This document shows positions 1 through 64,000 of a stretch of DNA of 64,000 bases, in pieces (the first letter of the stretch is position 1; every line of letters starts with the position of its first letter). Below the pieces are notes generated by a model. The model saw only the letters and a list, made by a program, of their open reading frames with translations. It did not search any database and had not been told where the DNA came from. The position numbers were made by a program, and so were the translations under genes. The stretch comes from Tessaracoccus defluvii (GTDB taxonomy: Bacteria; Actinomycetota; Actinomycetes; Propionibacteriales; Propionibacteriaceae). The DNA lies in NCBI RefSeq assembly GCF_014489575.1, contig NZ_CP060789.1:3100001-3164000 (forward strand), read 5' to 3'.

Positions 1-454
1 GCGGCGTGACCTGCTGAAGCATGAGTTCGATATTCTCGACGTCCCGCACGACCTTCGTCTGGACGACGGAGGAGCTCACCCTGCCGTAGTACCCGATCGA
101 GAGAGTCTGGAGGCGGGCCGCAAGGCTGTTGCGCAGCACTGCTCCCGTGTCTCGGACGACCGTCATGAAGCTGCGTGTGTAGAATAGCGTGTTCGGGTAG
201 TTCTGCAGCAGCAGAGCCGCGGCTACGGCGAACCAGATGAGGACGCCCCGCAGGTCGCCGGAGTTCACCACGATGTCGATGATCGCCGCCGTGACAACAG
301 GCAGATACCAGACCGGGATCTCTTTGAGGGCGAACGCGAGAACGGCGAGGGTGAGCCGCCCTGGTCGCCGCCGCAGCAGGCGGAGAAGTGAGCGCACAGG
401 CCGCGCGCCGCTGATGTCCACGTGACCTCTGTCGTACGGTGGCCGGGCCCTCAT
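1..454 (-). CDS. ABC transporter (exporter type), N-terminal part, runs off the window
   Basis: The reverse strand encodes an open frame of about 151 residues cut by the window edge. It starts at ATG 454 with a basic stretch (RSLLRLLRRRPGRL), followed by hydrophobic segments (about residues 35-58 and 67-85) and then an amphipathic part (RLQTLSIGYYGRVSSSVVQTK) typical of the first membrane domain of fused ABC exporters, where the transmembrane half precedes the ATPase half. The start overlaps the stop of the upstream GH3 gene in an ATGA, so the two are translationally coupled and probably co-transcribed. The ATPase half lies outside the window, so exporter type and substrate cannot be fixed. 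The exporter-fold assignment rests on sequence character only. Confidence 0.7.
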   Translation of the reverse strand, partial: MRARPPYDRGHVDISGARPVRSLLRLLRRRPGRLTLAVLAFALKEIPVWYLPVVTAAIIDIVVNSGDLRGVLIWFAVAAALLLQNYPNTLFYTRSFMTVVRDTGAVLRNSLAARLQTLSIGYYGRVSSSVVQTKVVRDVENIELMLQQVTP

Positions 455-2310
455 GGTGCCGTGCGAACTCCCGTCCCTAAGCCGGTGCCGATGGGGTAGA
501 GGCACGCGGCTGGCTGAAGGCCGGCGTCGGAATCCACGGCACGCACGGCGTCCATGGACACCGGGATGGCGACCGGCAGCCGCCCGATCGGCGGCACGGT
601 CCCCGTCAGGGCATCGATGAGCGAGCCGTCCGAGACGCCGAACGTCACCGTCAACGCAGTGGCGATGTCGGAGAGCGGGGTCAGCACGGCGGCTCGGTCC
701 AGCGCCACGTCGACGATGAGCGGAGCGGCCGCTGCGATCGTCCTCAGCCGATGGATCAGCCCGGGCCTGAACTCCAGGGACCCCTGGTGGAAGAAGGACT
801 CCAGGAACAGGTCGTCGCGAGGATCGAAGGGGGCGCCGATCCGGACGATCGCGACATCGGCCTCCTCCGGGGTGGCCACCACCGGTCCGGGCAGGCCCGG
901 CGTGGCGGGGTCGACGCCCTCCAGGTAGACGCGGGCACCCGGGGCCAGCGGCAGCGCCTGGCGCCCGCGGACCTCGTGGTTCTCGAGCACCACCACCGAT
1001 CGGGACTGGGCCACCCGTCCCGCCTCGCGGTGTGCGTCACAGCCCGGCACGGTGGCCGCGGCCTCCTCGCCGACGTAGGGGTTGTCGAACAGGCCGAGCC
1101 GGAACTTGACGAGGAGGATACGGCGCACCGACTCGTCGAGGCGCGACTCCGGCACCAGGCCTCCTGTCACCAAGCCCAGGAGCGTCTCCACGCACTCCTC
1201 ACCGCCCACCTGGTCGACGCCGGCGCTCAGCAGCTTGAGGAGGCGTTCGCTCGGTTGCAGCCCCTCCACCCCCCAAGCCCTCGCAGGAAGGACCTGGTCT
1301 CCCACGTGGTTGTCGTTGATGAGTTCCCAGTCCGTCAGAATCACACCGTCGAAGCCCATGGCCTGCCGCAGGAGGCCTTGCAGCAGCTGTCGATTGAAGC
1401 CGATCCCCACCTCCTCGACGGGGTGGCCGTCCAGCACCAGGCCCACGGGGATGCCGTAGCCGGGCATGATGCCGGCCGTGCCATGCGCGATGGCCGTCCG
1501 GAAGGGCTCAAGGTGCTCCTCGAAGCGACCCGCAGGGTAGACGAGCTGCTTGCCGTAGGGGAAGTGCGCTTCCTCGCCGTCCTTCTGGGGCCCGCCGCCG
1601 GGGAAGTGCTTCGTGGTGCAGGCGACGCTGCCGGCGCCGGGGACGGGGCCCTGGAGGCCCGTCAGATAGGCGGCGGTGTGTGCCGCCGAGCGGCCCGCCT
1701 CGGCGCCGAACGTCTGGAGCTGTCGGCACCAGCGGGGGTCCGTCGCGAGGTCCACCTGGGGATGCAGGGCCGCGCGGATCCCCACGGCCACATACTCCTG
1801 CCGGACGATGTCGGCGAACGCCTCCGTAGTCGCCGGATCGTCGATCGCGGCCAACCCGAGGCTGTCGGGCCATTGGGAGAAGGGGCCGCCGGAGAATCCC
1901 ACCCCCACGTTCTCCGCGAACGCGTGCCGGGGATCACTGGAAATGGTGATCGGGATGCCGTGAGGGGTCTGCTCCGCGAGCCGTTGGAGACGGTTGACCC
2001 ACCTTGCCGCCGTCGCCCCGTCGGTGATCCCGTGGACGTTGAAGTGGTTCATCAGCTTGCTCAGGACGACGTGGGAGGTGGGCGACTTGCTGATGTTCCC
2101 GGGCCGCTCGAGCAGGTCGCCGTCCTGGTCCATCTCGATGACGGTGTGGAACATCAGGCCCACCTTCTCGGCGAGCGACAGCCGCCCGACGAGGTCCTCG
2201 ACGCGTTCTTCCGGGGTCAGCCGCGGGTCCTCGTAGGGGTCCATGACACCGTTGCGGTTGAGGTCGCGGTAGAGAGTGCCGTCGTCGGAGACCGCGATCA
2301 CTGGGGCCAT
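451..2310 (-). CDS. GH3 family beta-glycosidase (copy 1), cytoplasmic
   Basis: This 619-residue protein belongs to glycoside hydrolase family 3, retaining exo-enzymes that remove terminal beta-linked glucose or xylose. The TIM-barrel domain carries the KHFPGGGP stretch (residues 234-241) and the nucleophile motif GVILTDWE, with Asp327 as predicted nucleophile; the alpha/beta C-terminal domain follows to about 600. The N-terminus has a DLNRNGVMDPYEDP loop (16-29) that looks like a calcium-binding DxNxNGxxDxxE loop and is common in this GH3 branch. There is no signal peptide, so it should act on imported glycosides. It lies downstream of the GH10 gene but behind a terminator hairpin, and its stop overlaps the exporter start. 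A close paralogue, with very similar sequence over its whole length, sits at 17389-19228. The substrate is not determinable. Confidence 0.9.
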   Translation of the reverse strand: MAPVIAVSDDGTLYRDLNRNGVMDPYEDPRLTPEERVEDLVGRLSLAEKVGLMFHTVIEMDQDGDLLERPGNISKSPTSHVVLSKLMNHFNVHGITDGATAARWVNRLQRLAEQTPHGIPITISSDPRHAFAENVGVGFSGGPFSQWPDSLGLAAIDDPATTEAFADIVRQEYVAVGIRAALHPQVDLATDPRWCRQLQTFGAEAGRSAAHTAAYLTGLQGPVPGAGSVACTTKHFPGGGPQKDGEEAHFPYGKQLVYPAGRFEEHLEPFRTAIAHGTAGIMPGYGIPVGLVLDGHPVEEVGIGFNRQLLQGLLRQAMGFDGVILTDWELINDNHVGDQVLPARAWGVEGLQPSERLLKLLSAGVDQVGGEECVETLLGLVTGGLVPESRLDESVRRILLVKFRLGLFDNPYVGEEAAATVPGCDAHREAGRVAQSRSVVVLENHEVRGRQALPLAPGARVYLEGVDPATPGLPGPVVATPEEADVAIVRIGAPFDPRDDLFLESFFHQGSLEFRPGLIHRLRTIAAAAPLIVDVALDRAAVLTPLSDIATALTVTFGVSDGSLIDALTGTVPPIGRLPVAIPVSMDAVRAVDSDAGLQPAACLYPIGTGLGTGVRTAP

Positions 2311-2458
2311 GTCCGTGCGCCTTTCGGGGGAGATATCAGGAGGCCGATGTGGGGGATGTGTCTAGGTCACGCGTACGGTGCCTTCACGGCGCCGCACGGT
2401 GGTGGGGTTGAGGTCGGCAGGTGGGCGAAGGCGAAGGGCCTCGCGGCTGCTGGTGGGG

Positions 2459-2498
2459 TGGGTGGCCGTCCCGAGGCGGAACTCAGGGCGGCCACCCA
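2459..2498 (-). terminator. Hairpin terminator after the GH10 gene
   Basis: TGGGTGGCCG (2459-2468) pairs perfectly with CGGCCACCCA (2489-2498). Adjacent TCCCGAG/CTCAGGG partly extends the stem. It begins about 20 bases beyond the GH10 stop on the minus strand. There is no clear U-tract, as is common in actinomycetes. It probably separates GH10 transcription from the GH3 downstream; the 2311-2458 stretch left between them would hold the GH3 promoter, although no clear promoter boxes are visible. Confidence 0.6.
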
Positions 2499-2518
2499 CA
2501 TGGCCGACGGCGTGTGCG

Positions 2519-3835
2519 TCAGGCCCGCTTGACCTTGACGGTCGTCGACTTGGACTCGGTTGTGCCCTGGGAGTTGACGAGTTCTCCCCGGTACACGTAG
2601 GTGCCGTTGGACTTGGCCGTGAACGGCACCTCGATCACCTGGGGGGAGCCCAGGGTCGCGTCCAGCGCCTGAGCGTAGACAAGGACGTCGTTCTCGTAGA
2701 GGCGGAAGTAGCTGCCGGGGGTCCCCTTCTTCAGTTCCATGGACACCGTGTAGTTGCCGTCCAACGGCCGCTTGGAGTCGTTGGTGCTCGACAGCTTGGC
2801 CACCGACGGCGCGGTCGCGTCGTGGGTGAAGCTGAGCAGGGCGTCCCGGTAAGCGAGGTAGGCGGCCTTTGGCTCGTACTCTTCGGTGAACATGAGGGGC
2901 TTCGCGCCCGGCAGCCACGTCCAGAGGTACTTGTCGGTGAACCCCCAGGTGCTGATCTCGGTGACACCTGCGGCGAGGGCCTCGGCCACCACGTCGCCGT
3001 AGATCTTTGCCTGAGCATCGGCGTCGTAGGTGTGGACGTCGAGTTCCGCGATGGAGACCTCGAGCCCGAGATCGTGGTAGGAGTTGACGATCTCCGTGAT
3101 CACGCCCGGCTGGGGGCCGACGTAGGTCTCGTGCATCTGCAGCGCCACCCCGTGGATGGGCACCCCGTCGGCCACCAGCCCGGAGACGAGCTCGTAGAGC
3201 GCCTGACGCTTCTCGGGCAGGAACTCCACCATGTTCTCGTTGATGAACAGCTTGGCATCGGGATCCGCCTCATGGGCGATCCGGAAGGCCTCGGCGATGT
3301 AGTCCGGGCCCAGCACCTTGTAGAAGTCGTTCTCGTTGAGGGTGGACCCCTGGGTCTCGAACATCTCGGTCACGACGTCCCACCGGTCCATCGTCTCCGA
3401 ATACCGGCCCATCACCGTGGTGAAGTGCTCGACCATGGCGTCGCGGAACTCGTCAGGATCGGTGATGTCGAGGAGATACTGAGGATTGCAGCACCCGGAG
3501 ATCAGGCCGTGCCCCTTCACCTGCATGTCGTTGTCCTGGGCGAACTGGACGAGGCGGTCGAGGCCGTCGAAGTTGTACACGTCCTTCTCGGGGTGCACGA
3601 ACGTCCACTTGAGTTCATTCTGGGGCGACAGGCTTTCGAACTCGGCGGCTAGCACCTGGGCGAACTGGGGGTCGTCGAGGTAATCGGGGTTGACCGCCCC
3701 GGACCCGATGAGGATTCCGGCTGGTTCGGCGATCTCCCGGAGGGTTGGTTCGTCGCCGGAGGCCGAGGGCGCGATCAGGGCTGTCAGGCCAAGGGCGGTG
3801 GCAACCGCGGTTGCCAGGATGCGTCGATAGCGCAT
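2519..3835 (-). CDS. Secreted GH10-family glycosidase with divergent active site
   Basis: The protein has 438 residues with a Sec signal peptide (hydrophobic core about 6-24, cleavage near ASG/DEP), a GH10 barrel (about 31-335) and a C-terminal beta-rich domain (about 340-438). Visible family residues are NELKW (73-77), the acid/base Glu157 in WDVVTEMF, QMH (233-235) and the nucleophile Glu264 in SIAELDV. Unlike typical xylanases, the GHTLVWH motif is replaced by GHGLISGCC (109-117) and the Asn before the acid/base Glu is Thr156, so the -1 subsite is altered. Known GH10 enzymes include xylanases and also the tomatinases of Clavibacter and Streptomyces, which act on a saponin sugar chain. It is the only secreted glycosidase of the island. 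A C-terminal relic of a second copy lies at 19348-19545. Confidence 0.85.
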   Translation of the reverse strand: MRYRRILATAVATALGLTALIAPSASGDEPTLREIAEPAGILIGSGAVNPDYLDDPQFAQVLAAEFESLSPQNELKWTFVHPEKDVYNFDGLDRLVQFAQDNDMQVKGHGLISGCCNPQYLLDITDPDEFRDAMVEHFTTVMGRYSETMDRWDVVTEMFETQGSTLNENDFYKVLGPDYIAEAFRIAHEADPDAKLFINENMVEFLPEKRQALYELVSGLVADGVPIHGVALQMHETYVGPQPGVITEIVNSYHDLGLEVSIAELDVHTYDADAQAKIYGDVVAEALAAGVTEISTWGFTDKYLWTWLPGAKPLMFTEEYEPKAAYLAYRDALLSFTHDATAPSVAKLSSTNDSKRPLDGNYTVSMELKKGTPGSYFRLYENDVLVYAQALDATLGSPQVIEVPFTAKSNGTYVYRGELVNSQGTTESKSTTVKVKRA

Positions 3836-3972
3836 GGGGGGTCCTTCTCTTCTCTGAGTGGATCTCCGCTCGCGTCAATGCGAAGCGGGTGTGTGGATGC
3901 GTGTTTCTGGTGCCGCGCGTCGAACGTGTCAACTCCTCTCTCCAAGGCCGGGAGCGGCAACCCGGGTCTGGG

Positions 3973-5405
3973 TCACGGGTGTTCGCGGAGGTGAGGGATG
4001 GTCCGCGTGGCGCAGAGCTCTGCGAGCCAGTGCGCGCTGAGCTTGGGCAGCCGCTCCTGCGTCTCGTAGTCGACGCGGACCACCCCGAAGCGCGGGCCAT
4101 AGCCCAGCGCCCACTCGAAGTTGTCCAGCAGCGACCACACGAAGTAGCCTTGGACGTTCGCGCCCTGCTCGATGGCCCGGTGGGTCGCCGTGGCGTGCCC
4201 GATGAGGTAGCTGGTGCGGTGGTGGTCGAGCACCGCCGGCCGCCCGTCGATCTGCGTCACCTGGTCGTGGAATGCGGCGCCATTCTCCATCACCATGATG
4301 GGTAGCTCGGGGTACTCCTCGGTGAGGGCCAGCAGGAGGTTCGTCAAGCCCTGCGGCTCGATGCCCCATCCCATGCCCGTGCGCTCCAGGCTCTCGGGCT
4401 GGACGGTCTCGACGTACTCCGAACTGGGGAAGTCCGTGCCGCCGAGGCTCAGGTTCTCCGGGTCGAGGTCGGCCGCGCCGCGCACGTGCATCACCTCGTA
4501 GTAGTTGACTCCCAGCAGGTCGAGCGGCTGGTGACAAGTCTCGAGGTCGCCGGGCTGGACGAAGCTCCAGTCGGTCACATGGCGCGTGTAGTCGAAGAGC
4601 TCCGCGGGATACGCCCCCGCAGCATGGGTCCGGTGAAGGCCCGGTTGGCGATGGCGTCAACCCGTCGGGCGGCCTCCTCATGGCCGGGCTCCGCCTCGAT
4701 CCGGAAGATGTTGAGCACCACGGAGACCCGTGCATCGGGTCGTGTGATGGTACGGCGAAGAGCCGCGACCCCCAGGCCGTGGGCCAGGTTGAGATGGTGC
4801 ACCGCGCGGAGCGCCGCCTCGTGCGACCGCACTCCGGGCGCGAAGGCTCCGCTGCCGTACCCCGAGTAGGAGTTGTTCCACGGCTCGTTGTGCGTGGCCC
4901 AGATGGCGACGCGGTCGCCCAGTGCCGCGCCCATCACCTCGGCGTACCTCTCGAACGCGTACGACGTCTGGCGCCCTCGCCAGCCGCCGTGCCGGTCCTC
5001 GAGCGACTGGGGCAGATCCCAGTGGTTGAGCGTCACCACCGGCTCGACGCCGCGGGCGAGCAGCCCGTCGACCAGCCTGGAGTAGAAGTCGAGCCCCTCC
5101 TGGTTGATGTCGCCGTCGCCCAGCGGCATCACCCGTGGCCACGAGATGGAGAACCGGTACGCGTCAAGGTTGAGCGAGGCGATGAGATCGAGATCGGCCT
5201 CGAGGTGGTGGTAGTGGTCCGCGGCCACGTCGCCCGTCGCGCCGTCGGCCGTCTTCCCCGGGGTATGGCTGAAGGTGTCCCAGATGGATGCCCCGCGTCC
5301 TCCCTCATGTGCGGCGCCCTCGATCTGGTAGGCGGCAGTGGCCGCGCCGAGGAGGAAGGGCTCGCGAAACGTCAGAGACCCACTCGTGATCTGGTCGTGG
5401 TACAT
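3973..5405 (-). CDS. GH1 beta-glucosidase, frame broken near 4614-4618
   Basis: This is a family 1 retaining beta-glucosidase of about 477 residues once one base is restored. The first part (5405 to about 4614) contains FLLGAATAAYQIEG and the acid/base motif THNEPWN (Glu174). The second part (to 3973) contains the nucleophile motif MVMENGAAF (about Glu375) and the C-terminal YFVWSLLDNFEWALGY signature. At 4614-4618 the minus strand reads GCGGGGGCGTATCCC; adding one G restores the expected LRG-x-YPAELFDY reading. There is no signal peptide, so it is cytoplasmic. It is divergent from the sugar-binding-protein operon and shares its 176-base promoter region. It is either a sequencing error in a G/C run or a recent pseudogene; the intact catalytic residues favour the former. 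Confidence 0.88.
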
Positions 5406-5490
5406 GAGGTCCTCCCGGTGCCGTTTCGCCGGAACCTATCAGGTGATTGGTAGCGGATCCAGAGGGTCGGGTGCTATCCGCCGATCCTTG

Positions 5491-5506
5491 CGCAAATTGT
5501 TTTGCG
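5491..5506. promoter_or_regulatory. Candidate LacI-type operator between GH1 and the ABC operon
   Basis: CGCAAA-TTGT-TTTGCG is a perfect 6-bp inverted repeat with a 4-base centre, in the shared 5406-5581 intergenic region 76 bases upstream of the binding-protein ATG. Its AT-rich centre stands out from the GC-rich surroundings. The LacI regulator ending this operon (16343-17377) is the obvious candidate to bind it. No second copy was found in the window, so this rests on symmetry and position only. Confidence 0.4.
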
Positions 5507-5581
5507 AGGCCTCAGATGCCGCCTTACCTTGATCTCCGGAGCACTCACAGACGAGGCTTCCAGACTTTCAGGGAGGTCAAC

Positions 5582-6945
5582 ATGGACCGTTTTATCAGCA
5601 TCGGCCGGCGAGGAGTTCTCGCCGCCGCCGCAGTCACAACCGCCGTCTCGTTGCTCGCCGGATGCAGCCCCGCGTCGGACGTTGATTCCGCGGCCCCCAC
5701 GTCGGGCCCGGCGTCCATCGGACCTGCCACTGGCACCATCACCGTCATGGCGGGCGCCCAGGACCTGACCGAGGAGATGATCGCCGAGTTCAAGAAGGAC
5801 AACCCCGACGTCGAGATCGAGATCATCCTGACGGACCCGACCAGGCTCAACACCATGATCGCGTCGGGCAACCCACCGGACATCGCTACCGGCCCGGCGA
5901 CGGGTAGCGCCAACTGGAACGCGCGTGGACTGGCCACCGATCTGACGCCCTACCTCGAGCAGAGCACCGTATTGCGTGAGGACGACCTGCAGCCGGTCAA
6001 CGACGGCTTCCGCTGGGACGGCACGAAGAGCGGCTCCGGCCCGCTGTACGGCATCGTCAAGGACTGGAGCCAGGATGCGAGCCTCTGGTACAACACCCGG
6101 CTGTTCGACGAGGCCGGCGTGCCCCACCTCAGCGACACCGAGGCGATCTCCTACGACGAGCTCCTGGAGATCGCCAAGCAGCTGACGGTCAAGGACGGCG
6201 ACACCACGCAGGTCCATGGCCTGGGCCTCGAGTGGGCGTGGTCCCTCTACGCGCCGATGTCGGCCATGGTCATGCAGCAGGGCGGCAGCCTCTTCAACGA
6301 CGATCTCACCGAGATCGATTTCACTACCCCCGAAGCACGCCGCGCCTTCCAGTGGTACGTCGACTTCGCGGAGGCGGGAGTCGGTCCCACCTCGCTCGAT
6401 CCTCTCGCTGACGGCTCGGACTTCTCCACCTTCGCGGCCGAGCGGATGGCCATCACGCAGGACGGCTACTGGTTCGGCGGCAATTTCGCCGCCGAGGGCT
6501 CCCTCCAGACCGTCAAGATGGCGCCGGCGCCCACCATGGGCGATACGCGGGTCAACCCCACCTATGGCGGACAGGGCTGGTGGATCCCCGCCAAGGCCGA
6601 CAACAAGGACGGCGCGTGGCGGCTCATGGAGTACTTCATGGCCGGTCCGCCCGCCGTGGCGCGTGCCTCCAGCGGATGGGGGATGCCGTCTCTGAAGTCC
6701 CTGATGGACAAGCTGCCTCAGGAGCTGGACTTCCAGAAGCAGGCGTTCGCCGTCGCCCAGAACGAGATCCAGTTCGCGAAGCCGCTGCCCGACTCCCCGT
6801 ACATCACGATCGATGCCATCAACGCGGCGATCGACAAGGCGCTGCAGAGCGCGATCAAGGGGACCAGTCCGTCGACGAGGCGACCGCCGCCCTGACCGAA
6901 GAGGTCAACGCGCTGCTGGCTCAGGGCCAAGAGCTGATCGGCTAG
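5582..6945 (+). CDS. ABC transporter sugar-binding lipoprotein, frame broken near 6859-6862
   Basis: This is a family 1 extracellular solute-binding protein (CUT1 class) of about 454 residues. The chosen ATG 5582 follows AGGGAGGTCAAC; upstream in-frame codons do not look coding. A lipoprotein signal (LLAGC, Cys28) is followed by an S/P/A-rich linker and then the binding domain (ITVMAGAQDLTEEMIAEFKK onward). Near the end the run AAGGGGACC is one G short: with one G added the protein continues KGDQSVDEATAALTEEVNAL and stops at 6945, 9 bases before the permease gene. As read, the frame ends at 6895. It heads the nine-gene operon and defines import of an oligosaccharide or small glycoside; ligand unknown. 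Confidence 0.9.
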
Positions 6946-6954
6946 GACTGACCC

Positions 6955-7878
6955 ATGAAGAAGAAGTGGTCCCGATATCCCGCCCGTACCTTCTACGCTT
7001 TCACGGCACCTTGGACCGTCGGTTTCCTCCTGCTCACCGCGGTGCCGTTGATCTACGGCTTCGCCGTGAGCCTGACCAACTTCGACGGGGTGTCGCCGCG
7101 CTGGAAGTTCGTGGGATTGCGGAACTACTTCGAGCTGCTGACCGACGGTGACCTGTGGGTCTCGCTGTTCAGGACCCTGGGCTTCGCGGCCATCGTGGTC
7201 CCGCTCAGCGTGGCCGGCGCGCTCGGCCTGGCGGTCATGCTCAACCGGCGGCTGAGGGCGGTGGGAGTGTGGCGAACCATCTTCTTCCTGCCCTCGGTCG
7301 TTCCGGTAGTCGCCCTGGCCATCATGTGGAAGCTCGTCCTCAACAAGGACTCCGGCATCCTCAACGCCCTCCTCGGCTCCGTCGGCATCGAGAAGATCTC
7401 CTGGCTGACGGACCCGATGGCGTTCTACGCACTGGTGATCATGACGCTGTGGGGCCTCGGGGGCGGCATGGTGATTCTGCTGGCAGCCCTCCAGGGGGTG
7501 CCGGTGGAGCTCGAGGAGGCGGCCACCGTCGATGGTGCCAGCAAGTGGAGCGTGTTCTGGCACGTGACGGTGCCCATGATCTCCCCGATCCTGTTCTTCC
7601 AGGTCATCACCGGGGTCATCGGCGCCCTCCAGATCCTCGTCCAGCCCCTTCTGCTCACCCCCGCCGGCGGCATCACGGGCGCCTCCTCGGTGCCCGAGAG
7701 CAACCGGCTCTACATGATCCGCGTCTACGAGGAGTTCTTCACCAAGAACCGGTTCGGGTACGGCTCAGCGATGCTGTGGGTGTACTTCGTGGTCATCCTC
7801 GCCCTCACGCTGGTGCTGCTGCGGTCGTCGCGGTCCGCGGTCTATTACGAAGTCGACATGGATGGAGAAGGACGATGA
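6955..7878 (+). CDS. CUT1 ABC sugar permease, MalF type
   Basis: This 307-residue inner-membrane permease has about six transmembrane helices. The cytoplasmic coupling loop carries the EAA motif (ELEEAATVDGASKWSVFWHV, near residues 186-205), which docks on the ATPase. The N-terminus begins just after the binding-protein stop. The stop overlaps the next permease start in ATGA (7875-7878), so the two are translationally coupled. No ATPase gene is present in the operon; CUT1 systems of actinomycetes often share an MsiK-type ATPase encoded elsewhere. The substrate is set by the adjacent binding protein. Confidence 0.93.
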   Translation: MKKKWSRYPARTFYAFTAPWTVGFLLLTAVPLIYGFAVSLTNFDGVSPRWKFVGLRNYFELLTDGDLWVSLFRTLGFAAIVVPLSVAGALGLAVMLNRRLRAVGVWRTIFFLPSVVPVVALAIMWKLVLNKDSGILNALLGSVGIEKISWLTDPMAFYALVIMTLWGLGGGMVILLAALQGVPVELEEAATVDGASKWSVFWHVTVPMISPILFFQVITGVIGALQILVQPLLLTPAGGITGASSVPESNRLYMIRVYEEFFTKNRFGYGSAMLWVYFVVILALTLVLLRSSRSAVYYEVDMDGEGR

Positions 7879-8753
7879 CCGCCCTCAGCACCCGCGCGGT
7901 TCAGCCACCCGACACCGTCACGCCTCGCAGGAAGCGCGACAGGCAGGTGGGGATCTACGTCCTGGCCGTCATCCTCGCGGCGATCTTCCTCGGCCCGTTC
8001 CTGTGGCTGGTCCTGGCCGCGTTCAAGACCCCCGCGGAGTGGGCGGCCCTCCCGATGCAGATCCTTCCGGAGCAGATCAATTGGGACAACTTCGTCTCCG
8101 CCGTCACCCAGGCCGACTTCCTCAAGTACCTGAGAAACTCCCTGTTCCTGGCCACCATCTTCGCCACCCTCACGACGCTCTCGAGCGCCACCGTGGGCTT
8201 CGGCTTCGCCCGCCTCCGCGCGCCCGGCAAGAAAGCGATGTTCGTGGTGCTGCTGGCGACGATGATGCTCCCGCAGATCCTGACCCTGCTCCCGACCTAC
8301 ATCCTGTTCTCCCAGCTGGGCCTGATCAACACCTATTGGCCGTGGGTGCTGTGGGGCCTCGCCTCGTCGGCCTACTTCGTGTTCCTCTTCCGCCAGTTCT
8401 TCTCCTCGATCCCGCGCGAGCTGGAGGACGCGGCCATCATCGACGGCTGCGGCTGGGGGCGCATGTTCTTCACCATCTTCCTGCCCCTGTCCAAGCCCAT
8501 GCTGATCACCGTGTTCCTGCTCTCCTTCATGGGCAGCTGGGGCGACTACATCGGGCCGGCGCTGTTCCTGGATCAGCAGAAGACCACACTGGCAGTCGCC
8601 GTCACCGCGTCCTACGTCGATCCCGCGGGCAACGCCCTCCCGACCGTTCAAGCCGCCGCCAGCGTGCTGTACATCATCCCGGTGCTGGTCATCTTCTTCG
8701 TCTTCCAGCGCTACTTCGTGCGGTCCTCCATCGGTTCCGGGCTCAAGGGCTGA
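7875..8753 (+). CDS. CUT1 ABC sugar permease, MalG type
   Basis: This 292-residue permease partner of the upstream MalF-type protein has six predicted helices and a coupling loop PRELEDAAIIDGCGWGRMFF near residues 182-201. The start ATG 7875 lies inside the upstream stop (ATGA) and directly follows AGAAGGACG. The C-terminus YFVRSSIGSGLKG is the classic ending of this family. Together with 5582-6945 and 6955-7878 it forms the importer of the glycoside operon. Confidence 0.93.
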   Translation: MTALSTRAVQPPDTVTPRRKRDRQVGIYVLAVILAAIFLGPFLWLVLAAFKTPAEWAALPMQILPEQINWDNFVSAVTQADFLKYLRNSLFLATIFATLTTLSSATVGFGFARLRAPGKKAMFVVLLATMMLPQILTLLPTYILFSQLGLINTYWPWVLWGLASSAYFVFLFRQFFSSIPRELEDAAIIDGCGWGRMFFTIFLPLSKPMLITVFLLSFMGSWGDYIGPALFLDQQKTTLAVAVTASYVDPAGNALPTVQAAASVLYIIPVLVIFFVFQRYFVRSSIGSGLKG

Positions 8754-8792
8754 CGGCCCCACCTCCACTCTTCCCGTTACAGGAGAATCTCC

Positions 8793-9594
8793 ATGCCATC
8801 GTCCCATCGGTGCAGCTCTACAGCGTCCGCCACGCCATGGATGCCGACCTGACAGGAACCATCGCGCGCGTCGCCGAACTCGGCTACACCAAGGTGGAGC
8901 CCTACGAATTCGTGGATCGCGCACACGAGTACTCGCAGGCGCTGCCCGCGGCAGCGGTCAGCGCCCCGTCGGCGCACGCCTCCGTCATCGATGTCGCCGA
9001 TCCCCAGCGGGTCTTCGACGCTGCCGCTCTGCTCGGCATCGGCACCGTCATCGACCCCTTCATCCCCAGCGAACGGTGGCGCACGGCCGACGACGCCCAC
9101 CGCCTCGCCGACCAGGCCAACGCCCTCGCGGCACGAGCCGCCGAGCACGGGCTCCAGTTCGGGTATCACAACCATCAATGGGAGTTCGCCAACCAGTTCC
9201 AGGGCAGGTCGGTCTATTCCTACTTCGCCGAGCGGATCTCCGACCATGTGGTCCTCGAGGTGGACACATTCTGGTCCACCGTCGGGGGAGCAGACACGCC
9301 CGCGCTGCTGCGCTCACTGGGCTCCCGGGTCCAGTTCCTCCACGTAAAGGATGGGAAGATCGGCGGCGACATCGCCACCGTGCTGCCGAGCAGCGAGAGT
9401 GCGCTCGTGGTGCCCGAAGCGCTCGCGCACGCCTTCAAGGAGCAGGTGCCGGCCGGCCATGGGCAGGTCGGAGTGGCCGCCATCCTCGCCGCCGCCCTCA
9501 CGCGACCCGCGTGGTGGAGTTCGACGACTACGCAGGGGACATCTTCGAGGGTCTCGCCGCGTCGTTGGCCTGGCTGAAGGATAACGACCGATGA
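8793..9594 (+). CDS. Sugar phosphate isomerase/epimerase-like TIM-barrel protein, two frame breaks
   Basis: This is a xylose-isomerase-like TIM-barrel protein of about 267 residues: VQLYSVRHAMDADL at the start, VAELGYTKVEPYE, GLQFGYHNHQWEF, VVLEVDTFW and VQFLHVKDGK in family order, with metal-ligand-type Glu, His and Asp residues. The ATG 8793 follows AGGAGAATCTCC, but the frame only joins the conserved region if one C is added at 8796-8797 (M-P-I-V-P-S-V-Q-L-Y). A second one-base loss in the C run at 9495-9497 is needed to reach HATRVVEFDDYAGDIFEGLA and the stop at 9594, which overlaps the Gfo/Idh start (ATGA). The family includes isomerases, epimerases and, next to Gfo/Idh partners, enzymes acting on 3-keto-glycosides. 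The reaction is not determinable here. Confidence 0.85.
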
Positions 9595-10697
9595 GCGGTG
9601 CCGGACCCGTCGGTGTTGGAGTGGTCGGTGCCGGGGTGATCTGCGACACGTACCTGGAGAACATGACGAGCTTCCCCGATCTGCGGGTGCTGTTCGTCGC
9701 GGATATCGATCCGGAGCGGGCGCGGGCCAAGGCCGAGGCGTACGGCGTGCCGGCCCACGGAGGTTACGCGGACCTGCTCGCCAGGGACGACATCGAGATC
9801 GTGGTCAACCTCACCACGCCGGATGTCCACATCGACCTGGACCTCATGGCGATCGTGGCCGGGAAGAGCATCTGGAGTGAGAAGCCGCTGGCGCTCGACG
9901 GCGCCACCGCCGCGCAGCTCCTGGCCGCCGCGGATGCGGCGGGCGTGCGCGTGGCGTGCGCCCCGGATACCGTACTGGGCGCGGGCATCCAGACCGCGCT
10001 GCGGGCGATCGCTCGGGGCGACATCGGTGAGCCGCTCACCGCCGTGACCGTATTCCAAGGGCCCGGGCCCGAGAGCTGGCACCCGAACCCTGACTTCCTC
10101 TACGCCCGCGGCGCCGGCCCGCTGCTCGACATGGGCCCGTACTACGTGACCACGCTGGTGCACGCCTTCGGCCCGATCGCTCGTGTGACCGCCATGGCGT
10201 CCAAGTCCCACGGCGAACGCGTCGTCGGCAGTGGACCGCGTCAGGGTGAGCGGTTCCCCGTCGAGGTGCCCACGCACCACTCGGCGCTGATCGGGTTCTC
10301 GGGCGGGCAGTCCGCGCAGTCTACGTTCAGCTTCCAGAACGCCCTGCCGCGCGCGGGCGTCGTCGAGATCAGCGGGACCGAGGGCACGCTGGTGCTCCCG
10401 GATCCCAACGCGTTCGTCGGCGACTCGGCACTGTGGCGCTTCGACGCATCCACGCCCCAGGTTCTGCCGGCTGTGGGTAACCACCATGGGCGTGGCTCGG
10501 GCGTGGTCGACCTCGCCAGGGCCCTCCGCGGCGGGGCGCCCGAGACCGCCGGCGGCGCCCTTGCCTCCCATGTGCTCGACGCGCTGCTCGCGATCGGGGA
10601 GGCGGCGGAGACGGGTCACCCGGTGGAGATCACCTCACGGGTGCCGCGGCCGGAGCCGCTCCCAGAGAGCTGGGATCCCGCACTGCGCACGCTCTGA
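9591..10697 (+). CDS. Gfo/Idh/MocA family NAD(P)-dependent oxidoreductase
   Basis: The protein has 368 residues. The N-terminal Rossmann fold begins VGVVGAGVICDTYLENM (GxGxxG type), with the family SEKPLALDG motif around residues 97-105, and the C-terminal alpha/beta substrate domain starts near 125 (GAGIQTALRAI) with GAGPLLDMGPYYV. The family oxidises sugar or polyol hydroxyls, including C3 of glycosides. It overlaps the preceding TIM-barrel gene by 4 bases, so the two are made together, a pairing seen in oxidative sugar and keto-glycoside pathways. Intact frame, cytoplasmic. Substrate inferred only from context. Confidence 0.92.
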   Translation: MSGAGPVGVGVVGAGVICDTYLENMTSFPDLRVLFVADIDPERARAKAEAYGVPAHGGYADLLARDDIEIVVNLTTPDVHIDLDLMAIVAGKSIWSEKPLALDGATAAQLLAAADAAGVRVACAPDTVLGAGIQTALRAIARGDIGEPLTAVTVFQGPGPESWHPNPDFLYARGAGPLLDMGPYYVTTLVHAFGPIARVTAMASKSHGERVVGSGPRQGERFPVEVPTHHSALIGFSGGQSAQSTFSFQNALPRAGVVEISGTEGTLVLPDPNAFVGDSALWRFDASTPQVLPAVGNHHGRGSGVVDLARALRGGAPETAGGALASHVLDALLAIGEAAETGHPVEITSRVPRPEPLPESWDPALRTL

Positions 10698-10740
10698 GCG
10701 CGCCCCCACTTCCTCCCGCTCTATCCGAAGGACCTTCCGC

Positions 10741-13190
10741 ATGACCGACATCCGCCACCTCATCAGCCGCCTTGACGTGGACGAGAAGATCGCCCAGATC
10801 CACGGCCTGCAGCCGCAGGAGCTGCTCCCCCGGGCGCCCACCGCGACGACGCGAACCCCCTCCGGGCGCCGCGACGCCTCGATGTGGACTTCGGCCGGCT
10901 CGCCTCGCTCCGGCCCCATGGGCTGGGACACCTGTCGTTGGGCCAGCAGATGAACTGGGACCTGGAGGGTCTGCGCACGGACATCGCCGCCGTCCAAGAG
11001 GCGTCGCGAGACTTGGCACCCTTCGGCATCGGCGTGCTGGTGCACGCCGAGGGGGTGAGTGGCTTCGTCCATCCTCAGGGCTACCAGTTCACGACGCCCT
11101 GGGGTCAGGCGGCGACGTGGGACCCGTCTATGTCGCGGCGAGTCGGGGAGCTGGCCGCGCGGCAGGCCCGCTCCGTTGGCATCCACCTCTTCCTCTCCCC
11201 GGTGCTTGATCTCGCCCGCGACATCCGATGGGGACGGGTACACGAGACGTACGGCGAGGACGCGGAGCTCGCCACCCGCATGGGCATCGGATTCGTGCGG
11301 GGCGTCCAGGGCGACGACGGCGACAGCGGGATCCTCGCCACGGGCAAGCACTTCCTCGCCTACAGCATCTCGTCGGGAGGGTTGAACCAGGCCGTCACGC
11401 AGCTCGGCAGGCGCGAGCTGGTCGACGTGCACGCCGAACCCTTCCGCCGGCTGATCGCTGAGGCCGGGCTGGCCGTGGTGATGAACTCGTACAACGAGAT
11501 CGACGGGGTGCCCGCCGTCGCCAACCGTTGGCTGTTCACGGATCTCCTGCGCGGTCAGCTCGGCTTCGACGGGCTGGTGGTCAGTGATTACGGGGCGGTC
11601 GCCATGCTCCACAGCGTCTACCGGGTGGCCGCGACACCCGCGCACGCGGCAGGGATCGCGATTCACGCGGGCCTCGACGTCGAGCTCCCCTCCGCGGACA
11701 TGAGCGGCGGCCTGCGCCCGCTCATCGAGGACGGCACCTTCCGTGAGGAGGACCTCGACCGCGCGGTGACCAACGTCCTGCGGCTCAAGGCGCGGCTGGG
11801 CCTCATCCCGGACATCCGTCCCTCGCGGCCCATCCCGGCGGTTCCGCCTATCGAGCGCCACATACCCGAGGACGCCGCCCGGGACGTGGCGGCGGCCGCT
11901 GTCACGCTCCTCGCCAACGACGGAGTGCTCCCGCTCACGGCCGGGGCGGTGAAGACTGCGATTGTCGGCCCCGGTGCCGACGAGCTCCGCCTGCACTTCG
12001 GGGCCTACAGCACGCTGTCCGAGGCCGAGATCGCCACGACGATCCACCTCATCAACACCGGCCGTCTCCCCGGCATGACCACGACGCCTGACGTCTTCCC
12101 GGACCTGTTCCAGACCAGGTTCCCGGGCGTGGAGCCACTCTTCGAGGAGATGGCCCGAGAACTCCATCCCGGCTCGCTGACCCTTGTGGAGGCGCTCCTC
12201 GAGCACGAGCCGACGGCGGAGTACCACGCGTTCGGCAACCTTGAGCACGCCGAGCCTCTTGATCTGGCCGCCATGAGGGAGGCGCTGCGCGACGTGGACG
12301 TGGTCATCGCCGTTGTCGGCGAACGGACCGGGTGGTCGGGCAACAACACGGCGGGGGAGGGGCGCACGGCCGCCGACCCCAGCCTTCCCGGCAACCAGAA
12401 CGAGTTGATCGAGGCGCTCCGGGGGCTCGGCAAGCGTGTGGTGACGGTTGTGGTGTCCGGCAGGCCGCTCCTGCTCCTGCCCGTGCACGAGGCGTCGAAC
12501 GCGGTCGTCCTGGCGCCGCTCCTCGGCCCTGTAGCCGCGCCGGTCATCGCCGACTGCCTCTACGGCGTCACCGAGCCGGGTGGCCGCACCCCCTCGACGT
12601 TCCCACGGCAGCTGGGCCAACTCCCGATGTACTACAGCCATCCCGTCGGCAGCGGCTACGAACACCCCACCCTGCCGCGACACGGATACATCGACCTCGA
12701 CGACAGCAGCCCGCTCTACCCCTTCGGCCATGGCCTGACCTACTCCAGCTTTGATGTGACTCTGACCGAGACCGGGGTCTGGGGCGATGCCGTCCACGCT
12801 TCTGGCTCGGTGCGGAACACGGGCGAGCGGGCCGGGACGGCGGTGGTCCAGCTGTACGCGCGCGACGAGGAGGCCTCGATAGTCCGGCCGGTCAAGCAGC
12901 TCGTGGAGTTCACCCGGGTGACCCTTGAGCCCGGGGAGTCGCGCGAGGTGTCCTTCACCGTTCCGTTGGCCCGCCTGGCCTACACCGGTCTGGATGACCG
13001 ACGCGTGCTGGAGCCCGGCGAGATCTCCGTCCTGCTGGGCCTCTCCAGCGCCGACATTCGGTCCCACGCGACGGTCACGGTGCCGGGGTGGGCGGCTGCT
13101 CCAACCTGTATCCAACCCGCACCGCTCGCAGGTCGCGCCGGCGATGTCGGCTCGGCCGGACAGCTGCTGGTTTCACCTCTTCCACGCTAG
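10741..13190 (+). CDS. GH3 family beta-glycosidase, three-domain type, frame broken near 10827-10831
   Basis: This is a GH3 enzyme of about 816 residues with the GH3 N-domain, C-domain (from about 390) and a terminal fibronectin-III-like domain (HASGSVRNTGERAGTAVVQLY onward). The start ATG 10741 reads TDIRHLISRLDVDEKIAQIHG; the C run at 10827-10831 is one base short, and with one C added the frame continues LLPPGAHRDDANPLRAPRRL into LASLRPHGLGHLSLGQQ. The nucleophile motif is FDGLVVSDYG, and KHFLAYS precedes it. There is no signal peptide. It belongs to a different GH3 branch from the two 613-619-residue copies, with architecture like beta-glucosidase/xylosidase enzymes. It is the sixth gene of the operon; specificity is unknown. 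Confidence 0.9.
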
Positions 13191-13198
13191 GACTTCTG

Positions 13199-14089
13199 AT
13201 GGAAGCTCGACCCCATCGACTCATCGTCAACACAGACGCCAAGAACGAGGCCGACGACCAGTTCGCCATCGTGCAAGCGCTGCTGTCACCGACGCTTGAC
13301 GTGTGCGGGATCATCCCTGCTCATTTCGGCAGTAGTCGGACACAGACGAGCATGCTCGAGTCGCGGGCAGAGGTCGACGAGATCCTGCGTCTGCTGGATC
13401 TGCTGGGCAGTGTTCGCGTGGCTAACGGCGCTCCTCACGCGCTTCCCGACGAGGCCACGCCTGTGCCCTCCGAGGGATCTCGCTTCATCGTCGAGCAGGC
13501 TTCCGCAGCCGAGGACCGCTTGTTCATCGCGTTCCTGGGTCCGCTCACCGACATGGCTTCTGCCTTGCTCGAAGAGCCCTCACTCGGTGGCCGCGACATC
13601 GTCGTGGTGTGGATCGGTGGTCCCCCTTATGGCGGGATCGAAGCGGCCTATGCTCCGGAGTTCAATCTTTCCAACGATATCGCGGCCGCCAACGTCGTCA
13701 TGGCGTCGGGTGTCGAGGTGTGGCAGATTCCGATGAACGTCTACTGCATGGTGGGCGTCGGTCACGACGAGCTCCGGCAGCGCGTGGCGCCTTACGGTGA
13801 ACTCGGCTCCTATCTCACGCGGCAGCTGATCGAGCTGAACGAGTCGTTTTCTACGCCGATGGAGTATCGAACGCTGGGGGACAACCCTGCGATCGGGGCG
13901 GTGATGAATCAGAGCGGGGGGACGTGGCGCCTCCGGCCGGCTCCTCGGTTCACGCTGGATGGGGAGATGGCGCCTGGTCCGGACCCCGATCGTCTGATCC
14001 GTGTGTACGAGTCGTTTGACGCCCGCTGGCTGGTGGAGGATCTCTTCGCCAAGATTCGTCGACACGCCGAACACCCTTTGGAGGACTGA
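13199..14089 (+). CDS. Nucleoside-hydrolase-like protein (copy 1)
   Basis: This 296-residue protein has the inosine-uridine nucleoside hydrolase fold. Conserved blocks are LIVNTDAKNEADD near the N-terminus, FLGPLTDMASAL and EFNLSNDIAAANVV. The canonical calcium-binding DxDxxxDD is changed to N-x-D-x5-DD (Asn11, Asp13, Asp19, Asp20), two residues longer, which marks a separate subfamily. ATG 13199 follows AGGACTTCTG. The stop overlaps the rhamnosidase start by one base (TGATG). Classical members cleave N-ribosides; inside a glycosidase operon an unusual N- or O-glycoside is more likely, but that is inference. A related gene lies at 19535-20422. Confidence 0.8.
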   Translation: MEARPHRLIVNTDAKNEADDQFAIVQALLSPTLDVCGIIPAHFGSSRTQTSMLESRAEVDEILRLLDLLGSVRVANGAPHALPDEATPVPSEGSRFIVEQASAAEDRLFIAFLGPLTDMASALLEEPSLGGRDIVVVWIGGPPYGGIEAAYAPEFNLSNDIAAANVVMASGVEVWQIPMNVYCMVGVGHDELRQRVAPYGELGSYLTRQLIELNESFSTPMEYRTLGDNPAIGAVMNQSGGTWRLRPAPRFTLDGEMAPGPDPDRLIRVYESFDARWLVEDLFAKIRRHAEHPLED

Positions 14090-16346
14090 TGGTCTGGCAG
14101 GCACGAATGATCTCTGCGGGCGCGGACTTCGCCGGCGCGCCGCTGCTGCGCCGCGAGTTCAGCCTTGACGAGAGGGCCGGTCGAGTCTCGCGGGCGCGGC
14201 TGACCCTGACGGCGCTGGGTGTGGTGGAGGCCTGGATTAACGGCCGGCCAGTGTCCGGGGACCTGCTTGTTCCGGGCTGGACGTCGTATGAGTGGCGCCT
14301 CCGCTATGCCGACTACGACGTCACCGAGCTCGTGGACGGGCCGTCGCTGGTGCTCGGGCTCTCGCTGGGCAAGGGGTGGCATGGAGGGCGCATGGGCTGG
14401 GCGCCGGAGGGGTCCTGGTACGGCGACGACATCGCGGTCCTCGCCCAACTCGAGGTCACCTACGACGACGGTACGCAGGAACTTCTCATCACCGATGAGA
14501 GCTGGCGCTCTGGGCCGAGCGCGATTCTCGCCAACGACCTCTACGACGGACAGACCATCGATGCCCGGCTCCGAGACGAGCGGTGGAAGCATCCCGGATT
14601 CGACGACGCGTCGTGGCTCGGGGTCCGTGCGCTCGATTTCGAGACCGAGAAGCTGGTGCCTTACATCGGTCCGCACGTGCGCCGGTGGGCAACCCTCTCG
14701 CCCCAGTCCATCACGCGGTCACCGTCTGGCAAGACGCTCGTCGACTTCGGCCAGAACCTGGTGGGCTGGGTGAAGTTCACAGCTACCGGTGCACCCGGAA
14801 CCGAGATCACCATCCGGCACGCCGAGGTCCTGGAGAACGGAGAACTAGGGACCGAACCACTGCGCTCTGCGGAGGCCACCGACCGCTACATCCTCAGCGG
14901 CGGTCGCGACGAGTTCGAGCCCACCTTCACCTTCCACGGGTTCCGGTATGCGGAGGTCAGCGGGTGGCCGGGCGAGCTGCGCACCGAAGATCTCGTGGCG
15001 GTCGCCGTCGGCTCGGAATTGAAGCGCACCGGACACCTCACCACGTCCAACCCGCTCCTCAACCGGCTCCACGAGAACGTCGTCTGGGGTCTGCGGGGCA
15101 ACTTCCTCGCGGTCCCGACGGATTGTCCGCAACGCGACGAGCGGCTCGGCTGGACCGGTGACATCTCGGTGTTCGCCCCGGCGGCGGCGTTCCTGTTTGA
15201 CGTCAAGGATTTCCTCAGCGACTGGCTGATCGATCTGGCCCTGGAACAGAAGCACCGAGACGGTATCGCCGGCTGGGTCGTGCCGGACGTTATGAAGTAC
15301 CTTCCCGCGGACTCAGTGTTCGGGGTGAGTGACTCCACCGCCATATGGGGAGATGCCGCCGTGTGGGTCCCATGGACGCTATACCAGGCCTACGGGGATG
15401 TCGCCGTGCTGCGGCGTCAGTACGAATCAATGTGCTCCCACGTGCGGCGTGTGGAACGGCTGCTGTCGCCCAACGGCGTGTGGGACGGTAACTTCCAGTT
15501 CGGAGACTGGCTGGATCCGGATGCGCCGCCGGACCAGCCCGCCCGCGCCAAGGCGGACCCCGCAGTGGTGGCCACAGCGTGTGCCTACCGCTCTGCCACC
15601 ATCGTGGCCCAGACCGCCGCACTCCTCGGCAGAGACTCCGACCACGCCGAGTTCGGCGGGCTCGCTGCTCGCCTGAAGCGGGCCTTCGGCGACGTCTACG
15701 TGCACGACGGGGTGGTCACAAGCGATTGCTCCACCGTGTACGCGCTGGCCATCGTCTTCGGCCTCCTGTCCCCGAGGACGAGGTCTCGGCGGGCGGAAGG
15801 CTCGCGGAACTCGCGCGCGCGGCCGACTTCCGGGTGACCACGGGGTTCGCCGGGACCCCATTCATCACGGAAGCGCTATCCAGGACCGGCCATCTCGATG
15901 TCGCCTACCGTCTCCTCCTGGAGACGGGCTGCCCGTCGTGGCTCTACCCCGTGACGATGGGGGCGACGACGATCTGGGAACGATGGGACTCCCTGCTGCC
16001 CGACGGGAGGATCAATCCCAGCGGGATGACCAGCTTCAACCACTACGCGCTCGGGGCGGTGGCCGACTGGATGCACAGGGTCATCGGCGGCGTCTCTCCG
16101 CTGGCGCCGGGCTACTCTCGGGTGCTCGTGGCGCCGCAGCCGGGAGGGGAGCTGACGGAGGCCCACACCGCTCTCGACACCCCCCACGGCCGGGTGGAGG
16201 TCCGCTGGACGGTCGCGGGAACCACGTTGAGGGTGGCGGCCGAACTGCCTGCGGGTGTCGACGGCGTCCTGCGTCTCCCCGGCCGGCCGGATCGGGAGCT
16301 CGGCCCGGGCCTCACGATTGAAACCTGTGCTTTCCTAGACGGGTGA
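14089..16346 (+). CDS. GH78 alpha-L-rhamnosidase, frame broken near 15770-15773
   Basis: The protein has about 752 residues. It has an N-terminal beta-sandwich (LTALGVVEAWINGRPV, VPGWTSY), the (alpha/alpha)6 barrel with general acid Glu351 in DCPQRDERLGWTGD, and further on the second catalytic region GATTIWERWDSLLPDG, where Glu is the probable base; a C-terminal beta domain ends it. GH78 enzymes remove terminal alpha-L-rhamnose by inversion. The frame stops early at 15837; adding one C to the run at 15770-15773 restores LLSPEDEVSAGGRLAELA. It is shorter at the N-terminus than the second GH78 of this window. No signal peptide, so it acts on imported glycosides. Its end overlaps the LacI gene (GTGA). 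Confidence 0.9.
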
Positions 16347-17377
16347 GCACAGACGCCCCCAGAAGTTCCGCAGCCACGCTGAGCGACGTCGCGAAGGTGG
16401 CGGGGGTCTCGCCCGGGACCGTGTCGCGGGTGCTGAGCCAGCGCGGTGATTTCCGTCCTGACACCCGCGCCCGGGTACTGGCAGCTGCGGAGGCGCTGGG
16501 CTATGACCGCTCGTGGACCCGTCGGGGTCGTCGCGCGCCGGAGGCGACCACCGTCGACCTGATCGTCGGCCAGGTGTCCCACGCCTGGAGCGACCGCGCG
16601 GTGCGGGGAGCCTGGCACGGAGCCGTGAGCATGGGTCTGGACCTTACTCTCACCACTGAGCGGTTGGAGGACGACAACGACGACTGGCCCAGCCGGGTCG
16701 TCCGGCGAGGCACCGCCGGCATCATCATCGGCCTGGCGCACCCCTCACCGTCGCAGCTGGCCACACTGCGGGCGGCGCACGTGCCCGTCGTCCTCCTCGA
16801 ACCCATCACCGGCTCTTGGGCCGACGTCTGCAGCGTGGGCACGACAAACTTTGAGGGCGGCTACGCCGCCGGGGCGCACCTGGCAGAAACCGGAATCGTC
16901 GACTTCGTCAGCGTCCAGGCCAGGCCGGCGTACAAATTCGTTCGCGGGCGGGAGTCGGGCTTCCAAGCCGCGGTCGAGGCCAGCGGTCCCGACAGCAGGC
17001 TACGCACCGTGCGCACCGGTTGGGACGGGGCCGGCCCGGTCCCCGAGCTCGCCAAGGTCATGGCCGACCGCAGGGGCAGGCTGGGCGTCTTCGCCTCGAA
17101 CGACGCCATCGCGCTGCGGTGCTACGAGTCCGCCTTCCACGCCGGGTTGAGGGTGGGCGTCGACGTCCTCGTCGTGGGTTTCGACGACGAGGTGCGCGCG
17201 GCACGCGCCACCCCGCCGCTCACCACGCTGCACCAGCCCATCGAGCAGATGACGGCGAAGGCCGTTGAGATCATCTGCGGCGGGGCGGCCGAGGAACTGT
17301 GGCTCAATCCTGAACGCCACGAACTCCCCGCGAACCTCGTGATCCGCGAATCCACCGCCGGACCCGGCTCGGGCTAG
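16343..17377 (+). CDS. LacI family transcriptional regulator of the glycoside operon
   Basis: This 344-residue regulator starts at GTG 16343, overlapping the rhamnosidase stop by 4 bases. The DNA-binding helix-turn-helix and hinge (LSDVAKVAGVSPGTVSRVLS, about residues 12-31, ending at LGYD) is followed by a periplasmic-binding-protein-like sensor domain (DLIVGQVSHAW onward, VVGFDDE, TLHQPIEQMT). It closes the nine-gene operon, so it probably senses the imported glycoside or a breakdown sugar and represses the operon, perhaps at the inverted repeat 5491-5506. Confidence 0.92.
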   Translation: MSTDAPRSSAATLSDVAKVAGVSPGTVSRVLSQRGDFRPDTRARVLAAAEALGYDRSWTRRGRRAPEATTVDLIVGQVSHAWSDRAVRGAWHGAVSMGLDLTLTTERLEDDNDDWPSRVVRRGTAGIIIGLAHPSPSQLATLRAAHVPVVLLEPITGSWADVCSVGTTNFEGGYAAGAHLAETGIVDFVSVQARPAYKFVRGRESGFQAAVEASGPDSRLRTVRTGWDGAGPVPELAKVMADRRGRLGVFASNDAIALRCYESAFHAGLRVGVDVLVVGFDDEVRAARATPPLTTLHQPIEQMTAKAVEIICGGAAEELWLNPERHELPANLVIRESTAGPGSG

Positions 17378-17388
17378 CCGATCCGGGC

Positions 17389-19228
17389 CTACCCGTCCTC
17401 CGTTGGCAGGCTCAGACCCGCTCCGACCGGGTAGAGGCACGCCTCGGGCGGGAGCCCCGCGTCGGATTCCACCGCGCGCACCGCGTCCATCGACGCCGGA
17501 AGGCCGATCGGCAACCGCCCGATGGGGGGCATCGTCCCAGTGAGAGCGTCCAGGAGCCCGGCGTCTGAGACGCCGAAGGTCACCGTCAGCGCGGAGGCTA
17601 TGGGCGCCAGCGGTGTGAGCACGGCGGCTCGGTCCAGGGCTACGTCCACGACGAGCGGGACCGTCCGGGCCAGCGAGGCGAGTCGGTGCACCAGGCCGGG
17701 CCTGAACTCCAGGGAGCCCTGGTGGAAGAAGGACTCCAGGAACAGGTCGTCGCGCGGATCGAAGGGGCGCCGAGCCGACGATCGCGACATCGGCCTCCTC
17801 CGGGGTGGCCACCACGGGCCCCGGCAGCCCGGGGGTGGCGGGATCGATGCCCTCCAGATAGACGCGCAGCCCTGGGGCCAGCGGCAGCGCGGGACGGCCG
17901 AGGACCTCGCGGTTCTCCAGCACCACCACCGAGCGTGACTGCGCCGTCCGGCCCGCCTCCCGGTGGGCGGGGCGCCCTGCAACCGCGGCGGCGGCCTCCA
18001 CGTCGACGTACGGGTTGTCGAACAGGCCCAGCTGGAACTTCACCAGCAGGATCCGGCGCGCGGACTCGTCGATGCGGGACTCGGGCACCAGCCCGTCCTC
18101 CACCAGGCTCAGGATCACCTCCACGCACTCCTCACCGCCCACTTGGTCCGCACCCGCGTCGAGGAGCTTCAGCATGCGTTCGCGAGGATCCAGCCCCTCG
18201 ACTCCCCAGGCCCTGGCAGGGAGGACCTGCGTCCCCACCACGTTGTCGTTGACCAACTCCCAGTCCGTGAGGATCACGCCGTCGAATCCCAGCCGCTCGC
18301 GCAGCAGCCCTTGGAGCAGTTGGCGATTGAAGCCGATGCCGACCTGCTCGACGGGCTCCCCGTCGAGGACGAGCCCTGTAGGAATGCCGTAGCCGGGCAT
18401 GATGCCCGCGGTCCCGTACTCAACGGCAGCACGGAAGGGAGCGAGGTGCTCTTCAAACCTGCCGGCCGGATAGACCAGCTGCTTGCCATAGGGGAAGTGA
18501 GCCTCCTCGCCGTCCTTCTGCGGACCTCCGCCGGGGAAGTGCTTGGTGGTGCACGCGACGGTCTCGGGCGCGGGCAAGGGGCCCTGCAGGCCACGGAGGT
18601 AGGCGACGGTGTGCGCCGCGGAACGCTCGGGATCCGCCCCGAACGTCTGAAGCTGGCGGCACCAGCGGGGTTCCGTGGCCAGATCAACCTGGGGGTGCAG
18701 GGCGGCACGGATCCCCACGGCCACGTACTCCTGCCGCACCACCGAAGCGAAGATCTCGGTGGTAGCTGGGTCGTCGATCGCGGCGAGGCCCAGGCTGTCG
18801 GGCCATTGGGAGAACGGGCCGCCGGAGAAACCGACGCCGACGTTCTCCGCGAAGGCGTGACGCGGATCGCTGGAGATGGTGACGGGGATCCCGTGCGGTG
18901 TGTCCTCGGCCAGATGCTGGAGGGCATTATTCCAGCGGGCGGCCGCCTTCCCGTCGGGCACGTCGTGGACGTTGAAGTGGTTCATCAGCTTGTCCCCCAC
19001 CACCTGGGAGGTGGGGGACTTGCTGATGTTGCCCGGCCGTTCCAGGAGGGCGCCACCCTCGCCCATCTCGATGACGGTGTGGAACATGAGCCCCACCTTC
19101 TCGGCCAGCGACAGCCGCCCGACGAGGTCTTCGGGGCGCTCCTCCGGGGTCAGCTGGGGGTCCTCGTAGGGGTCCATAACACCGTTGCGGTTGAGATCGC
19201 GGTAAGTCGGGTTCTCTGAGCTGGTCAT
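17389..19228 (-). CDS. GH3 family beta-glycosidase (copy 2), frame broken near 17764-17777
   Basis: This is the paralogue of 451-2310, about 613 residues after repair. It shares the same DLNRNGVMDPYEDP loop, KHFPGGGP and GVILTDWE motifs, and lacks a signal peptide. The start ATG 19228 (MTSSENPTYRD) was chosen because the longer upstream frame has no related sequence. Compared base by base with copy 1 (GTCCGGATCGGCGCCCCC), copy 2 is short by two bases: one at about 17777 and one in the run 17764-17767; restoring both joins the VDVAIV part with the FDPRDDLFLESFFHQGS part and the stop at 17389. It lies just downstream of the GH10 relic in the same order as copy 1, showing that the module was duplicated. 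Confidence 0.87.
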
Positions 19229-19291
19229 GACTGCCCCTTCATGGGTGTCGCTGTGGCGATGCGGTGGGGATGCTCGACATGGTGAATGGCA

Positions 19292-19330
19292 GAGGAGTCT
19301 GTGCCGGCGAGTGACCGGCACAGACTCCTC
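19292..19330 (-). terminator. Strong hairpin terminator after the GH10 relic
   Basis: A perfect 16-bp stem is formed by GAGGAGTCTGTGCCGG (19292-19307) and its complement (19315-19330) around a 7-base loop. It lies 18 bases beyond the stop of the truncated GH10 on the minus strand, in the place equivalent to the hairpin at 2459-2498, but with unrelated sequence. Confidence 0.65.
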
Positions 19331-19347
19331 AGTGAGGACGATGCGGG

Positions 19348-19545
19348 TCAGGACACCCGGGCGACCGTGACGCTGGTCTTCCTGGTTCCGTGGGAGTTGA
19401 CGAGGTCACCGCGGTACTTGTAGGTGCCGGCCGCCTTGTCGGTGACGGGCACCTCGATGATCTGGGGCGACCCGAGCCTGGCGTCGAGGGCTTGGACGTG
19501 GACGAGGACATCATTCTCGTACAGGTGGAAGTAGGTGCCGGGCGT
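19348..19545 (-). pseudogene. C-terminal relic of a second GH10 gene
   Basis: The reverse strand encodes about 66 residues (TPGTYFHLYENDVLVHVQAL, then ARLGSPQIIEVP and the end) that match the last part of the GH10 at 2519-3835 (YENDVLVYAQALDATLGSPQ and following) almost residue for residue. Similarity stops abruptly at about 19545, where the nucleoside-hydrolase-like gene on the other strand begins. About 340 codons, including both catalytic residues, and the promoter are missing. No start codon with a ribosome site remains. It is the scar of a deletion in the duplicated GH3-GH10 module, or an assembly join. Confidence 0.85.
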
Positions 19546-20422
19546 GATCATCAATACCGATGCCAAGAACGAAGCTGACGATCAATTCGCAATTGTGCAC
19601 GCACTGCTCTCACCCTCGCTGCAGGTGGAGGGGATCATTCCGGCACACTTCGGAGACCGCCGTTCGGCGCACAGCCTGGAGGAGAGCCGTGAGGAGGTCG
19701 ATCTGGTTCTGCGACTACTTGGCATGTCCGAGAGGATTGTGGTGGCTAATGGGGCTGCGACGGCCCTGCCGGACGAAGATACCCCCATGGACTCGCCCGG
19801 CGCGCGCCTGATCATCCACGCAGCGCGCAGACCGGGGCGGTTGTTCCTCATCTTCCTCGGACCTCTTACGGACATGGCGAGTGCTCTGCTGCTGGATCCT
19901 GCGCTGCGACACAACCGGGACCTCACGGTGGTATGGATCGGGGGCAGCCCGTATGACGGCGTTCATGGAGACGAGCCCGCAGGGGAGTTCAACCTGTCCA
20001 ACGATGTCGCCGCAGCGAACGTCGTGATGCGGTCGGGGGTCGCGGTGTGGCAGATCCCCTGGTCGGTCTACACGATGGTCTCGGTTGGATACGCTGAGCT
20101 GGATGCGCGCGTGGCGCCCTTCGGAAAGCTGGGCGAGTACCTGGTTCGGCAGCTCAAGGACTTCAATGCGTCCTTCGCCGATGTTGAGGAGATGGAGTAC
20201 CGCTCGCTCGGAGACTCACCCGCCGTTGGAGTGGTGCTCAACCCGCGCGGTGCGGTGTGGCGTCTCCACCCAGTGAGGATCTTCGATGAACACGCACGAT
20301 TGTCCGGAGTGGTGGTACCCGGCCGAACCGTGCAGGTCGCTGACTCAGTCGACGTCCGGTGGCTCCTGGAAGACATGTTCGCCAAGATCCAACGTTTCGC
20401 CTCCCTTGGTGCTGAGGCCTGA
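19535..20422 (+). CDS. Nucleoside-hydrolase-like protein (copy 2), no native upstream region
   Basis: This 295-residue relative of 13199-14089 has IINTDAKNEADDQFAIVHALL, FLGPLTDMASALL, EFNLSNDVAAANVVM and a similar C-terminus (RWLLEDMFAKIQR). The start is uncertain: GTG 19535 or GTG 19544; either lies at the abrupt join with the antisense GH10 relic, so the gene has lost its own ribosome site and promoter, or nearly so. Codon choice at the 5' end is more AT-rich (gaagctgacgatcaattc) than copy 1, suggesting a separate origin and not a simple duplicate. Function as uncertain as copy 1; expression is doubtful. Confidence 0.75.
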   Translation: MPGVIINTDAKNEADDQFAIVHALLSPSLQVEGIIPAHFGDRRSAHSLEESREEVDLVLRLLGMSERIVVANGAATALPDEDTPMDSPGARLIIHAARRPGRLFLIFLGPLTDMASALLLDPALRHNRDLTVVWIGGSPYDGVHGDEPAGEFNLSNDVAAANVVMRSGVAVWQIPWSVYTMVSVGYAELDARVAPFGKLGEYLVRQLKDFNASFADVEEMEYRSLGDSPAVGVVLNPRGAVWRLHPVRIFDEHARLSGVVVPGRTVQVADSVDVRWLLEDMFAKIQRFASLGAEA

Positions 20423-20475
20423 ACCGTCGAGATCAGCCGCCTTCTTTGGTTCGGCTGTCCGCTAAGCGGTTACCT

Positions 20476-20494
20476 CGTAGCACAGTCGTAGCAC
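20476..20494. repeat. Tandem arm-type repeats (CGTAGCAC twice) beside the tRNA-like end
   Basis: CGTAGCAC occurs at 20476-20483 and again at 20487-20494, three bases apart, about 50 bases before the tRNA-like 3' end. Short direct repeats of this kind near a tRNA 3' end resemble arm-type sites of tyrosine integrases. The surrounding 20423-20633 stretch has no gene. Confidence 0.35.
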
Positions 20495-20540
20495 GGGGAC
20501 GTCTGACCAAGGCTAGACTCCTAGTCAGCGGCGTTTCGGC

Positions 20541-20567
20541 AGGGGTTCGAGTCCCCTATGCTCCACA
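20541..20567 (+). other. tRNA 3'-end-like sequence, candidate attachment site (attL/attR relic)
   Basis: AGGGG-TTCGAGT-CCCCT forms a perfect 5-bp T-arm with a 7-base T-loop, followed by ATGCTCC-A and CA, as in the acceptor 3' strand of a tRNA or tmRNA. No matching 5' half (GGAGCAT type) is found upstream, so only the 3' end is present. Such ends are the usual integration target and remain as att copies at island borders. It lies right where the glycosidase island stops. No integrase gene is in the window. A chance match cannot be excluded. Confidence 0.45.
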
Positions 20568-20633
20568 ACAAGCCCACCCCAACCAGCCGTGAGTGCCCGC
20601 GCCCGACTGACAAGATCAGCCGGGTGCAGCGCT

Positions 20634-21008
20634 TTAGGCCGTGCAGGGGGTCGTGCCGCTCGGCGTCTCCACCGCCGTCGAGTGTTCCTCGAGGACCAGC
20701 CCGTCCATGAACCCGCACACGAACGGCAGGTCGAGGTCGCTCGCGTCCAGTTCCGCGTCGAACTTCGTGATCAGCGTGTCGCCGTCCCAGCGTCCCTGGC
20801 CGCCGAATGCTCCCAGTTGCGACTCGAGCAGCATGACCGCGCCCGCCTTGTTGTAGCCGTCGTCATCGCCGCCGCCGGGATCGGCCTTAGTCTCGGTGGG
20901 GGCCGCAGGGGTGCTCTTCTCCGGCGGGGTCGACGGCGTCGCCTCGCCAGCGCAGGCGCTGAGGAGGAGCAGCAAGGTGCCGGAGGCGAGTGCGGCGAGT
21001 ATGCGCAT
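20634..21008 (-). CDS. Small lipoprotein of unknown function
   Basis: This 124-residue protein starts at ATG 21008. The signal MRILAALASGTLLLLLSAC has a lipobox with Cys19, then a Pro/Thr-rich linker and a short acidic domain (AGAVMLLESQLGAFGGQGRW onward) with two further cysteines (FVCGFMD and the final CTA). It resembles the class of small actinomycete surface lipoproteins, but I recognise no family. It is divergent from the SARP-type regulator at 21158, with the palindrome 21121-21140 between them. Confidence 0.75.
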   Translation of the reverse strand: MRILAALASGTLLLLLSACAGEATPSTPPEKSTPAAPTETKADPGGGDDDGYNKAGAVMLLESQLGAFGGQGRWDGDTLITKFDAELDASDLDLPFVCGFMDGLVLEEHSTAVETPSGTTPCTA

Positions 21009-21120
21009 GATGGTGATGTCCTCTTGTCGTCGGCTTGTCCGCTGAGCGGCGGGCCACGTCCGAGGGCTCATGGAGCACCCGAACGCAGACCATCAACGCT
21101 AGTGACGGGACCTTCAGCAT

Positions 21121-21140
21121 CCTTAACGCGCGCGTTAAGG
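21121..21140. promoter_or_regulatory. Perfect 20-bp palindrome upstream of the SARP-type regulator
   Basis: CCTTAACGCG-CGCGTTAAGG is a perfect inverted repeat without spacer, 18 bases before the ATG of the regulator and in the divergent gap with the lipoprotein gene. Its position, overlapping where the regulator's promoter should lie, suggests an operator. The protein that binds it is unknown. Confidence 0.6.
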
Positions 21141-21157
21141 TTTGCTAGGGTGACGCG

Positions 21158-23164
21158 ATGTCAGCGTCGATGCGGTTCTCTCTCCACTTTTCCGGTTCAG
21201 AGGTCTTCCAGCAGTCCCGGGCTGCGCGCACGCTGCTGGACGAGCTGGACGCCGACGACCATGCGGAGCGGGCCAGGCTGCTGGCGATCCTCACGGCCGC
21301 GAGCGTGTTCTTCGACCCCCAGGCAGCGGCGTCGGCAGCTGCGGATGCCGCTGCCGCCGCTGAGCGGGCCGGGGACGGCGTGTCGCGTGCGTGGGCGTTG
21401 ATCGCGTCCAGCGTGTCCGACCTGTCGTGCGCCACCACCGAGCAACGGCTGGAGATGACGCGCGAGGTCATCCAGATCTCGATGGATACCGGCGAGGCGG
21501 CGTTCCTGCCGATGAGCTTCTTCCTACACCTGGCCGCCCTCGCGGAACTGGGGAGGATGTCGGAACTCGACCTGGCGCTCAGCCCGGTCGGCCCAATCCT
21601 CGGTCACTTCCCGGAACTGAAGGACGGTCGACACGTCACGTGGTTCCGGTGTTTCCAGGCGATGCTCAGGGGCGACGTGCGTGACGCCGAACAGCTCGCG
21701 CAGCAGGGACTCGCCGTCTCGCAGGCCGACGACCCAGACGCCCAGGCCGTCTACGTCGGACAGCTGGCCATCATCCGCTGGATGCAGGGGCGGGTGGTGG
21801 AACTCGAGCCCCTGTTCCTGCAGGTCCGCCAGGCCGCGCCGCACGAGCCCGTGTGGGCGGTGTGCCTGGCCTGGATGTGGCTGAAGCAGGGGCGCACCAG
21901 CGCGGCCCGGTCGCTCGTCGCGGCGCTGCCGCCCGTCGCGGAACTGCCCATCGACCGCAACTGGCTCTCCACACTCTGCATCCTGACCGAGGTCGCCCAT
22001 CAGCTTCACCAGACGGAACTGGCGCGGGACCTCTACGCCGCGCTGGTCCCCTATCAGGATCGCCTGATGACCGTCGGGCTCGGGATCGCGTTCTGGGGGA
22101 CCGTGGCCAGGCCGCTGGCGCTGGCCGCGAGGACGATGGGCGACACCGGCCTCGCGATCTCCCACTATCGCCACGGCATCGAGGTGGCGAGCCGCTGCGG
22201 CGCCCATCCGTGGTTGGCCGAATTGCAGTGGGAACTGGCCAGACTGCTCGGCGACCAGGCAGACGAGGCCGCGCACGACGAGGCAGTCGCGCTCGCCGTC
22301 GAATCGCTCGCCACCGCGCAGGCCCTGCACCTGCACACGACCGAGGAGATGGCCTCGCGCACCCTCGCCGCACTGCGCAGCGCTTCGGCGCTCCGGCAAC
22401 GATCATCCTCGGTGGGGACGGAGCTGGACGTCGCCCGCGCCAGGATCCAGGTATTCAGCGGATTCGTCGTCACCTCCGTCGACGGATCCGAAGGGCGATG
22501 GCAGTCGCGCAAGGCCAGGCAGATGCTCAAGATCCTCATCGCCCGACGGGGCACCGCGATGAGCAGGGGCACGTTGATGGACATGCTCTGGCCCGACGTG
22601 CCGCCTCACCAGTTGACCAACCGGTTCTCGGTCGCGGCCGCGGCGGTGAGACGCGCGCTCGACCCGTCGTCGGTCCTGGAACGCGACGCGTTCCTCGGGT
22701 ACCGCGACGGGCTCATCCAGCTGCGCATCGACGCCCTGGACATCGACGCCGAGCAGTTCCTCACCACCGCGGAGAGTGCCCTCGCCGAACCTGCCACCGC
22801 CACCGAACGCATCGAGCGGCTCAGCGCCGCGTTGTCGCTCTACACGGGCGAGCCGTTGCAGGAGGAGCAGAGCGAGCTCTGGGCAGCGGACTTCCGTCGC
22901 GAGATCCACGAGGTCTTCTTCTCCGCGGCCCACACCCTGGCCGAACTGTTCGCCGCGGAGGGTGACCACCTCTCCCGCCTCGAGACCTATCGGCGTGTGC
23001 TCGCGCTCGACGAGTTCGACCAGCGGGCCCACGAGGGTGTGATCAGCTCATTGACGGAGCTGGGCGCCCACGGCCGCGCGGACGCCGCCCGCGAGGAGTA
23101 CGTCCGCACCGTCGGTTCCCTCGGCGTTCCGCTGGGAGAGGCCCTGGTGCGGCGCCGGGACTGA
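21158..23164 (+). CDS. SARP/BTAD-type transcriptional activator with N-terminal helical repeats
   Basis: The protein has 668 residues. About 1-420 is an alpha-helical, TPR-like region (repeated patterns such as AELGRMSELDLAL and EAVALAVESLATAQALHL) without a P-loop ATPase. A winged-helix domain (SRKARQMLKILIARRGTAMS, then LWPDVPPHQLTNRFSVAAAA) starts near 445, and a bacterial transcriptional activation domain (BTAD) fills about 525-665 (IDALDIDAEQFLTT, RRVLALDEFDQRAHEGV). The order is inverted relative to classical SARPs, in which DNA binding comes first. The ligand and targets are unknown; the divergent lipoprotein and the palindrome 21121-21140 are candidates. Start ATG 21158 has no strong ribosome site. 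Confidence 0.85.
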   Translation: MSASMRFSLHFSGSEVFQQSRAARTLLDELDADDHAERARLLAILTAASVFFDPQAAASAAADAAAAAERAGDGVSRAWALIASSVSDLSCATTEQRLEMTREVIQISMDTGEAAFLPMSFFLHLAALAELGRMSELDLALSPVGPILGHFPELKDGRHVTWFRCFQAMLRGDVRDAEQLAQQGLAVSQADDPDAQAVYVGQLAIIRWMQGRVVELEPLFLQVRQAAPHEPVWAVCLAWMWLKQGRTSAARSLVAALPPVAELPIDRNWLSTLCILTEVAHQLHQTELARDLYAALVPYQDRLMTVGLGIAFWGTVARPLALAARTMGDTGLAISHYRHGIEVASRCGAHPWLAELQWELARLLGDQADEAAHDEAVALAVESLATAQALHLHTTEEMASRTLAALRSASALRQRSSSVGTELDVARARIQVFSGFVVTSVDGSEGRWQSRKARQMLKILIARRGTAMSRGTLMDMLWPDVPPHQLTNRFSVAAAAVRRALDPSSVLERDAFLGYRDGLIQLRIDALDIDAEQFLTTAESALAEPATATERIERLSAALSLYTGEPLQEEQSELWAADFRREIHEVFFSAAHTLAELFAAEGDHLSRLETYRRVLALDEFDQRAHEGVISSLTELGAHGRADAAREEYVRTVGSLGVPLGEALVRRRD

Positions 23165-23180
23165 CGGTGTCGCCGTCGGG

Positions 23181-23969
23181 TCATTCCCGCGTGATGTCCG
23201 CGATCCGGGTGAACTCGGTCGCCGAAGGGAACCCGTCGGCCTGGATCGTCAGGGTGTCCCCGCCGCAGGTGTAGCGGGCGGTGGCGTCCGGCTGCTCAGG
23301 TGCGCCCACGGGCACCTCGGCGGTGTGTCCGAAGATGCTGACATTCGCCGTGGAGCTGTCGTTCGCCGGGAGCGAGACGGTGGCGAGATCGCCGATCTGC
23401 ATCTCGGCCTCCGCGTACAGCCGCTGGTACTCGCTGATGTACACGTGATCCGCGTCGGCCGAGTACTGCGCGACGTCCGCGGAGGTCTGCGTGTGCCGTA
23501 CCGTTTCGGCGCCTGATCCCATGGCCATCGTGAACCCGTCCTGCCAGCCACCGTATTCTCCGGCCGTTCCGAATCGGATGAAGGTGTCTCCGGTGAGGGT
23601 GATGCCTGCACTCCCCAGCATCTCGGTGGGAAAGTCCGGGTCGTCCAGAAGCAGGGCCGAGAGCGTGGCCTCGAAGCTGTCGTTGCGCATCTCCCACGAG
23701 CCGACAAGGCAGTCTGGGCCCGCTGCGGCGGGCGGTGCCGTGGTGGAACGCACGGCTGTTTCGACGGCTGCCGGCGACTCGACGGCGGGTGACGGCTCGA
23801 CGGTAGGCGTCGACCCCGCGGCCGGCGGGTCCTGCCCGGGATCTCCGGCCCCCGGAGCAGCTGTGTCCGGCGAGCAACCCGCCAGGGCGGCCGCCATACC
23901 GACGACGGTGAATGCTGCTGCGACCAGTCGCACTGTTGGTGACGTCAACCGCACGCGCTCTCTCCTCAT
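23181..23969 (-). CDS. Lipoprotein of unknown function
   Basis: This 262-residue lipoprotein has a signal with lipobox ALAGC (Cys32), a Pro/Ala/Thr-rich linker to about residue 82, then a domain with CLVGSWEMRNDSFEATLSAL, a pattern of lipocalin-like or META-like small beta domains (residues about 85-260), two cysteines (CLVG and YTCGG) perhaps disulfide-linked. It is convergent with the SARP gene (16 bases apart). No family is firmly recognised. Confidence 0.75.
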   Translation of the reverse strand: MRRERVRLTSPTVRLVAAAFTVVGMAAALAGCSPDTAAPGAGDPGQDPPAAGSTPTVEPSPAVESPAAVETAVRSTTAPPAAAGPDCLVGSWEMRNDSFEATLSALLLDDPDFPTEMLGSAGITLTGDTFIRFGTAGEYGGWQDGFTMAMGSGAETVRHTQTSADVAQYSADADHVYISEYQRLYAEAEMQIGDLATVSLPANDSSTANVSIFGHTAEVPVGAPEQPDATARYTCGGDTLTIQADGFPSATEFTRIADITRE

Positions 23970-24061
23970 GCCAGGGGTGATCCCGGGAGCCTAGGCGACG
24001 GGGTCGTCGCTTCTCTTACATGTGGCTTTAAGGGAACTGACACGGAGGCTCCCTAGCGTGA

Positions 24062-24080
24062 ACGAGCGGTAGACGCTCGT
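24062..24080 (+). promoter_or_regulatory. 5'-leader hairpin before the TTG-start membrane gene
   Basis: ACGAGCG-GTAGA-CGCTCGT forms a 7-bp stem just before the ribosome site GAGGAGGGG. Upstream, GGGAAC at about 24032-24037 could be an ECF-sigma -35 element, but no convincing -10 is seen. The hairpin may tune translation or be chance. Confidence 0.3.
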
Positions 24081-24095
24081 CTTGAGGAGGGGAAG

Positions 24096-24710
24096 TTGAA
24101 CGACAACGTGTGGAAGCAGACAGCCTCGTCGGTCCCGGCAAGCGTGGGCGGGTGGTCCCGCCTGCTCGGAGTGTCGCTGCGGCCCTGGTCAGGAAGGTCG
24201 CCGCTGGGCCTCATCGTCCGCGGGGTCATCCGGGTCGCGTTGTGCATCTTCTTCGCGGTCGTCGCGTTGAGGGTCGTCGGCTCGGACGAGCTCGCCGCCG
24301 TGACGGGTGACAGCGGCAGAGTGCGGCTGCTGGCCGGTGTGATCATCATCGCCCTCGCGGTGGGCGGTGTTCTCGGGGTGCTCAGCGTGGTGGTCGGCGT
24401 GCTCGACATGATGGTCCGGCGGACGGTGACCGGAACGGTCGTGAGCCTGAGCGATCGGAGGTTCCTCGATTTCCTCCCGCACATCGCGCAGCGGATGATC
24501 TTCGAGCGCAACCCCAACCAGATGGACAAGCGCCGCGTGCGGACCGAGGTCGTCCTCGACACCGACAACGGACACCAGCAGTGGACGGTGCGGAAGACGG
24601 CCCCGCTCCGGGAGCTGCGGCCGGGAACCGCGGTGACGCTGACCGTCACACCGCTCGCCGGGTATGTGGCCCAGGTGGCCCCCGCGCACAATCCCTCCGG
24701 CACGTTCTGA
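24096..24710 (+). CDS. Membrane protein of unknown function (TTG start)
   Basis: This 204-residue protein starts at TTG 24096, chosen because GAGGAGGGG lies directly upstream and no nearer ATG or GTG gives the conserved beginning. Two hydrophobic helices are at about 42-64 and 80-108, followed by a hydrophilic beta-rich tail (TVTGTVVSLSDRRFLDFLPH onward; RPGTAVTLTVTPLAGYVAQV near the end), an arrangement of membrane-anchored small-domain proteins. Followed 16 bases later by a lipoprotein gene, perhaps co-transcribed. No family recognised. Confidence 0.7.
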   Translation: MNDNVWKQTASSVPASVGGWSRLLGVSLRPWSGRSPLGLIVRGVIRVALCIFFAVVALRVVGSDELAAVTGDSGRVRLLAGVIIIALAVGGVLGVLSVVVGVLDMMVRRTVTGTVVSLSDRRFLDFLPHIAQRMIFERNPNQMDKRRVRTEVVLDTDNGHQQWTVRKTAPLRELRPGTAVTLTVTPLAGYVAQVAPAHNPSGTF

Positions 24711-24726
24711 GCCTCGAAAGGACCCG

Positions 24727-25338
24727 ATGTCTGATCCGAACACCACGTCTGGCGGCGCCAGACGCATGTCACCTCTGCGCGCGGCGCTGTTCGGCGGAGC
24801 CGTTCTTCCGCTCCTTTTGACGGCGTGCGCCGCGGATCCGGGGGCGCAGGAGGTGCCCCCATCGCAGCAGGCCACCCCGACCCCGGTGTCCTCCACGGAC
24901 AAAGACACCCAGATGTCCGAGCCGCCTGCCGACGACGAAACCCAGGCCCCGCCGGCCGGTGGGGCAGCCGGCGCCGCCACGTTCACCGTCGGGGACCGGG
25001 TCTTCACCGTCGAGCTGACCCTCTGCGGCATGTACGGAGACGGGGACGACGCTGAGGTCGTCCTGGCGGGCCCGGCGAGCGAGAACGGCGGAGACGCCAC
25101 GGGGTTCCTCGAGGGGGACCTCCTGCCCGCGGGCTCTGAGCTCAATGCGGAGTTCCGCATCGACATCGGCGCGGACGGCCCACAGCAGTCCACCGATGAG
25201 TTCCTGGCGCTCGGGCTGGCGAGCGGCAGCCCGGTCACCTTCTCCGAGGAGGGCGGTGGCTACGTGGTCCGCTCCGGCGCGTGGAACGAGAACGGCGAGG
25301 ACCTGGGCGAAGGGTCGCTGGCGTTCTCCTGCGCCTGA
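24727..25338 (+). CDS. Lipoprotein of unknown function
   Basis: This 203-residue lipoprotein starts at ATG 24727 after GAAAGGACCCG; an internal Met14 is an alternative start. Lipobox LLTAC (Cys34), then a Pro/Thr-rich linker to about residue 78 and a domain with FTVGDRVFTVELTLCGMYGD that ends SLAFSCA, leaving two cysteines for a possible disulfide. It is third in a group of lipoprotein genes around the SARP regulator (20.6-25.3 kb). Function unknown. Confidence 0.72.
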   Translation: MSDPNTTSGGARRMSPLRAALFGGAVLPLLLTACAADPGAQEVPPSQQATPTPVSSTDKDTQMSEPPADDETQAPPAGGAAGAATFTVGDRVFTVELTLCGMYGDGDDAEVVLAGPASENGGDATGFLEGDLLPAGSELNAEFRIDIGADGPQQSTDEFLALGLASGSPVTFSEEGGGYVVRSGAWNENGEDLGEGSLAFSCA

Positions 25339-25347
25339 CCGTGCGGC

Positions 25348-25782
25348 TCAGCCGGCCAGGAGCCGGCGCAGTACCCTCCGGTATCCGCAGCGCAGGATCC
25401 GCGCGGCCAGAGACTGCAACCGGGCAGGGAGCCAGGGCAGTTTCGTCGACTGTTCCCAGCGGACCACGGCGCCACCGTCCGTGGGTGTCACCGTGATGTC
25501 GATGTCGCCCGCGATGGCCCGGCCGAGCTTGTGGATGGTGGCCGCGGCGGGTGCGAAGGTCAGGCTCTCGATGCGCATCGGGTCGTCGAAACCGAGTGGG
25601 CCCAGCGCAGTGCGCGCCACGAACAGCGTCCCGGGGGTCAGTTCGTCGGCGGACAGGGCCGGGCTGACGTGGGTCAACGGGATGATCCTGTCGTGTGCTC
25701 GCAGGTCCAGCAGGCGACGAAGTGTCTCGTCAGGGGGCAGATCGGTTCGCAGTTCGACGACGAAACCTGCGAGCCCGGTCAT
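25348..25782 (-). CDS. SRPBCC (START-like) domain protein
   Basis: This 144-residue protein has the SRPBCC ligand-binding fold pattern: an N-terminal strand FVVELRTDLPPDETLRRLLD, the middle strands with LTPGTLFVARTALGPLGF, the SLTFAPA turn, and a long C-terminal helix (RLQSLAARILRCGYRRVLRR). Such proteins bind hydrophobic small molecules or act as cyclases; the ligand here is unknown. Convergent with the lipoprotein 24727-25338, 9 bases apart. Confidence 0.7.
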   Translation of the reverse strand: MTGLAGFVVELRTDLPPDETLRRLLDLRAHDRIIPLTHVSPALSADELTPGTLFVARTALGPLGFDDPMRIESLTFAPAAATIHKLGRAIAGDIDITVTPTDGGAVVRWEQSTKLPWLPARLQSLAARILRCGYRRVLRRLLAG

Positions 25783-25845
25783 GGATGCATGCTACGGGGA
25801 GCACGCCGGCCGATCCGACGGTTCCGCGGGTGGGGCTCCCGGGGC

Positions 25846-26211
25846 TCAGTTCGTGACGATCTCGAGGCCGGTGGCGTCGGCTGCCGCGTTCACGCCACCG
25901 GCGTCGCGTACCTCCTCGAACCCGAGGCCCTCCATGATCTTCACGGCCTGTGCGGACCGGTTGCCCGAGCGGCAGTAGACGACGTAGTCGCCGGCCGGGT
26001 CCAGCGTCGCGATCTGCTCGGCGAAGACGCCGGAGTTCACGTCGATGTTGACGGCGCCGTCCAGATGTCCGGAGCCGTACTCCTCGGGGGTGCGGACGTC
26101 GATGACGATCGTGTCGGCCCTGATTTCCATCTGTTCCTGGGCGCCGCAGGCGGACAGAACGATGGCCGACAGCCCGAGGAGCACGGCGAGAAGGGCACGG
26201 ATGCGGGACAT
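25846..26211 (-). CDS. Rhodanese-domain lipoprotein
   Basis: This 121-residue lipoprotein has the signal MSRIRALLAVLLGLSAIVLSAC (lipobox Cys22) and a single rhodanese domain: VIDVRTPEEYGSGHLDGAVN (37-56) and the active-site loop VVYCRSGNRSA with catalytic Cys80. It would carry sulfane sulfur on the outer face of the membrane. ATG 26211 was chosen for the preceding GAAGGTGAAACC and the signal; a longer frame exists. A CsoR/CstR-type operator (26237-26256) lies just upstream, pointing to control by persulfide or metal. Confidence 0.88.
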   Translation of the reverse strand: MSRIRALLAVLLGLSAIVLSACGAQEQMEIRADTIVIDVRTPEEYGSGHLDGAVNIDVNSGVFAEQIATLDPAGDYVVYCRSGNRSAQAVKIMEGLGFEEVRDAGGVNAAADATGLEIVTN

Positions 26212-26236
26212 GGTTTCACCTTCGACGAGAAGAACA

Positions 26237-26256
26237 ATATACCCCCTAGGGTATAT
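26237..26256. promoter_or_regulatory. CsoR/CstR-type operator in the rhodanese promoter
   Basis: ATATACCC-CCTA-GGGTATAT is a perfect 8-bp inverted repeat with a 4-base centre. It matches the ATACCCnnnnGGGTAT pattern bound by CsoR-family repressors; the CstR branch senses persulfides and controls rhodanese genes. It is 26 bases upstream of the rhodanese start, and the TATA-like edges could also form the -10 element. No csoR/cstR gene is in the window. Confidence 0.75.
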
Positions 26257-26340
26257 GAAATTCGTTGCCATCGGGCATGTAGCGATGGTGTCGCCCGTCC
26301 ACGGTCGGGCAAGAGTGTGTCCCGAGCCAGTCCCCACGTG

Positions 26341-26378
26341 CATGTGGCCCCAGCTCGGGTTCGAGCTGGGGCCACATG
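26341..26378 (-). terminator. Hairpin terminator of hsp20
   Basis: A perfect 17-bp stem (26341-26357 with 26362-26378) around a GGTT loop starts 15 bases after the hsp20 stop. It separates hsp20 from the rhodanese gene transcribed in the same direction. No U-tract follows. Confidence 0.75.
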
Positions 26379-26392
26379 GCAGGGAGCAGAGG

Positions 26393-26851
26393 TCAGCCTT
26401 CCTCGGACTCTCCCTTGATGACGTCCGAGTCGCCGGAGCTGATCTCACGGCCCCGGCCGGAGTGCTGCACCGAGATCTTGCGCGGCTTGGACTCTTCCGC
26501 CACCGGGATGATGAGTGTCAGAACACCGTCGGTGTAATCGGCGGAGATGGCGTTGGTGTCGATGCCTCGACCCAACGCCAGCTGGCGGGCCACGGTGCCG
26601 GCGCTGCGCTCACGTACAAGCCACTTCACGTCGTCGCCGCTGTGGCCATTGACCCGCTCGGCGCGGACGGTGAGCGTCCTGTCGTCGATGTCGATGTCGA
26701 TGGACGAGGGGTCGACGCCGGGAAGATCGAACGCTGCGACGAAGTGGTCACCCGTGCGGTAAAGGTCCATCGCCAGGCCGGGCTGGGAGGGACGGGCCAC
26801 CTCGCTGAACAGGCGCTCCATGTCTCGGAACGGGTCGAAATTGCGTGCCAT
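26393..26851 (-). CDS. hsp20: Hsp20/alpha-crystallin family small heat-shock protein
   Basis: This 152-residue small heat-shock chaperone holds unfolding proteins in soluble form. The short N-terminal arm (FDPFRDMERLF) is followed by the alpha-crystallin domain (about 28-125: AAFDLPGVDPSSIDIDIDDR, VRERSAGTVARQLALG, ISADYTDGVLTLIIPV), the I-P-V like element, and a flexible acidic tail. ATG 26851 has GAGGAGCCCAGC upstream. Two HAIR boxes in the promoter predict repression by HspR, so expression should rise on heat shock. Single-gene unit ending at the 26341-26378 hairpin. Confidence 0.95.
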   Translation of the reverse strand: MARNFDPFRDMERLFSEVARPSQPGLAMDLYRTGDHFVAAFDLPGVDPSSIDIDIDDRTLTVRAERVNGHSGDDVKWLVRERSAGTVARQLALGRGIDTNAISADYTDGVLTLIIPVAEESKPRKISVQHSGRGREISSGDSDVIKGESEEG

Positions 26852-26871
26852 GCTGGGCTCCTCTCTAGAGA

Positions 26872-26892
26872 GTTGACTGTATGTGACTCAAG
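26872..26892. promoter_or_regulatory. HAIR box 1 (HspR operator) upstream of hsp20
   Basis: GTTGACT-N7-ACTCAAG against the HspR-associated inverted repeat consensus CTTGAGT-N7-ACTCAAG: the right half is perfect, the left half matches 5 of 7, and the 7-base spacing is exact. It starts 21 bases upstream of the hsp20 ATG. Confidence 0.75.
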
Positions 26893-26922
26893 TTTAGGGA
26901 GCGGCTCGCAAATGTCAAGAAA

Positions 26923-26943
26923 GTTGAGCCTGATCGACTCAAC
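26923..26943. promoter_or_regulatory. HAIR box 2 (HspR operator) upstream of hsp20
   Basis: GTTGAGC-CTGATCG-ACTCAAC, again two 7-base halves with an exact 7-base spacer, differing from the consensus only at the outermost G/C pair and one inner base. With box 1 it makes a double operator, 30 bases apart. Confidence 0.75.
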
Positions 26944-27191
26944 TCTTGAACCGGGGCTATCGGGGAGGCCGCCGAACGGGCTCGGGCGCCCAGGGAGCAG
27001 CGCAGAACCCACCGATAGTGCGTGTGCGTGCAGGACCCGGGGCGCCGTCAGTCGAGCTGGCGTCCCCCTGCTCGGCGCCGGCGACGGTCTGAACCTTCGA
27101 CGAGACCAACGGGATGCCTCAGGGCAAGCGCAGTCGGGTGTCATGCCCCCGTGCTCCGGCCGGGCGGCGATACAGGTGTGTCGACGCGGTG
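26944..27191. other. Gene-free stretch upstream of the hsp20 control region
   Basis: Together with 26852-26943 this leaves 340 bases without a gene between hsp20 and the short-chain dehydrogenase. Only the two HAIR boxes are recognisable. Open frames through it on both strands show no protein pattern, ribosome site or codon bias. Confidence 0.5.
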
Positions 27192-27866
27192 CTACTCGCG
27201 GCCCTCCTCGAGCGGGATGAGCATGGTGCGGAACTCGGTCGTGGAGGTGTGCAGCTCCCAGATCCGCTCTGCCACGCCGTCCACGCCGCCGTCGATCGAC
27301 AGCTTCGGGATCGAGCCCGGGATGACGAGCTGGAACACGCGAACGCCCTCGTCGGACAGGGCTTCGTGGAGCATCTCGCCGTAGGCGCTCTCGGCGGGGA
27401 AGGCCACCGACGTCCCCGAGAATCCGGCCCGGGCCTTCACCGAGGTGCCGCCGTTGATCAGGATGATCGTTCCTTCACCGGCCTCCCGCATGGCGGGAAG
27501 GACGGTTCGCGCCGCCGTGATCAAGCCCAGCGCCGAGAAGCTCAGCGCATCCAGTGCAAGCTCGGGAGTGAGGTCGAGCACCGGCTCGAGGTACGCGCGG
27601 GCGGGCAGTGGGCTGTACTGCAGTGCAGTGATCGGGCCGAGGTCCTTGGCCGCTGCTGTCAGGGCGGCCTCGAGGGCCGCGCCGTCGCGGACATCGGCCG
27701 AGTAGCCGCGCGCCGTCACCCCCTCGGATTCGAGTCTTTCGGCCAGGGCGTCGAGTTTCGCCTGATCGCGCGAGATCAGCGCGATCGAGAATCCTTCCCG
27801 TCCGAACCGGCGCGCGACCGCGGCGCCCAAGCCGCGGCCAGCTCCCACGATTGCCAACGTTGCCAC
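27192..27866 (-). CDS. Atypical short-chain dehydrogenase/reductase (SDR)
   Basis: This 224-residue protein starts at GTG 27866 directly after AAAGGAGACCACA. The Rossmann nucleotide-binding motif is GAGRGLGAAVARRFG (6-20) and the NAG-like position reads QYSPLPAR. The catalytic zone reads AFPAESAYGEMLHEAL: a Tyr is present but the Lys four residues later (YxxxK) is not, and the usual Ser site reads GGTSVKA. It may bind NAD(P) without classical dehydrogenase activity. Neighbouring genes give no hint of a pathway. Confidence 0.85.
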   Translation of the reverse strand: MATLAIVGAGRGLGAAVARRFGREGFSIALISRDQAKLDALAERLESEGVTARGYSADVRDGAALEAALTAAAKDLGPITALQYSPLPARAYLEPVLDLTPELALDALSFSALGLITAARTVLPAMREAGEGTIILINGGTSVKARAGFSGTSVAFPAESAYGEMLHEALSDEGVRVFQLVIPGSIPKLSIDGGVDGVAERIWELHTSTTEFRTMLIPLEEGRE

Positions 27867-27965
27867 TGTGGTCTCCTTTGACTCAGAGGTGTGCCTTGTC
27901 CCGAGCCTAGCCGGAGACATAACGGTGCCGTCGGGCGGGGTGGACGGGGCGTGATCCTGTCCGGC

Positions 27966-28934
27966 TCAACCCATCGGTGAGCTGAGGATTGTCTCGTTCA
28001 ACACCACGAGGAGAACGAAGATCAGCAGCGTGACGAGGGTGTGGATCGACAGCACCGTGGCCGCGAAGTGGTTGTTCGCCTCGTTCTTGGAGAAGACCGG
28101 AATCACGAACGGGGCCGGGAGCGAGAACATGAGCAGGATCGCCAGGAGCAGCTGGGGATCGTAGGGCACGATCGCGAATACGACCACGCTCACCAGGCCC
28201 GCCAGCGGCGCCATGACCGCCAGCCGCAGCAGCACGACGCGGATCGCCGGCCCGACGGACGCCTGTGTCGACACGCTTTCGTAGCCGATCGCGAACAGGA
28301 TCAGCACCGCAGTGGGACCGGCGATGAAGGCAGCCGTGTCGCGGATCAACGGGCCCGCGAGCGTCGTGTCGAGGGCGGACGACGCCCCAGTGATGCTGAG
28401 GAGTAGCCCCGCCAGGATGGCCACCATGACCGGCTGGCGCAGCGTGCGGATCAGCGTCGCCTTCGCGCCCACCCTGGCCCCACCCTCGGCGAGGAGGACG
28501 GTGACGAAGACTCCGAAGACGAAGAGCTCATGCCCGATGTCCAGGACCGCGAGATTCGAGGCGTGCGCGCTGCCCACCAGCAGGGTGTAGAGCGGAAACC
28601 CGAGCATGCCCATCTCATAGCCGGAGAACAGGTACGGGTACAGCTCCCGGTTCATGCCCGAGGAGTGGCGCCGGATCCAGAAGGCGACCCCGAACGTCGC
28701 TAGGCAGACCACGAAGATGACCACCGAGATGGCCCCGGTGCTCGCCGACAATCGCAGCGAGTAGAACGCCCCGAAGATCACGAAGGGCAGGGTGAAGTTC
28801 GCTACGAGCGCCTTGATTGCCGCGACGCCGTCGGGGCCGATCACCTGTCTCCGGGCCGCGACCGCGCCGAGCAGCAGGCAGACGAAGATGGGCAGCACCT
28901 TCGCGAGCACCCCGAGAGCAACCTCCATGGTCAC
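27966..28934 (-). CDS. AEC-family (auxin efflux carrier-like) membrane transporter
   Basis: This 322-residue membrane protein has about ten hydrophobic helices in the two-bundle AEC arrangement: VLAKVLPIFVCLLLGAVAAR, GVAAIKALVANFTLPFVIFG, YPYLFSGYEMGMLGFPLYTL and the second half from LRQPVMVAILAGLLLSITGA. The family moves small organic acids such as malate. ATG 28934 or 28928 can both start it; the first is kept. It is divergent from the nitronate monooxygenase gene. Confidence 0.9.
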   Translation of the reverse strand: MTMEVALGVLAKVLPIFVCLLLGAVAARRQVIGPDGVAAIKALVANFTLPFVIFGAFYSLRLSASTGAISVVIFVVCLATFGVAFWIRRHSSGMNRELYPYLFSGYEMGMLGFPLYTLLVGSAHASNLAVLDIGHELFVFGVFVTVLLAEGGARVGAKATLIRTLRQPVMVAILAGLLLSITGASSALDTTLAGPLIRDTAAFIAGPTAVLILFAIGYESVSTQASVGPAIRVVLLRLAVMAPLAGLVSVVVFAIVPYDPQLLLAILLMFSLPAPFVIPVFSKNEANNHFAATVLSIHTLVTLLIFVLLVVLNETILSSPMG

Positions 28935-29060
28935 CTCACACCTCCGCCTGCAGTGTATTGAGGGTCCCCGACGGCGCCATCGCGGGCCCCGACAACCTCC
29001 CGCGGGTGTCTGGTTTGCCCGCCATGGCAGGCAGAGGCGTGCTGTCGGGGAGGATGTGAG
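28935..29060. promoter_or_regulatory. Divergent promoter region with matched inverted elements
   Basis: CTCACACCTCC (28935-28945) and GGAGGATGTGAG (29049-29060) are near-exact inverted copies flanking the gap, and CCCCGAC occurs twice (about 28973 and 28988) with its complement GTCGGGG at 29044-29050. The layout would suit one regulator acting on both divergent genes. Symmetry only; no regulator gene lies nearby. Confidence 0.3.
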
Positions 29061-29086
29061 ATGACACCGCGACGAAGGAGTTCCGC

Positions 29087-30115
29087 GTGACCGATCCGCT
29101 TCTCAGGTCCCCGCTGCCCATCGTCGCCGCGCCCATGGCTGGAGGGCCCACGACCGTGCTGCTGGCGCGTGCTGTCGCGTCCGCTGGGGCATTCCCTTTT
29201 CTCGCCGGGGGATACAAGACCCGCGAGGCGCTCGCGGCGGAGATCGACGCACTGCGGGGGCATGTGTCGGAGTTCGGCGTGAACCTGTTCGTCCCCTCGG
29301 ACGATCCCGTCGATGCGTCCGCCTTCGCCGCCTACGCGGAGGAGCTCGCGGAGGAGGCCGCCGTCTACGGGCTCGAACTCGAGGCTACGCCCGTGACAGA
29401 CGACGACGATTGGGACGCGAAGCTCGCGCTTCTCCTGGAGACCCCCGTGGCGGTCGTCTCTTTCACGTTCGGCCTGCCTGACCCAGCCGACGTCGTCCGG
29501 CTGCAGCGGGTCGGCACCCAGGTGCACGCAACGGTCACGACACCGGACGAGGCCAGCCGGGCGCGACAGGCCGGGGTCGACGGACTCATCGTGCAGGGAC
29601 CGTCGGCGGGTGGGCACAGCGCCACGTTCGACCCGACCCGACCCATCGAGCCGTGGGAGACAGCGGAACTCGTGCGCGCGGTCCTCGACGTGGTGGACCT
29701 GCCGGTGATCGCCGCCGGTGGTGTGGACGGGCCGGACGCCGTCTGGGCGCTGCTCCGGGCAGGGGCGCGGGCAGTGGCGGTGGGCACGCTGCTGCTGCGC
29801 ACCGACGAGGCCGGGACCTCACCGACGCACCGGATGGCACTGGGAGATCCCCGGTTCACTGAGACGGTGTTGACCCGGGCGTTCACCGGCCGTCCGGCCC
29901 GGGCGCTGCGCAACGGCTTCGTGGATCGACACGTCGGAAGCGCTCCCAACGCCTACCCGGCGGTGCATCACCTCACCAGGGCGCTGCGGCAGGCCGCGGC
30001 GAAGGCCGGTGACGCCGACCGCCTCCACCTCTGGGCCGGCACCGGATGGCGACAAGCCACAGAGGGACCGGCCGCCGCCGTCATCGGTCACCTCGCCGAG
30101 GGCGTCTCGGCGTAG
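29087..30115 (+). CDS. Nitronate monooxygenase (2-nitropropane dioxygenase family)
   Basis: This 342-residue FMN-dependent TIM-barrel enzyme oxidises alkyl nitronates. N-terminal LPIVAAPMAGGPTT is the family's substrate/FMN entry; GLIVQGPSAGGHSATFD holds the His near the flavin; LPVIAAGGVDGPDAVWALLRAG and AVAVGTLLLRTDEA bind the FMN phosphate. GTG 29087 was chosen after GAAGGAGTTCC. Nitronate poison 3-nitropropionate is a plant product, but no such link is visible here. Confidence 0.9.
   Translation: MTDPLLRSPLPIVAAPMAGGPTTVLLARAVASAGAFPFLAGGYKTREALAAEIDALRGHVSEFGVNLFVPSDDPVDASAFAAYAEELAEEAAVYGLELEATPVTDDDDWDAKLALLLETPVAVVSFTFGLPDPADVVRLQRVGTQVHATVTTPDEASRARQAGVDGLIVQGPSAGGHSATFDPTRPIEPWETAELVRAVLDVVDLPVIAAGGVDGPDAVWALLRAGARAVAVGTLLLRTDEAGTSPTHRMALGDPRFTETVLTRAFTGRPARALRNGFVDRHVGSAPNAYPAVHHLTRALRQAAAKAGDADRLHLWAGTGWRQATEGPAAAVIGHLAEGVSA
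30094..30112 (+). terminator. Weak hairpin at the end of the nitronate monooxygenase gene
   Basis: CGCCGAG-GGCGT-CTCGGCG makes a perfect 7-bp stem overlapping the last codons; the stop follows at once. There is no U-tract. The 30116-30337 gap downstream holds nothing recognisable. Confidence 0.3.
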
Positions 30116-30337
30116 CGGGGGGCAGCGATAGCGATGCGGTCGGGTGCCCCATCAACCGAAGTGCGCGGCGATGTCGAGCTCCATTCCAACGCGGAGCTGA
30201 CCGGCCCCCGTGAAACCCCGGGGCGGGCTGCCCGGTAGGGTATCGACACCGCCGACCATCCGGGCTCGGCAAGGAGTGTCAACCGCACGGAAGCGGGCAG
30301 ATCCACGGGCCCGTGACGCCGAGAGGAAGATCCTCCC

Positions 30338-31013
30338 TTGAGTCGATTTCAGCGTCGTGGCCACTATCGGCGCAGCCCCAATGGCGGGTATCACTACGTT
30401 CGGCCTCACGCCGTTGACCGGGGATCGTCCTATCAACATCCCTCCCCCGACCGGCGATACTCCCCCAGCCCAACTCACCACTCACCGCCGCAGCCTGTCC
30501 AGCCGATCTTCGTGGGTCACCCCGTTGCCTCGACTGCCGAACGCAACCTGCCCCGTCTGTGGTGCCAGCGTCTTCTTCTGGAGGAACCGGGCCGGCTCGA
30601 AGGTCTGGTTCGACGCGCTCGGAGCCCCATGGCCAAAGCACCCGTGCCTCGATCTCCCGGCGTTCGCCACGAGGCAACGCCGCATTGACGTCGCCTGGGC
30701 ACGCCTCCGGGCGGAAGGACCGTTACCCCCGGCTCGAGAAGTCAGGTACGACGCGGGCAGCCGAATGGAGGGCGGCGGCTGCTTCCTGATCGTCGGCGTG
30801 ACCATTCTCGTCGTGTGGATGCTCATCTGGTGGCTGAGCGCTCTCGCCGACAAGTCCAGTGTTCTCGGGCTCGTGGGCCCAGCGGCCGCAACGATGGCCT
30901 TGGTCTTCCTCGCCACCGTGACCCGTCGCCTTACGAAGCGGCATGCCCTGCGCCGAGAAGCCGAGCGCGCATTCGCTCTTACTCGCAGATTCGGCGACTT
31001 AGACCGACGCTAG
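30338..31013 (+). CDS. Hypothetical zinc-ribbon plus membrane protein, probable frame break
   Basis: The beginning (TTG 30338: FQRRGHYRRSPNGGYHYVRP) and the rest (ATCPVCGASVFFWRNRAGSK, WFDALGAPWPKHPCLD, then two hydrophobic helices at about VGVTILVVWMLIWWL and AAATMALVFLATV) read in different frames, switching around 30530-30555. Both parts resemble one class of widespread bacterial hypothetical proteins with an N-terminal HYRR..NG motif and a C..C zinc-ribbon. As read, the second part alone forms an open frame from GTG 30357. The site of the break is not a simple one-base loss, so a shorter real gene remains possible. Confidence 0.5.
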
Positions 31014-31051
31014 CGAAACTCATCGTTCTCTATCCTGGTAATCTGGAGCGC

Positions 31052-33562
31052 ATGACAGAGACGTCAGCCACCGACCCTCGCGTCGTTCCACTCGAGGCCT
31101 TCGGCAGCGCCGACCTCGCCGTCGTCGGCGGGAAAGCCGCCAATCTCGGCGAACTCCTGCGCGCCGGGCTCCCGGTGCCGCCCGGCTTCGTCGTCACCAC
31201 CGACGCCTACGCCGCCGCGGCGGAGCGGAGCGGGCTGGCAGAACTCCTGGCCGACCCTGCGGTCCGACCCGCCGACCTGCGGGCAGCGATCGAGGCAGTC
31301 GACGTCCCCTCCGATCTGCGCGACGCCATCGCCGCCGCCTACGCCGGGTTGGGATCCGGTGTTCCGGTGGCGGTCCGATCGAGTGCGACGGCCGAGGACC
31401 TGCCCGGTGCGGCCTTCGCCGGCCAGCAGGACACATACCTCAACGTGATCGGGCCCGACGCCGTCGTCGACGCCGTGCGACGGTGCTGGGCCTCGCTGTG
31501 GACCGACCGTGCCGTGTCCTACCGGAGCGACCGCTCCGTCGACCAGGCCGAGGTGCGCATCGCCGTCGTCGTCCAGGCCATGGTGGCCTCCGAGACGGCA
31601 GGCGTGATGTTCACCGCCGACCCAGTCAGCGGCACGCGCGACCGCGTCGTCGTCGATGCCGGTGCCGGGCTCGGCGAGGCCGTCGTCTCCGGGCTCGTCA
31701 CCCCGGACCACTACGCCCTCGACCGCGACGGCAGACTGCTGGACTGGACGCCCGGTCGCGGGGAGGTCGTCGTCCTTGCGGAGGCAGGGGGCGGAGTGCG
31801 ACACGAGGCCGGCGACGCCGCCCGTGCAGCCACCAGCGGTGAGCCGCTGCTCGACCGCGCCGCCCTCGCCGCCCTGGCCCGCCTCGCCGGCACCATCGCC
31901 GACCACTTCGGGCGCCCGCAGGACATCGAGTGGGCCATCGCGGCCGGCCGCGTGTGGATCCTTCAGGCTAGGCCGATGACGGCACTGCCGCCCGAGACCC
32001 CGCCGCTGAACCGCATCCAGCGCCTCCAGGCGTCCATCCTCACCGAATACCTGCCGGTGCGGCCCTATCCGATGGACGTCACCACCACCGTCGAGCACGG
32101 GCCCGCGGCGATGATGGCCCAGATCGGCCGCCACTACGGCATTCGCGGAATGTTCGAGGACATCGTGCGTGAGGAGGACGGCGTCGCCGTCCAGATCCTG
32201 CCCTCGCAGCCCCGACCGTCGCTCAAGACGCTGGCGAGCATCGGGCAGCTCATCCGCAGGATCCGGACCCTGCGACCGGCGACCTGGTCGGAGGATCCCC
32301 GGCAGACGATGTTCCTCGCGGAGGTCGCCGCACTCGAGGCGCTGGACCTTTCGACGCTGTCGTGGCGGGAGTTGATCGCGGTGCCGACCCGCGCGCTCGC
32401 AGCCCAGGACTACTGCCGCGATCTCCGTGTCGACTACCTGCCCGGCGCGGCGGCGGCCCTGGTCAAGGTGGTGCTGCCGGTGACCATCCTCGGGCGCCGC
32501 TCGCTGATTCCCGACCTGCTCGGCGGCGTCCGCACCCGCACCCAGGAAGCCAACGATGCGCTGGCCAGGCTGGCCGACGAGGTGCGGGCCGACCCTGACC
32601 TCCGGGTCGCCCTGACCGGCCCCGACCTGGACGGCGCCCTCGCCGCGCTGCGCATCGATAGCCGGTTCGGGGGGTTCGTCGGCCGTGTCGACGACTTCCT
32701 CGCCGAGTTCGGGCGCCGCGAGACGACCTCACCCCTGCTGGTCAGCGCCCCCACGCTCGCCGAGTCGCCCGGAATCGTGCTCGGGGTGGTGCTCGCGGCC
32801 GTCGAGCAGCCGCCACGCGACGGGGAGGCCGTCTCCCGATCGGCCGAGGCCCTCAGCCGGCTGCTCGCCCACCCCCGGCTCCGCCGCAGCCCCCGCAGGC
32901 AGGCCTTGATGCGCCGACGCGTGCAGAGGGCCCGGGAGGCCGTGGCGCTCCGCGAGGACACGCACTTCTACTTCACGGCCGCGGTCCCGACGCTGCGCGG
33001 CGCGATCCTCGAGATCGGTCGCCGCCTGCACGACGCCGGGCTGCTGACGGCGCCGTCGGACGTCTTCCATCTCCGCTGGGAGGAGGTGGCCGCCATCGGC
33101 GATCCGACGGCGATCCGCCCCGCGAATGCGGACAGCCTGCGTGACCGCATCCGACGCCGGACGGCACGGCGGGCCGAGCTCGGGGGCGTCCCGATGATCG
33201 ACACCCGACGAGTCTTCCCTGCGGCCGGCGGCGGCGACGCCGTCGTGACCGGGACGCCGGCCTGCTCCGGCACCGTGACGGCGGTCGCCCGGATCGTCGG
33301 TTCCACCGACGATTTCTCCCGCCTCGGCGACGGCGAGATCCTGGTGTGCCCCTACACGAACCCGGCGTGGACGCCGCTCTTCCAGCGCGCGGCTGCCGTC
33401 GTCGTCGACAGCGGATCGATCGCGTCGCACGCGGCCATCGTCGCCCGCGAGTACGGCATCCCCGCCGTCATGGGCACGGGCTCCGGCACCACGGCCATCG
33501 TCGACGGCGAGACCGTCACGGTCGACGGCACCTGCGGATGCGTCACCCGGGCGGCGCGATGA
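31052..33562 (+). CDS. PEP-synthase-like / rifampicin-phosphotransferase-like enzyme
   Basis: This 836-residue protein has the pyruvate-phosphate-dikinase ATP-grasp domain (about 10-310: VVGGKAANLGELLRAGLPVP, VRSSATAEDLPGAAFAGQQD, FTADPVSGTRD), a middle helical region, and the mobile phosphohistidine domain (about 740-836: GSIASHAAIVAREYGIPAVM with catalytic His793). No PEP/pyruvate-binding TIM barrel follows, unlike true PEP synthase (about 790 residues with that barrel); the ATP-grasp plus His domain with a specific middle part is the layout of antibiotic phosphotransferases such as Rph. ATG 31052. Stop overlaps the TetR start (ATGA). Substrate unproven. Confidence 0.82.
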   Translation: MTETSATDPRVVPLEAFGSADLAVVGGKAANLGELLRAGLPVPPGFVVTTDAYAAAAERSGLAELLADPAVRPADLRAAIEAVDVPSDLRDAIAAAYAGLGSGVPVAVRSSATAEDLPGAAFAGQQDTYLNVIGPDAVVDAVRRCWASLWTDRAVSYRSDRSVDQAEVRIAVVVQAMVASETAGVMFTADPVSGTRDRVVVDAGAGLGEAVVSGLVTPDHYALDRDGRLLDWTPGRGEVVVLAEAGGGVRHEAGDAARAATSGEPLLDRAALAALARLAGTIADHFGRPQDIEWAIAAGRVWILQARPMTALPPETPPLNRIQRLQASILTEYLPVRPYPMDVTTTVEHGPAAMMAQIGRHYGIRGMFEDIVREEDGVAVQILPSQPRPSLKTLASIGQLIRRIRTLRPATWSEDPRQTMFLAEVAALEALDLSTLSWRELIAVPTRALAAQDYCRDLRVDYLPGAAAALVKVVLPVTILGRRSLIPDLLGGVRTRTQEANDALARLADEVRADPDLRVALTGPDLDGALAALRIDSRFGGFVGRVDDFLAEFGRRETTSPLLVSAPTLAESPGIVLGVVLAAVEQPPRDGEAVSRSAEALSRLLAHPRLRRSPRRQALMRRRVQRAREAVALREDTHFYFTAAVPTLRGAILEIGRRLHDAGLLTAPSDVFHLRWEEVAAIGDPTAIRPANADSLRDRIRRRTARRAELGGVPMIDTRRVFPAAGGGDAVVTGTPACSGTVTAVARIVGSTDDFSRLGDGEILVCPYTNPAWTPLFQRAAAVVVDSGSIASHAAIVAREYGIPAVMGTGSGTTAIVDGETVTVDGTCGCVTRAAR

Positions 33563-34158
33563 CTGCCCCGGACCACCGGACAGCCCCCCGCCGCAGGGGA
33601 GAAGCCCTTGTCAACGCGATTCTGGCCGCCACCGTCGAGGAACTCGAGGAGCGGGGCTACGGGGGCCTGACGATGGACGGCGTCGCCCGACGCGCCGGGG
33701 CCAGCAAGGCCTCCCTGTATCGCCGCTGGGAAACCCGTTCCGCACTGGTGATGGACGCCGTCTACCGGCTGGCCCCGCACCCGGGGGACATTCCCGACGC
33801 CGGCGCCCTCCGCAACGATCTCCTCGCCGTCCTCCGGCACAGCGCGGCGACACTTCAGGGGCCTGCGGGGGCGCCACTGCGCGGAATGCTCTCCGAGGCG
33901 CTTCCCGAACCGGGACGGGTCGGTGAGCTCCGCGCCCGCTCCCAGGGCAGGAACCGAGAGCTCATGGCGGAGGTGCTGCGTCGCGCCGTCGACCGGGGCG
34001 AGATCTCGCCCGGTGCGGTGACCGACCTTCGGCTCGAGGTCGGCGTCGCCCTCCTCCGCAACCATTACCTGTTCCGCGACGACCCGCTCGACGACGCCGT
34101 CATCGTCCAGGTGGTCGACGACGTGCTGCTGCCGCTGTTCGCCGCGGCGCCCGGCTGA
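33559..34158 (+). CDS. TetR family regulator
   Basis: This 199-residue regulator has the N-terminal helix-turn-helix ALVNAILAATVEELEERGYG then TMDGVARRAGASKASLYRRW (about residues 15-60) and a variable ligand-binding helical domain. ATG 33559 overlaps the phosphotransferase stop, so the two genes are co-translated; it likely controls that gene in response to its substrate. It is not obviously linked to the GH115 gene 107 bases downstream, which has its own gap. Confidence 0.92.
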   Translation: MTAPDHRTAPRRRGEALVNAILAATVEELEERGYGGLTMDGVARRAGASKASLYRRWETRSALVMDAVYRLAPHPGDIPDAGALRNDLLAVLRHSAATLQGPAGAPLRGMLSEALPEPGRVGELRARSQGRNRELMAEVLRRAVDRGEISPGAVTDLRLEVGVALLRNHYLFRDDPLDDAVIVQVVDDVLLPLFAAAPG

Positions 34159-34265
34159 TTCGAGCCCAGTTCAGACGAAGTCGACCGGCGGCTGGGAAGG
34201 CCGTTCCGTCTGGGGTAGCGTTTTCCCAGACCCACCATCACCTGTCCGCGACGGAGCGACCGACC

Positions 34266-37200
34266 GTGCATCCCTACCTCTGCGACGACGGCGGGCACCT
34301 GCTGGCCAGCCAGGGCACCGCGACCGCCATCGCCGTGGCCCCCACCGAGTCCACCGCCGTCCTCAGCGCGGCAGATGCGCTCGCCGCGGATCTGCGCGCA
34401 GTCTGCGGAGCCGAGCCGACGCTGCAGCAGACGGTCTCCGGGGCCCGGATCGTTGTCGGCACGCTCGGCTTCTCTCCGCTGGTCGATGACGCCGTCGCCT
34501 CCGGGGCGCTCGCCGTCGACCTCCTCCGGGACGAGGCGGGGGATTTCCGTTGGGAGGCCTTCCTGATCCAGGCCGTGGGGGAGGCCCTCTACGTCGTCGG
34601 GACGGACCGGCGCGGCACGGTCTTCGGGATCTACGACCTGTGCGAGGCCATGGGCGTCTCGCCCTGGTACTGGTTCGGGGACGTCCCGGTGCGCACCCGC
34701 CCCGAGGTGCGGTTCCGCGCGGAAACCCGGCACGCCGACTGGCCAGGGGTCGCCTACCGCGGCATCTTCATCAACGACGAGGAGGAGCTCGAACGCTGGG
34801 CGCAGGAGCACACCGGCGACGACACCATCGGACCTGAGACGTACGCGCGGCTGTTCGAACTGGTGCTCCGCCTGAAGGGCAACTACGTCTGGCCCGCCAT
34901 GCACGTCAACGCCTTCAACCTCGATCCGGCGAACGGGCGCCTGGCAGACGACCTCGGCGTCGTCATCGGCTCCAGCCACTGCGACATGCTCCTGCGCAGC
35001 AACGAGCACGAGTTCGAGGGCTGGGCGGCCTACGACTACTCCCTTCCCGGCCGCAACCGCGACGAGCTCATCGAGTACTGGCGTGGGAGTGTCCGGCAGA
35101 ACGGCGGCTACGAGGTGTCGTGGACCGTCGGCATGCGCGGCATCCACGACACCGGCTTCTCCACCGCCGCGATCGACGGGGACGACTCGCTCACCGAGGT
35201 CGGTCGGCACCGGGCGAGGGTCGACCTGCTCGGCCGCGTCATCGCCGACCAGCGACGCCTCCTTGTCGACGAGCTCGGCGACCGCGGCCGCGACTGCCTG
35301 CAGCTGTTCATCCCCTACAAGGAGGTCCTTCCCCTCTATGACGGCGGGCTCGAGCTTCCCGATGACGTCACCGTCGTGTGGGCCAACGACAACTTCGGAT
35401 ACGTCCGGCGCTACCCGACGGGCGCCGAGCTGGACCGGCCCGGCGGCCACGGGCTCTACTACCACTCCTCCTACTGGTCGGTGCCGCCGCGCAGCTACCT
35501 CGCGACGTCGTCGACACCGCTGGCGTTGATGCGTGCCGAACTGACGAAGGCCTGGGACCACGGCATCCGCCGGCTGTGGGTCGACAACGTCGGCGGGCTG
35601 AAGCCGCTCGAGTTGGAGACCGAGTTCTTCCTGCGCTGCGCCTGGCAGGCGGGCAAGGAGACGACGACCTCCGACGTCGCGGGCTTCGTCACCACCTGGT
35701 TCGACGCGAACTTCTCCGGCGGGCGGGGAGCGGAGGTCGGCGAGCTGTATGCCCGGTACTACCGGCTGAACAACCAGCGCAAGATCGAGCACCTCGACGG
35801 CGACGCCTTCAGTCTGACGTCGGACGGAGACGAGGCGGCCCGCCGGGTGCGAGACCTGGCCGACATCGCTGCGCGGATTGCTTCGATCGCCGTCGAACTT
35901 CCGATCGGGGAGCGCGACGCGTTCCTCCAGCTCATCGGCATCAAGGTGCACCTGGCGTACCTCGTCGCGGCGCAGTTCGCGTACGCGGACCGATCGCGGC
36001 TCGCGCTCGCGCAGGGCCGGCCCGCGGCGGCCGACGCGTACACCGTCAGGTCGAAGGAGTACGACGCGTGCAAGCGGGCGCTGCTGCACTCCTACAACGA
36101 GATCCTGTCGGATGGGCGGTGGTCGCGGATGCTGGAGCCCGAGAGCTCGCCGCCGCCGGCGATGGCGCTCGCTCCGGCGGCGACGCCGGCGCTGACGATC
36201 GGCGAACCGGGGCTGGGAGTCGCGGTCCGGGGCCGCGAGCAGCCGGGCGTCGGTGACGGACTGGTCTTCTGGCCGGATGGGCGCGACACGTTATGGATCG
36301 ATGTGTTCAGCACCGGCGCCGCGGGGGTGCCGTTCGAGGTGTCGGCGGAGCCGTGGCTGAAGGTGTCGCCGTCGTCGGGGGTGCTGGATCCGGACGTGCG
36401 GCTGCAGGTCTCGGTCCCTGAGCTTGTCGAAGGGCCAGCCCCCGTACGGCCCTTCGAGACGCTCGCTGGCGCTCGCTCCTCAGGGACCGTCGTCATCACG
36501 GCCGCCGGTCAGACCGTCGCCGTGCCCGTCAGTATCGTCGCCACCGCCCCCGTCCCCAGCGACTTCAGCGGTTCCATCGAGGCCGACGGCCACATCAGCA
36601 TCGATCCCTCCCGCCCCGACGGCGGCTCCGGATGGCGCGTCGTGCCCTGGCTCGGGCGCGACCACAACGACGCCGTCGCCGCGACCGCCGACGCGGGAGC
36701 CCTCCTCGAGTACCGCCTGTTCCTCCACACGCCCGGCGCCCACACCCTCGAACTCCACCGCCTGCCGACCCTGAACTCGACCGGGCGCATCCGCGTCGGG
36801 ATCAGCGTCGACGGCGGCGAGACGATCGTCGTCGAGTCGCCGACCACCGACGAGTACCGCGGTGACTGGGAGGAAGCCGTCCTCGACAACGTGGAGCGCC
36901 TCAGCGTGCAGCTTCCCCACCTCGGCGGCGGTGGGCACGTCCTGCGACTGCACGCCGTCGACGAGCACGTCACGCTCAGCAAGCTGATCGTCCACACCGC
37001 GCCCGTCGCGCCCAGCAACCTCGGGCCCTCGTTCAGCCGCCACACCGACCGGCCCTTCGAACCGACCCCGGATCCCGATCCTGGTCTGCCCGACGCTCTC
37101 CGGGCGTCGCTGCTGGGGCTCTACCGCGTCGACCCGGCCGCAGTGCCCCCGCGTCCGACCCTGTACGTGGGCGGCGCCGCGAAGGTCGATCCCGACCAGG

Positions 37201-37919
37201 CCCTGGGCCGTCGCTACCTCCGGGTCGAGCAGACCAGGCTGCCCGAGCCCCCGACCTATGTGCGGCCCGACGGCACCAAGGACGTCGTCGCCGCCCTCGG
37301 TACCGGCGCTTTCCTGCAGGTCGACGGTTGCCTCGCAATCGAGACGGAGTGCGCCCTGGCCGACGACGAGTACGCCCACCGGAGCCCTGGCGACGGCCTC
37401 GTCTGGACCCACACCGATGCCGACACGGCCGCCGGCTGGGGGCTCGCGGTGCGCGTCGACGCTCCCGGCCGCAGCTGGGACGACCCGTCGTCGGCGCCGG
37501 CGATGCACTACGTCGTCGATGTGGAAGAGGGCGGCGAGCACGAGGTCTGGTTGCTGATCAAGCAGAACGGATATGCCGATGACGACAGCGTCTGGCTGGC
37601 GGTCGACGGCGCCGTCCAGCCCGTCTCGGAGCAGCACTTCGGCGGCGACCTCTTCGGTTGGGACACGACCCAGCTCTGGCACTGGGTGGCGCTGTCGCGC
37701 GTGGCCCTGAGCCCCGGGCGCCGTCAGCTGTCGCTGATCGCCCGGCGGGCGGGGCTGCGGGTCGACCGCCTGTTCCTCACGCGCCACGACGAACTGCCGC
37801 CCGACGATGGCAACTGGGGTGCCAGCCCGCGGGAGGGACGACCGGTCGACCTGAGGCACACTACGAGCGACGCGCCCGCCGTCGAGGGCCGTTGCGCCGA
37901 GGAGGATGAACACCGATGA
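34266..37919 (+). CDS. GH115 alpha-glucuronidase
   Basis: This protein has 1217 residues and starts at GTG 34266. GH115 enzymes remove 4-O-methyl-glucuronic acid from xylan main chains by inversion. Family blocks: [20 protein letters not shown] and [11 protein letters not shown] (about 115-142), [11 protein letters not shown] (about 163-173), [16 protein letters not shown] (about 205-220), and the C-terminal half with two beta-rich domains (about 640-800 and 900-1217). No signal peptide, so it works on imported oligosaccharides. A 75-base palindromic repeat is inserted in frame at 36414-36488 without breaking the frame. The stop overlaps uxuA (ATGA), linking release of glucuronate to its breakdown. 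Confidence 0.93.
36414..36488. repeat. REP-like palindromic repeat inside the GH115 gene
   Basis: GTCCCTGAG (36414-36422), CTTGTCGAAGGGCC (36423-36436) and GGCCCTTCGAG (36448-36458) and CTCAGGGACC (36479-36488) form nested inverted repeats (GGCCCTTCG/CGAAGGGCC and GGTCCCTGAG/CTCAGGGACC). The sequence is of the intergenic repeat class common in some actinomycetes. Here it is translated as [20 protein letters not shown], within a linker between domains near residue 717-741. Length 75 bases keeps the frame. No second copy was seen in the window. Confidence 0.75.
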
Positions 37920-38983
37920 AGATGGGTTTCCGCTGGTACGGAGCCGCCGACGACCCGATCCCGCTCGCGCACATCCGGCAGATTCCCGGCGTATCGCACG
38001 TCGTCGGGGCCTTGTTCGACCTGCCGGTCGGCGAGGTCTGGCCCGTGGAGAGGATCCGCGCCCTCGTCGACGAGGTAGAGGCGGCGGGGATGCGACTCGA
38101 GGTCATCGAGAGCGTCAACATCCACGACGACATCAAGATCGGCCTGCCCGGCCGTGACCGCTGGATCGCCAACTACATCGAGACGATCCGGAACCTGGCC
38201 ACCTGCGGCATCAAGGTCATCTGCTACAACTTCATGCCGATCTTCGACTGGGTCCGCACCGAGATGCGCCACGAACTGGCCGACGGCTCGTTCGCCCTCG
38301 CGTTCGACCAGTCGCTTGTCGAGGGCACGGCCGCCGATCTGCTGGAGCGGGTGCAGAGCCAGGCCGGAACGACGATGCTGCCCGGCTGGGAGCCGGAGCG
38401 GCTCGCCGACATCGAGGCACTGTTCGCGGCCTACGCCGACGTCGACGAAGCGCGTCTGGCGGCCAACTTCGAGTACTTCATCAAGGCGATCATGCCGGTG
38501 TGTAAGGAGGTGGACGTCCGCATGGCCGTCCACCCGGACGATCCGCCGTGGCCGATCTTCGGGCTGCCCCGCATCGTGAAGAACGCCGCCGACCTGCGCA
38601 GGATCGAGGCCTTCCACGACTCCCCGTACAACGGCTTCACGCTGTGCACCGGCTCGCTGGGCGAGAACCCCGACAACGACGTCCCGGCGATCATCCGCGA
38701 GTTCGTCGGCCGCGGCAAGGCGCCGTTCGTGCACGCCCGCAACATCAGGCACACGGCGCCGGGACGGTTCCACGAGTCGGCGCACCTGTCGAGCGAGGGA
38801 TCGCTGGACATGTTCGAGATCATGCGGGCCCTGCACGAGTCCGGGTTCGACGGGTATGTGCGGCCTGACCACGGGCGCGACATCTGGGGCGAGCGCGGCC
38901 GTCCCGGCTACGGGCTCTACGACCGGGGGCTGGGTATCGCGTACCTGACGGGGCTCTGGGAGGCGATCGGCAAGTCCTCGTAA
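37916..38983 (+). CDS. uxuA: Mannonate dehydratase
   Basis: This 355-residue TIM-barrel enzyme turns D-mannonate into 2-keto-3-deoxygluconate in glucuronate catabolism. Family blocks: [76 protein letters not shown] and [14 protein letters not shown]; the His and Cys residues there bind the metal. ATG 37916 overlaps the GH115 stop. It supports the idea that GH115 frees glucuronate inside the cell. Partner enzymes (isomerase, fructuronate reductase, KDG kinase) are not in the window. Confidence 0.95.
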
Positions 38984-38993
38984 AGTGTCCGGG

Positions 38994-39527
38994 CTACGGG
39001 TGCAGGGCCGCGATCGCGTCGGCGATCGCCACCATGTCCTGCATGAAGTCGGACGTTCCGCAGGCCACGCGGCCACCGGAGGAGACGACAGGGTCGAGCA
39101 TGTCGCTGGTTGTCATCGCGAAGCTCATACCTGAGCCGTCCACGACGATCAGCGCCTCGAGACCGTTCGCGTCCAGGATCGTCTCGGCCGTGTAGTAGGT
39201 GCCGGTCATGCCGTCGGGCAGCGGCTGTGCCGTCCAGTCCCCGACGCGGCCGGGGGCGTCGTCGAGTCCGAAGTCGGTGACAGGGGACCCGGGGGTTCCG
39301 CTGGTCTCCGGGGTCGTCTGGGGGCTGGGCGGGGAAGCGGTGGGTGTGTGGGAGATCACCTGGGGTGTGGCGAGGAGCCGGGGGAGGAGGAACGCCCCGG
39401 CACCGACGAGTGCCACCACCAGGAACGCGGCCAGCACGATCCATCCGGTGTTGTTGCGACGGGGAGGCGGTGGGGGTGGGTATCCCTGCCATCCCTGGGG
39501 CGGCTGCTGCCATTGCTGGTTCGTCAT
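38994..39527 (-). CDS. Membrane-anchored hypothetical protein with proline-rich N-terminus
   Basis: This 177-residue protein has a QPP/GYPPPPPP-rich cytoplasmic N-terminus (1-23), one transmembrane helix (about 28-52), a Ser/Thr/Pro linker (57-83) and an extracytoplasmic domain (84-177) with a single Cys (VACGTSDF). This layout is frequent among actinomycete surface proteins of unknown role. ATG 39527 has GAAGGGACCGGC just upstream. Convergent with uxuA, 10 bases between stops. Confidence 0.8.
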   Translation of the reverse strand: MTNQQWQQPPQGWQGYPPPPPPRRNNTGWIVLAAFLVVALVGAGAFLLPRLLATPQVISHTPTASPPSPQTTPETSGTPGSPVTDFGLDDAPGRVGDWTAQPLPDGMTGTYYTAETILDANGLEALIVVDGSGMSFAMTTSDMLDPVVSSGGRVACGTSDFMQDMVAIADAIAALHP

Positions 39528-39624
39528 GCCGGTCCCTTCGTGCGTCGAGGCAAGCCTACGAGGGGAGGGGGTCGGAGCTACTACGCGCAGGGGCGATGGC
39601 CTCCGAACCGTCTACTCTCGACCG

Positions 39625-40926
39625 GTGTCCAAGCGCCCAGCCCAGACCCAAGACAATGCCGCCCAACCTCGCACGCCCATCGACCGCGGGCACACCTACC
39701 CGACCCCGCTGTGGCTCGACCTCATCCGCTGGCTCTGCCACGGCCTGCTCTTCAGCGCCCTCGCCAACGCCGCCACCCTGCTCATCAGCGTCGTCGTGGG
39801 TATCGCCCTCATCGAGACGGAGGCGTTCGACCTGCCGTGGCGGGTGCGTGACGGTATCGATGAGTTCTTTCGGGCATTCCTCGGGGTTTCCGCGCTCGGC
39901 GGCGGGTTCGGTCTCGCCATCGTCTACGCCGTGGTCCGCGACATCCACGCCGCGCTGCTGCGCTGGCACCTCGGCCGGTTCACCGAGGAGAAGGCCAACC
40001 GTGCCCTCGTGCCGGTCGGCTGGCAGCGGGACTCCTACGTCACGAAGGAGGGCGACGGGTCCCTGCTCGGCCTGTTCCCAGGCCTGACGATCCTGGGATT
40101 CACGATCCTCGTCCTGGGGCCGATCGTGGGGATCACCGCCATCGTCGGGGCCTTTGACGGCGAGTCGTACGCTGGCCCGTCGGCGATAGCGGCCGTCGTG
40201 CTCATCATCGTCCCGCTCGTGGGGGCGGCCCTCCTGCGTAAGGTGCCTGAGTCGCGTGCTGCAAAGTTCTGGGGAACCGATAAGGCGGGCACCTTCGTGC
40301 CGGCCAACAAGAAGGGCGTCGCGTCGCCGGCCGTCGCGCGGCTCGCCGTCCTGAGCATCAAGGTCGACCGGATCACCACAGCCCTGGCTGTCACGGCGGT
40401 GAGCACCTTCGGCCTGACGATGGTGGCCACCATGATCGTGCAGCCCTGCCGCTACTGCGACCGGCGCGACCTCAACCGACTCGGCGAGAGCGTCGTCGCG
40501 TTCGTGGCCGGTTCGGCGGGCGTGATCCTCGCCGTGACGCTGATCCCGTGTGTCGTGATGCTGTTCGTCCACGCAATCCTGCGCTACCGGCTGCGCACGA
40601 CGCTCCTCGCCGAAGCCGCGGACGACAACGCCACCGTGCCGCCATGGGCCCTGCTCCACCATGTGCTGCTGCAGCAGGCCCCGTTGTTCTCCTTCTTTCT
40701 GCTCTTCCACATGCTCGGAAGCGTGATCGTCGAGATCGCCTGGACCGGGCTCATCCTCGAGGATCCGATCCTGGTCGTCGAGGAGGAGACGTGGTTCCTG
40801 GTCCTGCGGATCGGCATCGCACTGCTCGCCTGCGGTGCGTTCGCCTGGTGGTACGGCCGGGGCAACGCGGCCCGCCAGAAGGAGGAGCTGATGGAGCGCT
40901 GGGCCGGGACGCGCCCCCAGCGCTAG
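39625..40926 (+). CDS. Multi-pass membrane protein of unknown function
   Basis: This 433-residue protein has about eight hydrophobic segments (RWLCHGLLFSALANAATLLI, FLGVSALGGGFGLAIVYAVV, FPGLTILGFTILVLGPIVGI, AIAAVVLIIVPLVGAALL, AVTAVSTFGLTMVATMIV, VVAFVAGSAGVILAVTLI and others). GTG 39625 was chosen as the first good codon; no clear ribosome site, so perhaps leaderless. Codon use is ordinary. The stop (TAG 40924-40926) overlaps the stop of the convergent GH78 gene by four bases. No family recognised; it could be a stress or lipid-related permease, but nothing proves it. Confidence 0.72.
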   Translation: MSKRPAQTQDNAAQPRTPIDRGHTYPTPLWLDLIRWLCHGLLFSALANAATLLISVVVGIALIETEAFDLPWRVRDGIDEFFRAFLGVSALGGGFGLAIVYAVVRDIHAALLRWHLGRFTEEKANRALVPVGWQRDSYVTKEGDGSLLGLFPGLTILGFTILVLGPIVGITAIVGAFDGESYAGPSAIAAVVLIIVPLVGAALLRKVPESRAAKFWGTDKAGTFVPANKKGVASPAVARLAVLSIKVDRITTALAVTAVSTFGLTMVATMIVQPCRYCDRRDLNRLGESVVAFVAGSAGVILAVTLIPCVVMLFVHAILRYRLRTTLLAEAADDNATVPPWALLHHVLLQQAPLFSFFLLFHMLGSVIVEIAWTGLILEDPILVVEEETWFLVLRIGIALLACGAFAWWYGRGNAARQKEELMERWAGTRPQR

Positions 40927-43462
40927 GCGCCGATCCGGGCGGTGAAGCTGTGACGCCCGCTCGCCACCGTGGACTCCGAACCGTCCGGCAACACCACGGT
41001 GCAGGCGGTCGACACCGGCACCTCGACGTCGAGCGAGAAGATCCCGTCCCCGTCGATCCGCCACGACGACGACGCCCGCCCGTACGGCGTCTCCACCACA
41101 CCCTCCGCCGACGTCAGACCGCCGCCGACAAGGGGCGCGACCCGGAAGGTCCGGTAGCCGCCCGACGTCGGCTCGATGCCTGCGACGCGTGTGTACAACC
41201 ACTCCCCGACGGCGCCGGCCGCGTAGTGGTTGAAGGAGACCATGCCGCCCGAGTCATCCTTCCCGGAACCCAGGTCGTCGGTGTTGACGGTGCCGTCGGG
41301 CCGCAGTGCGTCCCAGCGCTCCCAGATGGTGGTGCCTCCGGCCTCGATCATGTACAGCCAGGACGGTGGGCCGGTCTGCAGCAGCAGATCGAACGCGGCG
41401 TCGACGTGACCGTTGTCGGAGAGCGCGAACAGGATGTGGGGGTGCCGGGGAAGCCGGTGCGGAGGTGCCCGCCAGCCTCGTCGATCAGCCGGAGCAGGTT
41501 GGCTGCCATGGTCGTCGTCTCCCGGCCTGTCGTCATGTCGAACCGCAGCGGCAGCACGTAGGCCGTCTGGAACTCCTTCGCCAGCGTGCCGGCGCCGTCG
41601 GTGAAGACGTTGCGGAACGCCGAGACGATCCGGCCGCGCAACGCCCGGTAGCGGGCCGCCTCCTCGGGTTCGCCGAGCAGGTCGGCGATGTCGGCGACGA
41701 TCCGGCACGAGTTGGCGAAGTAGGCCGTGCCGATCCAGCGACCCTTCGCGATCCACTCACGGGCCGAGCCGTCGGGGGAGGTCCAGTCGCCGAAGTGGAA
41801 GGGGAACCGCCAGATCAGTCGCCGGTCTCCCAGCGACGCCAAGCGTGACCACCACGCCGCCGCGTCGAGGAACCGCTTCATCGTCGGGTACGTGCGCCGC
41901 AGCAGGCCGAGGTCGCCGCGCGCGAGGTACTCAGCCCACGGCGCGAGCACGCACACGTCACCCCACACGGAGGTGGCCATGACAGGGAACGGGTTGCCCG
42001 AGCGCGGCACCACCATCGGGATCCCGCCACCCTTGCCCTGCTCCGCGCCGACGTCCCGCAGCCACTTCCCGACGAAGCGGCCCATGTCGAAGTTGTAGCT
42101 GGCCGTGGGGGCAAAGACGGCGTAGTCGCCCGTCCAACCCTCGCGCTCGTCCCGCTGCGGGCAGTCGGTGGGGATGTCGACGAAGTTGGAGCGGCCGCCC
42201 CACTCGATGGCGGACTGCAGCCGGTTCAGCCGCTCATCGGAGCAGGTGAAAGTGCCGGTCCGTCGGAGCTCGCTGTGCAGGACGAGACCCGTCAGTTCGA
42301 GCGCATCGGGTTCTATGCCCGTGACGCCGACGTACCGGAAGCCCATGTACGTCTGCCGCGGCGAGTAGGTCTGGTCGCCGTCGACGCAGGTGTAGGTGGC
42401 GGTCGCCTTCGCGGTGCGGAGCGACTTCACGAACAGTTCGCCGCCGACGAGGACCTCTGCGTGCCGGAACACCACGGTCTGACCGCTCCGGCCGCGGAGC
42501 CGGGCGTGCACGACGCCGGCGAAGTTCTGGCCGAAGTCGTAGATCAGCTCGCCGGTGGGAGTCACGCTGTGTGGGACCGGCGTCAGCCGCTGCTGCACCC
42601 GCGCCGGTGGGCCGTACTGGGCCAGGATCCGCGGCACGTGGCGTGGAGTCGTGACATCCGCAGGGCGCCAGGTCATCTCGTCAGCCGTGATCCGTGCGTC
42701 GACGGTCTCGCCGTCGTACCACTCGGCCATCTGCACCGGTCCGTCGAGCGAGACCTCCCAGCCGGGCCCGGTGGCGACGACGTCGCGGCCGCCGTCGACG
42801 TATTCGACATGCACCTCAAGCAGCAGTGCCTGACGGTCGGCGTAGAGCTTGTTCTTGCGGTTATACGTGTAGGAACCGACGGCCCAGCCGCCGGCGACCG
42901 TTGCCACCAGCACGTTGTCGTCGATGAGCCGGTCCGTCACGTCGTAGGTCTGGTACTGCAGCTGGTGGTGGTACGACGTGAAGCCCGGCGCGAAGTAGTC
43001 GTCGCCGACCTTGGCGCCGTTGAGCTCCAGCTCGTAGACGCCCAGCGCCGTGGCCTCGATCCAGGCGCGGGCGATCGGACGGCCCGCCGTGAAGCGGGTG
43101 CGGAACACCATCGGCACCGGTGACTGCTTCGTCGGGGTCTCGTAGGAGGCGTCGGTGATCCACAGGGCCGCCCAGGGTGCGCCGAGGCGACCGGTCCGGA
43201 AGCTGGTCTCCGCGGTGGCGGTGGTGCCGCTGGTGCCGGTGGCCTCGACGACGACCGTGTAGTCGGTGTGCGGTGCGAGGGTGCCGTCGTAGCGGATGCC
43301 GACCTGGTCGGTGGTGTCGTGAGTCCAGTCGCCGACGCGGATCCGCGCAGCAGCGAGAGCCTCGCCCTCGATGTCTGAGGCGAGGGAGAAGGCGAACGTC
43401 GGTGGCTCGTCGGTGATGCAGCCGTCCTCGAGACCGTCGACGGTGAGCCGGGTGATCCTCAT
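40923..43462 (-). CDS. GH78 alpha-L-rhamnosidase (second), frame broken near 41438-41442
   Basis: The protein has about 846 residues. An N-terminal Ig-like domain (1-120, ITRLTVDGLEDGCITDEPPT), beta-sandwich (LGVYELELNGAKV, DDYFAPGFTSYHHQLQY) and the helical barrel with DCPQRDEREGWTGD, and later GGTTIWERWDALRPDG carrying the two expected acidic catalytic residues. The frame breaks in the run at 41438-41442: one C on the coding strand restores FPGTPHILFALSDNGHVD and the stop at 40923. No signal peptide. It is the last gene of the MFS-GH3-GH78 operon (ATG 43462 overlaps the GH3 stop). Confidence 0.9.
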
Positions 43463-45867
43463 CGGGAGACCTTCCTTGCGCGGGTGAGTAGACGGCTGAC
43501 GCCGCGGACAGGGTGGCCTGCGGCGAGATCGGAGAGGCCGGCGGCGACGCGATGCGGGAGCACCCCGCCGGACGACATGACCATCACCCGCAACGACATC
43601 GACGGCATCATCCGCCAGACGAAGTGGGCGGACTTCACCCGGGCGTCCCGTTCGGGGCCCTCGGGGAGGGCGAGCGCCGTGTCCAGGTCTCGACGGACGC
43701 GTCCGACCACCGCGCGGTACATGATTCCGCCGAGGAGCGTCGCGCGGGAGTCGACCAGACGGGTCTGCATCGCCAGGTGACGGGTGGACGGCGCCGCAGG
43801 GATCGGTGCGCCGACGAGCGCGGCGAACTCGGCGGGGACGCTCTGGGGCGGTGTCGCGTAGGCGCGGTCGACGGACGCCGGGTAGGGGGAGCGCGACTCG
43901 ACGCCGTCCGTCACGGTGAGCGGTGCGGCGAGACGGATGTCGGTGGCTGAGGCGGCGACCTGGACTTCGTAGTCTCCGTTCTCCACCACCCAGCCGTGTC
44001 GAGCGACGTCCCAGTACGCCAGGTCCGTGAGCGGGAACGTCAATTCGACCCGCTCCGCGGCCCCCGCGGCGACGGCGACCTTCGTGAAGGCCCGCAGCTC
44101 CTTGTCAGCCTTGAATACGGCGCCGGCGTTGTTGCGCACGTAGAGCTGCACGACTTCGGCACCGTCGCGTGGACCGGTGTTGGCGATCGTGACCGTCACA
44201 TGGACCCGGCCTTCGCGGACCTCAACCGCCAGGTCGCGGTAAGCGAAGGTCGTGTAGGACAGGCCGTGGCCGAAGGGCCAGGCCAGATCCGTTCCGGCCA
44301 TGTCATGGAAACGGTAGCCGACGTAGATCGACTCGTAGTAACGGGCCACGGCCGACCGGTTCCAGTCGGCGGCGCAGCCCGCGTCGTCGGCGGTGCGGGG
44401 CCAGCTCTCGGTGAGCCGACCCGAAGGGTTCGCCTCCCCGAACAGCAGGCGGGCGGCGGCCTCGCCTCCGTTCTGGCCCGGCAGTGACAGCAGCAGCACC
44501 GCCGCCGCTTCGTCGGCCCGGGGGATGGAGACGGGTGCGCCCGCCGACACGACCAGCACCAATCTGGCGCCACCGTCGAGCAGGCGCCCGAGCAGCCTGC
44601 GCTGCCCGGCGGCCAGCGACAGGTCCGGCCGGTCGAATCCCTCGCTCTCCTCCAGATCACCGAGGCCACAGAAGAACAGAACCGTGCCCGCCCCGGCTGC
44701 CGCGGCGACCGCCTCGGCTTCGAGCGTGTCGTCCGGCTCCGCGTTCAGAGACCGGTAGCCAGGCGCGAACCGGTACTCGACGCCGCGGCGGTCGAAGGCC
44801 TGCCGTGGCGTGATGATCTCCGGCGGCCGGATGAGCGAGGAGCCCGCCCCCTGGAAACGCATCTTCTCGAAATGCTCGCCGATCACGACGAGACCTGCGG
44901 CACCAGAGGAGAGCGGCAGGACGCCGTCGTTGTTCAGCAGCACCGCGCCCTCGACGGCGACCCGCTCTGCGAGGGCGGCGTGCGCGGCCAGGTCGACGTC
45001 GCCACCTTGCCCGGCGGTGCAGCGGTCGGCGAGGGTGAGGACGCGGGCCACAGCGCGGTCGAGCAGTGTGTGCGGGAGCCGTCCGTCGCGCACAGCGGCG
45101 ACGATCTCAGCCCGGTTGTGCTCGACGCCGCCCGGCATGTCGAGTTCACAGCCGGCGGCGATCCCGGCGACGCGGTCGTTCGTGGCTCCCCAGTCGGTCA
45201 CGACGACACCGTCGAACCCCCATTCGTCGCGCAGGATCCCTGTCAGCAGGTCGCCGTGCTCCGAGCAGAACGTGCCGTTGAGCCGGTTATAGGCGCACAT
45301 GACGCTGGCAGGCTCAGCCTCGGTCACGACGCGCTCGAAGGCGCGCAGGTAGATCTCCCGTAGCGCGCGCTCGTCGACGATGCTGTCGCCGACGAACCGG
45401 AAGTCCTCGTTTGAGTTGGCGGCGAAGTGCTTGACGCAGGCCGCCACGCCCTCGCTCTGGACACCGGCGACGAAAGCGGCCCCGAACACCCCGCTGACAA
45501 GGGGATCCTCCGAGTAGTACTCGAAGTTGCGGCCACACAGGGGGCTGCGCACGATGTTGACGCCCGGCGCGAGCAGCACGTCGACCCCCAGGGCCGCGGC
45601 CTCCCGGCCGATGGCGGCGCCCACTTCCCGTGCCAGGTCCGGGTTCCAGGTCTTCGCCAGGGTGCCGGAGGTGGGAAACGCCGTCGACGGCTCGGCCTCG
45701 GCGAGGCCGAATGCACCGGCGTCGCGCTTGACCCTGCGGACGCCGTGTGGGCCGTCGGTCAGCGTCAGGCGCCGCACACCGAGGCGGGGCACCGCGTTGG
45801 TGTGCCAGGAATCGACCCCCTCGAGCAGCAGCGCCTTCTCCTCCAGGGTCAGCGGCGCCAGAGACAT
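43459..45867 (-). CDS. GH3 family beta-glycosidase of the LacI-controlled operon
   Basis: This 802-residue GH3 enzyme starts at ATG 45867 (MSLAPLTLEEKALLLEGVDS); the start overlaps the MFS stop (TGATG). The N-domain has LTLTDGPHGVRRVKRDAG and the nucleophile motif FDGVVVTDWGATNDR; C-domain follows, then an FnIII-like domain (VHVTVTIANTGPRDGAEVVQ). An extra 90-100-residue tail (about 705-802, RLVDSRATLLGGIMYRAVVG) extends beyond the usual end. No signal peptide. The frame is intact; a much longer upstream frame (to 46860) is antisense-type noise of the MFS region. Confidence 0.92.
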   Translation of the reverse strand: MSLAPLTLEEKALLLEGVDSWHTNAVPRLGVRRLTLTDGPHGVRRVKRDAGAFGLAEAEPSTAFPTSGTLAKTWNPDLAREVGAAIGREAAALGVDVLLAPGVNIVRSPLCGRNFEYYSEDPLVSGVFGAAFVAGVQSEGVAACVKHFAANSNEDFRFVGDSIVDERALREIYLRAFERVVTEAEPASVMCAYNRLNGTFCSEHGDLLTGILRDEWGFDGVVVTDWGATNDRVAGIAAGCELDMPGGVEHNRAEIVAAVRDGRLPHTLLDRAVARVLTLADRCTAGQGGDVDLAAHAALAERVAVEGAVLLNNDGVLPLSSGAAGLVVIGEHFEKMRFQGAGSSLIRPPEIITPRQAFDRRGVEYRFAPGYRSLNAEPDDTLEAEAVAAAAGAGTVLFFCGLGDLEESEGFDRPDLSLAAGQRRLLGRLLDGGARLVLVVSAGAPVSIPRADEAAAVLLLSLPGQNGGEAAARLLFGEANPSGRLTESWPRTADDAGCAADWNRSAVARYYESIYVGYRFHDMAGTDLAWPFGHGLSYTTFAYRDLAVEVREGRVHVTVTIANTGPRDGAEVVQLYVRNNAGAVFKADKELRAFTKVAVAAGAAERVELTFPLTDLAYWDVARHGWVVENGDYEVQVAASATDIRLAAPLTVTDGVESRSPYPASVDRAYATPPQSVPAEFAALVGAPIPAAPSTRHLAMQTRLVDSRATLLGGIMYRAVVGRVRRDLDTALALPEGPERDARVKSAHFVWRMMPSMSLRVMVMSSGGVLPHRVAAGLSDLAAGHPVRGVSRLLTRARKVSR

Positions 45868-47144
45868 CAACGGACCCCGCGGATCAGCAGCGTGACGGCG
45901 CCCGTGCCGAGGGCGATGACGGCGCCGGCCAGGAACAGCGCGGTGTAGTTCCCTCCGGTCGGGTCGTTCAACGCCAGCAGACCTGCGCCGAGCATGGGGG
46001 CGATCGCGCCCGACAGGGTCGCGGCGAGGTTGTAGGTGGCCATCCAGCGTCCGGCCTTGTCCCGCTCGGGAACCAGGTCGCTGGCCATCGCGACATCGGT
46101 CGAGCCGAACATCCCCGCGGCGCCGAGCACGAACATGACGGCGGCGAAGAACAGGCCGAAGCCGTCGGTAAACGCCATCAGGGTGAGCCCCACGGCCGTC
46201 AGCACCGACGACGTGACGACGAACAGCTTCCTGCGACGCATCCGGTCCGACAGGATGCCGGACGTGACGGCGAACCCCATCGTCACGAGGATGCCGATGC
46301 CGCCCACCAGGGCCAGGCGCTGGCCCGCCTCCTCGGCGGTGAACCCGAGCCGGTCGGCCAGGAAGTAGAGCTGGTAGGTAGTGAGGAAGGCCAGCGACGT
46401 CTGCATGAGGAGCTTGCCCAGCCAGACCAGCGAGAAGTCGCGGTGCTTGCGGGGGTCGAAGACGAGCATGCGGAAGGTCTCTCCCACCGACACCTTCTCG
46501 ACCGGCGCCGTCGAATCCGGGAAGACGAGCGAGTAGACCAGCGCGAACACGGCCAGGACCGCGATGGGTAGGACGAACAGCAGGATCAGGCTGCCGGTCA
46601 GCAGGCCTCCGATCGTGTAGCCGAGCACGCCTGCCAGCTGCGTGGCCACGCCGACGATGGCCCCGACGGTGCCGCGCTGGGCCTCCGGAACTCGCTCGGC
46701 GACCACCGGCGTGATCGCGGCGCCCACGCCGCCCCCGCCGGCGCACACGACCATCCAGCCGAGCAACAACACCGGGACCGATGCGGCCGAGGCGACGATC
46801 AGGGAGCCCGCGAGCACCACGAGGATGCCGCCCAGCAGCCAGGGCCTGCGCCGTCCCCACCGGGAGCGCGTCTGATCGCTGAGGACCCCCGCGAGCGGAC
46901 CGGTGAGGATCGAGACGATCGCGCCCACGGTCGCGACCATGCCGAGCACCGACGCCTTCGAGTCCGGGGCCAGCAACTGCACCTTGTACGGGAGGCTGAA
47001 GAGGGCCGGCATCATCACCGTCAGATAGAGGCCGAAGTTCATGAGACCGAACAGGGTGAGGAAAAGTCCCCCGACCTTCTGAGGAGCGGCCGCCTCTGGG
47101 GCGTCGCCGTCTACGGCGATGGTGGGTTCGTCGGTGGGTGACAT
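45867..47144 (-). CDS. MFS sugar:cation symporter (GPH-like)
   Basis: This 425-residue transporter with 12 predicted helices belongs to the major facilitator superfamily. The conserved cytoplasmic loop between helices 2 and 3 reads SDQTRSRWGRRRPWLLGG, typical of sugar importers of the GPH and related groups. ATG 47144 was preferred over the longer frame because GGAG stands 6 bases upstream. The transporter probably brings in the oligosaccharide cut by the downstream GH3 and GH78. Two LacI-operator-like sites lie just before its start, so it heads the repressed operon. Confidence 0.88.
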   Translation of the reverse strand: MSPTDEPTIAVDGDAPEAAAPQKVGGLFLTLFGLMNFGLYLTVMMPALFSLPYKVQLLAPDSKASVLGMVATVGAIVSILTGPLAGVLSDQTRSRWGRRRPWLLGGILVVLAGSLIVASAASVPVLLLGWMVVCAGGGGVGAAITPVVAERVPEAQRGTVGAIVGVATQLAGVLGYTIGGLLTGSLILLFVLPIAVLAVFALVYSLVFPDSTAPVEKVSVGETFRMLVFDPRKHRDFSLVWLGKLLMQTSLAFLTTYQLYFLADRLGFTAEEAGQRLALVGGIGILVTMGFAVTSGILSDRMRRRKLFVVTSSVLTAVGLTLMAFTDGFGLFFAAVMFVLGAAGMFGSTDVAMASDLVPERDKAGRWMATYNLAATLSGAIAPMLGAGLLALNDPTGGNYTALFLAGAVIALGTGAVTLLIRGVR

Positions 47145-47174
47145 GGGGACTCCGTCGTCTCGCAGTATTCGCAC

Positions 47175-47186
47175 TAGCGCGTGCTA
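47175..47186. promoter_or_regulatory. LacI operator site 1 upstream of the MFS operon
   Basis: TAGCGCGTGCTA (complement TAGCACGCGCTA), an almost perfect palindrome typical for LacI-family repressors with a central CG step. Two similar sites (47211-47222 and 48247-48258) share the core CACGCGC. It lies 31 bases before the MFS start. Confidence 0.65.
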
Positions 47187-47210
47187 CCTCCGGATGTTAG
47201 CCCGGCTCAC

Positions 47211-47222
47211 TAGCACGCGCAA
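47211..47222. promoter_or_regulatory. LacI operator site 2 upstream of the MFS operon
   Basis: TAGCACGCGCAA, the inverted form of site 1 with one change, 36 bases centre to centre from it. Paired operators at this spacing fit repression of the MFS-GH3-GH78 operon. Confidence 0.6.
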
Positions 47223-47245
47223 GCATATGGGATAGCGGGTGTCTG

Positions 47246-48231
47246 TCAGGTGGTCTCGCGCACGACGAGCTGCGCCTGCGCCGTTGGGCGGACCTCCGGG
47301 ATCGGGAGGCCCTCGGCCGCCGTCAGGGCCATCTCGGCGAAGTAGCGGCCCAAGCCCGCGATGTCGATGCGGACGGTGCTGAGCGCTGGGACGAGGAGCC
47401 CGGCGATCGGGGTGTCGTCATGGCCGACGATGGCCAGCGCGCCCGGCACGTCGATCCCGGCTCGCAGCGCGGCGCCGAGAAGGCGGGCGGCGACGTCGTC
47501 GTTATAGGCGACGATCCCGTCCGCTCCTGCCGCGAACACCTCTGCCAGACGCTCGGTGTCGGTGTCGGTGTCCACGTCGACCGTGGCGACCAACTCGACG
47601 CCGTGGGTGCGGTCGATCTCAGCGCGGGCGGCCCGCAGCCGTACCGCGCGCAGTTCGGCGAGACGCGGGTCCGCGGGGCCGCATAGGCCAGCCGGGTCCG
47701 GCCGCGTTCGGCGAGGTGTCGGACCTGCACGACGGGGCCGTCGCTGAGTTCGTCGAACGCGAAGCCGTCCTCGCGGGAGGTGTCCGGGACGATGTGCTCG
47801 ACGCCGGCGGAGCGGAAGGCGGCGATCTGTTCGCGCGTGAACGGCGTCAGCCCCATGACGACGTCCGGGTTGAGGGTCTCCCACAGCGGCTGCGCCCTGC
47901 CGCCGGCGTGTGGGGAGACGGTGACCAGCGAGTAGCCGGCCTCGTCGAGGGCGTGGGCTGCCTCGTCCAGATTGGTGCGGAGGTTGTGGTCGAGGGGCCA
48001 ATCGGGCAGGACGAGCAGGACGATCCGCGTGCGACCGCTGGCCAGGGCGCGGGCCGCTGAGTTGGCGCGGTAGCCGAGCCGGGCGGCCTCAGCGATGACG
48101 CGCTCGCGGGTGGCGTCGGAGATCTTCTGGCCGGGGGTGTCGTTGAGCACGAAGCCGACGGTGGCGCGCGAGAGCCCGAGCGAGCGAGCGACGTCGGCAG
48201 CGGTCACCCGCTTCGGCGGTGTGGTGGTCAT
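47246..48231 (-). CDS. LacI family repressor of the MFS-GH3-GH78 operon, frame broken near 47675-47678
   Basis: The protein has about 328 residues. ATG 48231 was chosen over an upstream start because GGGAG precedes it. The helix-turn-helix and hinge (TAADVARSLGLSRATVGFVL, then LGYRANSAARAL) is followed by a sugar-sensing domain (IVLLVLPDWPLDHNLRTNLD, MGLTPFTREQIAAF, IVGHDDTPIAGLLVPALSTV). A one-base loss in the run at 47675-47678 splits it; adding one C on the coding strand rejoins AYAAP to ADPRLAELRAV. It is transcribed in the same direction as the operon it probably controls and has its own operator-like site (48247-48258), fitting autoregulation. Confidence 0.88.
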
Positions 48232-48246
48232 GGGGTCTCCCGGAAC

Positions 48247-48258
48247 TGTCACGCGCTA
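48247..48258. promoter_or_regulatory. LacI operator site 3 at the LacI promoter
   Basis: TGTCACGCGCTA shares CACGCGCTA with the complement of site 1. It ends 16 bases upstream of the LacI ATG, so binding would block its own transcription. Together with sites 1 and 2 it makes a consistent motif. Confidence 0.6.
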
Positions 48259-48374
48259 GTCGCCCCAACCTAGCACCGGCGGGGTCGTGGCCTCCCGTCG
48301 TGGATGTGCGTGCTGCGCTGGAAGAATAGGGCTGTCCCGGGGCGCCGTCCCGAGCGGAGCGAACGGAGAACCCC

Positions 48375-49243
48375 ATGGGCCAGATCGTCGGCGGATACGC
48401 CGCCTTCGGAGGACTGATCGACGCCCGGCCCGTGGTCGAGGCACTCGCGGCGTCGCCGCTGGTCGACGGGCTGGAGACCCCGTTCCGCGGCGGAGTCATC
48501 GAGGTCCCTGCCGGCGCTCCCGACACGTGGCGCTACGTCGTCACCCTGATTCCCGAGACGATGCAGCGGGTCGGCACCGACCCGACCTTCGGCCTCGCCT
48601 CGCCCGACGCCGCCGGTCGCGCCGGCGCCCTCGACTACCTGCGGACGGTGCACGCGGCGGTCCGGTCCGCGGAGGTCGACGTCCTCGCCGTCGAGCTGCA
48701 CAGCGCACCGACCCGCACCGCGGACGCCGCCGCGTTCGCCGATTCGCTGGCCGAGCTCGCGGGCTGGGGTTGGGGGAGACGCAGGTCGTCGTCGAGCACT
48801 GCGACGCGTGGTCCGACGCGCACGCCGTCGAGAAGGGATTCCTCACGCTGGCCGAGGAGCTGGACGCAGCCGCCGGGGCCGGGCTCGGCGTGTCGATCAA
48901 CTGGGCGCGCTCCGTCATCGAGACCCGTGACGCCGACACCGGCCTGGCTCACGTCCGTGAGGCCGCGGGCCGCGGGCTGCTGCGGGGGCTGATGTTCTCG
49001 TCGGTGTCGCCGGTCGTCAACGAGGTCAGCGCCGGGTGGATCGACGCGCACCTCGCGCCCAGCGGCCACTCGGCCGGCCCCGAGGGGTCGCTGTTGACGC
49101 CGGAGATCATGGCCGACTGCCTCGCGGCTGCCGATGACGTGTGGCGGGGCTTCAAGATCTCGCTGCCCTCCCGCCTCGGAGCGGAGGCCAGGGCGGAGGC
49201 GCTGCTGGAGATGCTGGCGATGGTGGACGCCGCGACCAGCTGA
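48375..49243 (+). CDS. DUF4862-like protein of sugar loci, frame broken near 48766-48769
   Basis: About 289 residues after repair. It begins MGQIVGGYAAFGGLIDARPV, with GLETPFRGGVIEVP and WRYVVTLIPETMQRVG, ends in WRGFKISLPSRLGAEARAEA, and has HCDAW and GVSINWARSVIE in the middle; the alpha/beta rhythm and acidic/His motifs suggest a TIM-barrel enzyme. It resembles the DUF4862 family often found with sugar genes, no reaction known. A one-base loss in GGGG at 48766-48769 splits the frame; adding G gives AGWGLGETQVVVEHCDAW. ATG 48375 follows CGGAGAACCCC. It is divergent from the LacI gene. Confidence 0.72.
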
Positions 49244-49259
49244 GGGGCACGGGAGCCCG

Positions 49260-49877
49260 CTACAGGAGGCCTGTCTCCCGGGCGACGTGGATGGCCCGCG
49301 ACCTGCTGTCCACGTCCAGCTTGGTGAAGATGTGTGACACGTGGCTCTTCACCGTCGCCTCCGTCACGAACAGGACCCGGGCGATCTCCTTGTTGCCCGC
49401 CCCCGTCGCGATCAGCCGCAGCACCTCCAGCTCGCGGGCCGTCAGGCGCGGCAGCGGGCTGCGCATCCCCTTGAGGACGCGGGTGGTCAGCTCCGGCGTG
49501 AGGACCATGTCACCGGTCGCCGCGCGCCGGATGCCGTCGATGATCGCCTCCGGGGAGACGTCCTTCAGGACGTAGCCGGCGGCCCCGGCCCCGATGGCGC
49601 CGAGGATCTCGGCGTCGCGGTCGAATGTCGTGAGGATCAGCACGGCCGGCGCCGGCGTCAGCGCCCGGAGTGCGGCGGTGGTCTCGATGCCGTCGATGCC
49701 CGCCCCGAGGCGGAGGTCGCACAGCACCACGTCGGGGCGCAGGTGCCCGGCCAGGACGATGGCCTCCTCGCCGGTGGACGCCTCGCCGACGACGCTCAGG
49801 TCGTCGGCTTCGAGGACGGCGCGCAGGCCGCTGCGCACGACGGGATGGTCGTCGACGAGCAGGACGGTGATGGTCAT
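49260..49877 (-). CDS. LuxR-type (NarL/FixJ) response regulator
   Basis: The protein has 205 residues: receiver domain (1-120) with acidic pair Asp9/Asp10, phosphorylation site Asp54 (VVLCDLRLG) and Lys at AAGYVLKDVSP; then the LuxR DNA-binding domain (LTARELEVLRLIATGAGNKE, VTEATVKSHVSHIFTKLDVD). ATG 49877 overlaps the stop of the kinase by four bases. It likely acts on the MMPL gene promoter upstream, at an inverted repeat 53275-53290. Confidence 0.95.
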   Translation of the reverse strand: MTITVLLVDDHPVVRSGLRAVLEADDLSVVGEASTGEEAIVLAGHLRPDVVLCDLRLGAGIDGIETTAALRALTPAPAVLILTTFDRDAEILGAIGAGAAGYVLKDVSPEAIIDGIRRAATGDMVLTPELTTRVLKGMRSPLPRLTARELEVLRLIATGAGNKEIARVLFVTEATVKSHVSHIFTKLDVDSRSRAIHVARETGLL

Positions 49878-51151
49878 GGCGTCTCCTGTGCTGCTCGGCG
49901 GGTGGGGGCGGGTGCGATGGGAAGGTGAGCCGACAGGGCTGTCCCCTCGCCGGGCGCGCTCTCGATGTCGAGGCCGCCGCCGAGTTCGCGCAGGCGGGTG
50001 CGCATGAACCGCAGCCCGTAGCCGGACGTGGTGGAGCGGCCCTGGTCGCCGCTCTCCCAGGCGGCGACGTCGAAGCCGACGCCGTCGTCGATGAGGTCGA
50101 GCCGGACGGTGGCGTCGTCGTCGATCAGGCTCAGCACGACGCGGGTGGCCTGTGCGTGGAGGCGCACGTTGGCCAGCGCAGACTGGGCGGTGCGCAGCAG
50201 CGCGACCTCGACCGCGGTGGGCAGCCGTGGCAGGGATTCGTCGACGTGGAGCTCGGTCGCCAGGCCGGAATCCTCGGCGGCTCGGTCGAGCACTCTCCGC
50301 AGGGCGGCGGCCAGCGCCGCGGCCTCCAGCTCTGCCGGCGCGAGGGCGGCGATGATTCTGCGCACGTCGGTGAGGCTGTCGCCGGCGAGCGATTCCACCC
50401 GGGTCAAGGTGTCGGTCGCCTCCGGGTCCTGGCTGCGGGCCGCGCCCGCGTGGGCCAGCAGCCGGATCGACGACAGTCCCTGCGCGACGGTGTCGTGGAT
50501 GTCGCGGGAGATGCGGGTGCGTTCGGCGACCGCCCCGGAGTGCCGCTGGGCCAGCAGGAGTTCGTCCTGCAGTGCCGACATCTCCTGCTGCGCCAACCGG
50601 AGCGAGGCGACGAGGCGTTCACGCTCCGCCGCGTCGTGGAGGAGCTGCAGGTAACCCCGCGAGATGGCGAACGCGAACACGCCCCCGATGGCCGGGCCGA
50701 ACACGTTGGCGTAGCTCGTGCCACCGTGCTGCAGGATCGGGGCGACGATCACCACCGCCAGCACGAGGGCCGAGAACGTCAGCCCCCACACCGTCGGCAG
50801 CAGGTGACCGGCCAGCAGCCACAGCAGGAAGGCCACCCAGACGAACTCCGAGGAGACGGCGACGGCGGCGATCCAGATCACCGCGAAACCAATCAGCCAC
50901 CAGACCGCCGCGCGGCGGGACGGCGTGCGCGCCGGGAGAATCGCGCCGGCCGTGTGCCAGGCCAGGATCGCCAGCCCCGCCGCGATCGCGGCCGGGGCGG
51001 GGGTGCCGACCCCGACAGCCCGGATGACTCCGATCGTGGTGAGGAGCGCGGCGATGACGTGCTGGCCGACCTCCATCGCCCGGGCCGTCCGGGCGGCCGA
51101 AGCCGAGCCCGCGAGCTCAGGCTGCGACAGCGGGGTGTTCACCGCGTTCAT
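49874..51151 (-). CDS. Sensor histidine kinase (HisKA_3 type)
   Basis: The protein has up to 425 residues: six or so transmembrane helices in the first 165 residues, then the dimerisation/phosphoacceptor helix with His219 (RTRISRDIHDTVAQGLSSIR) and the ATPase domain (LDLIDDGVGFDVAAWE, YGLRFMRTRLRELGGGLDI). It pairs with the LuxR-type regulator downstream (4-base overlap). The start is uncertain: ATG 51151 overlaps the MMPL end by 35 bases, GTG 51142 by less. The signal sensed is unknown. Confidence 0.92.
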   Translation of the reverse strand: MNAVNTPLSQPELAGSASAARTARAMEVGQHVIAALLTTIGVIRAVGVGTPAPAAIAAGLAILAWHTAGAILPARTPSRRAAVWWLIGFAVIWIAAVAVSSEFVWVAFLLWLLAGHLLPTVWGLTFSALVLAVVIVAPILQHGGTSYANVFGPAIGGVFAFAISRGYLQLLHDAAERERLVASLRLAQQEMSALQDELLLAQRHSGAVAERTRISRDIHDTVAQGLSSIRLLAHAGAARSQDPEATDTLTRVESLAGDSLTDVRRIIAALAPAELEAAALAAALRRVLDRAAEDSGLATELHVDESLPRLPTAVEVALLRTAQSALANVRLHAQATRVVLSLIDDDATVRLDLIDDGVGFDVAAWESGDQGRSTTSGYGLRFMRTRLRELGGGLDIESAPGEGTALSAHLPIAPAPTRRAAQETP

Positions 51152-53215
51152 GGGCCAACTCTTCCTGCGCCGCCTTCGGCTTTCCCGGCCACCAGATGCG
51201 GTCGCCGACCAGCGTGAAGATCGCGGGGACGATGACGGTGCGCACCACGAGCGTATCGACGATCACGCCGACGCCGACGATGAGCCCGAGTTGTCCGAGC
51301 GTGACCAGCGGCAGCACGCCGAGGGCCGCGAACACGGCAGCCAGCACGATGCCGGCGCTGGTGATGACGCTGCCCGTGTGGGCGACCGCCTCGACCATGC
51401 CGGCCCGTGTGCCCCGGACGGCGGCCTCGGAGCGCGCCCGGTGGACGAGGAAGATCGTGTAGTCGATGCCGAGCGCGACGAGGAACAGGAACGACAGCAG
51501 CGGAACCTGCAGGTCGAGGGCCTGCTGATCGAAGAGCACGCGGCTGAGCCAGGCGCCTGCGCCGATGGCCCCGAGCGCGCTGGCCAGGTTCACCAGGAGC
51601 AGCAGCACGGGGGCCACGATCGAGCGCAGCAGCAGCACGAGGACGACGAACGCGACCAGCAGCACCAGCGGGGCCACGACCAGCAGGTCGCGCTCATTGC
51701 CGTCGCGGGCGTCGAGGTCGGTGGCGACCGCGCCGCCCACCAGGGCGTCCGCATCCGGCACCGCGTGGACGACGTCACGCAGCTGCGTGATCTGGGCAAG
51801 GCTCTCTTCCGAGCTCGGCGCGTACTCGCTGGTGACCATGATCTTCGTCAGCGAGCCGTCGTCGGTCGTGCCGATCGGGTGGGCGCGGACGACGCCGTCG
51901 AGATCCTTGACGGCGGTGACGACGGCCTCGGCCTCCTCGGCGTTCGCGATGACGTAGACGGGCTGCGCCTCACCGGGCGGGAAATGCTCGGACAGCACCA
52001 CGAGGCCGGCGGCCGACTCGGACTGCACGCGGAACTTCTCGATCTGGTCGAGCCCGACCGACATGCCGAACAGTCCGGCGGACATGACGGCGAGTAGCGC
52101 CAGGCCGGCGAGCAGGCTCGGGCAGGCTGGCGCACCACAGTGGAGGCGATCCGACGCCAGACGCCGCCCTGCCGCGCGGTTTCACCCGGACGCGGGACGA
52201 ACGGCCAGAACACCTTCCGGCCGCACACGGCCAGAAGCGGGGGCAGCAGGAAGAGGACGGCGGCCAGGGCGATCAGCAGGCCGATGGCGGACGAAACACC
52301 GAGGCCGTTGGTGCCGGGGATGACGGCGAGCACGAGGGTCAGGAGGGCGAGCACCACGGTGACGTTGGACGCCAGGATCGCGGGGACCGTCGCCCGCCAC
52401 GCCGTCGCCAGCGCGGCGCGGTGGTCGTCGGTGGTCTGGAGTTCCTCGCGGTAGCGGGAGATGAGGAGCAGCGCGTAGTTCGTGCCTGCGCCGAAGACCA
52501 GCACGCTGATGATGCCGGCATCGAACTGCAGATCCCACTGGGCGCCGGCGGCGGCCGTGAGGCGGCCCGCGAGCCCGTCGGCGAGGCCGACGGCGGTGAG
52601 CGGGATCAGCCAAAGGACGGGGGAACGGTAGGTGACGATCAGCAGGACGGCGACGATGAGGATGGTGACGAGCAGCAGCGTGAAGTCGGCGCCCTCGAAG
52701 GAGGCCGCCACGTCGGCGCCGAACGCCGGGCCGCCGGTGACGTGCAGGGCGATGCCGTCCGGGGTGTTGTCGGCCAGGGCCGCCCGCATCGCCTTGATCA
52801 CCTGCGCGGTGTCGGAGTTCGTCTCGCCCACGGTGATGGGCGCGACCAGGAGGGCCGCCTGCCCGTCGTCGCTGACCATCGGCCCCGTCGAATCCGCGTC
52901 GGACAAGCCGTCGAGCACGGGCAGCAGGCCCTTGAGCTCGTCGAGGTCCGCATCGCTGAACGCGGCGCCGTCCTCGCGGGAGGCGACGACGAGCACCGAC
53001 TGTTCCTCGGCGTTCGGGAACTTCTGCATCAGCTCGCTGACACGGCTGGATTCGGAGCCGGCCGGGGCCTGGTCGTTCAGGGCCGGCGCCTTCGCGGAGC
53101 CGAACACCCCGAAGAGGACGACCATGATGGTCAGGACGAGCCCGAGGGAGATCCAGGCACCTCTGCGGGAGGTGAGCCGTTCGGGGAGTGGGGTGCGGAG
53201 CCGATTTTCTGCCAT
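51117..53215 (-). CDS. MMPL/RND-family exporter, frame broken near 52115-52116
   Basis: This is an RND-type exporter of about 699 residues with two halves: residues 1-about 365 (first helix near 18-38, a periplasmic loop, then VTILIVAVLLIVTYRSPVLW and helices with TNYALLLISRYREEL) and the second half with DYTIFLVHRARSEAAVRGTR. One missing G/C at 52115-52116 breaks the frame after VVRQPARA; adding it continues LLAGLALLAVMSAGLF. It is a typical partner of LuxR/kinase pairs in actinomycetes and moves lipids, antibiotics or siderophores; substrate unknown. MMPL, kinase and regulator form a unit. Confidence 0.9.
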
Positions 53216-53274
53216 GACATCACCTCACCAGTCGGGGCGGGGGCGGGGCATCGCGGAGGAAGGTGAACCTGGCG

Positions 53275-53290
53275 TCATCCTTTTGGATGA
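53275..53290. promoter_or_regulatory. Inverted repeat upstream of the MMPL gene, candidate response-regulator site
   Basis: TCATCC-TTTT-GGATGA is a perfect 6-bp inverted repeat 60 bases upstream of the MMPL start, in the 132-base gap behind the ABC-2-like gene. LuxR-type regulators bind short inverted sites of this size, so the neighbouring regulator is the leading candidate. Only symmetry and place support it. Confidence 0.45.
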
Positions 53291-53347
53291 GGGCAGGCTG
53301 ATCCGCCGTCCGGAAGCTGGTCCCGGCGAGCGCCCAATCCAAGGCTA

Positions 53348-54501
53348 CTAAGCACTCAGCCTTGGACAAGGCCCGGACGGCGATCGCTCAGGCCTGCGCC
53401 GGCTCCTGCTCCGGCCGCGTGGGGTGAACACCGACGAGAGCACCAACACAGCTCCCACAAGGCCCGTCAGCACCAGCGCCGGGGTCGCCGCGTTCCACCA
53501 GCCCGCGTCCTGGAACAGCAGGGCGCGCGATCCTTCGGCCAGGAAGCGGAGCGGGTTCCAGGGGTAGACGAGGTCCTGCCAGAAGGCGGGCAGGAACTCG
53601 AACGGCATGTTCGCTGTGCCGAGCCCCAGCAGGAGGATGCCCACCGGAACGACCATGCCACCCATGCCCAGCCAGTTGACCGAGCCGATCACCACCGTCA
53701 TGAGTGCAAAGGCGGCGATGGCGAGGAAGGTCACGGCGCCGGCGACGTGGAAGGTGAGGTCAGGGGCGAAGAGGGTCAGCACCCAGGTGGCGGTGGCCCC
53801 CGTGACGATCGCCGCGCAGACGGCGATGCCGAGCTGCAGCAGGGCGCGCCGGACCCGGTGCGCGGGCTGGCTGGCTGCGGTGGTGACGGCACCGTCGAGC
53901 GGGAGCGCGCCCCTGACGGTGATGCCGCCCGCGTAGGCGACGATGTAGACGAGGATCATGAACACCATCGGCAGGATCGTGGCCGTCAGCCCGATGGCTT
54001 CGGGGATCTCGTGATAGGCCTCGGTCACGATCTCGACGGGCAGCCCGGCGGGGGCTAGCCCGCCCAGCGACGCCGACAGCTGCGCCGTCACCATGGGGTG
54101 CTTGCCCTCGTTGACGATCAGCGTCAGTGGGGCGGCCGCGCCCGCTCCCTGCTGGGCCATGACCTGCGACTCACTGAAGTCGGCCGGCACGACCAGCGCC
54201 GCGTAGACGTCGTTGTCCGCGAGCGCCTCATCCAGAGCGGCCTGCGAGTCGAGCTGTTGCCACGCGACCAGACCGTCCATGTCGTTCGTGCTGACCGCTT
54301 CGGCGACCTGCTTGCCCGCCTCGACGGTGACCTGTGGCGTCGTGAAGCCCTGGTCGAGGTTGACGACGGCGAGGGGGAGGTCGCGCGGTTCCATCGCGGC
54401 CATAGGTGCCACCAGGAGCGCGCCGGCGGCCAGCGCGCCGACGATCACGAGGATGGGGCGAAGCCAGGCGGGTACTGCGGCGCCTGTCGGGGGTGGGGCA
54501 T
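53348..54501 (-). CDS. ABC-2/YhgE-like membrane protein, start frame broken near 54489-54493
   Basis: About 384 residues after repair: one N-terminal helix, a large outside domain (LPLAVVNLDQGFTTPQVTVE onward; about 45-170) and five to six helices in the second half ending VLVLSSVFTPRGRSR. This is the layout of ABC-2-type permeases and YhgE/Pip-like proteins. ATG 54501 has AAGGAG before it, but the following C run is one base short; adding it gives PHPPTGAAVPAWLRPILVIV leading into the main frame. As read, only an inner GTG start (54448) is open. Divergent from a TetR gene with shared operator repeats. Confidence 0.8.
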
Positions 54502-54512
54502 GCGAACTCCTT

Positions 54513-54577
54513 AAGATACGGTGCGTGTCTACGTTGTGGTACTGTAGGCTCCGCTGGGAAGAAACGCAACGTATCTA
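54513..54577. promoter_or_regulatory. Divergent TetR operator pair
   Basis: AAGATACGGTGCGT (54513-54526) and ACGCAACGTATCTA (54564-54577) are inverted copies of one 14-base motif, differing at two positions. They flank the divergent promoters of the membrane protein and the TetR gene, as expected for a TetR that represses both. Confidence 0.6.
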
Positions 54578-54596
54578 ACGTGGAGGTGTTGACAGC

Positions 54597-55202
54597 ATGA
54601 CGACCGAGTCGACGGGGCGCCTGGTGCGCCGTTACGGGGCGGAGCTCGACGACGCGATCAGGGAGGCCGTCCGCGCGGAGCTGGAGGAACGCGGCTACGC
54701 CGACGTGACCTTCGAAGGGGTCGCGAGACGGGCCAGGACCTCGAAGCCGGTGCTGTATCGACGCTACGACTCGCGTGCCCTCATGGTTCTCGACGCCTGG
54801 CTCGCGCAGGTGCCGTCCGATCCCTCCGCTCCCGGCACCGGGAGCCTCCGCGGAGACCTCCGGGCTCTCGGCGGGATCGCCCTACAGCGGTTCGAGCGGA
54901 TCGGCGTCGCGACGCTGCGCGGACTGCTCGCCGAGGTGAGCCCCGAACAGCTCCCGAGGTTGTCGGCTGCGACCACGTCGTGGGCGCACCAGGCTCTGGA
55001 CGCGATCTTCGCGGCCGCCCGGAAGCGGGGTGAGCTGGGTCAGCAGGACCTGGCGCCGGACGTCGCCAGGCTGCCCATCGTGATCCTGCGCAACGAGCTC
55101 ATCTTCGGAACCCATCCCTCAGGCATCACCCAGGAGCGTCTGGACGAGCTCATCGACGTGATCTGCCTGCCGCTGCTGACCGGCTCTCCCGCACGCAGCT
55201 GA
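54597..55202 (+). CDS. TetR family regulator, divergent from the ABC-2-like gene
   Basis: This 201-residue regulator starts at ATG 54597, with the ribosome site GGAGG in TGGAGGTGTTGACAGC. The helix-turn-helix covers about residues 22-66 (ELEERGYADVTFEGVARRAR, TSKPVLYRRYDSRA), with a helical ligand-binding domain to the end. It probably represses itself and the divergent membrane gene through the inverted 14-base motifs. Confidence 0.93.
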   Translation: MTTESTGRLVRRYGAELDDAIREAVRAELEERGYADVTFEGVARRARTSKPVLYRRYDSRALMVLDAWLAQVPSDPSAPGTGSLRGDLRALGGIALQRFERIGVATLRGLLAEVSPEQLPRLSAATTSWAHQALDAIFAAARKRGELGQQDLAPDVARLPIVILRNELIFGTHPSGITQERLDELIDVICLPLLTGSPARS

Positions 55203-55257
55203 GGAGCCGTCCCACGGGCGGCGCCGTCATCCACATCGTCACCAATTGGAGGTACAT

Positions 55258-55907
55258 ATGAAGATCGTCGTCATGGGAGCCAACGGCAACGTCGGGTCGC
55301 ACGTCGTGGGCTAGGCGCTGGAGGCCGGGCACTCGGTGGTCGCCTACGTGCGACGGCCTGAGGCGGTCCAGTCGGCCGCTGGGCTGACCGTCGCGAAGGG
55401 GATGCGGCCGACATTCTCGCGCTGGCGGCCGCCGCGCGTGGGGCCGACGCCCTCGTCGTCTCCATCACGGGGTCCATGCGCGAAGATTCGTTCATGCGAC
55501 GCTCACTCCCGCCGATCCTGGAGGCTGCGGAGCGGGCCGGTGTCGGGCGGGTGGTCCTGGTGTCGGTGTTCGGCGCGGGCCCCAGCCTGAAAAAGGCCTC
55601 GTGGTTCGCGAAGTTGGTCTACCGCTCCATGCTGGGCCGGTTCCTTGCTGACAAGGACGCGGGCGACCGGCTGCTCACGGAGTCGGGGCTCGACTACACG
55701 ATCGTCTACCCCGTCAACCTCAAGAGCGCGCCCAGGCAGGCCTCGACGGGTGTCAAGCTGCTCGACGATGTGGGCCGGGTCCCCGGGCTGCCGACGCTGC
55801 CCTTCGCGAACGCGGGCGAGGCGATCGCGCGGATCGCGGCTGATCCTTCATTCGCGGGCAAGCGCGTCGTGGTGACGACGGCGACGGGGTGGACCCCGGC
55901 GACCTGA
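55258..55907 (+). pseudogene. NAD(P)-binding (NmrA/SDR-like) gene with a stop and a frame break
   Basis: ATG 55258, after a good TTGGAGG site, reads MKIVVMGANGNVGSHVVG, a Rossmann start, then meets TAG (55312-55314) in frame. Downstream the frame continues ALEAGHSVVAYVRRPEAVQS and breaks at the G run 55398-55401, where adding one G joins DAADILALAAAARGADALVV and the remaining SITGSMREDSFMRRSLPPIL to the end at 55907. The full product would be about 216 residues like NAD-dependent epimerase/dehydratase-type reductases. Because two separate faults are present, of which one is a nonsense change, true loss of function is more likely here than elsewhere. Confidence 0.78.
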
Positions 55908-56047
55908 GGGCGCTGAGGACTGCTGCCTATCCGGCGCCTGGGCAGGCCTCGCGCCGGGGACGACCTGGGTGACCCCTTGCCCAAAGTTGACGAACGCCTG
56001 CGCCGAGGCTGTCCCGGCGTGAGAATTGGCTCCTCGCGATTGAGGGG

Positions 56048-57616
56048 GTGGCGGCAGTGACGGCGGTGACCATTAGTTATTTGCTCGCGGAGACCATCAT
56101 CAGGTTGGAGGCCCGGTCCGTCTCCGTGACCGATCCGTTCCGCGGTGGAGGGACGACTACACGGGTCGAGGATCTGAGGATCGAACGGGCCACGGTCGCC
56201 GATGCGAACGACCGTGTCACCGTCGAACTGTTCCGGGGCGACCGGGAAGTAACCGCAAGCCTCACTCCTGACGGTCGGCTGGCGTCGCTCGAGTACAACT
56301 CGGCGGCAGTCGGGAACCGGGTGGTGACTGGTGTTGCGAAGCTCATCGCCTTCGTCGGCTCGTTGGCATTGTCCGCGGCGGGAGGCACGTCCATCATCTC
56401 ATCGCTGCACGAACGGCGAGTGGGACGGGTACCCGCCGGCCAGGAGGACACCCGGGAGACGGCCGAAGAAGCCTGGAAGCGAGAGCACCTGCCCGAGGAT
56501 GAACTGCACGCCAGCTACCTCGCCCTGCACGCAGACGCGTCGAAGCAACTCGCAGAGCTACGCCGTGGGATGGTGGAGTCGACGGACCTGGCGGACCTTC
56601 GCGTGCTCAGGACCCGCGCTGCGACCGTCGAGCAGGTCGTCAAGCAGGCGGCAGATGAGATCTCCCGACTGGTCCAGTTCAAAGGCGTGTGGCGTGAGTC
56701 GAAGCGGACCTGTGTCACAACGGAGCTACGGACCCTCGTACGCTTCGCCGACATCCCACGGCGGCAGGCCGCAGACCTCACCCCGCCAGACACGACCAGC
56801 CTGTCGGGTCGAGCCGAAGAGCTGTGGCGCGACTACGGCATCCTCCTCGAGGTTCGCTCCTCGCGATGGCAGACGGCGACCCCGACGCTGCGCGATGCGA
56901 AGGCGTCGGACCCCGGTTCCAACGCCAAGGGGACCCTCGTCGTCTGGCGCGTCCCGCGCGAAGTCGAACTCTGGACATGGAAGCGTGGGGACTCGGGTGG
57001 CGGGCCAGAACTCCTCAGCCGCGAGGTGATCTGGGTCTGCGACGAGGATTCCCCGCGCAGTCAGCTGCGACTCACCACCGCCATCTTCGGCAACCACGGG
57101 GGACGTCTGGAGTTCAACGACGACGGCCAGCCCGGGGTGCTCACCCAGTCGCATGAGTCAGCCGCCGGGGCTTTCGTCGACGCCCTGGGCGGAGCCTCCG
57201 AGGCGGCCGTCGGAGCCGTGGGGAAGGCCAAGGAGGCCGTCGAGGCGCTCAACGCGCTCAGGGACAGTGGCGCAGAACGTGCCAGGGCGGCTGCGGCCCG
57301 TGACCTCGAGATCGCTAAGAACCGGGTCGAACTGGCAGGGGTGAATGCCACCGCGGACGACTACGCGGAGTTGCAGAGGTTGAAGCAGGCGGTGGAGCTG
57401 CAGACGGCCCGCGGCGAGCTCGAGCCCGCCTCTCCTGATCCGTTGGCCGGGATGAAGCGCGAGTTGGAGCGGCTCAAGATGGAGAACGCCATCACCGCCG
57501 AGAGACGGGCTGCTCAGGACCCGGGCTCGCCTGAGCAGCCTGGACAGGTCGTGAAGCTGGAACTCGACCTGCGGCTTGCCAACGCTGATGTGGTCAAGTC
57601 CAGTGGAGTGGTGTAG
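56048..57616 (+). CDS. Unrecognised protein: N-terminal beta domain, one membrane helix, coiled coil
   Basis: This 522-residue protein starts at GTG 56048; the upstream 55908-56047 contains nothing clear. Residues about 9-85 look like beta strands (RLEARSVSVTDPFRGGGTT, VTVELFRGDREVTASLTPDG); 92-118 is one hydrophobic helix (VVTGVAKLIAFVGSLALSAA); a soluble middle with Trp-rich patches (VWRVPREVELWTWKRGDSGG) follows to about 370; about 405-500 is a long Ala/Glu/Lys/Arg-rich coiled coil (ARAAAARDLEIAKNRVELAG). GC and codon use are slightly lower than the neighbours. I recognise no family. It stands alone next to an IS630 relic. Confidence 0.6.
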   Translation: MAAVTAVTISYLLAETIIRLEARSVSVTDPFRGGGTTTRVEDLRIERATVADANDRVTVELFRGDREVTASLTPDGRLASLEYNSAAVGNRVVTGVAKLIAFVGSLALSAAGGTSIISSLHERRVGRVPAGQEDTRETAEEAWKREHLPEDELHASYLALHADASKQLAELRRGMVESTDLADLRVLRTRAATVEQVVKQAADEISRLVQFKGVWRESKRTCVTTELRTLVRFADIPRRQAADLTPPDTTSLSGRAEELWRDYGILLEVRSSRWQTATPTLRDAKASDPGSNAKGTLVVWRVPREVELWTWKRGDSGGGPELLSREVIWVCDEDSPRSQLRLTTAIFGNHGGRLEFNDDGQPGVLTQSHESAAGAFVDALGGASEAAVGAVGKAKEAVEALNALRDSGAERARAAAARDLEIAKNRVELAGVNATADDYAELQRLKQAVELQTARGELEPASPDPLAGMKRELERLKMENAITAERRAAQDPGSPEQPGQVVKLELDLRLANADVVKSSGVV

Positions 57617-57849
57617 CGGTTCCTTCGTCTAGGCGGTGAGGGGCGAGGGGTTCGGCGGCCGTCCAGACGCCTTGGTCTGGCGGCGTACGTACTCATCCTC
57701 AGAGGGGCGACCCGGTAGCTACGGCCAGTCAGGGTCCCGAGGGTAGCTCGCGTCGATCGCGTCGTTGACGCGACTCCACCTGCATGGCGTTCCTGAGAAC
57801 CCCCCACACGCCGATCCCTGTGGCTCGGCGTTGAACTGAGCTTACGTTT

Positions 57850-58330
57850 GTGGTCGATCTTGGCAAGGATTTTCGTCTGGAGTCTTGGTCCAAATAAACG
57901 GGTGTTCCAGCCGTTGATGAATCCGCGGATCTTGCCGATCAGCTCGCGGACTGAGTCGAAGGTGCCACGTCGGATGGATTGGCGTTCGATGATGCCGAAC
58001 CACACTTCGACCAGGTTCAACCATAATCCCGAGGTCGGGGTGAAATGGACCCGGACACGCGGGTTGGCGGGGAGCCAGTCACGGATCTCGACTCGCGGGG
58101 TGCGGGTTCAGTGCCTGGATCTGGGACTTCTCATCGACGCACAACACGACCGCGTTCTCCGGCGGGGCCAGGTACAGCCCAAAGACATCGATGACCTCCT
58201 CGATCTGGGCGGCCAGCGTCGCTCGCTGCTGCCTGGTGGTGCGCAGCGATACGGCCAGGTTGGGGCAGGACCTGCTCGGCGGCTGGCCGTGTCCCTATCA
58301 GCGGTCAGCTGGCGCTACCAGGCCCGGTGA
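57850..58330 (-). mobile_element. IS630-family transposase relic
   Basis: Reverse-strand fragments match an IS630-type DDE transposase in several frames: [20 protein letters not shown] then [12 protein letters not shown] (first Asp of the DDE triad), then after a gap RVRVHFTPTSGLWLNLVEVW, FGIIERQSIRRGTFDSVREL and, in another frame, PFIWTKTPDE and the tail AKIDHKRKLSS. The block between QALN and the DWLPANPRV part (usually about 80 residues with the second Asp) is missing, and at least two frame shifts follow. It is non-functional. The 57617-57849 and 58331-58421 flanks hold no gene; no clear terminal inverted repeats were found. Confidence 0.85.
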
Positions 58331-58421
58331 CAACACCCCCCGGATCATCAACGACAGGGGCAGTAAGTCATGCCGGGCCCGGCGACCGTAACCCCAATCT
58401 AGGGGCCTCGACCAAGGTAAC

Positions 58422-58457
58422 GGGGTGGTTGCGAGCCGATCGGCTCGCAACCACCCC
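58422..58457 (-). terminator. Perfect 36-bp palindrome ending the dhaK-dhaL operon
   Basis: Two exact 18-base arms (GGGGTGGTTGCGAGCCGA and its complement) meet without a loop, 13 bases beyond the dhaL stop. The hairpin is very stable and lies at the end of the minus-strand operon, with no U-tract. It may also stop transcription coming from the IS relic side. Confidence 0.7.
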
Positions 58458-58470
58458 CGCACGGGTGATC

Positions 58471-59085
58471 TCAGGCGTTTGCGGTGCGCCAGGCCTCCAG
58501 GAAGCGGAGGAACCCAGTGGCGCCCGGGTCCTGCAGGCCGATGCTGCGCTCCTGCAACCACGACGCGCGGCCGCGCCGGGACTGCAGTCCCGTCGAGCTC
58601 TCGACGCCGGCTGCGGCAGCGGCGATGGCTGCCTCGAGGGGGTTGTCGTCGGCACTGGTGAACGCGTCCGCGGCGGGGACCATCGCGTCGAGGATCGTCT
58701 TGTCGCCGACCTGGGACTTTCCTCGAGCCCCGATGGAGTCCGCGGCAGCCTTGACGAAGGGGCCGACGTGCTCCATGCCAACGCTCTCGACGTCACGGAG
58801 GGTCTTGGACCCGGCGAGCAGGCCACCGGCCACGAGCGCGGCCATGGTGGAGGGGTTGGCGTTGGCGAATGCCTTCGCACAGGCAAGCACCACCTCGCTG
58901 GGGGTTGCCGTCTCGGGCAGCTCGGCCAGCGCCTTGTCGACGGCTGCCGAGCCGGACGATGCCGTGATGCCCAGGTCGCCGTCACCGATGGCCTGATCGA
59001 GGTCGCCCAACTCGTCGGCGCACTTCACGAACTCGTGGAGACAAGCGCGGATGGCCTGGCTGAGGTTTGCGCCGCTGTTCGACAT
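58471..59085 (-). CDS. dhaL: Dihydroxyacetone kinase subunit L-like (ATP/ADP-binding subunit)
   Basis: This 204-residue all-helical nucleotide-binding subunit carries the Mg-binding motif LDQAIGDGDLGITASSGSAA (about 27-46), whose Asp residues hold the metal ions and nucleotide. Further family blocks: GGLLAGSKTLRDVESVGMEH and LDAMVPAADAFTSADDN. ATG 59085 was chosen since it follows the dhaK stop by one base and has GGAGG upstream within dhaK. It phosphorylates the sugar held by the K subunit. No dhaM (PTS donor) gene is here, so ATP-dependent or distant-partner operation are both open. Confidence 0.9.
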   Translation of the reverse strand: MSNSGANLSQAIRACLHEFVKCADELGDLDQAIGDGDLGITASSGSAAVDKALAELPETATPSEVVLACAKAFANANPSTMAALVAGGLLAGSKTLRDVESVGMEHVGPFVKAAADSIGARGKSQVGDKTILDAMVPAADAFTSADDNPLEAAIAAAAAGVESSTGLQSRRGRASWLQERSIGLQDPGATGFLRFLEAWRTANA

Positions 59086-59086
59086 C

Positions 59087-60088
59087 TCAGGCCTCCTGGA
59101 AGAACGGGGAGCGGGCGGGGGCGTTGAGCAGTGCAAGGCGCTCGTCGTTCAGCTTCAGCAGCGAGATCGATGCGCCGGCCATCTCGAGGCTCGTCGCGTA
59201 CTCACCGATGTACCGCTTGCTGATCGTGATCCCCTTCGCCGAGAGCATCTGGTGGACCTTCCGGTAGAGGACGTAGAGCTCCTCGAGGGGGGTGGCACCA
59301 AGGCCGTTCACCAGCACGGCGACGTCGTCACCCTCGGTGAGGCTGAGGTCGGTGGCCAGCGGCTCAAGGATGTGCTCGACGATGGCGTCAGCAGACTCGA
59401 GCTCGCCGCGGTGAATGCCCGGTTCGCCATGGATGCCGATGCCGATCTCCATCTCGTTCTCGGCCAGCTCGAAGCTCGGCTTGCCCGTGGTGGGGAGGAT
59501 GGTGGGCGTCAGGCCGACGCCCATCGTTGCGGTGTTCTCGATGATGTCCTCGGCGACGGCGGCAACCTGCTCCAGGTCGTCGCCCCGCTCTGCGGCTGCA
59601 CCGGCGGCCTTGAAGGCGAACAGGATCCCGGCGACCCCGCGGCGGTCGGTGGCCCGTTCACGAGGCTGGCTGGCGACGTCGTCTCGACCGAGGACGGTCC
59701 TGGTCTCGATGTCGTCCAGCTCGGCGAGGTCTGCGGCGAGGTCGAAGTTGAACACGTCGCCCCCGTAGTTCCCGTAGAGGTACAGCACGCCGGCGCCACC
59801 GCTGACGGCCCTGGTCGCCTCGTGGATCTGCGCGGAAGACGGGGAGGAGAAGACGTTGCCGATGGCGACGCCGTCGCACAGGCCCGCGCCGACGTATCCC
59901 TTGAACAGCGGGAGGTGGCCGGAGCCGCCACCGGTGACGATGCCCACCTTGCCGCTGACGGGCGCATCCGCGCGCACCAGGATGCGCTTGTCCTCGCCGG
60001 GCGTCTTCACGAGTTCCGGATGGGCCAGCAGGATGCCCTCGACGAACTCGTCGACGAAATCCGCCGGATCGTTGATGATCTTCTTCAT
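59087..60088 (-). CDS. dhaK: Dihydroxyacetone kinase subunit K-like (substrate-binding subunit)
   Basis: This 333-residue subunit starts at ATG 60088 (GGAG 6 bases upstream; a TTG 12 bases earlier is less likely). Substrate residues are conserved: His58 in GGGSGHLPLFKGYVG, Asp111 in YGNYGGDVFNF and the covalent His220 in MEIGIGIHGEPG. Position 59-62 (LPLF) differs from the EPAH/EPAL of classic DhaK, which may alter substrate choice; relatives act on dihydroxyacetone or on four-carbon ketoses such as erythrulose. Operon with a ribose-type importer suggests a sugar imported as such. Confidence 0.9.
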   Translation of the reverse strand: MKKIINDPADFVDEFVEGILLAHPELVKTPGEDKRILVRADAPVSGKVGIVTGGGSGHLPLFKGYVGAGLCDGVAIGNVFSSPSSAQIHEATRAVSGGAGVLYLYGNYGGDVFNFDLAADLAELDDIETRTVLGRDDVASQPRERATDRRGVAGILFAFKAAGAAAERGDDLEQVAAVAEDIIENTATMGVGLTPTILPTTGKPSFELAENEMEIGIGIHGEPGIHRGELESADAIVEHILEPLATDLSLTEGDDVAVLVNGLGATPLEELYVLYRKVHQMLSAKGITISKRYIGEYATSLEMAGASISLLKLNDERLALLNAPARSPFFQEA

Positions 60089-60109
60089 TTCTTTCTCCAA
60101 TGTGAGGGT

Positions 60110-61168
60110 CTAGTTGCTGGCTGCGACGGCGCGTGTGGCCGGTTTGGCTCTGAGGCCGCGCCAGTTGATGGCATCGATGACCATGACGGCGACCAGGATC
60201 ACGCCCTGCGCGATCGCGTACTGGTAGGAGGACAGGCGCAGCGCCGTGAAGCCGCTGGAGACGACCTGCAGCGTGATGGTGGCCAGCACCACACCTGCCA
60301 CGGACGCGAACCCGCCGTTGGGGTTGGTTCCGCCAAGGACGGCGATGACGATGACGAGAAGGACGTAGGACGCCCCATAGTCAGCGGAGGCCGTCGGGTT
60401 CCTCGCCAGGAAGAGGAACCCGGCGAGGCCGCCGAGTGCACCACCGACGGCGTAGCTACCGATGAGAACCGCCTTGCTCCGGATTCCGGAGAATCGTGCG
60501 GCGACCGGGTTGGCTCCCTGCAACTCGATCTTGCGGCCGAGAGTCGTGGAGTTGACCAGGAAAGCGATCACGACTGCGGCCACGAGGAACACGAGGAACA
60601 GCAGCGGGACGGGTCCGACGGCCATCTTCCCGAAGGTGGTGAAGGTGGCAGGCGCGCCGTAGAGGGTGCTGCCACCTGTCCAGACGATCGCGATGCCGTT
60701 GAGCACCTGCATCGTTCCGAGGGTCGCGAGGATGGGTGTGATTCCGACGATGCCGATCAGGACGCCGTTGAGCAACCCACACCCGACGCCGACCAGGATG
60801 CCGACCACGAGAACCGGGATGGCCATGGCCTCGTTGAAGCCCTCGGCGCGCCCGACCAGCGCCGTGAACATCGTGGACATCGTGATGGCGGACAGGTTGG
60901 CGATTGACACGAGGGACAGGTCGATCCCGCCGGTGAGCATGGCCAGCATCATGGCGATGGCGATCACCCCGATCTCGGGGGAGGCCACCATGATGTTCTG
61001 CAGGTTCAGCGGCCCCAGGAAGACCTTCGGGTTGAGGAACGCGAAGACCGAGAAGGCGACGACGAGGACGAGGACCATCCGCAGCACGCTCCGGTTGCCC
61101 TGTGCCCTTTCGATGAATCCACGGACGACCGAGTCGACGCGCTTGTTGGCATCTGTGAGGTTCGTCAT
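60110..61168 (-). CDS. Ribose-type (CUT2) ABC sugar permease 2
   Basis: This 352-residue permease with eight to ten helices is of the RbsC/branched-chain class; family block ALTVTGGIDLS-like is seen as MLAMLTGGIDLSLVSIANLS, with ILATLGTMQVLNGIAIVWTG and VIAVLGGTNPNGG. ATG 61168 was chosen because GAGGCCTGAGA precedes it and two bases separate it from the upstream permease stop. It is one of two different permeases in this operon, as in rhamnose (RhaP/RhaQ) or Lsr-type importers. Confidence 0.93.
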   Translation of the reverse strand: MTNLTDANKRVDSVVRGFIERAQGNRSVLRMVLVLVVAFSVFAFLNPKVFLGPLNLQNIMVASPEIGVIAIAMMLAMLTGGIDLSLVSIANLSAITMSTMFTALVGRAEGFNEAMAIPVLVVGILVGVGCGLLNGVLIGIVGITPILATLGTMQVLNGIAIVWTGGSTLYGAPATFTTFGKMAVGPVPLLFLVFLVAAVVIAFLVNSTTLGRKIELQGANPVAARFSGIRSKAVLIGSYAVGGALGGLAGFLFLARNPTASADYGASYVLLVIVIAVLGGTNPNGGFASVAGVVLATITLQVVSSGFTALRLSSYQYAIAQGVILVAVMVIDAINWRGLRAKPATRAVAASN

Positions 61169-61170
61169 TC

Positions 61171-62226
61171 TCAGGCCTCCTTTCCTTGGGTGGCAGTGGC
61201 GAGTTCGACAGCGTCCTCCACTGAGTGGACCCGCTGCGCCTTCTTGCGGGCCGAGATGGCCTGAATCCCGACGCCTACGATCAGCAGGATGCCCACCGCG
61301 GCGCGGAGCCAGGCACTGGGGACACCCACCAGCAACAGGCTGTTGTTGATCACCTGAATTAGGAGGACACCGAGGACGGTGCCGCCGACCGAACCCCGCC
61401 CACCGAAGATGGACGCACCGCCGAGGACGACCGCCGCGATGATGTCGAGTTCGCCGCCGACGAGATCCTGCGGGTTGGCAGCCCGGCTCATGGTGATGTG
61501 GGCAACACCAGCCATGGAGGCGATGACGCCGACCAGGACGTAGGTGAGGATCTGGGTGCGCACGACGCGGAAGCCGGCCCGGTGGGCGCCGACGTAGTCG
61601 TCGCCGATGGCGTAGAGGGACCGTCCGAACATCGTCCACTTGAGTACCGCCCACACGACCACCGTGGCGATGACCGCCAGCACGACGAGCGAATGGAGGT
61701 TGGCCCTTCCGGTGGACGTCGTGAGTTCGATGATGTTGACGGTGGAGAGCGCGGCCATGCTCGGTGGCAGGTCGGGGAAGTACTTGGCCCCGACGTAGGT
61801 GAGCATGAGGCCGAAGAACACCCCCTGCGTGCCCAGCGTGACGATGAGGGTTGGCAGCCGGAAGCGGGCGATGACGACACCGTTGACAAGGCCGAGGGTG
61901 GCTCCGATGGCGGCCGCGATGGCAAAGACGGCCACGATCGGAAGGTCGGTGCCGGTCTTGAGCAGGATCGTCACGGTCGTGTAGGCGGACGCGATGGCGA
62001 CCACCGGGAACGACACGTCGATTCCGCCCGAGACGATGACCAGCAGGACGGCCAGCGCCAGGATCATGGGCACCGTCGCGCTCCGCAGGATGGCGAAGGC
62101 GGTGTTGGCCGTGAAGAACACCGGGTTCAGCAGCGACATCGCGATGACGATGGCGAGCAGGACGAGGAACAGCGTCCCCTCGTTGTTGCGTCCCTGCAGC
62201 TTGCGCAGGGTCTGTCCGAAGTTCAT
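61171..62226 (-). CDS. Ribose-type (CUT2) ABC sugar permease 1
   Basis: This 351-residue permease is of the same class: LAVLLVIVSGGIDVSFPVVA, LPTLIVTLGTQGVFFGLML, AAVVLGGASIFGGRGSVGGT. ATG 62226 lies one base after the ATPase stop. The tail SARKKAQRVHSVEDAVELAT is hydrophilic. With 60110-61168 it forms a heterodimeric channel; such pairs occur in importers for rhamnose, autoinducer-2 or polyols. Confidence 0.93.
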   Translation of the reverse strand: MNFGQTLRKLQGRNNEGTLFLVLLAIVIAMSLLNPVFFTANTAFAILRSATVPMILALAVLLVIVSGGIDVSFPVVAIASAYTTVTILLKTGTDLPIVAVFAIAAAIGATLGLVNGVVIARFRLPTLIVTLGTQGVFFGLMLTYVGAKYFPDLPPSMAALSTVNIIELTTSTGRANLHSLVVLAVIATVVVWAVLKWTMFGRSLYAIGDDYVGAHRAGFRVVRTQILTYVLVGVIASMAGVAHITMSRAANPQDLVGGELDIIAAVVLGGASIFGGRGSVGGTVLGVLLIQVINNSLLLVGVPSAWLRAAVGILLIVGVGIQAISARKKAQRVHSVEDAVELATATQGKEA

Positions 62227-62227
62227 G

Positions 62228-63760
62228 TCAGGCCGCCATGCTCTCTTGGATGCGTTCAACCGAGACGTCGTCGCCCCGGAGTTCCGTGGTGATCCGACCC
62301 TTGGTGACGACGAGGACCCGGTGGCAGCAGGCCACCAGTTCCGGCTCGTCGTCCGAGATGACGATGATGGCCATCCCCTCGGAGGCCTGTTCGCGCAGCA
62401 GTTCGAGGATCTGCTCCTTCGAGCCCACGTCGACGCCCACCGTCGGGCCGTTGAGGATGAGGACCTTCGGCTTGGTGGCAAGCCACTTCGCGAGGACGAC
62501 GCGCTGAGCGTTGCCGCCGGACAGAGTCCTCACCGCGGCCTTGGCGTTCGGCGCCTTGATGCGCAGCTCCGTGAAGAGCCGGTGGATGGTGGCCTTCACC
62601 TTCCGGAAATCGAGCGTGTGCCACCGGGTGCGGTGCTGGTCGAGGGAGCCGGCTGTGATGTTGTCGGCGATGGACTTCTCGAGGAAGAGTCCCTGCGTGA
62701 GTCGGTCTTCGGGCACGTAGCCGATGCCCGCGGACACCGACCCGTTGATGCTGGAGAGCTCCACCCGCTCGCCGTCGACGAGGACTTCGCCTCGATCGGG
62801 GGGGAGCAGCCCGAACAGGGACTCGGCGATCTCCGTGCGCCCTGAGCCGAGCAGCCCGGTGACGCCGATGATCTCGCCCCGTCGGACGTCGAAGTTGACG
62901 TCCCAGAATGCCCCGTTGAGCGTGAGGTCCTTGACCTCCATGCACAGGGGGGACGACTCCGGAAGGTCGGAGACGATGCGGACGTCTTCGATGTCACGGC
63001 CGGTCATGTGGCGGGCGATGCTCCGCGTGTCGAATTCGGAGACGGGGCCGGTCTTGACCACCTTGCCGGATCGCATGATCGTCACCTGCTGGGAGATCTG
63101 GAGGATCTCGGTCAGCTTGTGGGAGACGAATACCAGCGCCACCCCGCGGTCCCGCAGTTGATCGACGATCTGGAACAGCCGCTTCACTTCCGTGTGCGTC
63201 AGGGCCGTCGTCGGCTCATCCATGAAGATGACGCGGGCGTCGCTGACGAGCGCGCGGCAGATGGCGGTGAGCTGCTTGTTCGCGACGGACAGCTCGCCCA
63301 CTTCGGCGTCCAGGTCGAGGTCGAGCTGGAGTTCGTCGACGATCGCCTTGGCCGTGGCCCTGGCGGCTCCCGACGTGTAGAACTTCTTCTGCACGGCAAT
63401 GGCCGATGTCAGCACGATGTTCTCCGCCACTGTGAGGCTGGGGAACAGGGAGAAGTCCTGGTAGATGACCTGAATGCCGCTCTCGATCGCCGACGTGGTG
63501 TTCATGTGGCGGTGGCTGGCGCCTTCGATGACGATCTCGCCCGAGTCCGGTGTCTCGGCGCCCGAGATGACCTTGATGAGGGTCGACTTCCCGCAGCCGT
63601 TCTCGCCTGCGAGGCAGTGGACCTCTCCCGGGTACAGGTCGAGGGACACGTCGTCGAGTGCCTGAACGCCTCCGAATCGCTTTGAGATTCCTCGCACGCT
63701 CAGGATTGGCTGCTTATCCCCGCCCGCTGCCTGGGCCGATGTCACGGGTTCCTGCTCCAC
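62228..63760 (-). CDS. Ribose-type ABC sugar importer ATPase (two nucleotide-binding domains)
   Basis: This 510-residue fused ATPase starts at GTG 63760, with the ribosome site GAGGAGGATCC; an upstream ATG (63796) lacks one. First domain: Walker A GENGCGKST, signature LSVANKQLTAICRALV, Walker B VIFMDEPTTALT. Second domain: degenerate Walker A GLLGSGRTE, signature LSGGNAQRVVLAKWL, VLILNGPTVGVDVGSKEQ, in which the Asp-Glu of Walker B reads NG, as usual for the weaker half in this family. It energises the two permeases downstream. Confidence 0.95.
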   Translation of the reverse strand: MEQEPVTSAQAAGGDKQPILSVRGISKRFGGVQALDDVSLDLYPGEVHCLAGENGCGKSTLIKVISGAETPDSGEIVIEGASHRHMNTTSAIESGIQVIYQDFSLFPSLTVAENIVLTSAIAVQKKFYTSGAARATAKAIVDELQLDLDLDAEVGELSVANKQLTAICRALVSDARVIFMDEPTTALTHTEVKRLFQIVDQLRDRGVALVFVSHKLTEILQISQQVTIMRSGKVVKTGPVSEFDTRSIARHMTGRDIEDVRIVSDLPESSPLCMEVKDLTLNGAFWDVNFDVRRGEIIGVTGLLGSGRTEIAESLFGLLPPDRGEVLVDGERVELSSINGSVSAGIGYVPEDRLTQGLFLEKSIADNITAGSLDQHRTRWHTLDFRKVKATIHRLFTELRIKAPNAKAAVRTLSGGNAQRVVLAKWLATKPKVLILNGPTVGVDVGSKEQILELLREQASEGMAIIVISDDEPELVACCHRVLVVTKGRITTELRGDDVSVERIQESMAA

Positions 63761-63782
63761 GGATCCTCCTCGTTCATCGCAG

Positions 63783-63810
63783 TTGGGGGTGCGCATGAGC
63801 GCACCCCCAA
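63783..63810 (-). terminator. Attenuator-like hairpin between binding protein and ATPase genes
   Basis: TTGGGGGTGCG-CATGAG-CGCACCCCCAA, an 11-bp perfect stem with a 6-base loop, stands 13 bases after the binding-protein stop and before the ATPase ribosome site. Partial termination or mRNA protection here would give more binding protein than ATPase, as often seen in ABC operons. Confidence 0.65.
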
Positions 63811-63823
63811 TGCGACGTGTTGG

Positions 63824-64000
63824 TCAGAAGTCGAACTGCGCTGCTGCTTCGGCGTCGGCAGCCACCTGGGCGGCGCCGACGAAGACGTTGTCGTAGCCCT
63901 CCATGGGCTGCAGGTCGTTGTAGCCCTCGATGCCGAGGTCGGTGCCGGCCTCGATGGTGCCTCCCTCGGCGAGGATCTTGGCGATCTGGAGCTGAGCCTC
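63824..64000 (-). CDS. Sugar-binding protein of the ribose-type importer, C-terminal end
   Basis: The last 58 residues are in the window: AQLQIAKILAEGGTIEAGTD, GIEGYNDLQPMEGYDNVF and the end ADAEAAAQFDF. The pattern of the final helix and the position at the operon head fit a periplasmic-binding-protein (type 1) lipoprotein feeding the two permeases; the N-terminus with lipobox lies outside. Family assigned from place and general character. Confidence 0.75.
   Translation of the reverse strand, partial: EAQLQIAKILAEGGTIEAGTDLGIEGYNDLQPMEGYDNVFVGAAQVAADAEAAAQFDF

Follow-up and report, generated by a model that had tools for sequence, protein, structure and literature searches.

A tomatinase-clade GH10 enzyme and a conserved sugar importer in a putative saponin-sugar utilisation island of Tessaracoccus defluvii

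Gene content of the locus

The window analysed here, a stretch of 64,000 nucleotides from the genome of Tessaracoccus defluvii, carries the genes and features listed in Table 1. Pfam and ORF searches recovered every part that the first-pass annotation had named, namely a GH10, a CUT1 importer, GH1, several GH3 and GH78 enzymes, and oxidoreductive sugar genes. That annotation had put the limits of the island at positions 451 and 17377; the genes it named do lie there, but the island is wider on both sides. Beyond the right limit, GH3a and the nucleoside-hydrolase-like gene each have a second copy and a further GH10 is present as a remnant; to the left are an ABC exporter gene and a second LacI gene, whose product is 79% like the first LacI.

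Table 1. Features of the island and its borders (positions in the window).
Feature	Position	Strand	Remarks
MsbA-like ABC exporter, gene end	1..346	-	runs on left of the window; tblastn 59-66% to the exporter adjoining the VKM Ac-2855 locus
GH3a, beta-glucosidase type	451..2310	-	PF00933; signal peptide absent by inspection; solved beta-glucosidase 9ul7 matched at 844.6 bits
Putatively secreted GH10, tomatinase clade	2519..3835	-	PF00331, 241.7 bits; C-terminal part mostly strand
GH1	3985..5405	-	frame change near 4614
Palindrome, possible operator	5491..5506		in GH1/SBP divergent promoter region
CUT1 solute-binding lipoprotein (SBP)	5582..6945	+	PF01547; lipobox by inspection; end from sequence reading; apparent frame change near 6860
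CUT1 permease 1	6955..7878	+	PF00528
CUT1 permease 2	7875..8753	+	NCBIfam matches, UgpE/MalG type
Xylose-isomerase-like TIM barrel (AP_endonuc_2 type)	8783..9594	+	PF01261; frame change near 9496; 69% + 78% to VKM Ac-2855, two frames
Gfo/Idh/MocA oxidoreductase	9591..10697	+	PF01408, PF22725
GH3b, xylosidase/glucosidase type	about 10740..13190	+	438.7 bits to beta-xylosidase 7zb3; apparent frame change near 10860
Nucleoside-hydrolase-like gene 1	13172..14089	+	PF01156
GH78, alpha-L-rhamnosidase type	14089..16346	+	PF17389, PF08531, PF05592, PF17390; frame change near 15770; 68% + 63% to VKM Ac-2855, two frames
LacI-family regulator	16343..17377	+	PF00356, PF13377
Second GH3a copy	17413..19231	-	84% + 69% to GH3a in two pieces; frame change near 17770
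Remnant of second GH10, C-terminal part only	19354..19545	-	67% over 64 residues to island GH10
Nucleoside-hydrolase-like gene 2	19535..20422	+	PF01156; 59% to gene 1

The importer comprises the lipoprotein SBP and two permeases of the MalF/MalG type. No GH2 was found among the ORFs of the island that were scanned, and PDB entry 9ul7 was named by no paper that we found in the open-access literature. The palindrome occurs as one copy, with none further in the window or its left flank, and its match count was not beyond chance; a shared LacI operator was therefore dropped. At a distance of 17-30 kb along the window, a cluster of GH115, UxuA, GH78 and GH3 genes indicates that the organism has hemicellulose-type genes too.

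The putatively secreted GH10

By inspection, the GH10 bears a Sec-type signal peptide and appears to be the sole clearly secreted enzyme of the set. Its identity to TomA of Clavibacter michiganensis is 61% overall and 69% over the catalytic domain, and its identity to 13 other GH10s that we compared is 24-43%; the assignment of protein P0042 as TomA is supported by published primers. P0226 from Fusarium oxysporum f. sp. albedinis, a tomatinase by its source's naming, is 62% identical over the catalytic domain. A tree of 46 rows (P0001, 30 of the 237 proteins P0010-P0246, 13 loci and two PDB catalytic domains) put the island GH10 in a clade of 33 rows together with TomA and P0226, with support of 100/100, and left the 13 other GH10 rows outside. 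Both GH10s of the Root166 genome formed long branches that were flagged by the tree program. The enzyme thus groups firmly with tomatinases and not among xylanases; a firm place among xylanases is what the first-pass annotation had named as counting against its proposal.

The altered -1 subsite that had been noted in this GH10 is real and proved, in the alignment of 46 rows, to be a signature of the tomatinase clade. At the positions that align with Cex W84, H85, Q87 and N126, none of the 33 clade rows has the residue of xylanases, and the clade's residues appear in none of the 13 other GH10 rows. Where xylanases have GHTLVWH.Q and WDVVNE, the island GH10 has GHGLISGCC and WDVVTE. The acid/base Glu is present in 46 of 46 rows, and the nucleophile Glu lies within an AELD motif in the island GH10. 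Among P0010-P0246, which come from the best 120 of 773 and the best 120 of 524 matches, the pattern [GA]H..IS was found in 232 of 237 proteins and WDV.[TSA]E in 234. In a structure search the best 50 matches per program were GH10 xylanases (Cex included) or a designed protein, with no tomatinase among them. Based on the tree and the motifs, we rejected the reading of this GH10 as a xylanase.

The genome has no other GH10 and gave no match to GH11, and a clade-level GH10 match was absent from the 197 other genomes of the family that were searched. The clade is wide, taking in many soil and plant fungi as well as Kineococcus.

Conservation of the locus and comparison with known systems

Ten genomes or records with a clade GH10 were found, the window's included, and nine were opened. 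The same CUT1 importer was present in all eight of the other opened genomes, at 64-74% per protein; it lies within 7 kb of the GH10 in seven of these and 43 kb away in one (Root166). Besides T. defluvii, the locus is carried by Microbacterium, Arthrobacter, Kineococcus, VKM Ac-2855 and one genome from a different family. The gene sets vary over the nine loci, with GH78 in seven, GH1 in seven, GH3a in six and the TIM/Gfo pair in four, absences being scored within stretches of 31 to 53 kb. Kineococcus, which was opened after the pattern had been tabulated, repeats the arrangement GH10-TetR-SBP-permeases-TIM-Gfo-GH3. Most of the other loci have a TetR gene, which is missing from the window (a 28% match only), and the island has LacI.

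Among 366 Microbacterium genomes, all four GH10 carriers had the importer, which occurred in five genomes altogether (p = 7e-9, ancestry ignored). The importer cut of 61% behind this count was set after the matches had been seen; at the search's own threshold eight of the 366 genomes match and p = 1e-7. The centre genome, G589, is itself a GH10 carrier and was included. One Microbacterium genome (G1322) has the importer, TetR, GH1 and GH3a without a clade GH10, and the importer may therefore serve other oligosaccharides. On the strength of the GH10/importer co-occurrence we rejected a chance neighbourhood, and the conservation of the neighbours supports a single pathway in which these genes jointly handle a small glycoside.

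TomA, the closest known system together with the tomatinase reported for Streptomyces scabies, shares both the clade and the -1 signature of the island GH10, but the latter is shorter (438 versus 543 residues) and has an importer, GH78 and TIM/Gfo as neighbours. The tomA region of Clavibacter holds glycosidase and sugar-uptake genes, so part of the GH10-importer link may be known already. The fungal tomatinases of the FoTom1 type, to which P0226 belongs and which were compared by protein only, fall in the same clade, but are single-domain proteins, unlike the island GH10. Actinobacterial CUT1 loci, for example those for cello-oligosaccharides, combine an extracellular enzyme, a lipoprotein, two permeases, intracellular GH1/GH3 enzymes and LacI, and have no ATPase gene in the locus. 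The island differs from these in having a tomatinase-clade protein as its extracellular enzyme and in the presence of GH78 and TIM/Gfo.

Sphingobium RC1 is an alphaproteobacterium. According to the available text of its report, several glycosidase families there act jointly on tomatine and steroidal saponins, the candidates being GH3, GH39, GH78 and GH106 (PMC10653915), and the island resembles it in having several glycosidase families together. The RhaA/GluA/GalA cluster of Arthrobacter S41 and Glutamicibacter halophytocola S2, compared by description, acts on rhamnose-bearing steroidal glycoalkaloids through GH2, GH3 and GH78 enzymes and, like the island, has GH78 and GH3 together; however, it includes a GH2, and the terms GH10 and transporter are absent from the available text (PMC9597252).

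A candidate pathway for saponin sugars

Judged from its sequence, the locus is probably a saponin-sugar utilisation island. Outside the cell, the putatively secreted GH10 would split a steroidal or triterpenoid glycoside at the bond between its aglycone and its oligosaccharide, leaving the chain whole, much as GH10 tomatinases are described to free whole lycotetraose (PMC8960721). The lipoprotein would then capture the freed oligosaccharide for import by the CUT1 permeases, and GH1, GH3a, GH3b and GH78, which have no signal peptides by inspection, would trim glucose, xylose and rhamnose in the cell. The TIM-barrel/Gfo pair may process an oxidised or rearranged sugar. The TIM protein (G922 copy) matched 8tcs/8tcd at 58 bits and Gfo matched a DgpA1 entry at 54 bits, both distant matches only; 8tcs/8tcd belong to 3-keto-glycoside oxidative deglycosylation, a pathway with a Gfo-type 3-dehydrogenase and a TIM-barrel lyase. 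Regulation would be by LacI here and by the TetR protein in most other loci, and the ABC exporter may expel the aglycone or the glycoside.

The first-pass annotation had proposed deglycosylation of a plant saponin or glycoalkaloid. The small-glycoside part of that proposal is supported by the GH10 clade and the conserved neighbours; the substrate itself may be a glycoalkaloid, some other steroidal or triterpenoid saponin, or a plant glycoside of another kind. Tomatine lacks rhamnose, and GH78, which points to rhamnose, argues against tomatine as the substrate. A flavonoid rhamnoglucoside or a similar small glycoside from plants could be the substrate if clade members act on other aglycones with the rest of the pathway the same. 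GH78 with GH1/GH3 would fit flavonoid rhamnoglucosides as well, the nearest solved structure to the VKM Ac-2855 GH78 is the alpha-L-rhamnosidase 6gsz, and the clade is wide; nevertheless, the known characterised clade members act on alpha-tomatine, as far as the available texts report (PMC8960721, PMC8844524), and we regard this alternative as unlikely.

The frame changes bear on whether the saponin-sugar pathway works in this organism. Protein comparison showed that GH1, TIM, GH78 and the second GH3a switch frame part-way, and sequence reading and a frame scan indicated that SBP and GH3b seem to do so as well. Were these real mutations, the locus would be decaying and its pathway no longer working here, an explanation with which the six affected genes, the GH10 remnant and the frame scan (three unexplained changes in 21 kb, from 1 to 21 kb, versus four in the remaining 43 kb and none in 15.5 kb of left flank) agree. 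However, identity past the frame change was still 63-78% in the four genes measured, and GH10, GH3a, both permeases and Gfo are intact. Moreover, a G/C run of at least four lies within 10 bases of five of the six sites, whose positions are approximate, versus 18% of positions generally, which fits the expectation for sequencing error, and at the second-GH3a site P0270, from another contig, reads on in a third frame. We consider decay very improbable, and the six genes are probably out of frame through sequencing error. Use of xylan or xylo-oligosaccharides, with a GH10 endoxylanase outside, CUT1 import, and GH3/GH1 xylosidases inside, is the least credible reading, given that the GH10 differs from xylanases in tree position, identity and motifs and that GH78 is found in most of the loci.

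In the open-access literature searched we recognised no description of a tomatinase-GH10/importer locus; PMC6998099, in the part available, merely lists CAZy families. In the portions of the literature available, GH10 tomatinases are given a role in detoxification or virulence, with the oligosaccharide left behind, and these sources yielded nothing on the fate of that oligosaccharide in bacteria. We tentatively propose, at somewhat less than even confidence, that actinobacterial GH10 tomatinases first served as the extracellular entry step of a mobile pathway by which sugar chains are harvested from diverse plant saponins as nutrients. The pathway would be encoded by a conserved locus with an aglycone-sensing TetR or sugar-sensing LacI, a CUT1 importer for the freed oligosaccharide, GH1/GH3/GH78, TIM/Gfo and an aglycone exporter. 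The tomato pathogen's tomatinase would descend from this entry enzyme as one specialised form, and fungi would have acquired their GH10 tomatinases from actinobacteria. The conserved importer and intracellular glycosidases would make the freed oligosaccharide the purpose of the system, and the loci would provide a list of candidate saponinases for glycoalkaloid removal or rare-saponin production. The island suggests that, for some bacteria, the sugars of toxic plant saponins are food, and that these bacteria do not merely detoxify such compounds.

The window GH10 and the tomatinase clade

A maximum-likelihood tree with 46 rows placed the window GH10 in the tomatinase clade (33 rows, support 100/100, long stem) and left outside it 13 other GH10s, of which 11 are unannotated copies from genomes and two are xylanases of solved structure. 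Its catalytic domain is 69% identical to that of TomA, the GH10 tomatinase of Clavibacter michiganensis, and 62% identical to that of P0226, a Fusarium protein that is a tomatinase by name; identity to the 13 other GH10s is 24–43%. These results bear out the core of the first-pass annotation, which had drawn the comparison with GH10 tomatinases. The protein is sister to the metagenome protein P0010 (100/100), and the pair stands beside a group of TomA, Agromyces and Microbacterium oleivorans proteins (82/75). Named relatives among the matches listed in the protein search included P0042 of C. michiganensis (61% identity over 100%) and P0034 of Streptomyces turgidiscabies (62%), and the nearest solved structures were xylanases, at no more than 184.3 bits. 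P0042 is very probably TomA, because nine tomA oligonucleotides published in PMC12089995 each encode, in some frame, a peptide present in it; five of these peptides are present in 3 to 9 of 246 proteins, and three are so widespread among clade members (80 to 205 of 246) that they carry little weight.

A ten-row group that includes the fungal tomatinases (100/100; two rows of unknown source) was, with the 13 other GH10s as outgroup, nested within the actinobacterial clade (100/99 and 91/83), which hints at a transfer from actinobacteria to fungi. Microbacterium sp. EYE_78 (G590:C1:1042774-1047242; stretches L032 and L002) carries two clade GH10s, the second of which (52–55%) has AHSGIS in place of GHGLIS and lacks the double Cys.

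Gene layout and frame changes

The window (3100001-3164000) lies on a single contig of 3.86 Mb. By inspection, GH10 is the only island glycosidase with a secretory signal, and the solute-binding protein (SBP) of the CUT1 importer has a lipobox. The segment 17413-20422 is a partial duplication of 451-3835 and 13172-14089: the second GH3a matches the first at 84% and 69% in two pieces, the adjoining GH10 remnant keeps the GH3a-GH10 order, and the second nucleoside-hydrolase-like gene is 59% identical to the first.

Features of the island (window coordinates; GH3a and GH3b are two types of GH3)
Feature	Position	Strand	Remark
ABC exporter, end	1-346	-	
GH3a	451-2310	-	
GH10	2519-3835	-	
GH1	3985-5405	-	
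SBP, permease 1, permease 2, TIM barrel, Gfo/Idh/MocA, GH3b, nucleoside-hydrolase-like, GH78, LacI, in that order	5582-17377	+	divergent from GH1
Second GH3a	17413-19231	-	
GH10 remnant	19354-19545	-	
Second nucleoside-hydrolase-like gene	19535-20422	+	

Six conserved genes appear to be out of frame as assembled (sites near 4614, 6860, 9496, 10860, 15770 and 17770). Real decay of the locus may lie behind these changes, and a frame scan found them somewhat more frequent in the island than in the rest of the window; assembly error is nevertheless likelier, since the sequence behind the break keeps 63–78% identity in four of the six genes, a G/C run of at least 4 lies within 10 bases of five of the six sites (versus 18% of positions in 1-20000), and at the second GH3a a protein encoded on another contig follows a third frame. 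The assembly probably contains indel errors.

Conservation and distribution of the locus

All genomes and records with a clade-level GH10 from the genome and plasmid searches, minus the Clavibacter record, were compared: G922 (VKM Ac-2855), G589 (Microbacterium oxydans BEL4b), G1180, G590 (EYE_78), G591 (Microbacterium sp. Root166), G455 (another family), W01 (Arthrobacter sp. StoSoilB13 plasmid) and G1389 (Kineococcus radiotolerans). The counts below cover the surroundings of the GH10s in these eight and, where stated, in the window. SBP and both permeases are present in all eight (64–74% per protein), within about 7 kb of GH10 in seven and 43 kb away in G591. When the window is included and absences are taken within the stretches compared, GH1 is found in 7/9 loci (at least 72% where in one frame), GH3a in 6/9 (about 63% or more), GH78 in 7/9 (at least 46%), the TIM barrel protein with Gfo/Idh/MocA in 4/9 (the Arthrobacter copies at 41% and 54%), a TetR gene of at least 68% in 7/9 (46% in G590, 28% in the window) and an MsbA-like exporter in 3/9. 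G922 has SBP-perm1-perm2-TIM-Gfo-GH1-GH3a-GH78 as one run, each gene in a single piece except Gfo, which is cut by the stretch border. The Kineococcus locus, found and examined after the pattern had been tabulated from the others and without a written prediction, reads GH10-TetR-SBP-perm1-perm2-TIM-Gfo-GH3, with the SBP-to-GH3 order of the window; GH1, a GH3a orthologue and GH78 were not found there within 40 kb. Gene sets differ between loci, which counts against the proposed pathway or limits it.

Other genomes repeatedly carry, close to their tomatinase locus, a second module of a short GH1 (64–98%) and/or an SDR dehydrogenase (62–98%; 38% in G455) (stretches L033 16466-18447, L038 906-2887, L032 1424-3434, L030 10733-15374 and L031 7606-8397; G591:C1:1644674-1646655). 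The module is absent from the window and perhaps acts on the aglycone. The Clavibacter plasmid-search match H1, NZ_CP076350.1, is listed as a plasmid of 131,593 bases, and PMC7692107 describes a Clavibacter strain contig of 131,602 bases as holding the chromosomal chp/tomA island; given the near-equal size, NZ_CP076350.1 may be that island.

Among 366 Microbacterium genomes, GH10 (E<=1e-100) occurs in 4, SBP of at least 63% in 5 and both in 4 (hypergeometric p = 7e-9, or 1e-7 with the 8 SBP genomes at the search threshold; both values ignore shared ancestry). The fifth SBP carrier, G1322, has importer, TetR, GH1 and GH3a and lacks a clade-level GH10. No such GH10 turned up in the 197 further genomes screened from the window's family; it occurs in 1/393 other genomes of the class sample, and, G589 itself counted, in 2/398 genomes of G589's family and 2/258 of its order sample. 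SBP had no match at E<=1e-20 in any of 14 near relatives, nine of them of the same genus. The flank carries, 7 to 15 kb before the window's left end, a Mutator-family transposase gene and a type I restriction R gene. The island was likely gained by transfer. The left flank (stretch L042, G000:C1:3085001-3100500) also holds an MFS sugar transporter, a distantly related TetR (28%), another LacI (79%) and, directly beside the island, the ABC exporter.

A putative small-glycoside pathway

GH10 tomatinases are described in PMC8960721 as taking the whole lycotetraose off alpha-tomatine. Lycotetraose or a counterpart chain, freed by the window GH10, would enter through the importer, and GH1, GH3 and GH78 would then trim it. 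GH3a is closely related to the solved beta-glucosidase 9ul7 (844.6 bits) and is about as long as the ginsenoside-hydrolysing GH3 enzymes of PMC6690934 (Table 1). Solved relatives of the TIM/Gfo pair are all distant, and an oxidative side route through it is possible. The presence of GH78 suggests rhamnose in the substrate; the sugar chain of tomatine is not known to contain rhamnose. A hydrophobic aglycone may be the ligand of the TetR regulators.

The first-pass annotation had favored deglycosylation of plant saponins or glycoalkaloids over xylan use. The setting does look like a small-glycoside pathway, and the substrate assignment stays a prediction. A separate cluster of hemicellulose or glucuronide type at 34266-46860 (GH115, UxuA, another GH78 and a 1133-residue GH3) places hemicellulose-type genes near the island, within the same window, which limits this reading.

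The Clavibacter tomA region holds sugar-uptake and glycosidase genes, and our literature search covered only open papers, so the tomatinase-importer link may already be known in part. Beyond the first-pass annotation, the comparison shows the locus to be a conserved unit with a patchy distribution over several actinobacterial families, and the tomatinase seems to carry out the opening step of feeding in it.
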